A stretch of 64,000 bases of DNA, taken from NCBI GenBank assembly GCA_021292105.1, contig CM037868.1, positions 26,444,050 to 26,508,049 of the forward strand, read 5' to 3'. This stretch comes from Anadara kagoshimensis (Eukaryota; Mollusca; Bivalvia; Arcoida; Arcidae). Under the pieces are notes generated by a model. That model saw only the letters and a program-made list of their open reading frames with translations, had not been told where the DNA came from and made no database searches. Shown piece after piece: positions 1 to 64,000 of the stretch (the stretch's first letter is position 1; the number at the start of each line of letters is the position of its first letter). The position numbers and the translations under genes were made by a program.

Positions 1-1
1 A

Positions 2-464
2 AAGCCTGTCTCACACATAACACACGGCTTATACGGTTGGCCACCCGTGTAAACCGTACATACAACCGAACCAACCGTGGCCTTATCCGACTTACACTCA
101 GGCCATTCGAGTGTATCCGTGAAAGCCGTGTATGATTTTTAAAACTTTTAAAAAACTGGCACGGGTGCCATGACCGTGTATGATCGTATTAGACCGTGTG
201 AGACCGTACGAGACCGTATATACAACCGCCCATGAAGTCCACTCCACTCGAATGTCACACGATCACTGTACGATTCACACGAGTGTACACACGGTTTTAT
301 ACGACCAATACGGTTCAAGTACGAATTCTACATTCGAGTCTAAATCGTACCAACTTATCCCCAGGCACGGTTGGAGCTCAATACTCGTACCAGTCAACCC
401 GTGTATAACCGAGTATACCGTATTGGAACCGTGTGCCCAACCGTGTTCTGTGTGAGACAGGCTT
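2..464. mobile_element. Small TIR element (MITE-like) with CCGTA-rich interior
   Basis: Positions 2-16 (AAGCCTGTCTCACAC) are the exact reverse complement of 450-464, and weaker pairing extends inward. The interior is packed with short words such as ACCGTGTA, ACCGTAC and TACGGTT on both strands. There is no credible coding frame. A non-autonomous DNA element fits best. The left flank lies outside the window, so a target-site duplication cannot be checked. An element at 48451-48895 has the same architecture. Confidence 0.65.
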
Positions 465-601
465 AAGCTGACGAATGAGTGCCGAATGGGCAGCTCGTTA
501 CTTATATTTTGACATCTTTTCAGCACAAGCTGTCTTTTTTCGACAGTTTTTTTCAGCCACTAGGTGTCTACATATCGGTCATGCAGGCCCGTAGGAAACA
601 T

Positions 602-615
602 GGGGGGGGGGGGGG
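602..615. repeat. Poly-G run
   Basis: A run of about 14 G sits directly before the first copy of the 136-bp duplication. Length is unreliable in homopolymers. Confidence 0.8.
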
Positions 616-889
616 CAGGACAGGCACTGTTTTATAATTTTATAAATTATTTGTGTCGTATGGTACGTGAATCCAATGTAAACAATATGGCGCCAAGCCG
701 GAAGCGCAACAAGAAAGGCAGGTTCCTAAAATCTAAATCTACTCAGTGAGGAGGGGCAGGACATGCACTGTTTTATAATTTTATAAAGTATTTTTGTCAT
801 ATGGTACGTGAATCCAATGTAAACAATATGGCGCCAACCCGGAAGCGCAACAAGAAAGGCAGGTTCCTAAACTCTAAATCTACTCAGTG
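613..889 (+). repeat. 136-bp tandem duplication, two copies
   Basis: Copy 1 (613-748) and copy 2 (754-889) are nearly identical, offset by 141 bp. Each contains a TTTTATAATTTTATAAA AT-rich stretch, then CAATATGGCGCC with an ATG, and a CCGGAAG motif matching the ETS-factor core. The arrangement resembles a duplicated promoter plus start region. Function is inferred from motifs only. Confidence 0.75.
687..749 (+). CDS. Short basic peptide start, copy 1 (20 aa)
   Basis: The ATG at 687 opens a 20-codon frame rich in Lys and Arg (MAPSRKRNKKGRFLKSKSTQ) that ends at TGA 747-749. The surrounding ATGGCGCC context is a good eukaryotic start. The near-identical second copy reads on further, so this one may be a truncated duplicate. 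I do not recognise the family. A first exon of a gene or of a transposon is possible. Confidence 0.2.
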   Translation: MAPSRKRNKKGRFLKSKSTQ

Positions 890-977
890 TTTAAGGCGTA
901 GATCGCACAGAATCTATATGGGTTCTGTTCGCGTATTTTATGTTGACCTTATGCAGCTGTATGAGAAGAAACATTAG
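828..977 (+). CDS. Short basic peptide, copy 2 (49 aa), unknown
   Basis: The ATG at 828 opens the same basic N-terminus (MAPTRKRNKKGRFL, then SKSTQ), continuing with CLRRRSHRIYMG and a hydrophobic stretch to TAG 975-977. The conservation between the two copies extends through the non-coding flank, so it is not evidence of selection on the protein. It could be a first coding exon followed by an intron, but no clear splice donor is seen. No function is assigned. Confidence 0.22.
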   Translation: MAPTRKRNKKGRFLNSKSTQCLRRRSHRIYMGSVRVFYVDLMQLYEKKH

Positions 978-1830
978 CGGTAGGAAATTTTTGCGGTTTT
1001 TATCTTCTGGAATATTTCGTTGTAAGGAATTTACACGGTTTCGACCATACGGAAAGTGTACCGAGGGGAAATGAGAAATTTTCACCGAGAAGATATATTC
1101 GCGGTACATTTGTCATCATGAAAAAATGCGAATATTTTTCTCTCGCAAATGTTTCTTCCTACTTTGGAAGTGGCTTTCTGGCCTTTTTTGAAAGATCAAA
1201 TCACACGTAATAGTTCAAGACAGATGTAAGTGTTGAACTATAGATAACTCTAACAGATCGCCTCGATGGTACAGTGGGAGAACGTCCACCTCGGAGGCGA
1301 AAGTGTCGTTGATTTGAATCTAAACCCAGGCCCCAGTTTCACAATCATATTCTTCAAGATTTTAAGATTTTTCTTACTTAAATCTGGCAAATTCCAAGCT
1401 GAATAATTTTGTTATTCTCCAAGATATTTATGATTTTAATTTGTCATATTGAAAATCACTCTAAGCTTATTACGTCTATATTCTTATTTTGTTGAAACTT
1501 TTTATTTGAAGTACTATGAAATATTGTCAAAAGTTAACAGATTTAATTAATAAGGGAAATCTTAGCTAAGGAATGATTTTAAAACCGGGGCCTGGTCCTA
1601 CATAAGACTTTATAATAGGGGATAATGTTTCCTCGCCTGTCGCTCTGTATTAAAACGACAGAGTATCAACGGGTCCCCTTGATGTCTGTATAATGTGACT
1701 ATGGTTTAGCCCTGTATGCTTGCCTCCACCCGTGGTAACTTGAAGCCTTCCTTTAATTTCAGTTTTTCAGTTTATAAATTCGAAAACTCGAACTCCAGGA
1801 TAATTCGAAGTTAGAATCGAATTCCCGGTA
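890..1830. other. Non-coding stretch with one tRNA-like segment
   Basis: There is no long frame and no strong repeat. Around 1255-1335 a segment has an A-box-like TGGTACAGTGGGAG and a degenerate B-box-like GATTTGAATC, followed by a sequence that could close an acceptor stem (GCCT with AGGC). This could be a worn SINE head. It does not fold as a convincing tRNA gene. Confidence 0.4.
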
Positions 1831-1839
1831 CATATGCAC
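1831..1839. repeat. Left 9-bp target-site duplication of the 34-kb element
   Basis: CATATGCAC lies immediately outside the left terminal inverted repeat and is repeated exactly, in the same orientation, immediately outside the right one (35925-35933). A 9-bp duplication is known for Mutator-type and Drosophila Foldback elements. Confidence 0.8.
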
Positions 1840-1927
1840 ACGAGGCTGAAGTGAGCCGACAATAACAGCCGACAATAACTTTCAGCCGACAATAAAGCCA
1901 GCCGACAATAAATAGGGTGCGTTCGGA
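1840..1927 (+). repeat. Left 88-bp terminal inverted repeat
   Basis: It begins ACGAGGCTGAAGTGAG and contains four copies of AGCCGACAATAA-type subrepeats, ending in GGGTGCGTTCGGA. It matches the right terminus at 86 of 88 positions. The iterated 12-mers look like repeated protein-binding sites, as often seen in transposon termini. Confidence 0.9.
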
Positions 1928-1929
1928 AA

Positions 1930-4900
1930 TCAGACTTTATGTACATAATAGAAATAACGTTATAAATATAAAAAAATATCTATATTTCTGGAAATTATAC
2001 GTTATGATCTCTTAACATAAATTATATAGAGTAATAGGTCCTTTATCAGGTATATACAGTCCGGATCCGGCAAAATATGTTAGATGGATCCAACCCGTTA
2101 CTTCAAATAGTCAAGATACAAGAAAATGTATAGATACGTCTTTTTGAATGTAAATTTCTCGAAATTCTACGTTATGATCTCTTAGCAAATTTGTGTATAG
2201 ACAGTGTTAAGAGTCCCCTATTAGGTGTATATAGTCCGGTCCTGGCAATAATTGTTAGGGTGATCGAACACGTGACTGCAAATTGTCAGAGGTGAAGATA
2301 ACACATAAAATGAACAATGAGATACGGCTTTTTGAATGTGAAATTCTGGAAATTCTACGTTATGATCTCTTAGCAAATTGGTGTATAGACAGTGTTAAGG
2401 GTACTCTATTAGGTGTATATAGTCCGGTCCTGGCAATAGTTGTTAGGGTAATCGAATCGGAGCTTGCAAATTATCAGAAGTAGAGATAACACATGAAACG
2501 AACAATAAAGATACGGCTTTTTCAATGTGAAATTCTCGAAATTCTACGTTATGATCTTTTAGCAAATTTGTGTATAGACAGTGTTAAGAGACATCTATTA
2601 GGTGTATATAGACCGGTCCTGGCAATAATTGTTAGGGGGATCGAATCCGAGCTTCCAAATTATCAGAGGTGAAGATAATACATGATATGAACAATGAAGA
2701 TACGTCTTTTTGAATGTGAATTTCTCGAAATTCTACGTTATGATCTCTTAGCAAATTTGTGTATAGACAGTGTTAAGAGTCCTTTATTAGGTGTATATAG
2801 ACCGGTTCTGGCAATAATTGTTAGGGTGATCGAATCCGAGCTTCCAAATTATCAGAGGTGAAGATAATACATGATATGAACAATGAAGATACGTTTTTTT
2901 TGAGTGTGAATTTCTCGAAATTCTACGTTATGATCTCTTAGCAAATTTGTGTATAGACAGTGTTAAGAGTCCCCTATTAGGTGTATATAGTCCGGTCCTG
3001 GCAATAATTGTTAGGGTGATATAACACGTGACTGCAAATTGTCAGAGGTGAAGATAACACATAAAATGAACAATGAGATACGGCTTTTTGAATGTGAAAT
3101 TCTGGAAATTCTACGTTATGATCTCTTAGCAAATTGGTGTATAGACAGTGTTAAGGGTACTCTATTAGGTGTATATAGTCCGGTCCTGGCAATAGTTGTT
3201 AGGGTGATCGAACACGTGACTGGAAATTGTCAGATATGAAGATAACACATGAAACGAACAATGATATACGGCTTTTTCAATGTGAAATTCTCGAAATTCT
3301 ACGTTATGATCTTTTAGCAAATTTGTGTATAGACAGTGTTAAGAGACCTCTATTAGGTGTATATAGACCGGTCCTGGCAATAATTGTTAGGGGGATCGAA
3401 TCCGAGCTTCCAAATTATCAGAGGTGAAGATAATACATGATATGAACAATGAAGATACGTCTTTTTGAATGTGAATTTCTCGAAATTCTACGTTATGATC
3501 TCTTAGCAAATTTGTGTATAGACAGTGTTAAGGGTACTCTATTAGGTGTATAGAGTCCGGTCCTGGCAATAGTTGTTAGGGGGATCGAATCCTAGCTTCC
3601 AAATTATCAGAAGTAGAGATAACACATGAAACAAACAATGAAGATATGGCTTTTTGAATGTGAAATTCTCGAAATTCTACGTTATAATCTCTTAGCAAAC
3701 TGGTGTATAGACAGTGTTAAGGGTACTCTATTAGGTGTATATAGTCCGGTCCTGGCAATAATTGTTAGGGGGGTCGAATCCGAGGCTGCAAATTATCTGA
3801 AGTAGTGATAATGCATAAAACGAACAATGAAGATACGGCTTTTTGAATGTGAAATTCTCGAAATCCTACGTTATGATCTCTTAGCAAACTGGTGTATAGA
3901 CAGTGTTAAGAGTACTCTATTAGGTGTATATAGTCCGGTCCTGGCAATAATTGTTAGGGGGGTCGAATCCAAGGCTGCAAATTATCAGAAGTAGAGATAA
4001 TACATAAAACGAACAATGAAGATACGGCTTTTTGAATGTGAAATTCTCGAAATTCTACGTTATGATCTGTTAGCAAATTTGTGTATAGACAGTGTTAAGG
4101 GTACCGTATTAGGTGTATATAGTCCGGTCCTGGCAATAATTGTTAGGGGGATCGAACCCGTGACTGAAAATTGTCAGAGGTGAAAATAACACATGAAATC
4201 AACAATGGAGATACGGCTTTTTGAATGTAAAATTCTCGAAACTCTACGTTATGATCTCTTAGCAAATGTGTGTATAGACAGTGTTAAGGGTACTCTATTA
4301 AGTGTATATAGTCCGGTCCTGGCAATAATTGTTAGGGGGATCGAACACGTGACTGGAAATTGTCAGAGGTGAAGGTAACACATGAAATGAACAAAGAAGA
4401 TATGGCTTTTTGAATGTGAAATTCTCGAAATTGTACGTTATGATCTCTTAGCAAATTTGTGTATAGACAGTGTTAAGGGTACTCTATTAAGTGTATATAG
4501 TCCGGTCCTGGCAATAATTGTTAGGGGGATCGAACACGTGACTGGAAATTGTCAGAGGTGAAGGTAACACATGAAATGAACAATGAAGATATGGCTTTTT
4601 GAATGTGAAATTCTCGAAATTGTACGTTATGATCTCTTAGCAAATTTGTGTATAGACAGTGTTAAGGGTACTCTATTAGGTGTATATAGTCCGGTCCTGG
4701 CAATAATTGTAAGGGGGATCGAATCCTAGCTTCCAAATTATCAGAGGTAGAGATAACACATGAAACGAACAATGAAGATATGGCTTTTTGAATGTGAAAT
4801 TCTCGAAATTCTACGTTATGATCTCTTAGCAAATTTGTGTATAGACAGTGTTAAGGGTACTCTATTAGGTGTATATAGTCCGGTCCTGGCAATAATTGTT

Positions 4901-7900
4901 AGGGGGATCGAATCCTAGCTTCCAAATTATCAGAGGTAGAGATAACACATGAAACGAACAATGAATAAACGGCTTTTTGAATGTGAAATTCTCGAAATTG
5001 TACGTTATGATCTGTTAGCAAATTTGTGTATTGACAGTGTTAAGGGTACCCTATTAGGTGTATATAGTCCTGTCCTGGCAATAGTTGTTAGGGGGATCGA
5101 ATCCTAGCTTGCAAATTATCAGAGGTAGAGATAACACATGAAACGAACAATGAATAAACGGCTTTTTGAATGTGAAATTCTCAAAATTCTACGTTATGAT
5201 CTCTTAGCAAATTTGTGTATAGACAGTGTTAAGGTACTCTTTTGAGTGTATATAGTCCGGTCCTGGCAATAATTGTTAGGGGGATCGAACCCGTGACTGC
5301 AAATTGTCAGAGGTGAAAATAACACATGAAATGAACAATGAAGATACGGCTTTTTGAATGTGAAATTCTGGAAATTCTACGTTATGATCTCTTAGCAAAT
5401 TGGGTATAGACAGTGTTAAGGGTACTCTATTAAGTGTATATAGTCCGGTCCTGGCAATAATTGTTAGGGGGATCGAACACGTGACTGGAAATTGTCAGAG
5501 GTGAAGGTAACACATGAAATGAACAATGAAGATATGGCTATTTGAATGTGAAATTCTCGAAATTGTACGTTATGATCTCTTAGCAAATTTGTGTATAGAC
5601 AGTGTTAAGGGTACTCTATTAAGTGTATATAGTCCGGTCCTGGCAATAATTGTTAGGGGGATCGAACACGTGACTGGAAATTGTCAGAGGTGAAGGTAAC
5701 ACATGAAATGAACAATGAAGATACGGCTTTTTGAATGTGAAATTCTCGAAATTCTACGTTATGATCTCTTAGCAAATTTGTGTATAGACAGTGTTAAGGG
5801 TACTCTATTAGGTGTATATAGTCCGGTCCTGGCAATAATTGTTAGAGGGATCGAATCGTAGCTTCCAAATTATCAGAAGTAAAGATAACACATGAAACGA
5901 ACAATGAAGATATGGCTTTTTGAATGTGAAATTCTCGAAATCCTACGTTATGATCTCTTAGCAAATTTGTGTATAGACAGTGTTAAGAGTCACCTATTAG
6001 CTGTATATAGTCCAGTCCTGGCAATAGTTGTTATGGGGATCGAATCCGAGCTTCCAAATTATCAGTGGTAGATATAACACATGGAACGAACAATGAATAA
6101 ACGGCTTTTTGAATGTGAAATTCTCAAAATTCTACGTTATGATCTCTTAGCAAATTTGTGTATAGACAGTGTTAAGGGTACTCTATTAAGTGTATATAGT
6201 CCGGTCCTTGCAATAATTGTTAGGGGGATCGAACACGTGACTGGAAATTGTCAGAGGTGAAGGTAACACATGAAATGAACAATGAAGATATGGCTTTTTG
6301 AATGTGAAATTCTCGAAATTGTACGTTATGATCTCTTAGCAAATTTAGATATAGACAGTGTTAAGGGTACTCTATTAGGTGTATATAGTCCGGTCCTGGC
6401 AATAATTGTAAGGGGATCGAATCCTAGCTTCCAAATTATCAGAGGTAGAGATAACACATGAAACGAACAATGAAGATATGGCTTTTTGAATGTGAAATTC
6501 TCGAAATTCTACGTTATGATCTCTTAGCAAATTTGTGTATAGACAGTGTTAAGGGTACTCTATTAGGTGTATATAGTCCGGTCCTGGCAATAATTGTTAA
6601 GGGTATCGAATCCTAGCTTCCAAATTATCAGAGGTAGAGATAACACATGAAACGAACAATGAAGATACGACGTTTTGAATGTGAAATTCTCAAAATTCTA
6701 CGTTATGATCTCTTAGCAAATTTGTGTATAGACAGTGTTAAGGTACCCTATTAGGTGTATATAGTCCGGTCATGGCAATAATTGTTAGGGGGATCGAACA
6801 CGTGACTGGAAATTGTCAGAGGTGAAGGTAGCACATGAAACAAACAATGAAGATATGGCATTTTGAATGTGAAATTCTCGAAATTGTACGTTATGATCTC
6901 TTAGCAAATTGGTGTATAGACAGTGTTAAGGGTACTCTATTAGGTGTATATAGTCCGGTCCTGGCAATAGTTGTTAAGGGATCGAATCCGAGCTTCCAAA
7001 TTATCAGAGGTAGAGACAACACATGAAATGAACAATGAAGATTCGGCTTTTTGAATGTGAAATTCTCGAAATTCTACGTTATGATCTCTTAGCAAACTGT
7101 GTATTGACAGTGTTAAGGGTACTCTATTAGGTGTATATAGTCCGGTCCTGGCAATAATTGTTAGGGGGGTCGAATCCGAGGCTGCAAATTATCTGAAGTA
7201 GTGAAAATACATAAAACGAACAATGAAGATACGGCTTTTTGAATGTGAAATTCTCGAAATTGTACGTTATGATCTCTTAGCAAACTGGTGTATTGACAGT
7301 GTTAAGGGTACTCTATTAGGTGTATATAGTCCGGTCCTGCAATAGTTGTTAGGGGGATCGAATCCTAGCTTGCAAATTATCAAAGATAGAGATAAACACA
7401 TGAAACGAACAATGAATAAACGGCTTTTTGAATGTAAATTCTCGAAACTCTACGTTATGATCTCTTAGCAAATTTGTGTATAGACAGTGTTAAGGGCACT
7501 CTATTAAGTGTATATAGTCCGGTCCTGGCAATAATTGTTAGGGGGATCGAACCCGTGACTGCAAATTGTCAGAGGTGAAAATAACACATGAAATGAGCAA
7601 TGAAGATACGGCTTTTTGAATGTGAAATTCTGGAAATTCTACGTTATGATCTCTTAGCAAATTGGTGTATAGACAGTGTTAAGGGTACTCTATTAGGTGT
7701 ATATAGTCCGGTCCTGGCAATAGTTGTTAGGGGGATCGAATCCTAGCTTCCAAATTATCAGAGGTAGAGATAACACATGAAACGAACAATGAAGATACTG
7801 CTTTTTGAATGTGAAATTCTCGAAATTCTACGTTATGATCTCTTAGCAAATTTGTGTATAGACAGTGTTAAGGGTACTCTATTAAGTGTATATAGTCCGG

Positions 7901-10900
7901 TCCTGGCAATAATTGTTAGGGGGATCGAACACGTGACTGGAAATTGTCAGAGGTGAAGGTAACACATGAAATGAACAATGAAGATATGGCTATTTGAATG
8001 TGAAATTCTCGAAATTGTACGTTATGATCTCTTAGCAAATTTGTGTATAGACAGTGTTAAGGGTACTCTATTAAGTGTATATAGTCCGGTCCTGGCAATA
8101 ATTGTTAGGGGGATCGAACACGTGACTGGAAATTGTCAGAGGTGAAGGTAACACATGAAATGAACAATGAAGATACGGCTTTTTGAATGTGAAATTCTCG
8201 AAATTCTACGTTATGATCTCTTAGCAAATTTGTGTATAGACAGTGTTAAGGGTACTCTATTAGGTGTATATAGTCCGGTCCTGGCAATAATTGTTAGAGG
8301 GATCGAATCGTAGCTTCCAAATTATCAGAAGTAAAGATAACACATGAAACGAACAATGAAGATATGGCTTTTTGAATGTGAAATTCTCGAAATCCTACGT
8401 TATGATCTCTTAGCAAATTTGTGTATAGACAGTGTTAAGAGTCACCTATTAGCTGTATATAGTCCAGTCCTGGCAATAGTTGTTATGGGGATCGAATCCG
8501 AGCTTCCAAATTATCAGTGGTAGATATAACACATGGAACGAACAATGAATAAACGGCTTTTTGAATGTGAAATTCTCAAAATTCTACGTTATGATCTCTT
8601 AGCAAATTTGTGTATAGACAGTGTTAAGGGTACTCTATTAAGTGTATATAGTCCGGTCCTGGCAATAATTGTTAGGGGGATCGAACACGTGACTGGAAAT
8701 TGTCAGAGGTGAAGGTAACACATGAAATGAACAATGAAGATATGGCTTTTTGAATGTGAAATTCTCGAAATTGTACGTTATGATCTCTTAGCAAATTTAG
8801 ATATAGACAGTGTTAAGGGTACTCTATTAGGTGTATATAGTCCGGTCCTGGCAATAATTGTTAGGGGTATCGAATCCTAGCTTCCAAATTATCAGAGGTA
8901 GAGATAACACATGAAACGAACAATGAAGATACGACGTTTTGAACGTGAAATTCTCAAAATTCTACGTTATGATCTCTTAGCAAATTTGTGTATAGACAGT
9001 GTTAAGGGTACCCTATTAGGTGTATATAGTCCGGTCATGGCAATAATTGTTAGGGGGGTCGAACACGTGACTGGAAATTGTCAGAGGTGAAGGTAGCACA
9101 TGAAACAAACAATGAAGATATGGCATTTTGAATGTGAAATTCTCGAAATTGTACGTTATGATCTCTTAGCAAATTTGTGTATAGACAGTGTTAAGGGTAC
9201 TCTATTAGGTGTATATAGTCCGGTCCTGGCAATAGTTGTTAAGGTGATCGAATCCGAGCTTCCAAATTATCAGAGGTAGAGACAACACATGAAATGAACA
9301 ATGAAGATTCGGCTTTTTGAATGTGAAATTCTCGAAATTCTACGTTATGATCTCTTAGCAAACTGGTGTATTGACAGTGTTAAGGGTACTCTATTAGGTG
9401 TATATAGTCCGGTCCTGGCAATAATTGTTAGGGGGGTCGAATCCGAGGCTGCAAATTATCTGAAGTAGTGAAAATACATAAAACGAACAATGAAGATACG
9501 GCTTTTTGAATGTGAAATTCTCGAAATTGTACGTTATGATCTCTTAGCAAACTGGTGTATTGACAGTGTTAAGGGTACTCTATTAGGTGTATATAGTCCG
9601 GTCCTGCAATAGTTGTTAGGGGGATCGAATCCTAGCTTGCAAATTATCAAAGGTAGAGATAACACATGAAACGAACAATGAATAAACGGCTTTTTGAATG
9701 TAAAATTCTCGAAACTCTACGTTATGATCTCTTAGCAAATTTGTGTATAGACAGTGTTAAGGGTACTCTATTAAGTGTATATAGTCCGGTTCTGGCAATA
9801 ATTGTTAGGGGGATCGAACCCGTGACTGCAAATTGTCAGAGGTGAAAATAACACATGAAATGAGCAATGAAGATACGGCTTTTTGAATGTGAAATTCTTG
9901 AAATTCTACGTTATGATCTCTTAGCAAATTTGTGTATAGACAGTGTTAAGGGTACTCTATTAGGTGTATATAGTCCGGTCCTGGCAATAATTGTAAGGGG
10001 GATCGAATCCTAGCTTCCAAATTATCAGAGGTAGAGATAACACATGAAACAAACAATAAAGATATGGCTTTTTGAATGTGAAATTCTCGAAATTCTACGT
10101 TATGATCTCTTAGCAAATTTGTGTATAGACAGTGTAAAGGGTACTCTATTAGGTGTATATAGTCCGGTCCTGGCAATAATTGTTAGGGGGATCGAATCCT
10201 AGCTTCCAAATTATCAGAGGTAGAGATAACACATGAAACGAACAATGAAGATACGACGGTTTGAATGTGAAATTCTCAAAATTCTACGTTATGATCTCTT
10301 AGCAAATTTGTGTATAGACAGTGTTAAGGGTACCCTATTAGGTGTATATAGTCCGGTCCTGGCAATAATTGTTAGGGGGATCGAACACGTGACTGGAAAT
10401 TGTCAGAGGTGAAGGTAACACATGAAATGAACAATGAAGATATGGCTTTTTGAATGTGAAATTCTCGAAATTGTACGTTATGATCTCTTAGCAAATTTGT
10501 CTATAGACAGTGTTAAGGGTACTCTATTAGGTGTATATAGTCCGGTCCTGACATTAGTTGTTAGGGGGATCGAATCCTAGCTTCCAAATTATCAGAGGTA
10601 GAGATAACACATGAAACAAACAATGAAGATATGGCATTTTGAATGTGAAATTCTCAAAATTCTACGTTATGATCTCTTAGCAAATTGGTGTATAGACAGT
10701 GTTATGGGTACTCTATTAGGTGTATATAGTCCGGTCCTGGCAATAGTTGCTACGGGGATCGAATCCTAGCTTCCAAATTATCAGAGGTAGAGACAACCAC
10801 ATGAAAGGAACAATGAAGATACGGCTTTTGAATGTGAAATTCTCAAAATTCTACGTTATGATCTCTTAGCAAATTTGTGTATAGACAGTGTTTAGGTACT

Positions 10901-13900
10901 CTATTAGGTGTATATAGTCCGGTCCTGGCAATAATTGTTAGGGGGATCGAACACGTGACTGGAAATTGTCAGAGGTGAAGGTAACACATGAAATGAACAA
11001 TGAAGATATTGCTTTTTGAATGTGAAATTCTCGAAATTGTACGTTATGATCTCTTAGCGAATTTGTGTATAGACAGTGTTAAGGGTACTCTATTAGGTGT
11101 ATATAGTCCGGTCCTGGCAATAGTTGTTAGGGGGATCGAATCCTAGCTTGCAAATTATCAGAGGTAGAGATAACACATGAAACGAACAATGAATAAACGG
11201 CTTTTTGAATGTGAAATTCTCGAAATTGTACGTTATGATCTGTTAGCAAATTTGTGTATAGACAGTGTTAAGGGTACTCTATTAGGTGTATATAGTCCGG
11301 TCCTGGCAATAATTGTTAGGGGGATCGAACACGTGACTGGAAATTGTCAGAGGTGAAGGTAACACATGAAATGAACAATGAAGATACGGCTTTTTGAATG
11401 TGAAATTCTCGAAATTGTACGTTATGATCTCTTAGCAAACTGGTGTATTGACAGTGTTAAGGGTACTCTATTAGGTGTATATAGTCCGGTCCTGCAATAG
11501 TTGTTAGGGGGATCGAATCCTAGCTTGCAAATTATCAAAGATAGAGATAACACATGAAACGAACAATGAATAAACGGCTTTTTGAATGTAAAATTCTCGA
11601 AACTCTACGTTATGATCTCTTAGCAAATTTGTGTATAGACAGTGTTAAGGGTACTCTATTAAGTGTATATAGTCCGGTCCTGGCAATAATTGTTAGGGGG
11701 ATCGAACCCGTGACTGCAAATTGTCAGAGGTGAAATAACACATGAAATGAGCAATGAAGATACGGCTTTTTGAATGTGAAATTCTGGAAATTCTACGTTA
11801 TGATCTCTTAGCAAATTGGTGTATAGACAGTGTTAAGGGTACTCTATTAGGTGTATATAGTCCGGTCCTGGCAATAGTTGTTAGGGGGATCGAATCCTAG
11901 CTTCCAAATTATCAGAGGTAGAGATAACACATGAAACGAACAATGAAGATACTGCTTTTTGAATGTGAAATTCTCGAAATTCTACGTTATGATCTCTTAG
12001 CAAATTTGTGTATAGACAGTGTTAAGGGTACTCTATTAAGTGTATATAGTCCGGTCCTGGCAATAATTGTTAGGGGGATCGAACACGTGACTGGAAATTG
12101 TCAGAGGTGAAGGTAACACATGAAATGAACAATGAAGATATGGCTATTTGAATGTGAAATTCTCGAAATTGTACGTTATGATCTCTTAGCAAATTTGTGT
12201 ATAGACAGTGTTAAGGGTACTCTATTAAGTGTATATAGTCGGTCCTGGCAATAATTGTTAGGGGGATCGAACACGTGACTGGAAATTGTCAGAGGTGAAG
12301 GTAACACATGAAATGAACAATGAAGATACGGCTTTTTGAATGTGAAATTCTCGAAATTCTACGTTATGATCTCTTAGCAAATTTGTGTATAGACAGTGTT
12401 AAGGGTACTCTATTAGGTGTATATAGTCCGGTCCTGGCAATAATTGTTAGAGGGATCGAATCGTAGCTTCCAAATTATCAGAAGTAAAGATAACACATGA
12501 AACGAACAATGAAGATATGGCTTTTTGAATGTGAAATTCTCGAAATCCTACGTTATGATCTCTTAGCAAATTTGTGTATAGACAGTGTTAAGAGTCACCT
12601 ATTAGCTGTATATAGTCCAGTCCTGGCAATAGTTGTTATGGGGATCGAATCCGATCCAAATTATCAGTGGTAGATATAACACAGGAACGAACAATGAATA
12701 AACGGCTTTTTGAATGTGAAATTCTCAAAATTCTACGTTATGATCTCTTAGCAAATTTGTGTATAGACAGTGTTAAGGGTACTCTATTAGTGTATATAGT
12801 CCGGTCCTGGCAATAATTGTTAGGGGGATCGAACACGTGACTGGAAATTGTCAGAGGTGAAGGTAACACATGAAATGAACAATGAAGATATGGCTTTTTG
12901 AATGTGAAATTCTCGAAATTCTACGTTATGATCTCTTAGCAAATTTGATATAGACAGTGTTAAGGGTACTCTATTAGGTGTATATAGTCCGGTCCTGGCA
13001 ATAATTGTTAGGGGTATCGAATCCTAGCTTCCAAATTATCAGAGGTAGAGATAACACATGAAACGAACAATGAAGATACGCGTTTTGAACGTGAAATTCT
13101 CAAAATTCTACGTTATGATCTCTTAGCAAATTTGTGTATAGACAGTGTTAAGGGTACCCTATTAGGTGTATATAGTCCGGTCATGGCAATAATTGTTAGG
13201 GGGTCGAACACGTGACTGGAAATTGTCAGAGGTGAAGGTAGCACATGAAACAAACAATGAAGATATGGCATTTGAATGTGAAATTCTCGAAATTGTACGT
13301 TATGATCTCTTAGCAAATTTGTGTATAGACAGTGTTAAGGGTACTCTATTAGGTGTATATAGTCCGGTCCTGGCAATAGTTGTTAAGGTGATCGAATCCG
13401 AGCTTCCAAATTATCAGAGGTAGAGACAACACATGAAATGAACAATGAAGATTCGGCTTTTTGAATGTGAAATTCTCGAAATTCTACGTTATGATCTCTT
13501 AGCAAACTGTGTATTGACAGTGTTAAGGGTACTCTATTAGGTGTATATAGTCCGGTCCTGGCAATAATTGTTAGGGGGGTCGAATCCGAGGCTGCAAATT
13601 ATCTGAAGTAGTGAAAATACATAAAACGAACAATGAAGATACGGCTTTTTGAATGTGAAATTCTCGAAATTGTACGTTATGATCTCTTAGCAAACTGTGT
13701 ATGACAGTGTTAAGGGTACTCTATTAGGTGTATATAGTCCGGTCCTGCAATAGTTGTTAGGGGATCGAATCCTAGCTTGCAAATTATCAAGGTAGAGATA
13801 ACACATGAAACGAACAATGAATAAACGGCTTTTTGAATGTAAAATTCTCGAAACTCTACGTTATGATCTCTTAGCAAATTTGTGTATAGACAGTGTTAAG

Positions 13901-16900
13901 GGTACTCTATTAAGTGTATATAGTCCGGTCCTGGCAATAATTGTTAGGGGGATCGAACCCGTGACTGCAAATTGTCAGAGGTGAAAATAACACATGAAAT
14001 GAGCAATGAAGATACGGCTTTTTGAATGTGAAATTCTTGAAATTCTACGTTATGATCTCTTAGCAAATTGTGTATAGACAGTGTTAAGGGTACTCTATTA
14101 GGTGTATATAGTCCGGTCCTGGCAATAATTGTAAGGGGGATCGAATCCTAGCTTCCAAATTATCAGAGGTAGAGATAACACATGAAACAAACAATAAAGA
14201 TATGGCTTTTTGAATGTGAAATTCTCGAAATTCTACGTTATGATCTCTTAGCAAATTTGTGTATAGACAGTGTAAGGGTACTCTATTAGGTGTATATAGT
14301 CCGGTCCTGGCAATAATTGTTAGGGGGATCGAATCCTAGCTTCCAAATTATCAGAGGTAGAGATAACACATGAAACGAACAATGAAGATACGACGGTTTG
14401 AATGTGAAATTCTCAAAATTCTACGTTATGATCTCTTAGCAAATTTGTGTATAGACAGTGTTAAGGGTACCTATTAGGTGTATATAGTCCGGTCCTGGCA
14501 ATAATTGTTAGGGGGATCGAACACGTGACTGGAAATTGTCAGAGGTGAAGGTAACACATGAAATGAACAATGAAGATATGGCTTTTTGAATGTGAAATTC
14601 TCGAAATTGTACGTTATGATCTCTTAGCAAATTTGTCTATAGACAGTGTTAAGGGTACTCTATTAGGTGTATATAGTCCGGTCCTGACATTAGTTGTTAG
14701 GGGGATCGAATCCTAGCTTCCAAATTATCAGAGGTAGAGATAACACATGAAACAAACAATGAAGATATGGCATTTTGAATGTGAAATTCTCAAAATTCTA
14801 CGTTATGATCTCTTAGCAAATTGGTGTATAGACAGTGTTATGGGTACTCTATTAGGTGTATATAGTCCGGTCCTGGCAATAGTTGCTACGGGGATCGAAT
14901 CCTAGCTTCCAAATTATCAGAGGTAGAGACAACACATGAAAGGAACAATGAAGATACGGCTTTTTGAATGTGAAATTCTCAAAATTCTACGTTATGATCT
15001 CTTAGCAAATTTGTGTATAGACAGTGTTTAGGGTACTCTATTAGGTGTATATAGTCCGGTCCTGGCAATAATTGTTAGGGGGATCGAACACGTGACTGGA
15101 AATTGTCAGAGGTGAAGGTAACACATGAAATGAACAATGAAGATATTGCTTTTTGAATGTGAAATTCTCGAAATTGTACGTTATGATCTCTTAGCGAATT
15201 TGTGTATAGACAGTGTTAAGGGTACTCTATTAGGTGTATATAGTCCGGTCCTGGCAATAGTTGTTAGGGGGATCGAATCCTAGCTTGCAAATTATCAGAG
15301 GTAGAGATAACACATGAAACGAACAATGAATAAACGGCTTTTTGAATGTGAAATTCTCGAAATTGTACGTTATGATCTGTTAGCAAATTTGTGTATAGAC
15401 AGTGTTAAGGGTACTCTATTAGGTGTATATAGTCCGGTCCTGGCAATAATTGTTAGGGGGATCGAACACGTGACTGAAATTGTCAGAGGTGAAGGTAACA
15501 CATGAAATGAACAATGAAGATATGGCTTTTTGAATGTGAAATTCTCGAAATTGTACGTTATGATCTCTTAGCAAATTTGTGTATAGACAGTGTTAAGGGT
15601 ACTCTGTTAGGTGTATATAGTCCGGTCCTGGCAATAATTGTAAGGGGGATCGAATCCTAGCTTCCAAATTATCAGAGGTAGAGATAACACATGAAATGAA
15701 CAATGAAGATATGGCTTTTTGAATGTGAAATTCTCGAAATTCTACGTTATGATCTCTTAGCAAATTTGTGTATAGACAGTGTTAAGGGTACTCTATTAGG
15801 TGTATATAGTCCGGTCCTGGCAATAATTGTTAGGGGGATCGAATCCTAGCTTCCAAATTATCAGAGGTAGAGATAACACATGAAACGAACAATGAAGATA
15901 CGACGTTTTGAATGTGAAATTCTCAAAATTCTACGTTATGATCTCTTAGCAAATTTGTGTATAGACAGTGTTAAGGGTACCCTATTAGGTGTATATAGTC
16001 CGGTCCTGGCAATAGTTGTTAGGGGGATCGAACACGTGACTGGAAATTGTCAGAGGTGAAGGTAACACATGAAATGAACAATGAAGATATGGCTTTTTGA
16101 ATGTGAAATTCTCGAAATTGAACGTTATGATCTCTTAGCAAATTTGTGTATAGACAGTGTTAAGGGTACTCTATTAGGTGTATATAGTCCGGTCCTGGCA
16201 ATAATTGTAAGGGGGGTCGAATCCTAGCTTCCAAATTATCAGAGGTAGAGATAACACATGAAACGAACAATGAAGATATGGCTTTTTGAATGTGAAATTC
16301 TCGAAATTCTACGTTATGATCTCTTAGCAAATTTGTGTATAGACAGTGTTAAGGGTACTCTATTAGGTGTATATAGTCCGGTCCTGGCAATAATTGTTAG
16401 GGGGATCGAATCCTAGCTTCCAAATTATCAGAGGTAGAGATAACACATGAAACGAACAATGAAGATATGGCTTTTTGAATGTGAAATTCTCAAAATTCTA
16501 CGTTATGATCTCTTAGCAAATTTGTGTATAGACAGTGTTAAGGGTACCCTATTAGGTGTATATAGTCCGGTCCTGGCAATAGTTGTTAGGGGGATCGAAC
16601 ACGTGACTGGAAATTGTCAGAGGTGAAGGTAACACATGAAATGAACAATGAAGATATGGCTTTTTGAATGTGAAATTCTCGAAATTGAACGTTATGATCT
16701 CTTAGCAAATTTGTGTATAGACAGTGTTAAGGGTACTCTATTAGGTGTATATAGTCCGGTCCTGGCAATAATTGTAAGGGGGATCGAATCCTAGCTTCCA
16801 AATTATCAGAGGTAGAGATAACACATGAAACGAACAATGAAGATATGGCTTTTTGAATGTGAAATTCTCGAAATTCTACGTTATGATCTCTTAGCAAATT

Positions 16901-18338
16901 TGTGTATAGACAGTGTTAAGGGTACTCTATTAGGTGTATATAGTCCGGTCCTGGCAATAATTGTTAGGGGGATCGAACACGTGACTGGAAATTGTCAGAG
17001 GTGAAGGTAACACATGAAATGAACAATGAAGATATTGCTTTTTGAATGTGAAATTCTCGAAATTGTACGTTATGATCTCTTAGCGAATTTGTGTATAGAC
17101 AGTGTTAAGGGTACTCTATTAGGTGTATATAGTCCGGTCCTGGCAATAGTTGTTAGGGGGATCAAATTCTAGCTTGCAAATTATCAGAGGTAGAAATAAC
17201 ACATGAAACGAACAATGAATAAACGGCTTTTTGAATGTGAAATTCTCGAAATTGTACGTTATGATCTGTTAGCAAATTTGTGTATAGACAGTGTTAAGGG
17301 TACTCTATTAGGTGTATATAGTCCGGTCCTGGCAATAATTGTTAGGGGGATCGAACACGTGACTGGAAATTGTCAGAGGTGAAGGTAACACATGAAATGA
17401 AAAATGAAGATATGGCTTTTTGAATGTGAAATTCTCGAAATTGTACGTTATGATCTCTTAGCAAATTTGTGTATAGACAGTGTTAAGGGTACTCTATTAG
17501 GTGTATATAGTCCGGTCCTGGCAATAATTGTAAGGGGGATCGAATCCTAGCTTCCAAATTATCAGAGGTAGAGATAACACATGAAACGAACAATGAAGAT
17601 ACGGCTTTTTGAATGTGAAATTCTCAAAATTCTACGTTATGATCTCTTAGCAAATTTGTGTATAGACAGTGTTAAGGGTACCCTATTAGGTGTATATAGT
17701 CCGGTCCTGGCAATAGTTGTTAGGGGATCGAACACGTGACTGGAAATTGTCAGAGGTGAAGGTAACACATGAAATGAACAATGAAGATATGGCTTTTTGA
17801 ATGTGAAATTCTCGAAATTGAACGTTATGATCTCTTAGCAAATTTGTGTATAGACAGTGTTAAGGGTACTCTATTAGGTGTATATAGTCCGGTCCTGGCA
17901 ATAATTGTAAGGGGGATCGAATCCTAGCTTCCAAATTATCAGAGGTAGAGATAACACATGAAACGAACAATGAAGATACGTTTTTTTTAATGTGAAATTC
18001 TCGAAATTCTACGTTATGATCTCTTAATAAATTTGTGTATAGACAGTGTTAAGGGTACTCTATTAGGTGTATATAGTTCGGTCCTTGCAATAATTGTAAG
18101 GGGGATCGAATCCTAGCTTCCAAATTATCAGAGGTAGAGATAACACACGAAACGAACAATGAAGATACGGATTTTTGAATGTGAAATGAACAATGAAGAT
18201 ACGGATTTTGAATGTGAAATGTTCAAAATTTTACGTTATGATCTCTTAGCAAATTTGTGTATAGACAGTGTTAAGGGTACCCTATTAGGTGTATATAGTC
18301 CGGTCCTGGCAATAATTGTTAGGGTGATCGAAAATTTA
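1930..18338 (+). repeat. Left satellite array, ~188-bp unit, about 87 copies
   Basis: A conserved core (CGTTATGATCTCTTAGCAAA) recurs every 188-189 bp. Other constant parts are TATATAGTCCGGTCCTGG and GTGTATAGACAGTGTTAAG. The outermost units after the terminus (about 1965-2150) are diverged, as expected at array edges. Two unit types alternate irregularly: one with ATCGAACACGTGACTGG, one with ATCGAATCCTAGCTTCC. Higher-order blocks recur: one marker variant repeats at ~6,069, 8,522 and 12,670, i.e. offsets near 13 and 22 units. The last unit breaks off at about 18,338 beside GAAAATTTATAAAGG. Confidence 0.97.
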
Positions 18339-19469
18339 TAAAGGGAGAATTTGCTCTTATTTGCCCTGATACCATAAATTCCAGATTACCATTATCACTC
18401 CTTAAGTGCATCAGATGGCCTTATGTGCTTATAAGATGAAATGGGTACAATACAATATGATGTATGAGTAATGTCATAAATGACCTTATGACTTTCATTA
18501 TCATGTCAAGTAGCTGAAGACACCATGAACTATGATGAGCAAACTAATAAAAAAGAAATTCAAAGTTATTATTGGGTTTGTTATTTTATTAAAACTACAT
18601 GTAGAGTTATTCCTTCCCATATCAGTGATTCAATATGTTTTTATTTTCTGTTTTGAAATTGACATGTTGATACAGCTAAGTTCTTCTGCAGGATAAATGG
18701 TAAGTTATATTGTTATAATGTATATATAAATACACGTTATGAACTTATCGTTCGGTAATTCAAGGGACTTAACTCGTACTTTATAGGTAAGATCGTGTCT
18801 TAATCGAGAGGATAGATATTCACTAGAGTTGTTCACAAGATGAAGAAAATTTTCTTTTTTCCTATATGTACATGTAAAACTTTTATTTTAACTTATATTA
18901 AAATATTTCCGATTTTATTTGATTATTTTTTTAACTGTTAATTTTTTTAAATTAAATATTGTTTCATAATTATCAAAATATTTCCGAATTTATTTGATTT
19001 TTTTAACTGTTTGTTAATTTTTCTTAAGTTAAATATTGTTTCATAATTATCAAAAGTTCAACCATAACTGATAAAAATTGACCAACTTGAGTCATACATG
19101 CATATGTGTAAGATTAATAAAGAAATAGCTTTCACCTTATGAACAGTTCTGTATTAAACACACACACGCGCGCGTGATATATACCTATATTTATATCGTA
19201 TGAATAGTATTTTTCTCCGTTTTCAAGATAAATTGAATTAATCAGATAATATATATTCATTCCAATAAGTTAGTTTTTATTCTGTATGTTTCGCGTACAT
19301 TTTGCGGCAAGGATTACTCAGCTGTCAACCGTTGGTTTTGCCGTTCAGTTAAATTGATGAAAGAATTCCTTCATATTGAATCCGGGACTTGATTCAACTT
19401 GGACCTAGAAAAATATCCTGATAGCTCATTAGTCGACCCGATAGAAGTGATTGCTCACTATTCCGACCG

Positions 19470-19505
<36 letters not shown>
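19470..19505. repeat. (ATCA)n microsatellite
   Basis: Nine consecutive ATCA units. Confidence 0.95.
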
Positions 19506-19720
19506 CCCACAACAGACATTTGCACACAAGACACGTGTAGGTTTATTATTTTCCAAATAATTTTCGTTGGTCTGTTTGATTTCTCTTAGAATTCTTTGTT
19601 TTTTACTAACTCCTTTTTTCTTTTTTACATGCAGTTATCATATTAGCTTAATAGTCTTCTTGAGTCCATGTACGCTGGTAGAACAAATAAATTTGGGGAA
19701 AGTCAGAAAAATTAAATTAT

Positions 19721-19752
19721 TATTATTTATTTATTTATTTATTTATTTCATT
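19721..19752. repeat. (TTTA)n microsatellite
   Basis: Seven or so TTTA units in a T-rich stretch. Confidence 0.85.
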
Positions 19753-19798
19753 TTATTTATTTTTTTTGTACTTTTATGTGATAATGAGATGTTTAAAA

Positions 19799-19802
<4 letters not shown>

Positions 19803-19872
<70 letters not shown>
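19803..19872. repeat. (GA)n microsatellite, ~35 copies
   Basis: An uninterrupted GA run of about 70 bp. Confidence 0.97.
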
Positions 19873-19874
<2 letters not shown>

Positions 19875-19982
19875 CTGCATCCGTGATATTATGTATTATG
19901 ACTGACACAAATTTTATTCTGTAGTACACAATAATGAAGCTGTTTTTCAGATAGAGTACTGGACAGCTACATTAATGGATAG

Positions 19983-20168
19983 AGTTGTAGAGGCGGAGCC
20001 TAACGATATGTTTGCTTTGGTTTTATTTGAATGATTTTGTCCTTAATTTGACCTAGGTCACCGTAACCACTTGTTGTAATTCACTTACAGCACGACAAAA
20101 CTGTGCTGTAACTAAATTACAGCACAGTTTGGGTTGAGGACAATGAAAATTAGGCTCCGCCCCTACAA
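19983..20168. mobile_element. Small TIR element (MITE-like), ~185 bp
   Basis: GTAGAGGCGGAGCCTAA near 19,985 pairs with TTAGGCTCCGCCCCTAC near 20,149-20,165. An internal palindrome (ACAGCACGACAAAACTGTGCTGTAA and its partner) fills the middle. It is non-coding and nested in the central spacer. Confidence 0.65.
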
Positions 20169-21140
20169 GTTATTCACTTGTATGGGGATTTATAGAAATC
20201 CGAGAACAAAAGAAAACCTGCATAGTCGTGCCACAATCATTACTATTATATACATCTTAAGAGCATTTAATGTGTTAACAGACCATTACAAATGTCCACT
20301 GTGTTTTGACCACATGATTTTAAGGGCAGATATGCCATTTAACTCACATTCTGGCAACCCAATTTTAATTGACCAATTCATCCTAAATGATTATAAGACA
20401 GCTGGACATCAGTTGTAAAGTCATGATACCTGCAGACCAGAAAGTCTTAAGTGGTTTATTTAGACATAATTAACATAATAATAACATTATCTTGTAAATT
20501 GTACATCCAATGGATAAATCTTCTCATCCTTCAAGTTTAAATGTTATTTTGAAGTACATAATACCATCAGCAAACAAGGTAAATTGAACTTAAAACTTTC
20601 AATTGGACTTTTCTTCATTACATGAAATATGCACTTATGACCTTCTGGCATACACCCCTCGATATATTAAAACAGTTTCCATTGGATGTTTTCCAATCAC
20701 ATGACATGTAATAAATGAGATATTTCCCACAGAATCCGTGTCAGCGTTTGACAACCTCTCAGTAATGTGATAACCTCTCACAGCCATAATACTATGATAA
20801 CCCGGTACAAGGGAAACAACTCGTACAACAGAACATTTGCTAAACAATAAAAATGGCGGCCATATGCACCGGACCTAAACCTAATGCGTTTGCTCGAACA
20901 GATCGGGTTTGCTGCTGATACCGTTTACCAATTTAACATTTATAAAAAATACTACTAGACGAAACCTAGACGAAGGAGGTAAAGTTGCTCCGTTAGGCCT
21001 ACTGAAATTGTCTTAAGACACTGACAGATCTAATATTCTATTACGGTTTGTATATATCTTTCACTGTTTAACAATTAACCCAAGGACTAGCTATATAATT
21101 GCTATTAAGTCACAAAAGGGGTTCGAATATCATTTAGTAA
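20169..21140. other. Central spacer, second part
   Basis: Frames of 94 aa (20,134-20,418, plus) and 70 aa (20,635-20,847, minus) have no recognisable domain, and the first starts inside the neighbouring small TIR element. At 20,851 AATGGCGGCC forms a YY1-like start context opening a 21-codon frame. None is supported as a gene. Confidence 0.5.
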
Positions 21141-21247
21141 GATGTACAGTCCAACCTGCATTAAAGGTCACCTTTACCAGTTTACTTCAGTGCCACCTGT
21201 TTACAAAGGTCATTAGAATTGTATCCAAGTTAGACTTTATTCATAAT
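21141..21247 (-). repeat. Fragment of the ~109-bp dispersed repeat
   Basis: GTACAGTCCAACCTGC, then AAAGGTCACCTTTACC and TAGACTTTATTC match, in reverse orientation, the repeat at 36,960-37,160 and the tandem array near 62.5-63.3 kb. Confidence 0.65.
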
Positions 21248-21605
21248 AGCACCAGGGTTGGCATATCATTGAATATGATGTATCACCAAAGCACTGGGGT
21301 TGGTATATTATTTAATGTGATGTATAACTTTAGCACCGGGGTTGTTATATCATTAAATGTGATGTATATCCTTAGCACCGGTGTTGGTATATCAATTACT
21401 TGACTGTAGAACCTTAGCACCAGGGTTGGTATATCATTTACTTGACTGTAGAACCTTAGCACCGGGGATGGTATATCATTTACTTGACTGTAGAACCTTT
21501 GCACCGGGGTTGGTATATCATTTACTAGACTGTAGAACCTTATCACCGGGGTTGGTATATCATTTACTATATTGTAGAACCTTAGCACCAGGGTTGGTAT
21601 ATATT
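21248..21605 (+). repeat. 42-bp minisatellite, left part, ~8.5 units
   Basis: The unit reads like ACCTTAGCACCGGGGTTGG, then TATATCATTTACTTGACTGTAGA. Units farthest from the retroelement (21,248-21,370) are diverged, with GAATATGATG-type replacements. The unit length is a multiple of three, so long frames appear on both strands by default. The array resumes after the retroelement at 24,612. Confidence 0.95.
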
Positions 21606-21670
21606 ATTTATTCAAACAAATAAATAAGTCAACAATTAAACTTTCAGATATTTTTAATTATGATGACAAT

Positions 21671-22750
21671 TTGAATTACTGCACCGTTACAACTTGTAAA
21701 TCAAAAAACTGCAAAACCTGTAAAATTTTAATAACCGATACGCATTTTGCCAGTAACCTTACATCTAAAAATTACACTTTACGAAGTCACGATGATCTGA
21801 ACTGTAAATCTTCCAATGTTGTATATGGAATAGAGTGCAATTTATGTGGACTCATATATGTGGGTGAAACCAAAGGTAGACTAAATATACGTATGAATGG
21901 ACATCGGTTTGATATCAATAACAATGGTAATCAGTTTCTTTACCAACATTTTAACCAGCCGGACCATTCTGTGTTATCTATGAAAGTCAGGCTTTTGGAA
22001 AAAATATACCACCATACAAATAGTCCTACATTAAGCACTCCATACCGATTACAACGGGAAAATTACTGGATAAGAGAACTAGGCACTGCTTCGCCATATG
22101 GATGCAATGACAAAATTGTAAGCGTAGGAAATCTTTCAAGCCCGGGTTGTAACAATGTAAATGTTTTACACTTGTTTAACAAAACACCACGTGACAATAG
22201 AAGTCATGGACATCGCCGTTATAACAGACCTAATATACATGATGTTAGTTTTCTTAATCTTTTACCATTCCTACAGAAACCTCTTGGATTACACCATATC
22301 CGAACTAAACTCTACTCTATACCACTATCCCGTCTTAGACAGTTACAAGAAGAATGCATATCTAAAACTACTATAAATTCAAATACACCAGAATATAAGC
22401 TTACTGCTATCATCATGGATATTGCTTTTAACAGATTATTTAAACCTGCTCGGGAAAACGATATTGATAACGATGGTCAACGCCAATATCTTAAGTTACA
22501 CTATGCTAACAAAGGCATAGATGCTATAAACATTTCTAATATTCTTCAAAATAAACAAGTCCAATCTAAAATTCCTGCTTATTTCAAAATTAATTCTCCA
22601 CCTCTAGTTTCCTACTCTTACAATAAACCTATTGCATCCAAAATATTTAATTATAAACAAACATTGCAGTGTTTAAACTTTCACAATTTTACTCCACCTA
22701 CTTGCTCTTGCTCGTCTTCTCCCTATATTTATGGACGGCTGGACATGTAA
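21671..22750 (+). CDS. Naiad GIY-YIG endonuclease part, frameshifted before the RT
   Basis: This frame encodes the endonuclease half of the retroelement protein, which nicks target DNA to prime reverse transcription. Cys residues 9, 14 and 17 with His 25 and 40 look like the CCHH-type motif of these endonucleases. The GIY-YIG core runs from VYGIEC (51-56) to YVGETKGR (63-70). Arg74 in LNIRMNGHR and Glu130 in LQRENYWIREL fit the catalytic Arg and Glu. Near the end, residues 345-347 (CSC) match the CxC linker that joins endonuclease and RT in Naiads. The frame then runs out at 22,750, because a base appears to be missing at about 22,732-22,738 where the linker should continue as a Gly-Pro-like turn. 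The first codon is TTG and the frame is open farther upstream, so the true start is unknown or lost. Probably inactive. Confidence 0.88.
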   Translation: MNYCTVTTCKSKNCKTCKILITDTHFASNLTSKNYTLRSHDDLNCKSSNVVYGIECNLCGLIYVGETKGRLNIRMNGHRFDINNNGNQFLYQHFNQPDHSVLSMKVRLLEKIYHHTNSPTLSTPYRLQRENYWIRELGTASPYGCNDKIVSVGNLSSPGCNNVNVLHLFNKTPRDNRSHGHRRYNRPNIHDVSFLNLLPFLQKPLGLHHIRTKLYSIPLSRLRQLQEECISKTTINSNTPEYKLTAIIMDIAFNRLFKPARENDIDNDGQRQYLKLHYANKGIDAINISNILQNKQVQSKIPAYFKINSPPLVSYSYNKPIASKIFNYKQTLQCLNFHNFTPPTCSCSSSPYIYGRLDM

Positions 22751-24414
22751 TAACTGGTGATCTCAATATAATTGAGAACACCAAATTAAGATTTTTACTT
22801 TCAAAAGGTCCTAAATATAGAGAAGCTCAACCTTTTACTTGGGGACAGAATTTCCGACTTGTCATGGATTCCGTTGAAGAGTACGCCAGACGTTGGGCTA
22901 AATTAGAAGATGTTGAGCTTGATACCTTATCCGACTGGATAAAGGTTGTTAGATCTTTCGTTAAAACTAGGATTGCCAAACTTAAAGGGTCTATGAGTAC
23001 TAAACCGTCTTCAGTACTCAAGGATCCAGAAATCAAGGCAATTCTTACAGACATACACAACAAATATGTTGTTGTTCCAGCTGATAAGGCTTCCAACAAC
23101 ATTATTCTCGTTTGTAAGAGATTCTACCTTGAATGTCTTATTAAGGAGCTTGGTTTAGATAGTATATCAAATAACCCTGCATATTCTAGAACTAATTTTA
23201 CCAAAGATGAAGTTCTTTCCAACCATAGGGGAGTTCTCGAGTCTTTTGGTATCAATCTTAAAGAGGAAGATCTTGATCTTCCTTACTTGTATTGGATTCC
23301 TAAACTCCATAAAAATCCATACAAGGAAAGATATATAGCAGGCTCATCTAAATGTACTACTAAATCATTATCGATAACTCTAACACAAATTTTGACAATC
23401 GTCAAAGATGGTCTTCAGTCTTATTCAGAAAAAGTATATTCTACATCTGGAATCAACCAAATGTGGATTCTAAAAAATTCTAAAGAATTACTTGAACATC
23501 TTGCTTCTAATACTTTATCTCATGTAAAAAGTATAAAAACATTTGATTTTTCTACACTATACACCACAATCCCTCATTCTAAATTGAAAGAACGTCTTAA
23601 AGAAATTATTCACTTGTCTTTCTTCTACAAAAACGGTAAGCCAAGATACAAATATCTGGTGCTGAACAGGGATTCTGGTTATTTTGTCAAGCATCATACG
23701 GATTCCAAACAAAAATATACTGAAGATACCATCAACAAAATGTTGGCGTTTTTGATAGATAACATATTTGTTGTGTTTGGTAATATAGTATTTCAGCAAA
23801 CAATCGGTATACCAATGGGTACAAACTGTGCACCATTGCTTGCTGATTTGTTTCTTTATTCTTACGAAGCAGAATTTATGCAGAACCTTGTTAAATCTGG
23901 AGAGAAAACTGTCGCCAAATCATTCAACTCAACATACAGATACATAGATGACGTTCTGTCTCTTAACAATCCTAAATTTGGAGACTATGTAAATGTCATC
24001 TATCCTAGTGAGCTTGAAATAAAAGACACGACTGATTCCTCAAGTTCTGCTTCATATTTAGACTTATACCTGAATTATGACGCACAAGAAAGGCTACATT
24101 TGAAACTTTATGACAAACGTGATGACTTCAATTTTTCTATTGTCAACTTTCCTTTTTTATGCAGCAATATACCTGCTTCTCCTGCTTATGGTGTATTTGT
24201 TTCCCAATTAATACGCTATGGTAGAGCTTGTTCCCACTACGGGGACTTTGTACAAAGAAGTAGGCTGCTTGCAAATAAATTGTTGACTCAGGGATATTGC
24301 AAGCCTAGGCTTATCAAGGCCCTCAAAAAGTTTTATGGCCGTCATCACAGTATTGTTGATAAGTTTGATGTCTCTGTGTCCAGGATTGCCTTGGATATAT
24401 TTGACGTCTCATAG
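22669..24414 (+). CDS. Naiad reverse transcriptase part
   Basis: This is the RT half, copying element RNA into DNA at the nicked target. The first ~22 residues are out of frame with the genuine protein. Real homology starts near TAGHVITGDL (residues 23-32), the conserved segment after the CxC linker. A conserved N-terminal stretch follows (MDSVEEYARRWAK, VVVPADKASNNI). RT motif A is FDFSTLYTTIP with Asp293. Motif B is IGIPMGTNCAP (379-389). Motif C is YIDD (425-428). The roughly 80 residues between motifs A and B are long, consistent with an extended fingers-type insertion region known in this clade and in telomerase. No internal stop or in-frame UGA is seen to the TAG at 24,412. RT motifs are intact, so the insertion is fairly young apart from the single frameshift. 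Confidence 0.92.
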   Translation: MFKLSQFYSTYLLLLVFSLYLWTAGHVITGDLNIIENTKLRFLLSKGPKYREAQPFTWGQNFRLVMDSVEEYARRWAKLEDVELDTLSDWIKVVRSFVKTRIAKLKGSMSTKPSSVLKDPEIKAILTDIHNKYVVVPADKASNNIILVCKRFYLECLIKELGLDSISNNPAYSRTNFTKDEVLSNHRGVLESFGINLKEEDLDLPYLYWIPKLHKNPYKERYIAGSSKCTTKSLSITLTQILTIVKDGLQSYSEKVYSTSGINQMWILKNSKELLEHLASNTLSHVKSIKTFDFSTLYTTIPHSKLKERLKEIIHLSFFYKNGKPRYKYLVLNRDSGYFVKHHTDSKQKYTEDTINKMLAFLIDNIFVVFGNIVFQQTIGIPMGTNCAPLLADLFLYSYEAEFMQNLVKSGEKTVAKSFNSTYRYIDDVLSLNNPKFGDYVNVIYPSELEIKDTTDSSSSASYLDLYLNYDAQERLHLKLYDKRDDFNFSIVNFPFLCSNIPASPAYGVFVSQLIRYGRACSHYGDFVQRSRLLANKLLTQGYCKPRLIKALKKFYGRHHSIVDKFDVSVSRIALDIFDVS

Positions 24415-24611
24415 TTCCATGTTCCTTTCACACAATTTTGATTACACACGTGACGGGTGTAGCTAGCTAAACAGGAGGTGCTTACCCTTCCGGAGCACCC
24501 GGCCTCACTTCCCTGGTGGAAGTTCACGTGTCTAACCTAACTTGTCAGTTCCAAAGTTTTTACTTTGCTTCTGGATTGTGATTCGGAAATGGATAAGTAT
24601 GTTTGTTTTTG
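24415..24611 (+). other. Naiad 3' untranslated region
   Basis: Starts TTCCATGTTCCTTTCACAC and contains GGTGTAGCTAGCTAA, GGAGGTGCTTACCCTTCC, GGTGGAAGTTCACGTGT and TTTTTACTTTGCTTCTGG. These blocks are the yardstick by which the dispersed truncated copies in the window are recognised. It ends without a poly-A tail. Confidence 0.85.
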
Positions 24612-25645
24612 ATTTATTAGACTGTTTAACTTTAGCACCGGGGTTGTTATATCATTTACTAGACTGTTTAACTTTAGCACCGGGGTTGTTATATCATTTA
24701 TTAGACTGTTTAACCTTAGCACCGGGGTTGTTATATCATTTATTAGACTGTTTAACCTTAGCACCGGGGTTGTTATATCATTTATTAGACTGTTTAACCT
24801 TAGCACCGGGGTTGGTATATCATTTATTAGACTGTTTAACCTTAGCACGGGGGTTGTTATATCATTTATTAGACTGTTTAACCTTAGCACCGGGGTTGGT
24901 ATATCATTTATTAGACTGTTTAACCTTAGCACCGGGGTTGTTATATCATTTATTAGACTGTTTAACCTTAGCACCGGGGTTGGTATATCATTTATTAGAC
25001 TGTTTAACCTTAGCACCGGGGTTGTTATATCATTTATTAGACTGCTTAACTTTAGCACCTGGGTTGGTATATCATTTACTAGACTGTTTAACTTTAGCAT
25101 CGGGGTTTTTTATATCATTTACTAGACTGAAGAACCTTAGCACCGGGGTTGGTATATCATTTATTAGACTGTTTAACTTTAGCTCCTGGGTTGGTATATC
25201 ATTTATTAGACTGTTTAACTTTAGCTCCTGGGTTGGTATATCATTTACTGGACTGTTTAACCTTAGCACCGGGGTTAGTATAACATTTACTAGACTTTTT
25301 AACTTTAGCACCGGGGTTAGTATAACATTTACTAGACTTTTTAACCTTAGCACCGGGGTTGGTATATCATTTACTAGACTGTAGAACCTTAGCACCGGGG
25401 TTAGTATAACATTTACTAGACTTTTTAACTTTAGCACCAGGGTTGGTATAACATTACTAGACTGAAGAACCTTAGCACCGGGGTTGGTATATCATTTACT
25501 AGACTGTAGAACCTTAGCACCGGGGTTAGTATAACATTTACTAGACTTTTTAACTTTAGCACCAGGGTTGGTATAACATTACTAGACTGAAGAACCTTAG
25601 CACCGGGGTTGGTATATCATTTACTAGACTGTTTAACCTTAGCAC
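24612..25645 (+). repeat. 42-bp minisatellite, right part, ~24.6 units
   Basis: Units of the form TTAGCACCGGGGTTGGTATA, then TCATTTATTAGACTGTTTAACC. Variants alternate GTTGTTATATC with GTTGGTATATC in the first dozen copies, then switch to AGTATAACATTTACTAGAC types near 25,260-25,560. The array joins the 188-bp satellite directly at ACCTTAGCACCCTTAACAC. Confidence 0.97.
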
Positions 25646-28600
25646 CCTTAACACTGTCTATACACAAATTTGCTAAGAGATCATAACGTAGAATTTCGAG
25701 AATTTCACATTCAAAAAGCCGTATTTTCATTGTTCATTTCATGTATTATCTCTACCTCTGATAATTTGCAGCCTCGGGTTCGATCCCCATAACAATTATT
25801 GCCAGGACCGGACTATATACACCTAATAAGGGACCCTTAACACTGTCTATACCTAAATTTGCTAAGAGATCATAACGTAGAATTTCGAGAATTTCACATT
25901 CAAAAAGCCGTATCTTCATTGTTCGTTTCATGTATTATCTCTACCTCTGATAATTTGGAAGCTAGGATTCGATCCCCCTAACAATTATTGCCAGGACCGG
26001 ACTATATACACCTAATAGAGTACCCTTAACACTGTCTATACACAAATTTGCTAAGAGATCATAACGTAGAATTTCGAGAATTTCACATTCAAAAAGCCAT
26101 ATCTTCATTGTTCGTTTCATGTGTTATCTCTACCTCTGATAATTTGGAAGCTAGGATTCGATCCCCCTTACAATTATTGCCAGGACCGGACTATATACAC
26201 CTAATAGAGTACCTTTAACACTGTCTATACACAGAGAATTTCACATTCAAAAAGCCGTATTTTCATTGTTCATTTCATGTATTATCTCTACCTCTGATAA
26301 TTTGCAGCCTCGGGTTCGATCCCCATAACAATTATTGCCAGGACCGGACTATATACACCTAATAAGGGACCCTTAACACTGTCTAAACACAAATTTCCTA
26401 AGAGATCATAACGTAAAATTTCGAGAATTTCACATTCAAAACGTCGTATCTTCATTGTTCGTTTCATGTGTTATCTCTACCTCTGATAATTTGGAAGCTA
26501 GGATTCGATCCCCCTAACAATTATTGCCAGGACCGGACTATATACACCTAATAGAGTACCCTTAACACTGTCTATACACAAATTTGCTAAGAGATCATAA
26601 CGTAGAATTTCGAGAATTTCACATTCAAAAAGCCATATCTTCATTGTTCGTTTCATGTGTTATCTCTACCTCTGATAATTTGGAAGCTAGGATTCGATCC
26701 CCCTTACAATTATTGCCAGGACCGGACTATATACACCTAATAGAGTACCTTTAACACTGTCTATACACAAATTTGCTAAGAGATCATAACGTACAATTTC
26801 GAGAATTTCAAATTCAAAAAGCCATATCTTCATTGTTCATTTCATGTGTTACCTTCACCTCTGACAATTTCCAGTCACGTGTTCGATCCCCTAACAATTA
26901 TTGCCAGAACCGGACTATATACACCTAATAGGGTACCCTTAACACTGTCTATACACAAATTTGCTAAGAGATCATAACGTAGAATTTCGAGAATTTCTCA
27001 TTCAAAAAGCCGTATTTTTATTGTTCGTTTCTTGTATTATCTCTACCTCTGATAATTTGCAGCCTCGGGTTCGATCCCTCTAACAATTATTGCCAGGAAT
27101 GGACTATATACACCTAATAGGGTACCCTTAACACTGTCTATACACAAATTTGCTAAGAGATCATAACGTAGAATTTCGAGAATTTCTCATTCAAAAAGCC
27201 GTATTTTTATTGTTCGTTTCTTGTATTATCTCTACCTCTGATAATTTGCAGCCTCGGGTTCGATCCCCCTAACAATTATTGCCAGGAATGGACTATATAC
27301 ACCTAATAGAGTACCCTTAACACTGTCTATACACAAATTTACTAAGAGATCATAACGTAGAATTTCGAGAATTTCACATTCAAAAAGCCGTATCTTCATT
27401 GTTCATTTCATGTATTATCTTCACCTCTGACAATTTGCAGTCACGGGTTCGATCACCCTAACAATTATTGCCATCACCGGACTATATACACCTAATAAGG
27501 GACCCTTAACACTGTCTATACACAAATTTGCTAAGAGATCATAACGTAGAATTTCGAGAATTTCACATTCAAAAAGCCGTATTTTATTGTTCGTTTCATG
27601 TATTATCTCTACCTCTGATAATCTGCAGCCCCGGGTTCGATCCCCCTAACAATTATTGCCAGGACCGGACTGTATACACCTAATAGAGTACCCTTAACAC
27701 TGTCTATACACAAATTTGCTAAGAGATCATAACGTAGAATTTCGAGAATTTCACATTCAAAAAGCCGTATTTTCATTGTTCATTTCATGTATTATCTCTA
27801 CCTCTGATAATTTGCAGCTCGGGTTCGAACCCCCTAACAATTATTGCCAGGACCGACTATATACACCTAATAAGGGACCCTTAACACTGTCTATACACAA
27901 ATTTGCTAAGAGATCATAACGTAGAATTTCGAGAATTTCATATTCAAAAAGCCGTATTTTTATTGTTCGTTTCATGTATTATCTCTACCTCTGATAATCT
28001 GCAGCCCCGGGTTCGATCCCCCTAACAATTATTGCCAGGACCGGACTATATACACCTAATAGGGTACCCTTAACACTGTCTATACACAAATTTGCTAAGA
28101 GATCATAACGTAGAATTTCGAGAATTTCACATTCAAAAAGCCGTATCTTCATTACTCATTTCATGTATTATCTCTACCTCTGATAATTTGCAAGCTCGGA
28201 TTCGATCCCCCTAACAATTATTGCCAGGACCGGACTATATACACCTAATAGAGTACCCTTAACACTGTCTATACACAAATTTGCTAAGAGATCATAACGT
28301 AAAAATTTCGAGAATTTCACATTCAAAAAGCCGTATCTTCATTGTTCGTTTCATGTATTATCTCTACCTCTGATAATTTGCAGCCTCGGTTCGATCCCCC
28401 TAACAATTATTGCCAGGACCGGACTATATACACCTAATAGAGTACCCTTAACACTGTCTATACACAAATTTACTAGAGATCATAACGTAGAATTTCGAGA
28501 ATTTCACATTCAAAAAGCCGTATCTTCATTGTTCATTTCATGTATTATCTTCACCTCTGACAATTTGCAGTCACGGGTTCGATCACCCTAACAATTATTG

Positions 28601-31600
28601 CCATCACCGGACTATATACACCTAATAAGGGGCCCTTAACACTGTCTATACACAAATTTGCTAAGAGATCATAACGTAGAATTTCGAGAATTTCACATTC
28701 AAAAAGCCGTATCTTCATTGTTCGTTTCATGTATTATCTCTACCTCTGATAATTTGCAGCCTCGGGTTCGATCCCCCTAACAATTATTGCCAGGACCGGA
28801 CTATATACACCTAATAGAGTACCCTTAACACTGTCTGAACACAAATTTGCTAAGAGATCATAACGTAGAATTTCGAGAATTTCACATTCAAAACGTCGTA
28901 TCTTCATTGTTCGTTTCATGTGTTATCTCTACCTCTGATAATTTGCAAGCTCCGATTCGATCCCCCTAACAACTATTGCCAGGACTGGACTATATACACT
29001 TAATAGAGTACCCTTAACACTGTCTATACACAAATTTGCTAAGAGATCATAACGTAGAATTTTGAGAATTTCACATTCAAAAAGCCGTTTATTCATTGTT
29101 CGTTTCATGTGTTATCTCTACCTCTGATAATTTGCAAGCTAGGATTCGATCCCCCTAACAACTATTGCCAGGACCGGACTATATACACCTAATAGCGTAC
29201 CCTTAACACTGTCAATACACAAATTTGCTAACAGATCATAACGTAGAATTTCGAGAATTTCACATTCAAAAAGCCGTATCTTCATTGTTCTTTTGATGTA
29301 TTATCTCTACTTCTGATAATTTGCAGCCTCGGATTCGATCCCCCTAACAATTATTGCCAGGACCGGACTATATACAGCTGATAGAGTACCCTTAACACTG
29401 TCTATACACCAGTTTGCTAAGAGATCATAACGTAGGATTTCGAGAATTTCACATTCAAAAAGCCGTTTCTTCATTGTTCATTTTATTTATCTTCACCTGT
29501 GATAACTTGCAGCCCTGGGTTCGATGCCCCTAACAATTATTGCCAGGACCGGACTATATACACCTAATAGGGTACCCTTAACACTGTCTAAAGACAAATT
29601 TGCTAAGAGATCATAACATAGAATTTCGAGAATTTCACATTCAAAAAGCCGTATCTCATTGTTCATATCATGTATTATCTTCACCTCTGACAAATAGCAG
29701 TCACGGGTTTCGATCCCCCTAACAATTATTGCCAGGACCGGACTATATACACCTAATAGGGTACCCTTAACACTGTCTAAACACAAATTTGCTAAGATTT
29801 CATAACGTAGAATTTCCAGAATTTCACATTCAAAAAGCCGTTTCTTCATTGTTCATTTTACGTATTATCTTCACCTGTGATAACTTGCAGCCCTGGATTC
29901 GACCCCCCTAACAACTATTGCCAGGACCGGACTATATAAACCTAATAGGGTACCCTTAACGCTGTCTATACACAAATATGCTAAGAGATCATAACGTAGA
30001 ATTTCGAGATATTCACATTCAAAAAGCCATATCTTCATTGCTCGTTTCATGTGTTATCTCTACTTCTGATAATTTGCAAGCTCCGATTCGATCCCCCTAA
30101 CAACTATTGCCAGGACCGGACTATATACACCTAATAGAGTACCCTTAACACTGTCTATACACAAATTTGCTAAGAGATCATAACGTAGAATTTCGAGAAT
30201 TTCACATTCAAAAAGCCGTATCTTCATTGTTCATGTCATGCGTTATTTTCACCTCTGACAATTTGCAGTCACGGGTTCGATCCCCCTAACAATTATTGCC
30301 AGGACCGGACTATATACACCTAATAGAGTACCCTTAACACTGTCTAAACACAAATTTCCTAAGAGATCATAACGTAAAATTTCGAGAATTTCACATTCAA
30401 AACGTCGTATCTTCATTGTTCGTTTCATGTGTTATCTCTACCTCTGATAATTTGGAAGCTAGGATTCGATCCCCCTAACAATTATTGCCAGGACCGACTA
30501 TATACACCTAATAGAGTACCCTTAACACTGTCTATACACAAATTTGCTAAGAGATCATAACGTAGAATTTCGAGAATTTCACATTCAAAAAGCCATATCT
30601 TCATTGTTCGTTTCATGTGTTATCTCTACCTCTGATAATTTGGAAGCTAGGATTCGATCCCCCTTACAATTATTGCCAGGACCGGACTATATACACCTAA
30701 TAGAGTACCTTTAACACTGTCTATATACAAATTTGCTAAGAGATCATAACGTACAATTTCGAGAATTTCACATTCAAAAAGCCATATCTTCATTGTTCAT
30801 TTCATGTGTTACCTTCACCTCTGACAATTTCCAGTCACGTGTTCGATCCCCCTAACAATTATTGCCAGAACCGGACTATATACACCTAATAGGGTACCCT
30901 TAACACTGTCTATACACAAATTTGCTAAGAGATCATAACGTAGAATTTCGAGAATTTCTCATTCAAAAAGCCGTATTTTTATTGTTCGTTTCTTGTATTA
31001 TCTCTACCTCTGATAATTTGCAGCCTCGGGTTCGATCCCTCTAACAATTATTGCCAGGAATGGACTATATACACCTAATAGGGTACCCTTAACACTGTCT
31101 ATACACAAATTTGCTAAGAGATCATAACGTAGAATTTCGAGAATTTCTCATTCAAAAAGCCGTATTTTTATTGTTCGTTCTTGTATTATCTCTACCTCTG
31201 ATAATTTGCAGCCTCGGGTTCGATCCCTCTAACAATTATTGCCAGGAATGGACTATATACACCTAATAGTACCCTTAACACTGTCTATACACAAATTTAC
31301 TAAGAGATCATAACGTAGAATTTCGAGAATTTCACATTCAAAAAGCCGTATCTTCATTGTTCATTTCATGTATTATCTTCACCTCTGACAATTTGCAGTC
31401 ACGGGTTCGATCACCCTAACAATTATTGCCATCACCGGACTATATACACCTAATAAGGGACCCTTAACACTGTCTATACACAAATTTGCTAAGAGATCAT
31501 AACGTAGAATTTCGAGAATTTCACATTCAAAAAGCCGTATTTTTATTGTTCGTTTCATGTATTATCTCTACCTCTGATAATCTGCAGCCCCGGGTTCGAT

Positions 31601-34600
31601 CCCCCTAACAATTATTGCCAGGACCGGACTGTATACACCTAATAGAGTACCCTTAACACTGTCTATACACAAATTTGCTAAGAGATCATAACGTAGAATT
31701 TCGAGAATTTCACATTCAAAAAGCCGTATTTTCATTGTTCATTTCATGTATTATCTCTACCTCTGATAATTTGCAGCCTCGGGTTCGATCCCCCTAACAA
31801 TTATTGCCAGGACCGGACTATATACACCTAATTAGGGACCCTTAACACTGTCTATACACAAATTTGCTAAGAGATCATAACGTAGAATTTCGAGAATTTC
31901 ATATTCAAAAAGCCGTATTTTTATTGTTCGTTTCATGTATTATCTCTACCTCTGATAATCTGCAGCCCCGGGTTCGATCCCCCTAACAATTATTGCCAGG
32001 ACCGGACTATATACACCTAATAGGGTACCCTTAACACTGTCTATACACAAATTTGCTAAGAGATCATAACGTAGAATTTCGAGAATTTCACATTCAAAAA
32101 GCCGTATCTTCATTACTCATTTCATGTATTATCTCTACCTCTGATAATTTGCAAGCTCGGATTCGATCCCCCTAACAATTATTGCCAGGACCGGACTATA
32201 TACACCTAATAGAGTACCCTTAACACTGTCTATACACAAATTTGCTAAGAGATCATAACGTAAAAATTTCGAGAATTTCACATTCAAAAAGCCGTATCTT
32301 CATTGTTCGTTTCATGTATTATCTCTACCTCTGATAATTTGCAGCCTCGGGTTCGATCCCCCTAACAATTATTGCCAGGACCGGACTATATACACCTAAT
32401 AGAGTACCCTTAACACTGTCTATACACAAATTTACTAAGAGATCATAACGTAGAATTTCGAGAATTTCACATTCAAAAAGCCGTATCTTCATTGTTCATT
32501 TCATGTATTATCTTCACCTCTGACAATTTGCAGTCACGGGTTCGATCACCCTAACAATTATTGCCATCACCGGACTATATACACCTAATAAGGGGCCCTT
32601 AACACTGTCTATACACAAATTTGCTAAGAGATCATAACGTAGAATTTCGAGAATTTCACATTCAAAAAGCCGTATTTTTATTGTTCGTTTCATGTATTAT
32701 CTCTACCTCTGATAATCTGCAGCCCCGGGTTCGATCCCCCTAACAATTATTGCCAGGACCGGACTATATACACCTAATAGGGTACCCTTAACACTGTCTA
32801 TACATAAATTTGCTAAGAGATCATAACGTAGAATTTCGAGAATTTCACATTCAAAAAGCCGTATCTTCATTGTTCGTTTCATGTATTATCTCTACCTCTG
32901 ATAATTTGCAGCCTCGGGTTCGATCCCCCTAACAATTATTGCCAGGACCGGACTATATACACCTAATAGAGTACCCTTAACACTGTCTGAACACAAATTT
33001 GCTAAGAGATCATAACGTAGAATTTCGAGAATTTCACATTCAAAAAGCCGTATCTTCATTGTTCGTTTCATGTGTTATCTCTACCTCTGATAATTTGGAA
33101 GCTAGGATTCGATCCCCCTAACAATTATTGCCAGGACCGGACTATATACACCTAATAGAGTACCCTTAACACTGTCTATACACAAATTTGCTAAGAGATC
33201 ATAACGTAGAATTTCGAGAATTTCACATTCAAAAAGCCATATCTTCATTGTTCGTTTCATGTGTTATCTCTACCTCTGATAATTTGGAAGCTAGGATTCG
33301 ATCCCCCTTACAATTATTGCCAGGACCGGACTATATACACCTAATAGAGAACCTTTAACAATGTCTATACACAAATTTGCTAAGAGATCATAACGTACAA
33401 TTTCGAGAATTTCACATTCAAAAAGCCATATCTTCATTGTTCATTTCATGTGTTACCTTCACCTCTGACAATTTCCAGTCACGTGTTCGATCCCCCTAAC
33501 AATTATTGCCAGAACCGGACTATATACACCTAATAGAGTACCCTTAACACTGTCTATACACAAATTTGCTAAGAGATCATAACGTAGAATTTCGAGAATT
33601 TCTCATTCAAAAAGCCGTATTTTTATTGTTCGTTTCTTGTATTATCTCTACCTCTGATAATTTGCAGCCTCGGGTTCGATCCCTCTAACAATTATTGCCA
33701 GGAATGGACTATATACACCTAATAGAGTACCCTTAACACTGTCTATACACAAATTTACTAAGAGATCATAACGTAGAATTTCGAGAATTTCACATTCAAA
33801 AAGCCGTATCTTCATTGTTCATTTCATGTATATCTTCACCTCTGACAATTTGCAGTCACGGGTTCGATCACCCTAACAATTATTGCCATCACCGGACTAT
33901 ATACACCTAATAAGGGACCCTTAACTGTCTATACACAAATTTGCTAAGAGATCATAACGTAGAATTTCGAGAATTTCACATTCAAAAAGCCGTATTTTTA
34001 TTGTTCGTTTCATGTATTATCTCTACCTCTGATAATCTGCAGCCCCGGGTTCGATCCCCCTAACAATTATTGCCAGGACCGGACTGTATACACCTAATAG
34101 AGTACCCTTAACACTGTCTATACACAAATTTGCTAAGAGATCATAACGTAGAATTTCGAGAATTTCACATTCAAAAAGCCGTATGTTCATTGTTCATTTC
34201 ATGTATTATCTCTACCTCTGATAATTTGCAGCCTCGGGTTCGATCCCCCTAACAATTATTGCCAGGACCGGACTATATACACCTAATAAGGGACCCTTAA
34301 CACTGTCTATACACAAATTTGCTAAGAGATCATAACGTAGAATTTCGAGAATTTCATATTCAAACAGCCGTATTTTTATTGTTCGTTTCATGTATTATCT
34401 CTACCTCTGATAATCTGCAGCCCCGGGTTCGATCCCCCTAACAATTATTGCCAGAACCGGACTATATACACCTAATAGGGTACCCTTAACACTGTCTATA
34501 CACAAATTTGCTAAGAGATCATAACGTAGAATTTCGAGAATTTCACATTCAAAAAGCCGTATCTTCATTATTCATTTCATGTATTATCTCTACCTCTGAT

Positions 34601-35795
34601 AATTTGCAAGCTCGGATTCGATCCCCCTAACAATTATTGCCAGGACCGGACTATATACACCTAATAGAGTACCCTTAACACTGTCTATACACAAATTTGC
34701 TAAGAGATCATAACGTAAAAATTTCGAGAATTTCACATTCAAAAAGCCGTATCTTCATTGTTCGTTTCATGTATTATCTCTACCTCTGATAATTTGCAGC
34801 CTCGGGTTCGATCCCCCTAACAATTATTGCCAGGACCGGACTATATACACCTAATAGAGTACCCTTAACACTGTCTATACACAAATTTACTAAGAGATCA
34901 TAACGGAGAATTTCACATTCAAAAAGCCGTATCTTCATTGTTCATTTCATGTATTATCTTCACCTCTGACAATTTGCAGTCACGGGTTCGATCACCCTAA
35001 CAATTATTGCCATCACCGGACTATATACACCTAATAAGGGGCCCTTAACACTGTCTATACACAAATTTGCTAAGAGATCATAACGTAGAATTTCGAGAAT
35101 TTCACATTCAAAAAGCCGTATTTTTATTGTTCGTTTCATGTATTATCTCTACCTCTGATAATCTGCAGCCCCGGGTTCGATCCCCCTAACAATTATTGCC
35201 AGGACCGGACTATATACACCTAATAGGGTACCCTTAACACTGTCTATACATAAATTTGCTAAGAGATCATAACGTAGAATTTCGAGAATTTCACATTCAA
35301 AAAGCCGTATCTTCATTGTTCGTTTCATGTATTATCTCTACCTCTGATAATTTGCAGCCTCGGGTTCGATCCCCCTAACAATTATTGCCAGGACCGGGCT
35401 ATATACACCTAATAGGGTACCCTTAACACTGTCTATACACAAATTTACTAAGAGATCATAACGTAGAATTTCGAGAATTTCACATTCAAAAGCCGTATCT
35501 TTATTGTTCGTTTCATGTATTATCTCTACCTCTGATAATCTGCAGCCCCGGTTCGATCCCACTAACAATTATTGCCATCACCGGACTATATACACCTAAT
35601 ACGGTACCCTTAACACTGTCTATACACGAATTTGCTAAGATATCATAACGTAGAATTTCCAGATTTCACATTCAATAAATCGTTTCTTCATTTTTCATTT
35701 TATGTATTATCTTCACAACTGACAATTTGCAACCTCAGATTCGACCCCCCTAACAATTATTGCCAGTACCGGACTATATACACCTGATAGAAAAA
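25646..35795 (-). repeat. Right satellite array, ~188-bp unit, about 54 copies, inverted
   Basis: Same unit as the left arm, read here as its reverse complement (GTTCGATCCCCCTAACAATT, then TTGCCAGGACCGGACTATAT). The subtype carrying CCAGTCACGTGTTCGATCC recurs at ~26,870, 30,830 and 33,475, giving a higher-order period of about 14 and 21 units. The same subtype exists in the left arm. Several units have short deletions (for example near 26,225 and 34,905). The last units before the terminus are diverged. Confidence 0.97.
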
Positions 35796-35836
35796 ATACA
35801 TGCACCCATTGGTAATTTATTTTTCTGAATAACAGA
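35796..35836. other. Inner junction between right array and terminus
   Basis: About 40 bp of AT-rich sequence (CATGCACCCATTGGTAATTT and following) with no match seen elsewhere in the window. Confidence 0.5.
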
Positions 35837-35924
35837 TCCGAACGCACCCTATTTATTGTCGGCTGGCTTTATTGTCGGCTCAAAGTTATTGTCGGCTGTT
35901 ATTGTCGGCTCACTTCAGCCTAGT
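35837..35924 (-). repeat. Right 88-bp terminal inverted repeat
   Basis: Reverse complement of the left terminus with two differences. It contains four TTATTGTCGGCT-type subrepeats and ends CTTCAGCCTAGT next to the duplicated CATATGCAC. Confidence 0.9.
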
Positions 35925-35933
35925 CATATGCAC
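35925..35933. repeat. Right 9-bp target-site duplication
   Basis: CATATGCAC, identical to 1831-1839. Confidence 0.8.
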
Positions 35934-36039
35934 CTCGAATTATCGAAGGTTTAATGACATATAATGTACAGATAATGTGGAAAATGACAGAAATTATGCA
36001 AGAGATTGGCAGGTATTTTACCGTCCAAGCAGCTGCCGC

Positions 36040-36398
36040 GATATAGAGTTGAGTTACGGTGTTTAACGTCCCAGTCAGGGATATTTCACTTATATCGAGA
36101 CGTCGACAGCTATAGGCAAAAGTGCAGAAATTTTGCCCGCCCGTTGCGCTGATGGCATTATACATTAGGGTTCTTTAGCGTGCCAAGCCTACCAGGACAC
36201 GGGACCTCGTTTATTAAAGTTCCCACCCAAAAGAATCGTGACTTTTAATTTATTTCGTAATGTCGAGTGCTTGGCGAAAGAACAGTCACTACCCATTTTC
36301 AAGTCTTGGGTGAGACGCGGCCGGGGTACAAACCGAAGACCTCCCACGTACGGAGCGAGCACTCTACCAACTGAGCTACCACAGTATCGAGATATAGA
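36040..36398 (-). mobile_element. tRNA-derived SINE, family 1, full-length
   Basis: Read on the minus strand it begins with a tRNA-like head: A box TAGCTCAGTTGGTAGAG (36,362-36,378), then a degraded B box near 36,330. The body follows and it ends in AACTCAACTC. GATATAGA at 36,040-36,047 and 36,391-36,398 is a likely 8-bp target-site duplication. It lies about 100 bp outside the giant element. Confidence 0.8.
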
Positions 36399-36401
36399 TA
36401 A

Positions 36402-36421
36402 CGGGGGGGGGGGGGGGGGGG
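36402..36421. repeat. Poly-G run
   Basis: About 19 G after ACG. It immediately follows the SINE insertion site. Confidence 0.9.
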
Positions 36422-36435
36422 TTAATAAGCTGCCG

Positions 36436-36470
36436 ATGGAAGTTAATTTTTCGACAGGTCTGTACTGGAA
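36436..36470. repeat. Terminal fragment of the CTGTCGAAA MITE family
   Basis: TTTTTCGACAGGTCTGTACTG matches the right end of the element at 46,586-46,788. The left half is missing. Confidence 0.4.
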
Positions 36471-36613
36471 AATAACTGGCTTGTGTAAACTTCAACATAG
36501 AAAACTACAATCAGTTTTGTAATTATATTACGGCGTCTTTAGATATACATCAAATAATAATGCATAATTGGTTTAGCCATTTATCAATTGATCGAAACAC
36601 CGAAAAAAAGAAT

Positions 36614-36626
36614 ACTCTCTCTCTTT

Positions 36627-36665
<39 letters not shown>

Positions 36666-36684
36666 ACACCACACACACACACAC
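36614..36684. repeat. (CT)n(CA)n compound microsatellite
   Basis: CT units followed by an interrupted CA run. A 74-codon frame through it is low-complexity. Confidence 0.95.
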
Positions 36685-36959
36685 TTTCGTTAAAATTGCA
36701 TTAAACATTCGAACTAACGAATGGTGGTTAATAAACCTAGAAGAGTTATTTCTCTTGTATATTAATTCACTTCGTCGCGTCTAGGTGGATCACAGCTATT
36801 TGACCTCAACAGAAGGCCTTTATTGTACAAATTTATGAAATGTTTCCGATGCTGCAATTAGAATCAAGCTAGTCTTGTTTTTGTAACCATTTATGTTCCA
36901 ACTGCCGCGCGTTTATGTCATATTCATTTATGTGTTTAAATATCTTTCATTTCAATAAT

Positions 36960-37160
36960 TGAATTAAAAATTTGCATATGATACAGTTTTACCTGTCTAT
37001 AAATGCCACCCAAAGAAACCAGTAAAAGTGGCCTTAATGGGCAGGTGGCCTTTATATACAGGTTCAAACAATATGAATAAAGAATAATTAGGATACAATT
37101 ATACTGGTGACCATTATATAACTCTAGGTGACCTTTAGGGCAGGTTGGACTGTACTTTTT
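36960..37160 (+). repeat. Copies of the ~109-bp dispersed repeat
   Basis: Contains ATAAATGCCACCCAAAGAAACC, AGTGGCCTTAATGGGCAGG and GGGCAGGTTGGACTGTAC, matching motifs of the tandem array at 62.5-63.3 kb and, inverted, those at 21,141-21,247. Confidence 0.65.
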
Positions 37161-37249
37161 TCCGCGTTAACGCAGAGCAAATATACTTTTCTGTACGAAC
37201 GTACGTTTCAAGACACAGGGTAATTACGTGAAATGCTTGGTGACAGATG

Positions 37250-38456
37250 ATCTACAATATGCGCCAACGGCTCAAGGCGCATTCGTCACTTTGTTCGAAT
37301 CCCACTGGATCAAATCCTGTCGTGGTAAATGTGTTTCAGTTGGATTGCAAAAAGTCGGTGATTTATACCGGACATTTCTGTTAACCTCGAAAGTTTCGGA
37401 GACCTAAATGGTCGGGTTGTCTATAGTATGCGCTAACGGCTCACGGCTCCTTCGTAGCTTTGTTCGAATCTCACTCGATCAAATCGTATGTGGTAAAATT
37501 TTCAGCTGGATTGCAAAAAGTCGGTTATGTGTACCGGACATTTCTGTAAACCTCGAAAGTTTCGGAGACCTACATGGTCGGGTTGTCTATAGTATGCGCT
37601 TACGGCTCACGGAGCCTTTGTCGCTTTGTTCGAATCCCATTCAATCAAATCTTGTTGTGAATTTTTTCAGCTGAATTGCAAAAAGTCGGCTATTTGTACC
37701 GGACATTTCTGTAAACCTCGAAAGTTTCGGAGACCTACATGGTCGGGTTGTCTATAGTATGCGCTTACGGCTCACGGAGCCTTTGTCGCTTTGTTCGAAT
37801 CCCATTCAATCAAATCTTGTTGTGAATTTTTTCAGCTGAATTGCAAAAGTCGGCTATTTGTACCGGACATTTCTGTAAACCTCGAAAGTTTCGGAGACCT
37901 ACATGGTCGGGTTGTCTATAGTATGCGCTTACGGCTCACGGAGCCTTTGTCGCTTTGTTCGAATCCCATTCAATCAAATACTGTTGTGGATTTTTTCAGC
38001 TGAATTGCAAAAGGTCGGTGATTTGTACAGGGCATTTCTGTAAACCTCGAAAGTTTCGGAGACCTACATGGTCGGGTTGTCAATAGTATGCGCTTACGGC
38101 TCATGGAGCCTTTGTCGCTTTGTTCGAAACCCATTCAATCAAATCTTGTTGTGAATTTTTTCAGCTGAATTGCAAAAGGTCGGTGATTTGTACCGGACAT
38201 TTCGGTTAACCTCGAAAGTTTCGGAGACGAAGTTGGTTGGGTTGTCTATAGTATGCGCTAATGGCTCACCTCGCCTTTGTCGCTTTGTTCGAATCCAATT
38301 CAATCAAATACTGTTGTGGATTTTTTCAGCTAAATTGCAAAAGGTCGGTGATTTGTACCGGACATTTCTGTTAACCTCGAAAGTTTCGGAGACCTAGGTG
38401 GTTGGGTTGTCTATAGTATGCGCTAACGGCTCACGGCGCCTTTGTCGCTTTAAGTT
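37250..38456 (+). repeat. 165-bp tandem array, about 7.3 units
   Basis: GTTTCGGAGAC recurs at 37,393, 37,559, 37,724, 37,888, 38,053, 38,218 and 38,383, i.e. every 164-166 bp. Each unit contains CTATAGTATGCGCTAACGGC and a TTTGTTCGAATCCCA segment matching the Pol III B-box consensus. The unit may descend from a tRNA-related SINE. The unit length is not a multiple of three, so the 70-88 codon frames inside are incidental. Confidence 0.93.
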
Positions 38457-38775
38457 TGTTCAAATCTCACTCTTGGTATCAAGCATAGGGATCTTTCAAT
38501 TACAGCTTTTTAAAAATAATCAACCATATGCAAAAACGGCCCTTAGGTAGAAAAAATTTGACATTTTTTAATCCTTTACAGCAATGTCAAGTGCTGATTT
38601 TGAATTTATATTAAAAAAAATACATTCAAATCCAGCACAATGGTCATGACAACTTCACGTGCTGATTTTAAACACATTATCTTAATAAAAATCCAAAAAA
38701 AGCAAATGACAGCAACATTAATTTATACAGTATATAAAATATTGAAATACCCTAGTACATGTATGTGTGAATAAA

Positions 38776-38806
<31 letters not shown>

Positions 38807-38889
38807 TTCAAATTCTCCATTTCTCATCATTGTAACTTTTACAATAAAGAGAACATGTAAATATATAATACATTTAAATAACATCACAA
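38457..38889. other. AT-rich stretch with poly-A run
   Basis: No gene is seen. An A run of about 27 bp at 38,780-38,806 could be the tail of a retroposed copy, but no recognisable body precedes it. Two copies of an AGTGCTGATTTTGAA-like motif (about 38,589 and 38,658) form a short local duplication. Confidence 0.5.
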
Positions 38890-39227
38890 CAAGCGTGAGT
38901 TGAGTTGAGTTAGTTGAGTTATGGTGTTTAACGTCCCAGTCAAGAATATTTTACTTATATCGAGACATCGTCAGCTATAGGCGAAAGTGCAGAAAATTTG
39001 CCTGTGCGTTGCGCTGATGGCATTGTTATATAGCAGGGTTCTTTAGCGTGCCAAGACACGAGACCTTGTTTATTTGATGTTCCTATCCGAAAGAACCGTG
39101 ACTTTCATTTTATAATGCCCAGTGCTTGGCGAAAGAACAGTCACTATCCAATTTCAAGTCTTGGGTCTGACCCGGCTTGGGTTCTAACCCACAATCTCCC
39201 ACTTACGGAGCGACAGCAAGCGTGAGT
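38890..39227 (-). mobile_element. tRNA-derived SINE, family 1, 5'-truncated, with 11-bp TSD
   Basis: Same body as the copy at 36,040, but the minus-strand 5' head is cut off before the A box (the sequence stops at CTTACGGAGCGACAG). CAAGCGTGAGT at 38,890-38,900 and 39,217-39,227 is an 11-bp target-site duplication, showing that truncation occurred at insertion, as in LINE-driven retroposition. Confidence 0.85.
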
Positions 39228-39744
39228 AAATTTACCCGGAGGACTTTCTCTAAAAACGCTTATAAATTTACATAATTTGTTTAACAATGACCAAAGCCAT
39301 TTGGTAACATGCTACAATGCATGTTTATTGCATTCAAAATCTGTTTTCTGCATTTTGATCGTATTGTTCAAATACATTTAGTCTATCTGTCGAGTAATTC
39401 ATGCCAATTAGTTTCATTTAGAATCTTAATGTACATTGTAAAGGCTCGTTGCGTACTTTATTTTTCCATACGATATTTCCTGCTTCAGGCAATGTTTTTG
39501 GAGCGGATGAATTTTACCATGAAACTTTATTAAGGAACGACATTATACCGGTGCACTTTACTGCCTTCAGCGAAAATAGAAAGCGGATTGAGTTTCCATG
39601 GTAACGGAAAGGAATTATTGGTTTCTGTTTCCAATGATTTCAATTAATTGGGAATTACAGGACAACATCGAACAGCTTATAAAGATTTAGTGACATGAAG
39701 CTGTAACAATTGTTCACGTTAGAATCGCGGAAAAAAGATGGCGG
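39228..39744. other. No feature recognised
   Basis: Non-repetitive in this window. A 74-codon frame at 39,309-39,533 has no recognisable motif. Confidence 0.4.
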
Positions 39745-40092
39745 GTGGAATGGATGTGAAAATAGCGTTTACCGCCCAGTCAGAAATATTTTACTGATAT
39801 TGAGGTGGTTAATTGTGTGGCAGTGTTGTGGAGTAATGGCGTTTACCGCCCAGCCAATATTCTTTTACTTATATTGAGCCGGTCAATTCTGAGACAGTAC
39901 TGTGGAGTAATGGTGTTTACCGCCCAGTCAATACTCTTTTACTTATATTGAGCCGGTCAATTCTGAGACAATACTGTGGAGTAATGGTGTTTACCGCCCA
40001 GTCAGAAATATTTTACTTATATTGAGGCGGTTAATTGTGTGGCAGTGCTGTGGAGTAATGGTGTTTACCGCCCAGTCAATATTCTTTTACTT
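39745..40092 (+). repeat. ~74-bp tandem array, about 4.5 units
   Basis: TTTACCGCCCAGTCA recurs at about 39,768, 39,843, 39,915, 39,988 and 40,063. Each unit continues TTTTACTTATATTGAG and ends with TGTGGAGTAATGG. The unit resembles the 3' body of the family 1 SINE (GTTTAACGTCCCAGTCAAG, then TTACTTATATCGAG), so the array may come from amplified SINE sequence. Confidence 0.88.
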
Positions 40093-40094
40093 AT

Positions 40095-40134
40095 ACGGGA
40101 AATGTCCCGGCGCCAAGCGCCGGGAATTTCCCGT
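40095..40134. repeat. GC-rich hairpin
   Basis: CCCGGCGC (40,106-40,113) pairs with GCGCCGGG (40,117-40,124) across a 3-nt loop, and ACGGGAAA (40,095-40,102) pairs with TTTCCCGT (40,127-40,134). It is GC-rich in an AT-rich setting. Confidence 0.75.
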
Positions 40135-40258
40135 CTATAGGTAACACGTATGTATAATGACGTCATAGAAAATTGTGGAAAAATTCCATAGACCGTACGT
40201 CCAAATCATTTCCCACGTGCATCAATCATGATCACACAGTATACAAAAAATAATATAA

Positions 40259-40295
<37 letters not shown>
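40259..40295. repeat. (ATT)n microsatellite
   Basis: About twelve TTA units. Confidence 0.95.
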
Positions 40296-40296
<1 letters not shown>

Positions 40297-40299
40297 AAT

Positions 40300-41750
40300 G
40301 CGGGAAGATACAAAATTTGCCGATTTCAAGTTAGATAAATTGATAACCATAGTTACCTGACACAAAACTATTACGAGGTTAGTATAACCACAGTATACGA
40401 CTTCTACGGTAACTCTTTTTCACATATTATTACTGAATTGAATCAAAATTTAGAGTGCATCTGTGACCCTCGCTGAATGCAGTGTAAACAAAAATGGCGT
40501 TCGTCAGGACGGGAAAGACGTTTTCACAAACGATCGATTTTTAAGAAAAATAATAAAATGCGTTTTTCGAAAGAATTAATTAACAGTCCGTTCCAATAAT
40601 CATTTTTATGAAAATACAGATAAAATTTATTGACATTTATTCCGAATTTAATGTAAATATTGACAAATCCTCTGTTTGTTTACATGTGACGTGGATATCA
40701 TGATCAGCTGGTCGAGGTGGACCAGTTTGACTTCAAGGTGCTGACTAGAACTGACTTCAATTACAGTGACTGCACTCATCAAAAATCTAACTTGGACATA
40801 AGTGATGAGGAAACTGTACATGTTGTGCAATGAGATGGACCGCTGTCCCAAAAAGTTGTGATAAAAATAACAATAATAAAACATTCATGTTGAGTTTAGC
40901 AGCTGACTGTAGTTGAGATCCACTTAGGTAAGGTCTGAATTGACCCCTTGAAAACCTCCAGGGATGGCGACTGGACTACTGATGCTGGCAGGGGATTCCA
41001 ATAATTTACAGTTCTCGAAATGAATATAAAAATTTTAACTAGGGTACAATCAACATTACCTTCTTCAATATTCCAGACTTGGTTCTCGAAAAAAGTTGGT
41101 ATAAGTGAATAAATGCCAATTTCCACTCCATCATTCTCATAAGTGACCATTTAAATATAAATCTTAAAGCACCATATTTCTAGTATATCATCCCAGAATG
41201 TTTCATTTCAATTTAGGTGAATAATGAATAATCTTGACTGGGGTAAAAACAACTCAAACCTACCATCCTAGAATTAACCGTCTCGATATTTAAGTGAAAA
41301 AGCATTTTCAACTCTACAGGGCTGGGGCTCTTCATGCAGTGAAACTTAAAGGGGCTGGGCTAAAATTAACATTATTTCGGTACAAGCCTGTCAAGTTTTA
41401 ATCATATCATTTGTTACTTGCAATGGTCTGTGCTTTAGAAAATGGTACTATATGCCTGTGAATGTTGAAGGTGTAAGAGAGCTTACCCTCATACCACTGT
41501 ATTCATATCGGGTAGTGGGTTAAAGGTGCTGCCTAACAGACTCACAGACAAGCATTCCACTTCCAATTAATATAATTCTATAACCAGTCGATAATCAACC
41601 CTCTAAGCCAAATGTGGCTTGCAAAATGAGGAAGCTGTAACTCAAATTTTGAAGTATTGTCATGTATAACACAAGTCAAGTTGGAACCAAAAACCTTCCA
41701 CTCTCCAGGAGGATGTTATACCATTGAGCAACCAAGGCGGTCACAAACAG
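40300..41750. other. No gene recognised
   Basis: Minus-strand frames of 78 and 84 codons (40,648-40,884 and 40,896-41,150) show no recognised domain. The second contains a RTVNYWNPLPASVV segment. That wording is typical of the C-terminal tail of LINE-type reverse transcriptases, where a similar NxWNxLP motif occurs, so a decayed LINE fragment is possible. Confidence 0.35.
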
Positions 41751-41751
41751 A

Positions 41752-42090
41752 ATAGATTGTTGACCAAGGGATATTGCAAGCCTAGGCTTATCAGGGCCTT
41801 CGGCAAAAAGTTTTATGACCATCATCACTGTATTGTTGACAAGTTTGATGTCTCTGTGTCCAATATTGACCTGGATGTTTTAGTTCCATGTTCCCTTCAC
41901 TTAATATTGATTACACACGGTGGTCGGTGTAGCTAGCTAACAGAAGGTGCCTATCCTTCCAGAAAACTCGGTCTCACTTCCCGGGTGGAAGTTCGCGTGT
42001 TTAACCTAACTTGTCAGTTTCAAAGTTTTTTTTTTTACTTTACTCCTGGATTGTGATTTGGACATGGATTAGTATGTTTGCTTTTCATTG
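41752..42090 (+). mobile_element. 5'-truncated Naiad tail
   Basis: Matches the last ~135 bp of RT coding sequence plus the full 3' UTR of the Naiad at 24,282-24,611, with substitutions and small indels (GCCTTCGGCAAAAAG in place of GCCCTCAAAAAG). It is dead: only the RT C-terminus remains. Confidence 0.9.
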
Positions 42091-42540
42091 GTATAACTGC
42101 TTCATTAATTGAATGGGGCAATCTTGAACTGTGATATGATACACATATTGTTTTAAGAAACAGGAGTAGTTATTTATGCAATGCATAAATCAGTAGATTA
42201 AATTATTCACATGGTATGGTAAAAGGTGACTCAAGATGAGAAGACATTACAACGTGAGAATGTTGTCGTGGTATGGATTAGTATATTCACTATATTGGGT
42301 AATTGAATAGCCTTTTGTGTCCCTGGAAAGATCATGCCAAAACTCAGTTCTGTGTGACAGAACATGATTGAAAGATGACGCAAGAACTCGGCGGTAGTTA
42401 ACTATAGTCAGTCCCACTAGTATTTGGTGAGACAAAACAATGTGTGTCATTCCTTTTTTGGGTGTGTGTGTGTGTGTACACACAATAACCTGATAATAAA
42501 TTTGGACATTTCCCGGGATAGGCAATGCCTATTTTCATAT
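42091..42540. other. No gene recognised
   Basis: Contains a (GT)n run at about 42,462-42,478. No coding frame is supported. Confidence 0.5.
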
Positions 42541-42700
42541 TATTGAGCCGGTCAATTCTGAGACAGTAATGTGGAGTAATGGTCTTTACCGCCCAGTCAA
42601 TACTCATTTACTTATATTGAGGCGGGCATTCCTGAGACAGTGTTGTGGAGTAATGGTGTTTACCCCTTAGTCAGATTTTTTCACATGTATTAAGGTAGAC
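42541..42700 (+). repeat. ~74-bp repeat, two units
   Basis: Two copies of the GAGCCGGTCAATTCTGAGAC and TTTACCGCCCAGTCAATAC unit found tandemly at 39,745-40,092. The second is degenerate. Confidence 0.8.
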
Positions 42701-42734
42701 AATTCTGAGAGTGTGTTGTGGAATAGAATAATGG

Positions 42735-43073
42735 AGTGAGTAAATAATGGTGTTTAACGTCCCATTCAAGAATAGTTCACTTATATCGAGACGTCGCCAG
42801 CCATAGGAAGATGCAGACATTTTGCTTATGCGTTGCGCTGATGGCATTATACGGCAGGGTTCTTTAACGTGCCAAGCCCACCGTGACACGGGACCTCCTT
42901 TATTTTAAGTTCCTATCCGAAAGAACCGTGACTTTCATTTCGTAATGCCGAGTGCTTGGCGAAAAAACAGTCACTACCCACTTTCAAGTCTTGGGTCAGA
43001 CCCGGCCGGGGTTCGAACCCACGACCTCCCACTAACGGAGCGAGCACTCTACCGACTGAGCTACCGCAGTGGT
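42735..43073 (-). mobile_element. tRNA-derived SINE, family 1, well preserved
   Basis: The minus-strand head has the A box TAGCTCAGTCGGTAGAG (43,047-43,063) and the B box GGGTTCGAACC (43,010-43,020), the best preserved of the family. Body and tail match the other copies. The 81-bp stretch after it repeats the SINE-body-like unit. Confidence 0.88.
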
Positions 43074-43079
43074 CTAATA

Positions 43080-43255
43080 GAATCGTGGAGTTTTATGCCC
43101 AGTTAAGATCGTTTCACTTATATCAAGGCGGCCGATTCTGTGACGGCGTTGTTTAGTCATTGTGTTAAATACGTCCAAATCAAGACTCTGTCACTTCTAT
43201 TGAGGCGTTCGAACCTGTGAAGGTGTTAATAAAATAATCAAGATTTACCCGTGGT
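43080..43255 (+). repeat. Degenerate ~74-bp repeat units
   Basis: Contains TTATGCCCAGTTAAGATCG, TTTCACTTATATCAAGGCGG and TCACTTCTATTGAGGCG, diverged copies of the 39,745 unit. Confidence 0.6.
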
Positions 43256-43319
43256 ATATCGTCGAAATAATAAAACACACAAGAATTTCACATGCGGAAG
43301 AATATATCATGAGGTGACA

Positions 43320-43503
43320 TCGGTGTTTCCGATCTCTTCCGAAGAACCCCGTGACCTCTCATTTCTAAATGCAGAATGCTTAACAAAAGAACATTCATTA
43401 TCTTTTCAAGTCCTAATTAGACCCGGTCGGCGTTTGAACCCACAAACTCCCATTTACATGTACATGAAGCAAGCATTCTACCAATTAAGCTACCGTAGTG
43501 GTA
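43320..43503 (-). mobile_element. SINE family 1 relative, diverged, partial
   Basis: Ends with a minus-strand tRNA-like head (TAGCTTAATTGGTAGAA) and a B-box-like GGGTTTGAACG. The body is diverged and shortened. Confidence 0.65.
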
Positions 43504-43947
43504 AGAATCTGTTGACAAAGTAATTCTAGTAAAATATGTTACAATTCACACTTAATTACCCCTTATATATCAATTACTTAGTTCTTTATTTCTGTAATCT
43601 GAAGCCATTTATGATTTTTATTCCCTTTTACAAGCTGGATAAATCAATAAAGGCTACAATCTGAACTGCTTCGCATGGGAAACGTTCTAGAGATTCTCCT
43701 TAACCACCGGAAGTTAATTGCTATCATCTAGATGTTTTGATTCTAGATCACTATTACTCTTGACAGTTATTGGCTTTACAAAAGAAATTTTCCCCAGAAG
43801 CACATTTAAGCGGAAATCGAATTATAGTGGTATATGAAGCGTATGTTGTTATTTGGGTTCAATATTTACAAGAAATATATAACCTTGATGGACAACGAAG
43901 GACTAGACTTACAAACATTCATACAAGTGTCCTTAAAAATGAGAAAG
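43504..43947. other. No feature recognised
   Basis: A 62-codon frame at 43,770-43,958 has no recognised motif. Confidence 0.4.
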
Positions 43948-43972
43948 CGATTGATTGATTGATTGATTGATG
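43948..43972. repeat. (GATT)n microsatellite
   Basis: Five to six GATT units beside a SINE-like end. Confidence 0.9.
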
Positions 43973-44360
43973 ATTTGCGTCCAAGTCAGGTGTATTTCAC
44001 CTTCATTGAAACGCCTTTAGGTATAGGTAAATGCATTTTTAAAATACGCTCGCTCGAGGCAATGTGCAGGAAGAGCCCTTTAACATGCCTGTCGTAATTC
44101 GGGGCATCGTTTTAAGGTCTCTTCCGAAGGATCCCTTGACCCAATTTATAATTACCGAACGCTATGCGAAATAATGTTTCTTCCATCATTCAAGAACTGA
44201 CTTCTATGGAAGTGAAAGAATTTTCACCGCGGCGTAAAATATAATTACTGCAATGTCATGCTATAACATAACATTTGCAATCTCTATTTTGTTGAGAACA
44301 CTTCTCACGACAGGCGTGGCTCGTTAAAGAACCAACCCTGTACATTGCGCCGAGTGCACT
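43973..44360 (-). mobile_element. SINE-like elements, diverged cluster
   Basis: Segment 43,975-44,180 contains GGCAATGTGCAGGAAGAG, CTCTTCCGAAGGATCCC and CCGAACGCTATGCGAAATAA, related to the body of family 1 and to the copy at 44,510. Segment 44,195-44,350 (CGGCGTAAAATATAA and GGCTCGTTAAAGAACCAACC) is duplicated at 45,300-45,470. Confidence 0.55.
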
Positions 44361-44509
44361 GCAAAGGTCAAAATTCAAAATTTCTGCCACACTTCGGCTA
44401 TAACTGTTGACGTCTGGAAGAAAAATCTAATTTAATAAATCGATTCTTTAAAACGTAATAAAGACAATGGGTCATGTGCTCGATTGAAAATTTTATAATC
44501 CTTATATTT

Positions 44510-44735
44510 GCAGTGCGCTCAGGGCAATGTGCAGGGAAGGGTTCTTTAACTTGCCTGCCGTGACACAGTGCATTGTTTTAAAGGTCCCTTCCGAAGGATC
44601 CCTTAACCCGATTTCTAAATAATGAGCGTTTGGCGAAATAACGATCACTATCTAATCTTATATTTTCTCAGACCCCGGCTGGGGTTCGAACCTGATAAGA
44701 AGTGAGCACTCTAACTGATCTACTGTAACAGAAAC
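44510..44735 (-). mobile_element. SINE-like element with tRNA head, related subfamily
   Basis: GGCAATGTGCAGGGAAGGG, CCCTTCCGAAGGATCCC and GAGCGTTTGGCGAAATAACG lead to CCCCGGCTGGGGTTCGAACC, which is a B box read on the minus strand. The A-box side is degraded. Confidence 0.65.
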
Positions 44736-44869
44736 GAATGCTCAAGGGAACAACCAAAGAATGAAATATGTCTTTGATTCCTGACTATAACGTTCGATGG
44801 CAGAGTGTTTTAAAGCGGGGTTATAGATCAGAATATTATGCTCCACTATATAAGAGCAAAAACGATAGA

Positions 44870-45210
44870 GAGTTGAGTTGAGCAATGGTGGTAAACGTCC
44901 CAGTCAAGAATATCTTACTTATATCGAGACGTCGCCATCTATAGACGAAGGTGCAGAATTGCCTGTATGTTGCGCTAATGACATTTTACAGCAGAGTCCT
45001 TTATCGTGCCAAGCCCACCGTGACATGGGGCCTCGTTTATTTTTAGTTATCATCCGAAAGAACGGTGATTTTCATTTCGTAATGCCGAGTGCTTGGCGAA
45101 AGAACAATTACTACCCACTTTCAAATCTTTAGTATGATTCGGTCGGGCTTCGAACCCACGGCCTCCCACTTACAAAGCGAGCACTCTACCAAGTGAGATA
45201 CCGCAGTGGT
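44870..45210 (-). mobile_element. tRNA-derived SINE, family 1
   Basis: Body matches the copies at 36,040 and 42,735 (AAACGTCCCAGTCAAGAAT, TTGCGCTAATGACATTT). The head reads TATCTCACTTGGTAGAG on the minus strand with the B box GGGTTCGAAGC near 45,145. An 84-codon plus-strand frame inside it is incidental. Confidence 0.85.
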
Positions 45211-45217
45211 TCACAAA

Positions 45218-45238
45218 GTAGATAGGTAGGTAGGTATG
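45218..45238. repeat. Short (TAGG)n run
   Basis: Four TAGG/TAGA-type units next to the SINE head. Confidence 0.6.
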
Positions 45239-45299
45239 GATCGTAGAGTCTCTCAGCACCTCCTTGATTCGTATTTTGTGCGGGTAAATCCTAATGTGA

Positions 45300-45470
45300 A
45301 AAAAGTTTCATCCACCAATCAAGAACTGGCTTTCTGTATGTAACTGAAAGAATCCCAAACGCGGCGTAAAATATAACATAACATTTACAATCTCAATTTT
45401 GTTGACAACATTTCTCACGACAGACGTGGCTCGTTAAAGAACCAACCCTATACATTGCCCAACAACTTTA
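45300..45470. repeat. Second copy of the 44,195-44,350 segment
   Basis: Shares CAAGAACTGGCTTTCTG, GCGGCGTAAAATATAA, TCTCAATTTTGTTGA and GTGGCTCGTTAAAGAACC with the first copy, same orientation. Confidence 0.8.
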
Positions 45471-45567
45471 ACTTTCAAATCTACAATACAGACATGTCGT
45501 ATGTTAAATTACTTTTCTAACCAAAAGTCAGCTAATTGTCGAAAACTTTCCGGAGATATAACTAATG

Positions 45568-45592
45568 GAGAGAGAGAGAGAGAGAGAGAGAG
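45568..45592. repeat. (GA)n microsatellite
   Basis: About 12 GA units. Confidence 0.95.
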
Positions 45593-45599
45593 TTCGGTA

Positions 45600-46580
45600 G
45601 ATTCGGTACTAATCCGTTGACTCGGACTTTAACTTTTGGCAGTTCAGGGATGAAGTATGCATTAAAATTCTCACACATCTTGTTTGTTTGCCAACTTTAA
45701 TTTTTATTTAATAACAGTTTAAAGAAGATTTTTTCGCAATTCAGTAATTCAAATATTTATGTTGCTAGTATATACCTCATATCAGTGATGACATAACTTT
45801 TGTTGTATTATCAACAACCTTGATGCCAGCATTTCCTGAAACAACCATCTAGGCTTTCATGTAACGAACTTGCTAATTTTACTCTGCAGAAGGAACAACT
45901 GAATTGAGAAGCATAATTGTTTATATCAAACTCAGTTCATATACTCCTATTTTACTTGTTTGCTCTGTCTAATGTTTTTGGTCCTAATTTGAAAGAAATA
46001 TATGGTATTTTGGCTTGAAAGTGCTAGTTTGGGATATTTTATACATTTTATAATGCAAGAGTTACACGCCCTTTCCTTTTGCTGCCATTTTGTTACACAT
46101 TTTGACATTTGTATGATACGCGTTATTTCTAATAATCTTAGGTCTTTGAAAAACCAAATCTTAAATAACCTTATGACCAATAATAATGAAATAATTCAAA
46201 TTGGAAATGTGTAAAGCGAATTTTTGGGCTTTAAAAATGCGTGAAACAACATAAAATATAAGTTTGGAGATGAAGGCATCACGCCTCTCTACACTATTGT
46301 GATGAAGCCCATAAATATTGTTGATGGTTTGAGAAATCTTGGTTTTGAACATCCCCGAGTCAAAACAAATGGAAATATCGTAAATTTTATAAATTTAACA
46401 ATTTTTTTAAAGATCATAAATTAAACAACTATAGCCCATGTTCAGATGTACATGTATAATTCATATACAGCATTGACATCTAAAAAACAAAAACTGTTTG
46501 ACATAAATCCCTGCAGAATTTCTTTATAACGTCATTAACAATACAATGAATTTTCACTCCTTACAAAAATAATGATATAT
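45600..46580. other. No gene recognised
   Basis: Overlapping 63-77 codon frames on both strands around 45,950-46,350 have no recognisable domain and AT-rich composition. Confidence 0.45.
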
Positions 46581-46585
46581 AGAGT

Positions 46586-46788
46586 ACAGGCCTGTTGTCG
46601 AAAGTTTAACACTAAGCTAACTGATTGGTACCAAAACTGCAGCTCCCTTTGGTCACTTAATACGCTTTTCAACAGCTGCCATCTATCTATTTCCTTTCGT
46701 CTTCTATCTATTAATTTCTTCGCCTCTCATTCGAAATACTTTTCCTTTTTGTTTGTTCAGTGTTAAACTTTCGACAGGTCTGCACTGT
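46586..46788. mobile_element. Small TIR element, CTGTCGAAA family
   Basis: The left end GTTGTCGAAAGTTTAACACT pairs with the right end AGTGTTAAACTTTCGACAGG. Length is ~200 bp and it is non-coding. A relative lies at 57,028-57,245 and an end fragment at 36,436. Confidence 0.78.
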
Positions 46789-47132
46789 ATAAGGTTATTT
46801 CACGTGATCAATAGCTTAAAGTTATACTAAATTCTAAACCAGCTGACGGAAACGGATCTGTGATGTCTTCAACGGAGACTTATTGTCGATTCTGAGCAAA
46901 TCCTCCCGGTAATATTTTTTGTTTTTTTTAATGAGAAATATTTATTATGAACCCGGAGACTGATTTAAGTCGTTCTTTATAAGCACTTTGATAGAAATTA
47001 AGGAAGATTTGAAATCTGTAGAGATAGATTAATTTACATGTAATTGCCCTTGTATGATTCTGATAGTAATGCTAAAAGACAGTGATGTGATAAAATAACT
47101 ACATGCATGTATGACCAGTGTTAGAATGTTCA

Positions 47133-47302
47133 AACAAAAACAAACTATTCCATGTCCAAATCATAATCCAGAAGCAAAGTAAAAACTTTGAAACTGACAA
47201 GTTAGGTAAAACAGTGAACTTCCATCAGGAAATTGAGGCCGGGTGCTCTGGAAGGGTCAGCACCCCCGGTGTCGCTAGCCACGCCCACCACACTTGTATC
47301 AT
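47133..47302 (-). mobile_element. 5'-truncated Naiad tail, inverted
   Basis: The reverse complement carries the GGGTGCTCTGGAAGGG, GACAAGTTAGGT, AGAAGCAAAGTAAAAAC and ATCATAATCC blocks of the Naiad 3' UTR. Only the UTR remains. Confidence 0.85.
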
Positions 47303-48450
47303 CTTTATTACTTTAACAACGATTTTAAATAAGTTATGCATTATAAATGTAATTCATATATCTAGTGGACCCAGATTGAATTCCCACAACAGGTCTGGTG
47401 TAGAAGAAAATTTTATTTAAAAACAAATATGTTTCTATACAAGATAAAACTGCAATGTAGTTTTAAATCTATTTTTCTAAAATGAATATGCATTGTCTCG
47501 TAAGTCTTTTAAACTCAATATCATAATATGTTTTAGAATTTATCGCTTGAGGAAGTTGTAAATGATTTTTCATCTGTTTTAAATTATAATCAGATGCTAA
47601 CGCGCATTACTCAGTTTGCTTTGCACGGCAATGGCAGTTATAGCACTATTAACGCCATTTCTAGACAGTTCAATGGTTAAATATTTTTTTTAAAAATTCT
47701 CAAAAATTCATTTCTTGGTCAAATTCCATGATTTTTGCACCGTTAAATGTAAACTTAGTTGTAGTTTCTCCCAATAAATGTCAAAATACTGTCCGTTTTA
47801 TAACAGTCAATGAAACATAAGCTGAACAGCATTGTGAATTTTTAACTTCGATGTGAAGCATGAATATATATCAGATTTCAATTTTAAAAATTTTCCGTTG
47901 AATTTGAAATGTTTATCTATTAAAAACAACAAAATTATCTTATCTAATTTTTTTAAACTACAACAAATTTTACATTTAACAGTGAAAAATCATGGAAATT
48001 GACCAAGAAATTCATTTTTTAGAATACATGTAATTTCAAATATGTGGTTTTATATGAAACAAAGAAGGATTTTACAAAGTGCCCGAATATATATTGCACC
48101 TCTCTGTATCTGTGATATCTGAAACGGAGGTTTATTGTCAATAACGAGATATTTTAGCATGATAATTTTTTGTATTTTTGTATTTTAATAATCTATACAT
48201 ATATTTATTATTTATCAGTAGGAGATTCATCTGATCTTAAAAATTCCTTATTAACAGTAGGATAATATATGATACTTCCGTCTTGGTAAAATCGTTAATT
48301 ATAATTTGTGTAGTTTGCCTTGAACATCAATTGACGTTTTTTTCACTACACACATTTCTTAACAGTGTATAGAAAAACAACATTTACATGTTCCCTTCTT
48401 CTTTAATTGAAATATTAATTTATTTATTTACCAGTAAATGTATGTTATGC
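47303..48450. other. AT-rich stretch with an imperfect inverted repeat, no gene
   Basis: Between about 47,690 and 48,030, a sequence containing TTGGTCAAATTCCATGATTT pairs with AAATCATGGAAATTGACCAA, and TTGTAGTTT-type flanks also pair. A ~340-bp loosely palindromic element is likely. The rest shows nothing. Confidence 0.5.
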
Positions 48451-48895
48451 CCAAGTCACACATTCACGGATCACCTCGCCTTATTAGCTACGGATATGAT
48501 CCGGCTTCATTCGTAGTAATCTGTAGTGGTCTGTATCTTTCCGTATAGTAGCCGTAGTCACACGTAGTCATTCGTAGTAGTATTTCTATATCCGTGACAA
48601 TTTCTGAACATGTTCAAAATTTCACCACGGATCAAACAACAGTGGTATAATCTTACTAAACCGTATTAGACCGTACTGATCCGTTCTAGTCCCCATCAAA
48701 ACCGTATAAACCTGTGCTTATCAGTGGGCCCGAACTCGTAAACGATTTATACGGTTAGTTACGGTTAACCACGTACTAGTGCGTCCGTATCTGATTCGTG
48801 CCGGACCTCGCAAATGGGCTTTTCCGGGGTAATCCGTGAAATTTAATCCGTATTAGTACCAGCGAGATGGTCCGTTAATGTGTGACTGGGGCAAA
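48451..48895. mobile_element. Small TIR element with CCGTA/TACGG-rich interior
   Basis: TGCCCAAGTCACACATTCACGGA at the left pairs with TCCGTTAATGTGTGACTGGGGCA at the right, three mismatches in 23. The interior is dense in CGTAGT, CCGTAT and TACGGTTA words, like the element at 2-464. It is non-coding. Confidence 0.82.
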
Positions 48896-49007
48896 AGTGT
48901 TTATTTCGTGTACAGGAACATGCATTTTTTATGTGCCTCCGTATGGACTGCCAATCCTAACACTACCCGTGATTTGGGGGATCACCGTATATAAATATTT
49001 CCAATAA

Positions 49008-49040
49008 AAGGTCAAACGGACTGGTCCATGTTGTTTTCCT
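49008..49040. repeat. Solo end of the AGGTCAAACGG MITE family
   Basis: AAAGGTCAAACGGACTGGTCC, then ATGTTGTTTTCC resembles the right end of the element at 61,060-61,297. Confidence 0.5.
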
Positions 49041-49134
49041 AATAATAATAATAATGCAACATATTTTGTCAGCTACTTTGTGTTTTCCATGTATTTCACA
49101 TATTGTCATTAATTGAGTAATGTTAAATTTTATC

Positions 49135-50645
49135 TGACAGTTTATATTTCAGAGCACTGATATATTGTGAACTCCATCATTAATGTAAATTCTTTATTTT
49201 TACAGTAAATGCTCCTTCGGAAGAAATTGAATCCTCACAAGATATTTCCCATTTTATGCAAATAGATCGATATCATGCATTACAATTACTAGCTCAGACG
49301 ACACAATTTGCTATAAAATAGGTCATAATTAGTTTGATTTCCCTTCACTGTATCCATCTTTACATGAATTCCTTTCCAGGAATAAAACAGTTACACCGCT
49401 TTTACTTTGCTTTTGGATTGTCATTTTAAACTTTAAATATTTTTTCACTATCTACCTCTTTTTATTTCAGAGAATTTTTTATGAACCCCAGCATTAATAT
49501 AAATTCTCTGTTAAACTTGCTAATGCATGCTTCTCCAAAAGAGATCGAATCCTAAAAAATATTGTCTATCGTCTTCGATAGACCAATGCATCATAATTGC
49601 TAGTTTAGACGACACAATTTGCAATGAAATGGGTTATAATTAAGTTGATTTTCCTTCACTTTTTCCATTTATAAATCAATTCCTTTCCAGGAATAAGACT
49701 TTTACACCGTTTTTACTTTGTTTTTGGGATTGTGATGTAACAGCTTAAAAGTTTTTTTTTCATTATCTGCCTGTTTTTATTTCAGAACATTGTTATGTTA
49801 TAAACTCCAGCATTAATATAAATTTTCTATTTAACTTGCTAATGCATGCTTCTTCAGAAGAGATCGAATCCTCAAAAAATATTCTCCATCTTCTTTAGTA
49901 GATCAATATCATGCATCATAATTACTAGTACAGACGACTCAATTTGCAATGAAATGGGTCATAATTAGTTTGATTTTCTTTTACTGTATCATCTATAAAT
50001 CAATTACTTTCCAGGAATGAAACTCTTCCACCGTTTGTACTTTGTTTTTGCGATTGTGATTTTAAAATTTCAAAAGTTTTTTTTTTCATTATCTGCCTGT
50101 TTTTATTCCAGAGCATTGTTATGTTATAAACTCTAGCATTAATATAAAATTTCTGTTTCTTCAGAAGAGATCGAATCCTCAAAAAATATTCTCCATCTTC
50201 TTTAGTAGATCAATATCATGCATCATAATTACTACTGCAGACGGCACAATTTGCAATGAAATGGGAAATAATTAGTTTGATTTCCCTTCACTGTATTCAT
50301 CTATAAATCAATTCTTTTCCAGGAATTAGACTGTTACATCGTTTTTACTTTGCTTTGTGCCGGTGATTTTAAAATATCTAAAGTTGTTTTTTTATTTCAT
50401 TATCTGCATGTTTTTATTTCAGAACATTGTCATGTTATAAACTCTAGCATTAATATAAATTTTCAGTTCAACTTGCTAATGCATGCTTCTTCAGAAGAGA
50501 TCGCATCCTCAAAAGATATTCTCCATCTTCTTCTATAGATCAATATCATGCATCATATTAATACTGCAGACGACACAATTTGCAATGAAATGGGACATGA
50601 TTAGTTTGATTTCTTCTATAAATCAATTCCTTTCCAGGAATAAAA
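49135..50645 (+). repeat. ~300-335-bp tandem array, about 5 units
   Basis: GAGATCGAATCCTCAAAA recurs near 49,545, 49,862, 50,167 and 50,500, with an older copy near 49,225. Each unit contains GCATTAATATAAATT, GACGACACAATTTGCAATGA, CAATTCCTTTCCAGGAAT, TTTTACTTTG, then TTTTTATTTCAG. The ACTTTGCTTTTGGATTGTGAT segment resembles the end of the Naiad 3' UTR, so a truncated Naiad may have been caught in the unit. A worn extra copy lies near 54,890-55,010. Confidence 0.85.
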
Positions 50646-50825
50646 CCGCTACACTGTTATATCGTACATACATTGTAGACTCAGAAATTGGGAAAAAAAC
50701 CTGCAACAATAATATCAAGATAAAGAAAAATCTAATTAAAGAATTCAATTGGTATACGAGTCATTTCTTGCTTTTATCGGTATTTCACAGATTGTTCGTG
50801 ACATATTCTCATAACAATGTAAGAA

Positions 50826-51205
50826 GCCGCGGTGGCCTAATGGATAAGACGTCAGTCTTCTAATTCAGGATATCTCACCGCTGTGAGTTCGAATCCCGCT
50901 CCGACCGCATGTGGGAAAGTGAATTTCCCTTGCCGTTGGCCTATACTGGTTAACCTGGTATCAGTATAATGGATTGGGGGGGGGTGGTACGCTTGTCTGC
51001 GACGTCCTGACTCTGTGGGCTAGCACGTTTAAGTCGCTCTGGGTGCGCGCTAGCATAAGGCAGACTATAAAACACACTAGCACTTCACATGCATGCACAA
51101 ACTTGATCATAGATTAATCCATAGAGATTGACAAAGTAGTTCTCATCACGAATAGCTGAAAAATTGCCGATGCACGTTAAGCAACAATTAACCAACCAAA
51201 CAATA
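50826..51205 (+). mobile_element. tRNA-derived SINE, family 2
   Basis: The head GCCGCGGTGGCCTAATGG has an A box (50,833-50,843), and GAGTTCGAATCC is the B box (50,885-50,896). The head is tRNA-like over about 80 bp. The body includes GTCGCTCTGGGTGCGCGCTAG, and the 3' part has GTAGTTCTCATCACGAATAG, CTGAAAAATTGCCGATG and an AACCAACCAAACAA tail. Related pieces lie at 57,319 and 58,785. Confidence 0.88.
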
Positions 51206-51646
51206 TGGTAGTTATCATATTGCAACTATAAGATCATTCATTTATCTTATCTACAAAATCAAAAATATCTCTCCATGTCAAGATCATAATAGCTAAAGTA
51301 AAAATTTTATAACTAGCAAATTAAAATATAACTTTCCTTGTGTTGTGAGACCGTGTGCTCTCGAAGAGTTAGTACCTCCTTTCTAGCTAAAAACATTCAT
51401 CACATGACATTTGTACATAAAACTTGAGAATGAAAAGAACGAAAAAGGTAAATATTTAAAATATTTATGCTTTTTCAAAAAAAGGAAAATATATAAATAC
51501 GAGCAAATATTCAAGATTCCAAACTGTCTTAATATTTGAATATGTTTAGACTTTTTTAGACGTAAACTTTAGCACCAATGAAAACTTTCTTACAGCGCTA
51601 AGTACAATATTATATATTGCGATGGTTCACCACCGTCACCTTATTA

Positions 51647-51863
51647 ATTGACGGAACGCCGGCCACACCCACAATGTTCCGACAAAGGTCCGGCATGCTA
51701 CACAAAAAGAATGCAAACTCGTCCTGAATAGCCATTTAATGACGTAACTGACACTAGTGTCAGTACGTCATAAGTTGTGGTGACGCTGCTTTGGTACCGT
51801 GATAGCGAGCAGTGTAGGAACATAAGAGGCGGAACCGGCGATACGTCAATTGGGTGCGTTGTG
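51647..51863. mobile_element. Small TIR element, TTGACG/GCCGG family
   Basis: Left AATTGACGGAACGCCGGCC and right GGCGATACGTCAATT are imperfect inverted repeats. The middle contains the palindrome TGACACTAGTGTCA. A second copy, split by an insertion, lies at 59,275-60,265. Confidence 0.72.
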
Positions 51864-51899
51864 TATTTACAATGATTTAATCATTGCCTCTACCTATTG

Positions 51900-52072
51900 A
51901 TTTCTTTCGAATTTCGATTAAACACTTGTTGGGTGTAGCTAGTCTGGCATGTTGTGCTTACCCTTCCACAGCTTCCGGCAGCAATCCTTATGTGCATTTT
52001 GTCAGTTTTGGAAGTTTTTACTTTCCATTTTGGATTGTGTGATTTTAATATGGATCTATATGTTTTTAATTG
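51900..52072 (+). mobile_element. Diverged 5'-truncated Naiad tail
   Basis: GGGTGTAGCTAGTCTGG, GTGCTTACCCTTCCA, TTTTGTCAGTTTTGG and TTTGGATTGTG line up with the Naiad 3' UTR, with many changes. This is an old copy or a related subfamily. Confidence 0.75.
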
Positions 52073-52361
52073 TTGCCTAAAACAGAAAATGAAATTAATT
52101 ACACGAGTCCATTTTGCATTTAAAAGTGAATAAAATAAATAGTTTTTATTATTTATTTAACATTCAACTTTAACATTGTAAATCACATAATAAAGTTAAT
52201 AAACAAAAATATTTTCCCGTTTGATTCCAAGTCTTCGGGATCCTGTCTTACTAGACAATATTATTTCGTTAACCGGCGTGACTGTTATCTTGAACTTACT
52301 GGTCAATGATTGAAAAATTATGCTGTTTATCAAGAGCAATAATGATACAGTGTAAATCAAA
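52073..52361. other. No feature recognised
   Basis: AT-rich. A TTATGCTGTTTATCAAGAGC segment near 52,320 is repeated at about 52,506, on either side of the inverted Naiad tail. This could mark a duplicated target. Confidence 0.4.
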
Positions 52362-52501
52362 AACAAACATACTAATCCATTTCCGAATCACAATCCAGAA
52401 GCAAAGTAAAAACTTTGGGACTGACAAGACTGGTTAGACACGTAAACTTTAACAAGGGAATTGAGACTGGGTGCTCCGGAAAGGGTAAGCACCTCCTGTT
52501 A
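52362..52501 (-). mobile_element. 5'-truncated Naiad tail, inverted
   Basis: The reverse complement carries AACAGGAGGTGCTTACCC through TTCTGGATTGTGATTCGG of the Naiad 3' UTR. Sequence AAAAATTATGCTGTTTATCA appears on both sides (about 52,312 and 52,501), suggesting a ~20-45 bp flanking duplication. Confidence 0.85.
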
Positions 52502-52582
52502 AAAATTATGCTGTTTATCACGTGCAATAATGATACAGTGTAAAATCAGTAATAAAATAAATACTTAATTGTCTAACAAATC

Positions 52583-52631
52583 AAAAACAAGCATACATGT
52601 AAACATGCAAATCACAATCCCAAAAGTAACG
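52583..52631 (-). mobile_element. Very short Naiad 3' fragment
   Basis: AAAACAAGCATACATG and CAAATCACAATCCCAAAAG resemble the reverse complement of the final ~45 bp of the Naiad. Confidence 0.45.
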
Positions 52632-54049
52632 TTAATTTGTATTAACTTTAAAAGCTATTTAGTTAGGTAACCAATGCGTCCTTCCAGAGATATATTGAAA
52701 CAAAATTTATTATAAAGAAAATAAAAATAAAAAAAACGCAATGGCTTGTGTTTGTTTCCAATTTTTAATGCAAAATACATGTACAATATACTCGCATTGT
52801 TCATAATGTATATAAATGTTCCTGGTATTTTGCTATTTTTCCCAGTATATCGGAGGAGGTACGATATGTTTTTCATATTTAGAGAAGCCATCAACTCCAA
52901 CATTAATAAACATCCGAGTTTTTTATATTTTTTTGTTTTGATGGACGTTTTTACTAGTACTTATATCTTTCTGAAGATATTATTCATGACTCCAAACGGG
53001 TCAAATGCAGGGAAATTAATCGTGCAGAAATTCTTTCATCTATATCCAGGTGGTCAAATCTTGGATGGCAAAAGAGTACTCGGACAAAACCACCCGCGTT
53101 TGAAATCGAACTTTCGAACTTTCTCAAAGCAAGTGAGATTCTAACTTAGGCGATGAGAGGAGCTTTTTGAAAGTACTCTGTCACCAAAACCTCTTCAAAT
53201 TGATCAATAGTAATGATATAGAAACTGACAGTGCAATCAACATGGCAATTTGTAACCACTTTGTACATAATAATGCTTCACGTCTTTTTTCAGAATTTTA
53301 CAGAAGATAACATTTGCCACATCAATAAATCAATTCCATGGCAGATTACACAGGAAATCACATATGATAATCATATTTTATGGGAACAGAAATTTAAAGT
53401 AAAAACTACAACAAAGATTGGTATTTTATGGAAACTGGAAAATGTAATGTCTTCTGTTAGTACTGTGAAATAATCTATTTCCGTGGTGTCCAATGGGGTA
53501 TGCTGCTGTACCACGTGATCAATACTTCTTAACGTTTGTGCGGTTTTGGAAAACGTAAACGTCACAAGATTCTGGAATGAGGTCATATTCACGGGAAAAC
53601 GTCATCTTTTGCAATTCCGGATCCATATCCGTTGGAAATAAGTGTTCCGCACAAACACTAGAGTATACTACATGGTACAGCGGTGAACCCCACATTCGTG
53701 GTTCGGTAAATTTGTGTTTTATGGTTTTCCTAGGATTTGAATTTGTAATAATAAATTGTTTTTTTTGCGAAAAGGTAAATCTGTTGGTCAAGATATCCAC
53801 AAAGACAAAAATTCAGAAACCACAAAAATGTATTGATTTCATAGTAATTGATATTTTTGGTTTTTATCTATTATTTGTTGTATTACATTAACTCAGTCAT
53901 TTGTGTTGAAGGATCTTAAGCTAAACAATTGTTATATAAAGATATCTTAAATTGGCACGGTATCGTCATGTTTGTTAGTAATGCAATAACGCTATATTGC
54001 AGAGTTCGTAACCACCCTTAACATTAAACGAAGCAAGGTGTTACAAATA
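52632..54049. other. No gene recognised
   Basis: Frames of 132 aa (52,746-53,144), 80 aa (53,231) and 104 aa (53,577-53,891) have no recognisable motifs. The first is rich in Phe, Tyr and Ile as expected of AT-rich non-coding DNA. Unsupported as genes. Confidence 0.5.
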
Positions 54050-54350
54050 ACTTGTTGACTTAGGTATATTGTAAGCGTAGAATTACAAGCCCTTAAAAAG
54101 TTTATGGCGGTCATCACAATATTTTCAAAAAAATATTTTTTTTTGCACTTAGACTATAAAAGATATAATTCCAAAACTTCCATGTTATTTATATTCTCGA
54201 TTTTAATTTTACATGTGGCTGGCGTAGCTAGCTAGCGACATTCTTCCAATGCATACGGTCTCACTCTTCTGGTGGAAGTTCAAATGTTTAATTTGCCAGG
54301 TTTCAGTTTAAAAAATTTGCTTTGCTTTTGAAATTGTGGTTTGCAAAATA
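54050..54350 (+). mobile_element. Old 5'-truncated Naiad tail
   Basis: ATTGTAAGCGTAGAATTAC, AAAAAGTTTATGGCGGTCATC, GGCGTAGCTAGCTAGCG and CTGGTGGAAGTTCAAATG align with the RT end and 3' UTR. Degraded by many indels. Confidence 0.8.
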
Positions 54351-54460
54351 TGTCGAAATTTTACTTCAAGTAAGTCTGTTTGTCTGTTTATGACAGTGAA
54401 TAATTCTTTATTTTCACAGAAACTCAAATAAAATTAAATAATGTTTGATATTGTTCAATT

Positions 54461-54713
54461 ACCCGTGCCTAGTCGTAACTTAAAATCTGTATGCTAATCT
54501 GCGATTGTCATAAAGTATTTCTGCAGAAACGAAAATGTTGGCGCCATAGGGATTTTACATGACAATGTTTACACCGGAAGTGATGTCCTTGGTGACGTTT
54601 TACATCCTATGCGCAACAAGAACCGTTATTTGCCTGGTTTTCCATTATGTTGAATGCCCATAGCGTCACGTTTAATTCTGAAGAAATATGCTCTGTTACG
54701 ACTAGGCACAAGT
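54461..54713. mobile_element. Small TIR element, 253 bp
   Basis: ACCCGTGCCTAGTCGTAAC at 54,461-54,479 pairs with GTTACGACTAGGCACAAGT at 54,695-54,713 with two mismatches. It is non-coding inside. Confidence 0.75.
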
Positions 54714-55260
54714 AAGAAAAATATCAATCTTTATTCAAGTTTATTGGGGTTTCTATGGATATAAAGTGTAATTCAGTGTCACAAATAGACTGACATGAAC
54801 AGTAGAGTTTTGACATATTTTTCTTAATGTCCTTAAGGGGGAAACTCTAACAACAAAACAGATTCTTTGTTTTTAAAGGTTTGTATGTTTTCCCGAGAGG
54901 GAACTGAAACCTCACATTTTCTCTCTATTTCTTCAAATTGATCGAAATCATGTATATGACGGGAATCTCAACAAATTAAGACGAAATCTGTTTTATTATT
55001 TTTCCCCAGAAAATGTAAACTGGCTGTGTTCATCAATAAATCATTTTTTTTTTGCAAGAAACAAAAAGAAAATTACAATTGTATATCGCAAATTGAAGAT
55101 CGAAATTGAAGATAAAACCGCAAAAATAATTAAATGATAAGTGAATGTATTCAATGTCTCAAAACAGTATAAGAGTATCTTAAAGATGTTTCCACGATTT
55201 TATATCATTTTCGTTATGGTTTAATATAATCATCAATCTTCATAACAATTATGGTTTCAT
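54714..55260. other. No gene; worn tandem-repeat copy
   Basis: Around 54,890-55,060 motifs recall the ~310-bp unit of 49,135-50,645 (TTCTTCAAATTGATCGAAATC, ATCAATAAATCATT). Nothing else is seen. Confidence 0.45.
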
Positions 55261-55270
55261 AATTTTGTTC

Positions 55271-55322
55271 CAAGCACTACTGATGAGGAATTGTATAGCG
55301 AAACGGCCGTCTAATGCTGTAA
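55271..55322 (+). ncRNA. Hammerhead ribozyme motif, stem II worn
   Basis: CTGATGA at 55,280-55,286 and GAAA at 55,300-55,303, followed by C-GGCC-GTC, give the hammerhead core with a minimal stem III and a predicted cleavage after 55,311. Stem I arms AGCACTA and TAATGCT can pair around an internal loop. Stem II (GGAATTGTATAGC) has lost most pairing compared with the two other copies. Such short-stem-III type I hammerheads are known from Penelope-like elements of animals. Confidence 0.7.
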
Positions 55323-55487
55323 AATTAAAACTTGTACATGTAATTTAAATCGTTAAACCTCTATCTCTGCTATTGACTGGTGCCCCTTATGGATACGTAT
55401 ATTATACACGGTTTTGTTGGCATTTGAATTATAGGGGGTTAGAGTATCCAGTCTACGAAAATACCGATTATTACTAATAATGTGTCC

Positions 55488-55684
55488 GGGATTGCCCTGG
55501 ATATATTTGACGTCCCTTAGTTCTATGTTCTTTTCACACAATTTTCATGACACATGTGGTGGGTGTAGCAAGCTAAACAGGAGGTGCTTACCCTTCAGGA
55601 GCACCCGGCCTCACATCCCTGACGGAAGTTTATGTGTTTAACCTAACTTGTCAGTTCCAAAGATTTTACTTTGCTTCGGGATTG
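55488..55684 (+). mobile_element. 5'-truncated Naiad tail
   Basis: GGGATTGCCCTGGATATATT through TTACTTTGCTTCGGGATTG matches the last coding codons and 3' UTR closely. It lies between two hammerhead motifs of opposite orientation. Confidence 0.88.
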
Positions 55685-55689
55685 AATTA

Positions 55690-55905
55690 CATATTATACC
55701 AGTTTTATATTTACAGCACTAGACGACCGTTTCGGAACACAATTCCTCATCAGTAATGCATGGACCAAAATTATGAAACCAAAATTATTTTGAAGATGTT
55801 GAAAAGCTACCCAAAGAACCAAAATATATTTTATCAAATTAAGCTAAGGAAATACTTTCCATGAGGGAGTATACCTTAGGTTTTGAGAAATTTCATATTT
55901 TAACT
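55690..55905 (-). repeat. Left arm of a hammerhead-bearing inverted repeat
   Basis: The reverse complement of this stretch (GGTATACTCCCTCATGG, then TTTTGGTTTCATAATTTTGG and the ribozyme) matches the plus-strand arm at about 56,195-56,395. The spacer is ~290 bp. The arrangement resembles the inverted pseudo-LTRs of Penelope-like elements. Confidence 0.75.
55712..55762 (-). ncRNA. Hammerhead ribozyme, apparently intact
   Basis: On the minus strand: CTGATGA (55,753-55,747), stem II GGAA-TTGTG-TTCC, GAAA, stem III AC-GGTC-GT, cleavage triplet GTC (55,724-55,722). Stem I is GCATTA with TAGTGC. All invariant core bases are present, and stem II pairs fully. Confidence 0.82.
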
Positions 55906-56194
55906 TTAATTTAGACAATTATAGTATATTTCTGACAATAACACGAAATTGTTGCCTACTGAGTCTGTGATATCCTCGGGGCACCAGCAACTTAACCTTT
56001 AATAAGATTTCTTTTTATATTTTATTTGCTTTTTTCCGAAAATTTTGAGTCCTCGGAAAAAAAACTAATACTGTAAAGGGGAAATTTTCTTTTATTTCTT
56101 GAAAAATGTCTTTTGTATAGGTAAATAAATACTCATATATATAATTGTGTATAACTGTCAGAAAATACAGTATGGTCTGAATTTGCTGCTAGTT

Positions 56195-56395
56195 TAGATT
56201 TGAAATTCTTAAAAATTAAGGTATACTCCCTTAGCTAAACTTGGTAAAATATATTTTGGTCCTTTGTGTATCTTTTCAACATCTTGAAAACAATTTTGGT
56301 TTATAATTTTGGTCCAAGCACTACTGAAGAGGAACTGATTCCGAAACGACCGTCTAATATTGTAATTATAAAAACTGGTATAATATGCAATATAT
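56195..56395 (+). repeat. Right arm of the hammerhead-bearing inverted repeat
   Basis: Plus-strand partner of 55,690-55,905, ending in the third ribozyme and a GGTATAATATGCAATATA segment that matches the far end of the left arm. Confidence 0.75.
56315..56366 (+). ncRNA. Hammerhead ribozyme, core intact
   Basis: CTGAAGA at 56,324-56,330 fits the CUGANGA consensus, since position 7 is variable. Stem II is GGAA-CTGA-TTCC with perfect pairing. GAAA, stem III AC-GACC-GT and the GTC triplet (56,352-56,354) follow. Stem I is weaker than in the other copies (TAATATTG). Confidence 0.75.
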
Positions 56396-56399
56396 AGGT

Positions 56400-56698
56400 T
56401 ACGTGAAAAAAATACACCTACGCAAAATGTCAGATTTAAAAAATCGTGAAGTTTTCACACACATACACACACACACTCCCTGAAAATAATCCCTTTTACA
56501 GTATATTGTAGTTCAAAATCTAATAGTCCAGACGACATGAAATGAATTTAGATATTGTTTTGAAATATTATAAGGGTCCTCAAAAAGTTTAATGGCCATC
56601 ATCACAAATATTGGTCAGACCTGACCGGGGCTAGAACCCACGATCTACCACATACGAGGCGTGAATTCTGTTGAACCGATTGAGGTAACGTAGTGCTT
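56400..56698. other. Fragments: Naiad scrap and SINE head
   Basis: CCTCAAAAAGTTTAATGGCC at about 56,578 is a scrap of the RT C-terminus. 56,615-56,698 is a minus-strand SINE family 1 head remnant (CTGACCGGGGCTAGAACCC). A short CA run lies at 56,462-56,476. Confidence 0.55.
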
Positions 56699-57027
56699 TT
56701 TTTAATTAAATTTGGCACGTATCAAAATTGTCATACGCCAAACAATCCTGTTTGCATTATATTACCTCTTGATATCATGGACGGAATGTTATTTCTTAAT
56801 AGACGATACCAGTTGAAGGAAATGGAATTGGCTTCTCGATCAGTCAGGGATGATGGTTTCAATGCATACAACTGACTCATACTCATCAATCAAAACTTGA
56901 GAGTTAATTTGTATTCATCTTTCAGGAGTTTGATATTGTCCAGGCCGTTATCTGTCAAATTAAAGCACCTAAGTGACTGCGAATAGACATGCTCTTCTGA
57001 ACTAATAGCCATGTGACTTGCAGCATA
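56699..57027. other. No feature recognised
   Basis: Frames of 60 and 77 codons on opposite strands have no recognisable motif. Confidence 0.4.
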
Positions 57028-57245
57028 GATCTGTCGAAAGCTTAACACTGAGCTAACATAAAGGGATTTGAAGCTGGTAGAGATATGGAAAGATAGAAAC
57101 CGCAAATAAGCAGAAATATACAAAGATAGCGTTTGCTGAAAAAACCGTCAATATATATATATAGCTACCGGGCTACAGAGATGAACTGTCTAATCAACAT
57201 TAATTTGGCCGCTTACTGTTAGATTTTCGACAGCCCTGTTCAGTA
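57028..57245. mobile_element. Small TIR element, CTGTCGAAA family, second copy
   Basis: CTGTCGAAAGCTTAACACTG at the left and TTAGATTTTCGACAGCCCTG at the right form diverged inverted ends like those of 46,586-46,788. The interior is unrelated and contains a short (TA)n run. Confidence 0.65.
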
Positions 57246-57318
57246 TTCTGCAATGTTGGAATAGAATAAAAAACTTCTTGTTGGAAACTATGTGAAAATA
57301 GTTTAGAAGTCAATTAAT

Positions 57319-57620
57319 TGTTTAGAGGAATTGATAAGACGCCAGTCTACAAATCAAGGGTCTCTCACCGCTGTGAGTTCGAGTTCCGCTTAGACCACAT
57401 GTGGGAAAGTTCATTGATTTTGGCCTTTACTGATTCAACTGGTGTCAGTATATGATGTGACTGGAGGAGTTGTACGCTTACCTGCAGCAAACTGACTCGG
57501 TGAGCTAGCACCTTAAAGTCGCCCTGGGTGCTCGCTTGTACAAGGCAGACCATACAACACTCTTGCACTTCCCATCACACACGAAATTGTTCGTAGATTG
57601 ATCAATGTAGATTCTACATG
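57319..57620 (+). mobile_element. tRNA-derived SINE, family 2, diverged
   Basis: AGGAATTGATAAGACGCCAG, GCTGTGAGTTCGAGTTCCG (B box) and GTCGCCCTGGGTGCTCGC align with the copy at 50,826. The 3' end is cut near GATTGATCAATGTAGATTC. Confidence 0.82.
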
Positions 57621-58135
57621 GCCTTATTTTGGCCAAATTGATAAATCCAAGTTGCAACGTCTGATTTTAATAACGTCAAATTATTGTTTATCAAACCCCA
57701 TTTATTCCAAAACTCCGTGTTGAAATTATTTCTGAACCGATTTTGATAATTTTTTCACAGTTAAATGCAGAATTCTTGCTTTCCGATTAGTTCTTATCAC
57801 TGATATTTTTGTCCGTCGTAGAATTTTAGAACAGTCTACAATCTTACAATATAAATAAAATTTGCAAACACTATGTGAATAGTTTTAACTCTTGGTCTTC
57901 TTCATGCAACATTGCTACATACTCTTTTCGTTATTGCCTCTCTAATTATATGATATGACAGATTTAAAAACTTCATTTATCCAAGTCATCTAGAACTATA
58001 GGCTCTGATTGGTTAATACGTATTGATGCCATACGGGTTTATAAGTGATTCAATGTCTCTGACATAAACCGGTTTTATTTCAATTTTAGACCTAATATGT
58101 ATTAAATTTACATTTATGTTTCCCCACATGTTATC

Positions 58136-58137
<2 letters not shown>
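57621..58137. other. No gene recognised
   Basis: AT-rich, no repeats matched within the window. Confidence 0.4.

Positions 58138-58200
<63 letters not shown>
58138..58200. repeat. (CA)n(TA)n microsatellite
   Basis: About 17 CA units followed by about 14 TA units. A minus-strand 115-codon frame runs through it and is incidental. Confidence 0.97.
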
Positions 58201-58202
<2 letters not shown>

Positions 58203-58784
58203 ATAAAATGAGGTAAGTAACCCACGATCCTTTTTAGACCATATCGTTTATCCTCATAGAAAAAGTGATCGATAAGATATGCCAACACTGTTACACCTTT
58301 CTTGTAAAGAATATTTATGATTAGCTTTGTCTCATTAATGGATAGGAATGACCGTTGCAAGTTAACTTATAGAGTTTTAAGACTTATAACTTATAAACAT
58401 ATGGTATGATTGAACATGGGGACCAACTGTGCATGATATTGAAATTGATCTTGGGTCGAACACGTTTATGAAATAAGTAAGAGGCACAGTAATGCGTATA
58501 CGAGTTAGCCCTTTAGATTACTTGGCCTGCCCATAAACAGTGTGAAAATAATTCTGCGTATAACTGAAAATTTCGTAAAAATCGACTTTATAATACCATC
58601 GGAATCGATGTTTGGAAAAATTGAAATTGCGCTCTAAAAATTGATAAAAAACGTTTTGCGTTGTTGACGCGACGTCACACTCATCCTAGTGTCATTGTTC
58701 TACTCTATGACGTCATTCTATTGTTTATTACGTCAGTAAACTTTTATTGAAAGAAAAAAAAAACCTTGTACTCGTGACACTCAA
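58201..58784. other. No gene recognised
   Basis: Contains CGCGACGTCAC and TATGACGTCATTC words resembling CRE sites, which also recur in neighbouring repeats. No coding frame. Confidence 0.4.
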
Positions 58785-58865
58785 AGGGTTTATAAAGTAG
58801 TTATCATCGCCAGTAGCTGAAACATTGCTGATGCGACATTAAACAACATTCAACAACAACAAGAG
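58785..58865 (+). mobile_element. SINE family 2, 3' fragment
   Basis: AAAGTAGTTATCATCGCCAG, then TAGCTGAAACATTGCTGATG and a CAACAACAAC tail match the 3' end of the copy at 50,826. Confidence 0.75.
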
Positions 58866-59274
58866 CAATTAATTAATTATTCATTTAATTATTGCACTTG
58901 ACTAGTAGTAATGGTATAGTATAATATGTACTAAGGGACAATTTATAATATTTTTATTATTATACATGTATAAGTCAAACATCATTGCCCTGTCTGCTAG
59001 ACCTTTTATCATGAATATTCATACAGGATAGTTCATCTGATACATGGGTAGTGTCAGGATTCACAGTTAATACATACACAACTCACTGACATTAATCTGT
59101 TGCAACTATCGTAAGTTTAACTATTTCTTTGTCATAGGGCCATTATAGTGAATCGGTAAAATAGTCATAGAAGGCCGTAGAGTCACTTTAGTGGCAGTTT
59201 GATTTTCGCAACGTCTGTCGTGACGTAATTTGTCCTCTATTATGACGTCTTTCAGCTAGCTCAGAAGCGTTGCC

Positions 59275-60265
59275 AATTCACGTATCGCCTGCCACGCCCA
59301 CAATGTTCCAACAAAGGCCTGGCATGCATACTTGAATTTCACAGAAAAAAAAACTCGACCTAAATTGTTTATAGAGGATCTTAGACGAGTGAGAGTTTAA
59401 TATGAAATTTATTAAACGTGTTTAATAATTAAGTATGTATTTATTGAACGAGTTTAATAAATTTCATATTAAATCCCCACTATTCTAAGATTCAATACAT
59501 CACATAGCTTAAAATACCGAAACACAATGGCATATACATGTTATTTGATGCCATATAGAAACAGATGATTTATATCTAGGTCAGACAAATTACCTCCAAA
59601 TTAACTGCGCAAGTATGAATTTAGTTCTATTTATATAGTAAAAGTAAAGAAATTACCTATTTAGTAAAATAATAATGACAAAATCAGTATGCAAGTTCAA
59701 ATTATGTTATATTTTTTCTAATCCATCAAAATTTCTTTTCAAAGCATTGGAAAGCCTTCAAAAGTCTAAGTAAACAACAGACTGACATAGTTTTCATATG
59801 ACGTCATTAGGCGCGGCCACTACGTAAATGATGTTACTGCTGTGAACCGCATATCATTACATCATAGAATGTAGCAAACCCTTTGGGAATTTTTTTCTTT
59901 GACTATACCAATTCCTTCTCCGTCTACTTTTACGGTATCCCCAACATCAAATGCAGTCATGTTGGTCTCACGTAGTAAACGTTGTAAAAAAAGAAGTGCA
60001 TGCATGGTGTCGGAATATTTTCTGACGCTTTAAACCAATCAGAAGCGTTAGAACTGATTACGTCACAATCAAGTGATATTACATGAAAAATATTACACCG
60101 TTATTCCATAAATAAACAGGAGAGTTATGTGATCTAATTATTTATGTGCTATTTAATAACGTCACTGATACTAGTATGTCATCAGTTGCCATGATGCTGC
60201 TTTGGTACAGTGATTGCGGCCAGTGTCTGAACATGAAGGCATGGCCGGCGATGCGTCAAAACCAT
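59275..60265. mobile_element. TTGACG/GCCGG TIR element split by ~780 bp
   Basis: 59,275-59,370 (CACGCCCACAATGTTCCAAC, AAAGGCCTGGCATGC) matches the left half of the element at 51,647. 60,145-60,265 (ATGCTGCTTTGGTAC, GGCCGGCGATGCGTCAA) matches its right half. The ~780 bp between them are absent from the shorter copy and include a palindrome at 59,390. Either it is a nested insertion or the longer copy is the parent form. Confidence 0.65.
59390..59482. repeat. Near-perfect palindrome
   Basis: GTTTAATATGAAATTTATTA at the left pairs with TAATAAATTTCATATTAAAT at the right, with arms of about 34 bp and a short AT-rich centre. Confidence 0.85.
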
Positions 60266-60587
60266 CACGCCAATATGGTTTCTTACGCTGCAATGTCGCG
60301 GGATTGGGGCTTTTTTTGGAAATGTCCAAAGGACCCATTTTCTTAATTGTCTCAATATTAAAAAGAACAGAGAAAATTAAGACAATTTTAAAGTGCAATA
60401 AAATCCTTTCATTTCTGATAGATTTAGTTTAGAACTCAGATATAATAAAATAGCAAAATCCATGTATGTCATTGTTGGGTCAATAAAATAATAAATTTAA
60501 AAAATAACTGGACCTGTGGTTTTAACAAGCAGCAAATTTTAACAAATTTAAATAAAGTTAGGCAGATTTATTAAATTTTGATTAAAT
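60266..60587. other. No gene recognised
   Basis: AT-rich. 66-75 codon frames overlap the TIR element end and are incidental. Confidence 0.4.
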
Positions 60588-60819
60588 TAAAGGTCAAGCG
60601 AAAATGTCAATGCTGTTTGCCTATACTACGGTTAAGATATAGTGTACAGATGCATTTGTACAATATTCAGGTTAATTTGAATTTATCTTTAAGAACTTGA
60701 TACAGACATGCGAATTAGTGTTCCATACAAAGCATTTATGCTAAATGACACTTTTGCGCAGTGTATGGTAAATAAAACCCGCAAAACATGTTTGACATGG
60801 TTGTTTGACCTTTAATTTG
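60588..60819. mobile_element. Small TIR element, AGGTCA family, outward copy
   Basis: AAATTAAAGGTCAAGCG at the left pairs with TGTTTGACCTTTAATTT at the right, and TGTCAATGCTGTTT-like sequence extends the match. ~230 bp, non-coding. Confidence 0.6.
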
Positions 60820-61059
60820 AATATTAGATTGAGCTAATACAGCGGAGATGGAAAGGGTATGTATTCCGGATATCGAAAATTTTATTAAAAATTAAAGGCG
60901 TAAAAATTGGAGAAAAATTGTTTTAAACCTCATTTAATATTGTATTGTTTGTATCAAAGTGGTCGGTTCAGGCACAGGGCCTATCACGTCAATATAATAA
61001 AAATCTCAAGAGGCGAATTGTAATTTATTTCTATGGATAGTGTATTATAATATATAGAT
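60820..61059. other. No gene recognised
   Basis: Contains a stretch near 60,958 (GGTCGGTTCAGGCACAGGGC) that is echoed at 62,300. Confidence 0.4.
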
Positions 61060-61297
61060 AAACAACTTTGACCTGCCCGCTTGACCTTTCATTTAATAAA
61101 TATTTATCACGGACGAAGTACATCTGTGTATAGGGAACACAGGTGTTTATTCTGTATACATCATGAGATATACTCACCTCATAGAGTAAACCAGTGCACT
61201 GTGCATGTATTAAATTTCAAATCACTATCCATTTTGGAGTGGACCCTCTTATATGAATATTCCTTTTGAAAGGTCAAACGGACAGGTCAAAGTTGTT
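61060..61297. mobile_element. Small TIR element, AGGTCA family
   Basis: AACAACTTTGACCTGCCCGC and TTGACCTTTC at the left pair with GAAAGGTCAAACGGACAGG and TCAAAGTTGTT at the right, two mismatches in about 30. Each end carries two AGGTCA words spaced by 7 bp. Non-coding. Confidence 0.8.
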
Positions 61298-61470
61298 TGC
61301 CTATTAAGGTAAACTAAGGTAACTAGTAGAAGTGACCTTTAAGGACAACTGGTCCTTATTTTTACAGGTGCAAATAACATTAATAAAGAGAAGTTGTGAT
61401 GAAATTTTACTGGCTTTATAACCAGCTAGACATATACAGAGGTTAATTTTTATGGTTACAGCGCATTATT
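61298..61470 (+). repeat. Diverged copy of the ~109-bp repeat
   Basis: GTGACCTTTAAGGACAACTGG, TGGTCCTTATTTTTACAGG and AATAAAGAGAAGTTGTGATG recur at 62,320-62,450. Confidence 0.7.
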
Positions 61471-61616
61471 GAAATGAAATTTTCTTTTTGTTTAGAAGTA
61501 TGAAAAAATTGGACATTTTGCACACTGAATAATTCGCTTACCGAATTATGTTACGTGTGCAATGTCCAATTCTTTCATACTTCCATAACAAAAAGAAAAT
61601 TTAACTTCATTTCTTA
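61471..61616. repeat. Long near-perfect palindrome (hairpin)
   Basis: Left arm from GAAATGAAATTTTCTTTTTG to TTGGACATTTTGCACAC, right arm from GTGTGCAATGTCCAA to AAGTTAACTTCATTTC-like sequence. The arms pair over ~58 bp with few mismatches, and the centre (AATAATTCG, CGAATTAT) is itself palindromic. Confidence 0.85.
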
Positions 61617-61670
61617 TAATTCAATTTATAATTTTTTTAAAAACAACAAATTAGTGTATGTGATACTTAC

Positions 61671-61720
61671 GTCTAGTGCTGTAAAATTAAAACTGTTATA
61701 TTATGCAATTTACAACTTAT
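61671..61720 (+). repeat. Fragment starting at a hammerhead cleavage site
   Basis: GTCTAGTGCTGTAAAATTAAA, then ACTGTTATATTATGCAATTT matches the sequence downstream of the three hammerheads (GTC TAGTGCTGTAAA type). Similarity begins at the cleavage triplet itself, and no ribozyme core precedes it. Confidence 0.65.
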
Positions 61721-61878
61721 GTGTATGTCAACAATGTAAACATTGGGATGTAGGTCAGAAAAGTAGTTTCGGCAATGAAAGTTGGAGAGGAGCCAATTCT
61801 GTCATGGAAAAATAACACAAAAGATCTGACCAATCAAAATGCTTGAAACAAACGAAAATTAAACTATAGAATAATAAC

Positions 61879-62178
61879 AAGGCCCTAAAAAGTTTTATGG
61901 TCGTCATCACAGTATTGCTGATAAGTGTGATGTCTCTGTGTCCAGGATAGCCCTGGATATATTTGACGTCTCATAGTTCCATGTTTCTTCTACACTATTT
62001 TGATTACACACGTGACGGATGTAGCTAGCTTAACAGGAGGTGCTTACCCTTCCGGAGAACCCGGCCTCACTTACCTTGTGGAAGTTCACGTGTGTAACCT
62101 GACTTGTCGGTTCCAAAGTTTTTACTTAGCTTCTGGATTGTGATCCGGACATGTATTAGTATGTTTGTTTTTGGTAAG
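61879..62178 (+). mobile_element. 5'-truncated Naiad tail, well preserved
   Basis: AAGGCCCTAAAAAGTTTTATG through GTATGTTTGTTTTTGG matches the Naiad end at 24,317-24,611 closely. Last RT codons plus full 3' UTR. The 3' boundary coincides with that of the complete copy. Confidence 0.92.
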
Positions 62179-62540
62179 GTTACAAAGTAAAAGTGGCCTT
62201 TATGACTAGGTTTACACAGGTTTAAATAATATGAATTAAAACAATTGGGATACAATCCTACTAAATTTTATAAGAGGGTGACCCTTATATAGAGATAGCC
62301 GGTCGGTTCAACCACAGGACAGCTGGTTCTTATATATACGGGTTCAAATAACATGAATAAAGAGCAGTTGTGATGCAATTTTACTGGCTTTATAACCAGC
62401 TAGACTTTATATAGAGGTGATCTTTAAGACAAATTTGGCTGTACTGTACATTCAAACCTATCTATAAAAGCCACCAAAGGAACCAGTGTATGTTTTACTA
62501 ATTGTCATTGATGATGTCAGTATAGATGACCTTTAAGTAC
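62179..62540 (+). repeat. Diverged ~109-bp-type repeat copies
   Basis: Three irregular copies with AAAAGTGGCCTTTATGAC, AATAAAGAGCAGTTGTGATG and TTATATAGAGGTGATC blocks. Confidence 0.7.
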
Positions 62541-63345
62541 AGGTGGTCCTGATATATAGGTTAAAAAACAAGAATAGAGGGCAGTTGGGATAAACTTTGG
62601 ATGGACTTTATAAGCAGGTAGACTTTATATAGAGGTGGCCTTAAAGGCAGGTTTGTGGGTACTATTCTTGGTTAAAACATAAATAGAGAGCAGTTGGGAT
62701 AGATTTTATTGGCCGTTATAAGCAGGTAGCCTTTAAATAGAGGTGGTCTGAAAGACAGGTTTGACTGTACTATAATTGGTTAAAAAATGAATAGTGAACA
62801 GTTTGAATAAGTTTTTTACTAGATTTTAAAATCAGGTAGCCTTTATATAGAGGCGGCCTTAAAGATAGGTTTGACTGTACTATACTTGGTTAAAAAATGA
62901 ATAGAGAGCAGTTTGGATAAGGTTTTACTAGACTTTAAAAACAGGTAGCATTTATATAGAGGTGGTCTGAAAGACAGGTTTGACTGTACTATAATTGGTT
63001 AAAAAATGAATAGAGAGCAGTTTGGATAAGTTTTTACTAGATTTTAAAAGTAGGTAGCCTTTATATAGAGGCGACTTAAAGACAAATTTGACTGTTCTAT
63101 ATTCGTTACAAACATGACTAGAGAACAGTTTGGATACATTTTTACTGGGCTTTATAAGCAGGTAGCTTTATATTTAGGTGGCCATAAAGGCAGGTTTGAC
63201 TGTGCTATACTTGGTTAAAAGACACGAATAGAAAGCAGTTGGAAAAATAAAAGAAATTACTGGACGTTATAAGCAGGTAGCTTTTATAAAGACGTGGTAT
63301 TAAAGGCAGGTTTGACTAATACACTTGGTTCATGTATTGAAAATT
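62541..63345 (+). repeat. ~109-bp tandem array, about 7 units
   Basis: AGGTTTGACTGTACTAT or its variants recur near 62,654, 62,759, 62,868, 62,977, 63,085, 63,195 and 63,310. Each unit also has GAATAGAGAGCAGTTTGG and GGTAGCCTTTATATAGAGG. Confidence 0.92.
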
Positions 63346-64000
63346 ACAAATCTACAGGCCCAATTTTCAACATAATAGAAAGTGGATAGTTTTTATAATT
63401 ATTATCATGGTGTAAAATTGAGGGTGGTTGAGTTCTCGGACTTAGGTTGTTTCTGATAGATGCATTTACCACCAAAGCCGCTGCTTTTTAAACGTTTATC
63501 AGATTGGATTTCAATTCTCAGAATTATTTTTATTATGTGTGCTTTGTATAAATGTCAATATACTATCACAGGTGTTCTTTTGTGCTTACTTTCATTTAAC
63601 AAACAATTGTAATTGTAAACGAGACTATTAGGCCATAACAGTTTTTTCATTGTTAAACGTCCATTATATAAAAAACCTACCTAGGTATTTATCTAACATT
63701 AGACTAGTTTTCTATCTGATTTGACGAAATACAAGTTTTATCGAACGCGTATGATACAGAATCTTGTATCACCACAGTGTGGTGATACAAAATTGGCGGT
63801 AATGCGCACGTGCACTTTCTCATTGTTACGTCATCAGAGAGTCTCGGATTTGTCAGTCATAACATAGTTAAGTGGTTTTCTGTGGTAAAATGTAATTTTT
63901 TCACATAAAGTATTGTTTTTTTCATTATTTTAAATAACCATATTGGAAATGTTAGATAAAAATATTATATACACAGTGTGTATGTACAACCCTTCGTATC
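63346..64000. other. No gene recognised; one short hairpin
   Basis: TTGTATCACCAC (63,764-63,775) pairs with GTGGTGATACAA (63,779-63,790) across 3 nt. The rest is AT-rich and featureless. Confidence 0.6.

Follow-up and report, generated by a model that had tools for sequence, protein, structure and literature searches.

A family of foldback transposons, a known kind of element of which Tetris and Tm1 are the closest examples, inhabits the genome of the bivalve Anadara kagoshimensis, and nearly all of its copies carry a 189-bp satellite as two opposed arms. We assign a probability of about 0.86 to the reading that these are non-autonomous, cut-and-paste foldback-type DNA transposons with opposed satellite arms. 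The features expected of foldback elements were found: inverted arms of tandem repeats in 17 of the 18 copies read end to end, a duplication of about 9 bp at the target (exact in 20 of 23), and many insertion sites together with empty sites. We count against this reading the missing transposase, shared monomer runs within the range of shuffles, the flanks of elements E14 and L034, and the stability of the pair E01/E02. The family stands out by the size of its satellite arms and because the satellite is probably almost confined to the element.

The window, by which we mean the whole stretch of 64,000 nucleotides that was analysed, contains no N and holds the largest of the paired elements (34,085 bp) on contig C12 (Table 1). 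The sequence-only reading had described 88-bp inverted ends with two mismatches and the 9-bp CATATGCAC directly outside both of them. Both statements were confirmed: the ends match at 86 of 88 positions (0.977), and CATATGCAC flanks the element on either side, with a third copy at 20861 inside the core. The proposed satellite of about 188 bp is indeed opposed in the two arms, as delimited by BLAST and counted by TRF, but its unit length is 189 bp. Misassembly of the general design is unlikely because the same design recurs on many contigs, and the array length of the window copy is as reliable as its assembly and no more so. Outside the element, TRF located tandem arrays at 37251-38451 (165-bp unit) and 62559-63317 (108-bp unit). 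Searches of the window returned no Rfam match at gathering scores and, with bacterial settings, no tRNA gene.

Table 1. Features of the window element (positions within the window)
Feature	Positions	Strand
Target site duplication, left copy, 9 bp, CATATGCAC	1831..1839	
Left terminal inverted repeat, starting ACGAGG, with four AGCCGACAATAA modules	1840..1927	+
Left subterminal part, a diverged satellite monomer preceded by about 60 unique bp	1928..2131	+
Left arm, array of about 85 satellite units of 189 bp	1986..18332	+
Element centre, mostly mobile elements of other kinds and their remnants; 447 bp at its start 98% like element E09	18321..25643	
Left piece of a DNA transposon remnant (OTU-protease reading frame; compare L056)	18331..18719	+
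Abundant dispersed repeat	18735..19986	+
OTU-type transposon remnant, right-end piece including its terminal inverted repeat	20235..20665	+
42-bp tandem repeats before the retroelement	21247..21602	+
Open frame with GIY-YIG endonuclease domain, Penelope-like retroelement	21578..22750	+
Open frame with RVT_1 match below the curated cut-off, same Penelope-like retroelement	22657..24414	+
42-bp tandem repeats after the retroelement	24612..25646	+
Right arm, 189-bp satellite in orientation opposite to the left arm, about 54 units	25641..35791	-
Right subterminal part, 45 bp, shared by most copies at that end	35792..35836	-
Right terminal inverted repeat, starting ACTAGG, near invariant among copies	35837..35924	-
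Target site duplication, right copy, 9 bp	35925..35933	

The 7.3-kb centre of the window element, absent from the earlier description, is largely made of other mobile elements. The two OTU-type pieces are the two sides of one DNA transposon, with dispersed repeats between and after them. It occurs in fuller form at L056 (C4:54686000-54692000), where it includes an OTU-protease frame and is bounded by inverted ends measuring about 37 bp, and pieces of it are present at about eight other places. This transposon was rejected as the master element of the family, as its ends differ. The retroelement insert, at 21603-24611 (from 21578 with its first open frame) and with 42-bp tandem repeats on both sides, was classed as Penelope-like by its combination of a reverse transcriptase with a GIY-YIG endonuclease, the match to PF01541 (GIY-YIG) lying above its cut-off and that to PF00078 (RVT_1, E 3.3e-5) below. 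The GIY-YIG domain precedes the reverse transcriptase, which is the arrangement of Naiad elements. Among the 40 retroelement copies scored of 4177 candidates, about 12 are full-length at 98-100% identity, indicating recent activity and a young element; the remaining scored copies are mostly 5'-truncated and share the same 3' side. Of the window copy's core, element E09 retains the first 447 bp alone, up to a point inside the dispersed repeat. The two copies share this core at the same array junction and have different 9-bp flanks, so that an element bearing the core has moved, and parts were later lost or gained.

Further copies of the terminus were found throughout the genome (1.115 Gb, 36 contigs). 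A 35-bp end piece had 55 places at no more than three mismatches, against none for its backwards control, and the similarity of the ends is therefore not due to chance. The inner 28 bp of the end gave 65 places and the outer 24 bp gave 70, again with controls at 0; three of the weakest outer matches, once read, resembled another repeat. The genome-wide search for the 88-bp terminus that the sequence-only reading proposed thus showed that the ends are not unique to the window. Pairing convergent neighbouring ends yielded 27 elements of 1,875 to 34,085 bp (median 9,565), of which 17 were read end to end and ten are known by their ends, parts or coordinates. Some ends stay single, several of them having no partner within the stretch examined around each. 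L034 (about 9.1 kb on contig C7), in which both ends are present, was kept outside the 27 because one of them is incomplete.

The copies share a common design. Left ends start with ACGAGG and right ends with ACTAGG, and all 23 pairs read have one of each, the sole change being AGG in E07. Of the 18 copies read end to end, 17 run from one end through a subterminal part and satellite to the centre, and from there through satellite in opposite orientation and a second subterminal part to the other end; the exception, L034, has short satellite pieces only. Of the 20 centres read, seven contain a spacer of about 87 bp, whose orientation is consistent with that of the ends, and two, those of the window copy and E09, have unrelated sequence as a core; in the remaining eleven the arms abut directly, joined at differing points. 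The plainest account would be an ancestor with a central spacer followed by repeated deletions at the centre. In the ends of E16 (L039, L040) and E19 (L044, L045), the left and right types seem to have swapped inner modules, which suggests conversion between ends. Three copies on C17 (at 12843290, 13059292 and 14159694), one of them inverted, share one common flank at distances of about 0.2 to 1.3 Mb; two are 21.5 kb long, no far end was found for the third, and the group looks like a segmental duplication.

Different 9-bp flanks and variable arrays had been predicted for a mobile family, and both were observed. An exact 9-bp duplication surrounds 20 of the 23 elements with both ends read, which represent 21 sites because two segmental-duplicate pairs (E01/E02 and E20/E21) are among them. 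The other three are E08 with one mismatch, E01 with a one-base slip and E14 with no duplication; L034, outside the 23, has no clear 9-bp duplication. Empty sites were identified for two copies other than the window element. E05 (1.9 kb) is lodged in repeated sequence that resembles a LINE end by eye. When 40 of the 175 candidates for its joined flank (400 bp) were scored, 41 matches resulted, and all but one of these cross the join. Three such sites, when read, had one GTTGCTCAG each where E05 has GTTGCTCGG twice. E09 (14.3 kb) interrupts a frame that by eye resembles a LINE reverse transcriptase. Scoring 40 of the 918 candidates for its joined flank gave 40 matches: two are its own flanks, and 38 cross the join at 73-93%, with 90-92% identity for the longest three of the best join-crossing matches. 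The empty sites of E09 were identified by coordinates alone, whereas for E05 the letters of three were read. These related insert-free sites show insertion, and not the size of the element when it inserted. Family copies, flanks, arrays and empty sites together support the earlier view of a foldback-like, apparently non-autonomous and mobile element, and the family was probably active recently.

The frames that were scanned against Pfam yielded no transposase, and apart from the window element and E09 the copies leave little room for one; none of the copies read with these ends is coding. The genome contains at least 76 hits to MULE transposases (150 of 152 candidates scored), none of them within 88 kb of the 72 family ends. 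An autonomous copy was not found among the variant ends L057, L058, L059, L034 and L036 either. L057, L058 and L059 belong to a group of four 3-mismatch matches, and by eye their resemblance to the 88-bp end is confined to its outermost bases; scanning one frame of L057 and one of L058 gave no Pfam match. The 16 frames scanned in L034 and L036 included no transposase and gave two weak, below-cut-off matches to unrelated families (Adeno_E3B, V1R_C); the 13 of L034 covered 12 of its 24 interior frames of at least 58 aa, and the three of L036 were other than its longest frame (169 aa, in a repeated stretch). Duplications of the Mutator superfamily measure 8-11 bp, mostly 9 bp, and the family agrees with this in its 20 exact duplications out of 23. 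A Mutator-type enzyme is our best guess and a reasonably probable one, judging from the 9-bp duplication and the parallel with Tm1 (PMC3169594).

The monomers record how the arms grow. When 742 monomers were compared and ties were given first to the same arm, 379 had their nearest relative in their own arm, 14 in the opposing arm of their element and 349 elsewhere. The nearest monomer in other elements, the two segmental pairs being omitted, was in the same-side arm in 539 cases and in the opposite side in 133, with 70 ties. The same-side preference and the local nearest matches indicate that the arms are largely separate lineages, inherited with the ends and duplicating locally; the satellite grows by local tandem duplication, and exchange between arms is rare. 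Within arms of 15 or more units, similarity between monomers is lowest at the outside, as in many satellite arrays: the fraction of monomers that have a close copy is 0.27 in the outer fifth and 0.35-0.52 further in. Duplication in place is visible in L029 (2118-9108), where a 1.8-kb insert with about 0.77 kb of satellite occurs three times in tandem at 98% similarity; all three repeats align to a single place in its segmental twin L030, and the outer flank is 99.5% alike. The segmental twins E01 and E02, however, are collinear (99.2% over 10.4 kb), so arrays are not always fluid. In monomer order, sites share runs of at most six units where 20 shuffles reach 4 to 8, which counts against long arrays having travelled. 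The proposal of a satellite array mobilised as a very large transposon therefore holds for the mobility of the family, while monomer order gives no evidence of movement at 34 kb.

We propose that a transposase supplied in trans probably binds the 88-bp ends through their four AGCCGACAATAA modules; insertion duplicates 9 bp of the target, as is seen in the flanks. The two opposed 189-bp arrays between the ends of nearly every copy belong to the element and pass on together with its ends, a view supported by the left and right lineages. Each arm lengthens and shortens by tandem duplication, of which L029 is an instance, and by loss, and may do so at rest or during transposition-linked repair. 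The middle gains or loses other sequence, and in the window copy it contains a decayed OTU-type transposon, dispersed repeats and a young Penelope-like retroelement.

An alternative reading takes the structure for a composite, in which two short elements flank a satellite array, or for an error of assembly; it would accommodate the absence of a duplication at E14 and the ends that lack a partner in the stretch examined. It is highly improbable in view of the 27 convergent pairs and the combination of one left-type with one right-type end in each of the 23 pairs read, and for the family it is refuted by the exact duplications around whole units and the empty sites. Accepting a foldback transposon, arm length could change mainly at excision, gap copying or insertion and not slowly at rest. 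The window copy is identical to E22 over the first 261 bp and has about one difference from E20/E21 (467 against 471 bits), yet these elements measure 34.1, 3.0 and 21.5 kb and have different 9-bp flanks, whereas the segmental twins E01/E02 and E20/E21 kept their lengths, the latter at 21,474 and 21,465 bp with 204 bp of flank 99% alike. However, the arrays of L029 and L030 changed in place, near-identical ends may come from conversion, no difference in 261 positions is still compatible with about 1% divergence, and E22 monomers lie on average 1.8% from their nearest relative, so that growth coupled to transposition appears plausible but doubtful.

The origin of the satellite can be approached through its distribution. 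A satellite 33-mer had 1575 matches in the genome, 875 of which fall in family sequence that was read: 658 belong to full elements, 189 to 10-kb loci and 28 to end pieces. From the density in the full elements, 658 in 145.7 kb, the unread parts of other paired elements are estimated to contain roughly 600 more, leaving about 100 unassigned by estimate; among the matches listed, all on C2, the places fall in four known elements. Most of the satellite thus lies, by estimate, within these elements, with room for free arrays of modest size, and near confinement is likely. A small transposon could have taken up a satellite that already existed in the genome, which would agree with the unassigned matches and with an 88-bp end that resembles the monomer no more than shuffles do (150 of 300 as good); for the same reason, the end modules were rejected as the source of the monomer. 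Against such capture, which we consider unlikely, stand the estimated confinement and two variant copies with short monomer pieces at the right end, as expected of a subterminal origin. L034 has variant ends, an 8-kb interior without satellite, an interrupted left arm of about 2.5 monomers and a 37-bp monomer piece at the right end. L036, on C12, has a similar right end with a 26-bp piece at the same place, and the two share several hundred bases of interior beside it (256 bp at 80%, BLAST); the central spacer was found in neither. Both fit a stage before amplification, and reduction from larger arms may also explain them. Of the earlier wording, mobilised as or grown within, growth within the element fits better than capture, given 539 same-side against 133 opposite-side matches (70 ties) and the confinement estimate. 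A bolder reading, to which we give somewhat less than even odds, is of a satellite that exists only as foldback arms, was born subterminally, forms two separate lineages and grew to tens of kilobases around transposition.

Foldback FB elements of Drosophila melanogaster have inverted arms of short tandem units, 9-bp duplications and a variable middle; the present family differs in its 189-bp unit and its far longer arms. Helitron and Helentron elements have, to our knowledge, neither target site duplications nor terminal inverted repeats, and membership among them was rejected because the family has terminal inverted repeats and 9-bp duplications. Those of bivalves, in the portions of the accounts available, resemble the family as mobile elements with satellite-like arrays, carried centrally, whereas here the arrays are two and opposed, with 9-bp duplications (PMC7492417, PMC12628747, PMC11136912). 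The closest systems, set beside ours by description, are Tetris and Tm1. As far as its description extends in the sections available, Tetris of Drosophila virilis is a non-autonomous foldback with tandem repeats of about 220 bp inside long inverted ends, 8-10 bp duplications and no transposase found, and its repeat number differs between two allelic copies (PMC4079207). Its ends reach at most 1,735 bp in three structurally complete copies, against arms of up to 16 kb and 27 paired copies here, and its repeats also form kilobase-size satellite-like arrays, whereas little of our satellite lies outside by estimate (PMC4079207). Tm1, a Mutator/Foldback family of Meloidogyne, is similar according to the available part of its account: its composite ends contain modules of 13-15 bp repeated in tandem, in numbers that vary, the short outer motif differs from one end to the other, and duplications are mostly of 9 bp (PMC3169594). 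Some Tm1 copies code for a putative transposase, in contrast to the lack of a coding copy found here, and that part of the account mentions no satellite arms, which are present in our family (PMC3169594). DNA elements above 20 kb are treated as unusual in the available part of a review of giant transposons (PMC6431247). The open-licence literature contained no report that we could find of this family or of equally long foldback arms, which is weak evidence.

How satellite arrays originate, expand and disperse has long been asked, and transposons have been suspected of being their nurseries. A single family within a single genome here offers two dozen insertions with arms of about 2 to more than 80 monomers, in which the separate left and right lineages serve as built-in controls and the segmental twins allow array change to be timed. 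The family also provides, within an assembled genome, opposed repeats of very large size that are a possible substrate for inversions and breakage. If the satellite was indeed born and amplified as foldback arms, this one family would show the whole path from a few monomers, as in L034, to arms of 16 kb.
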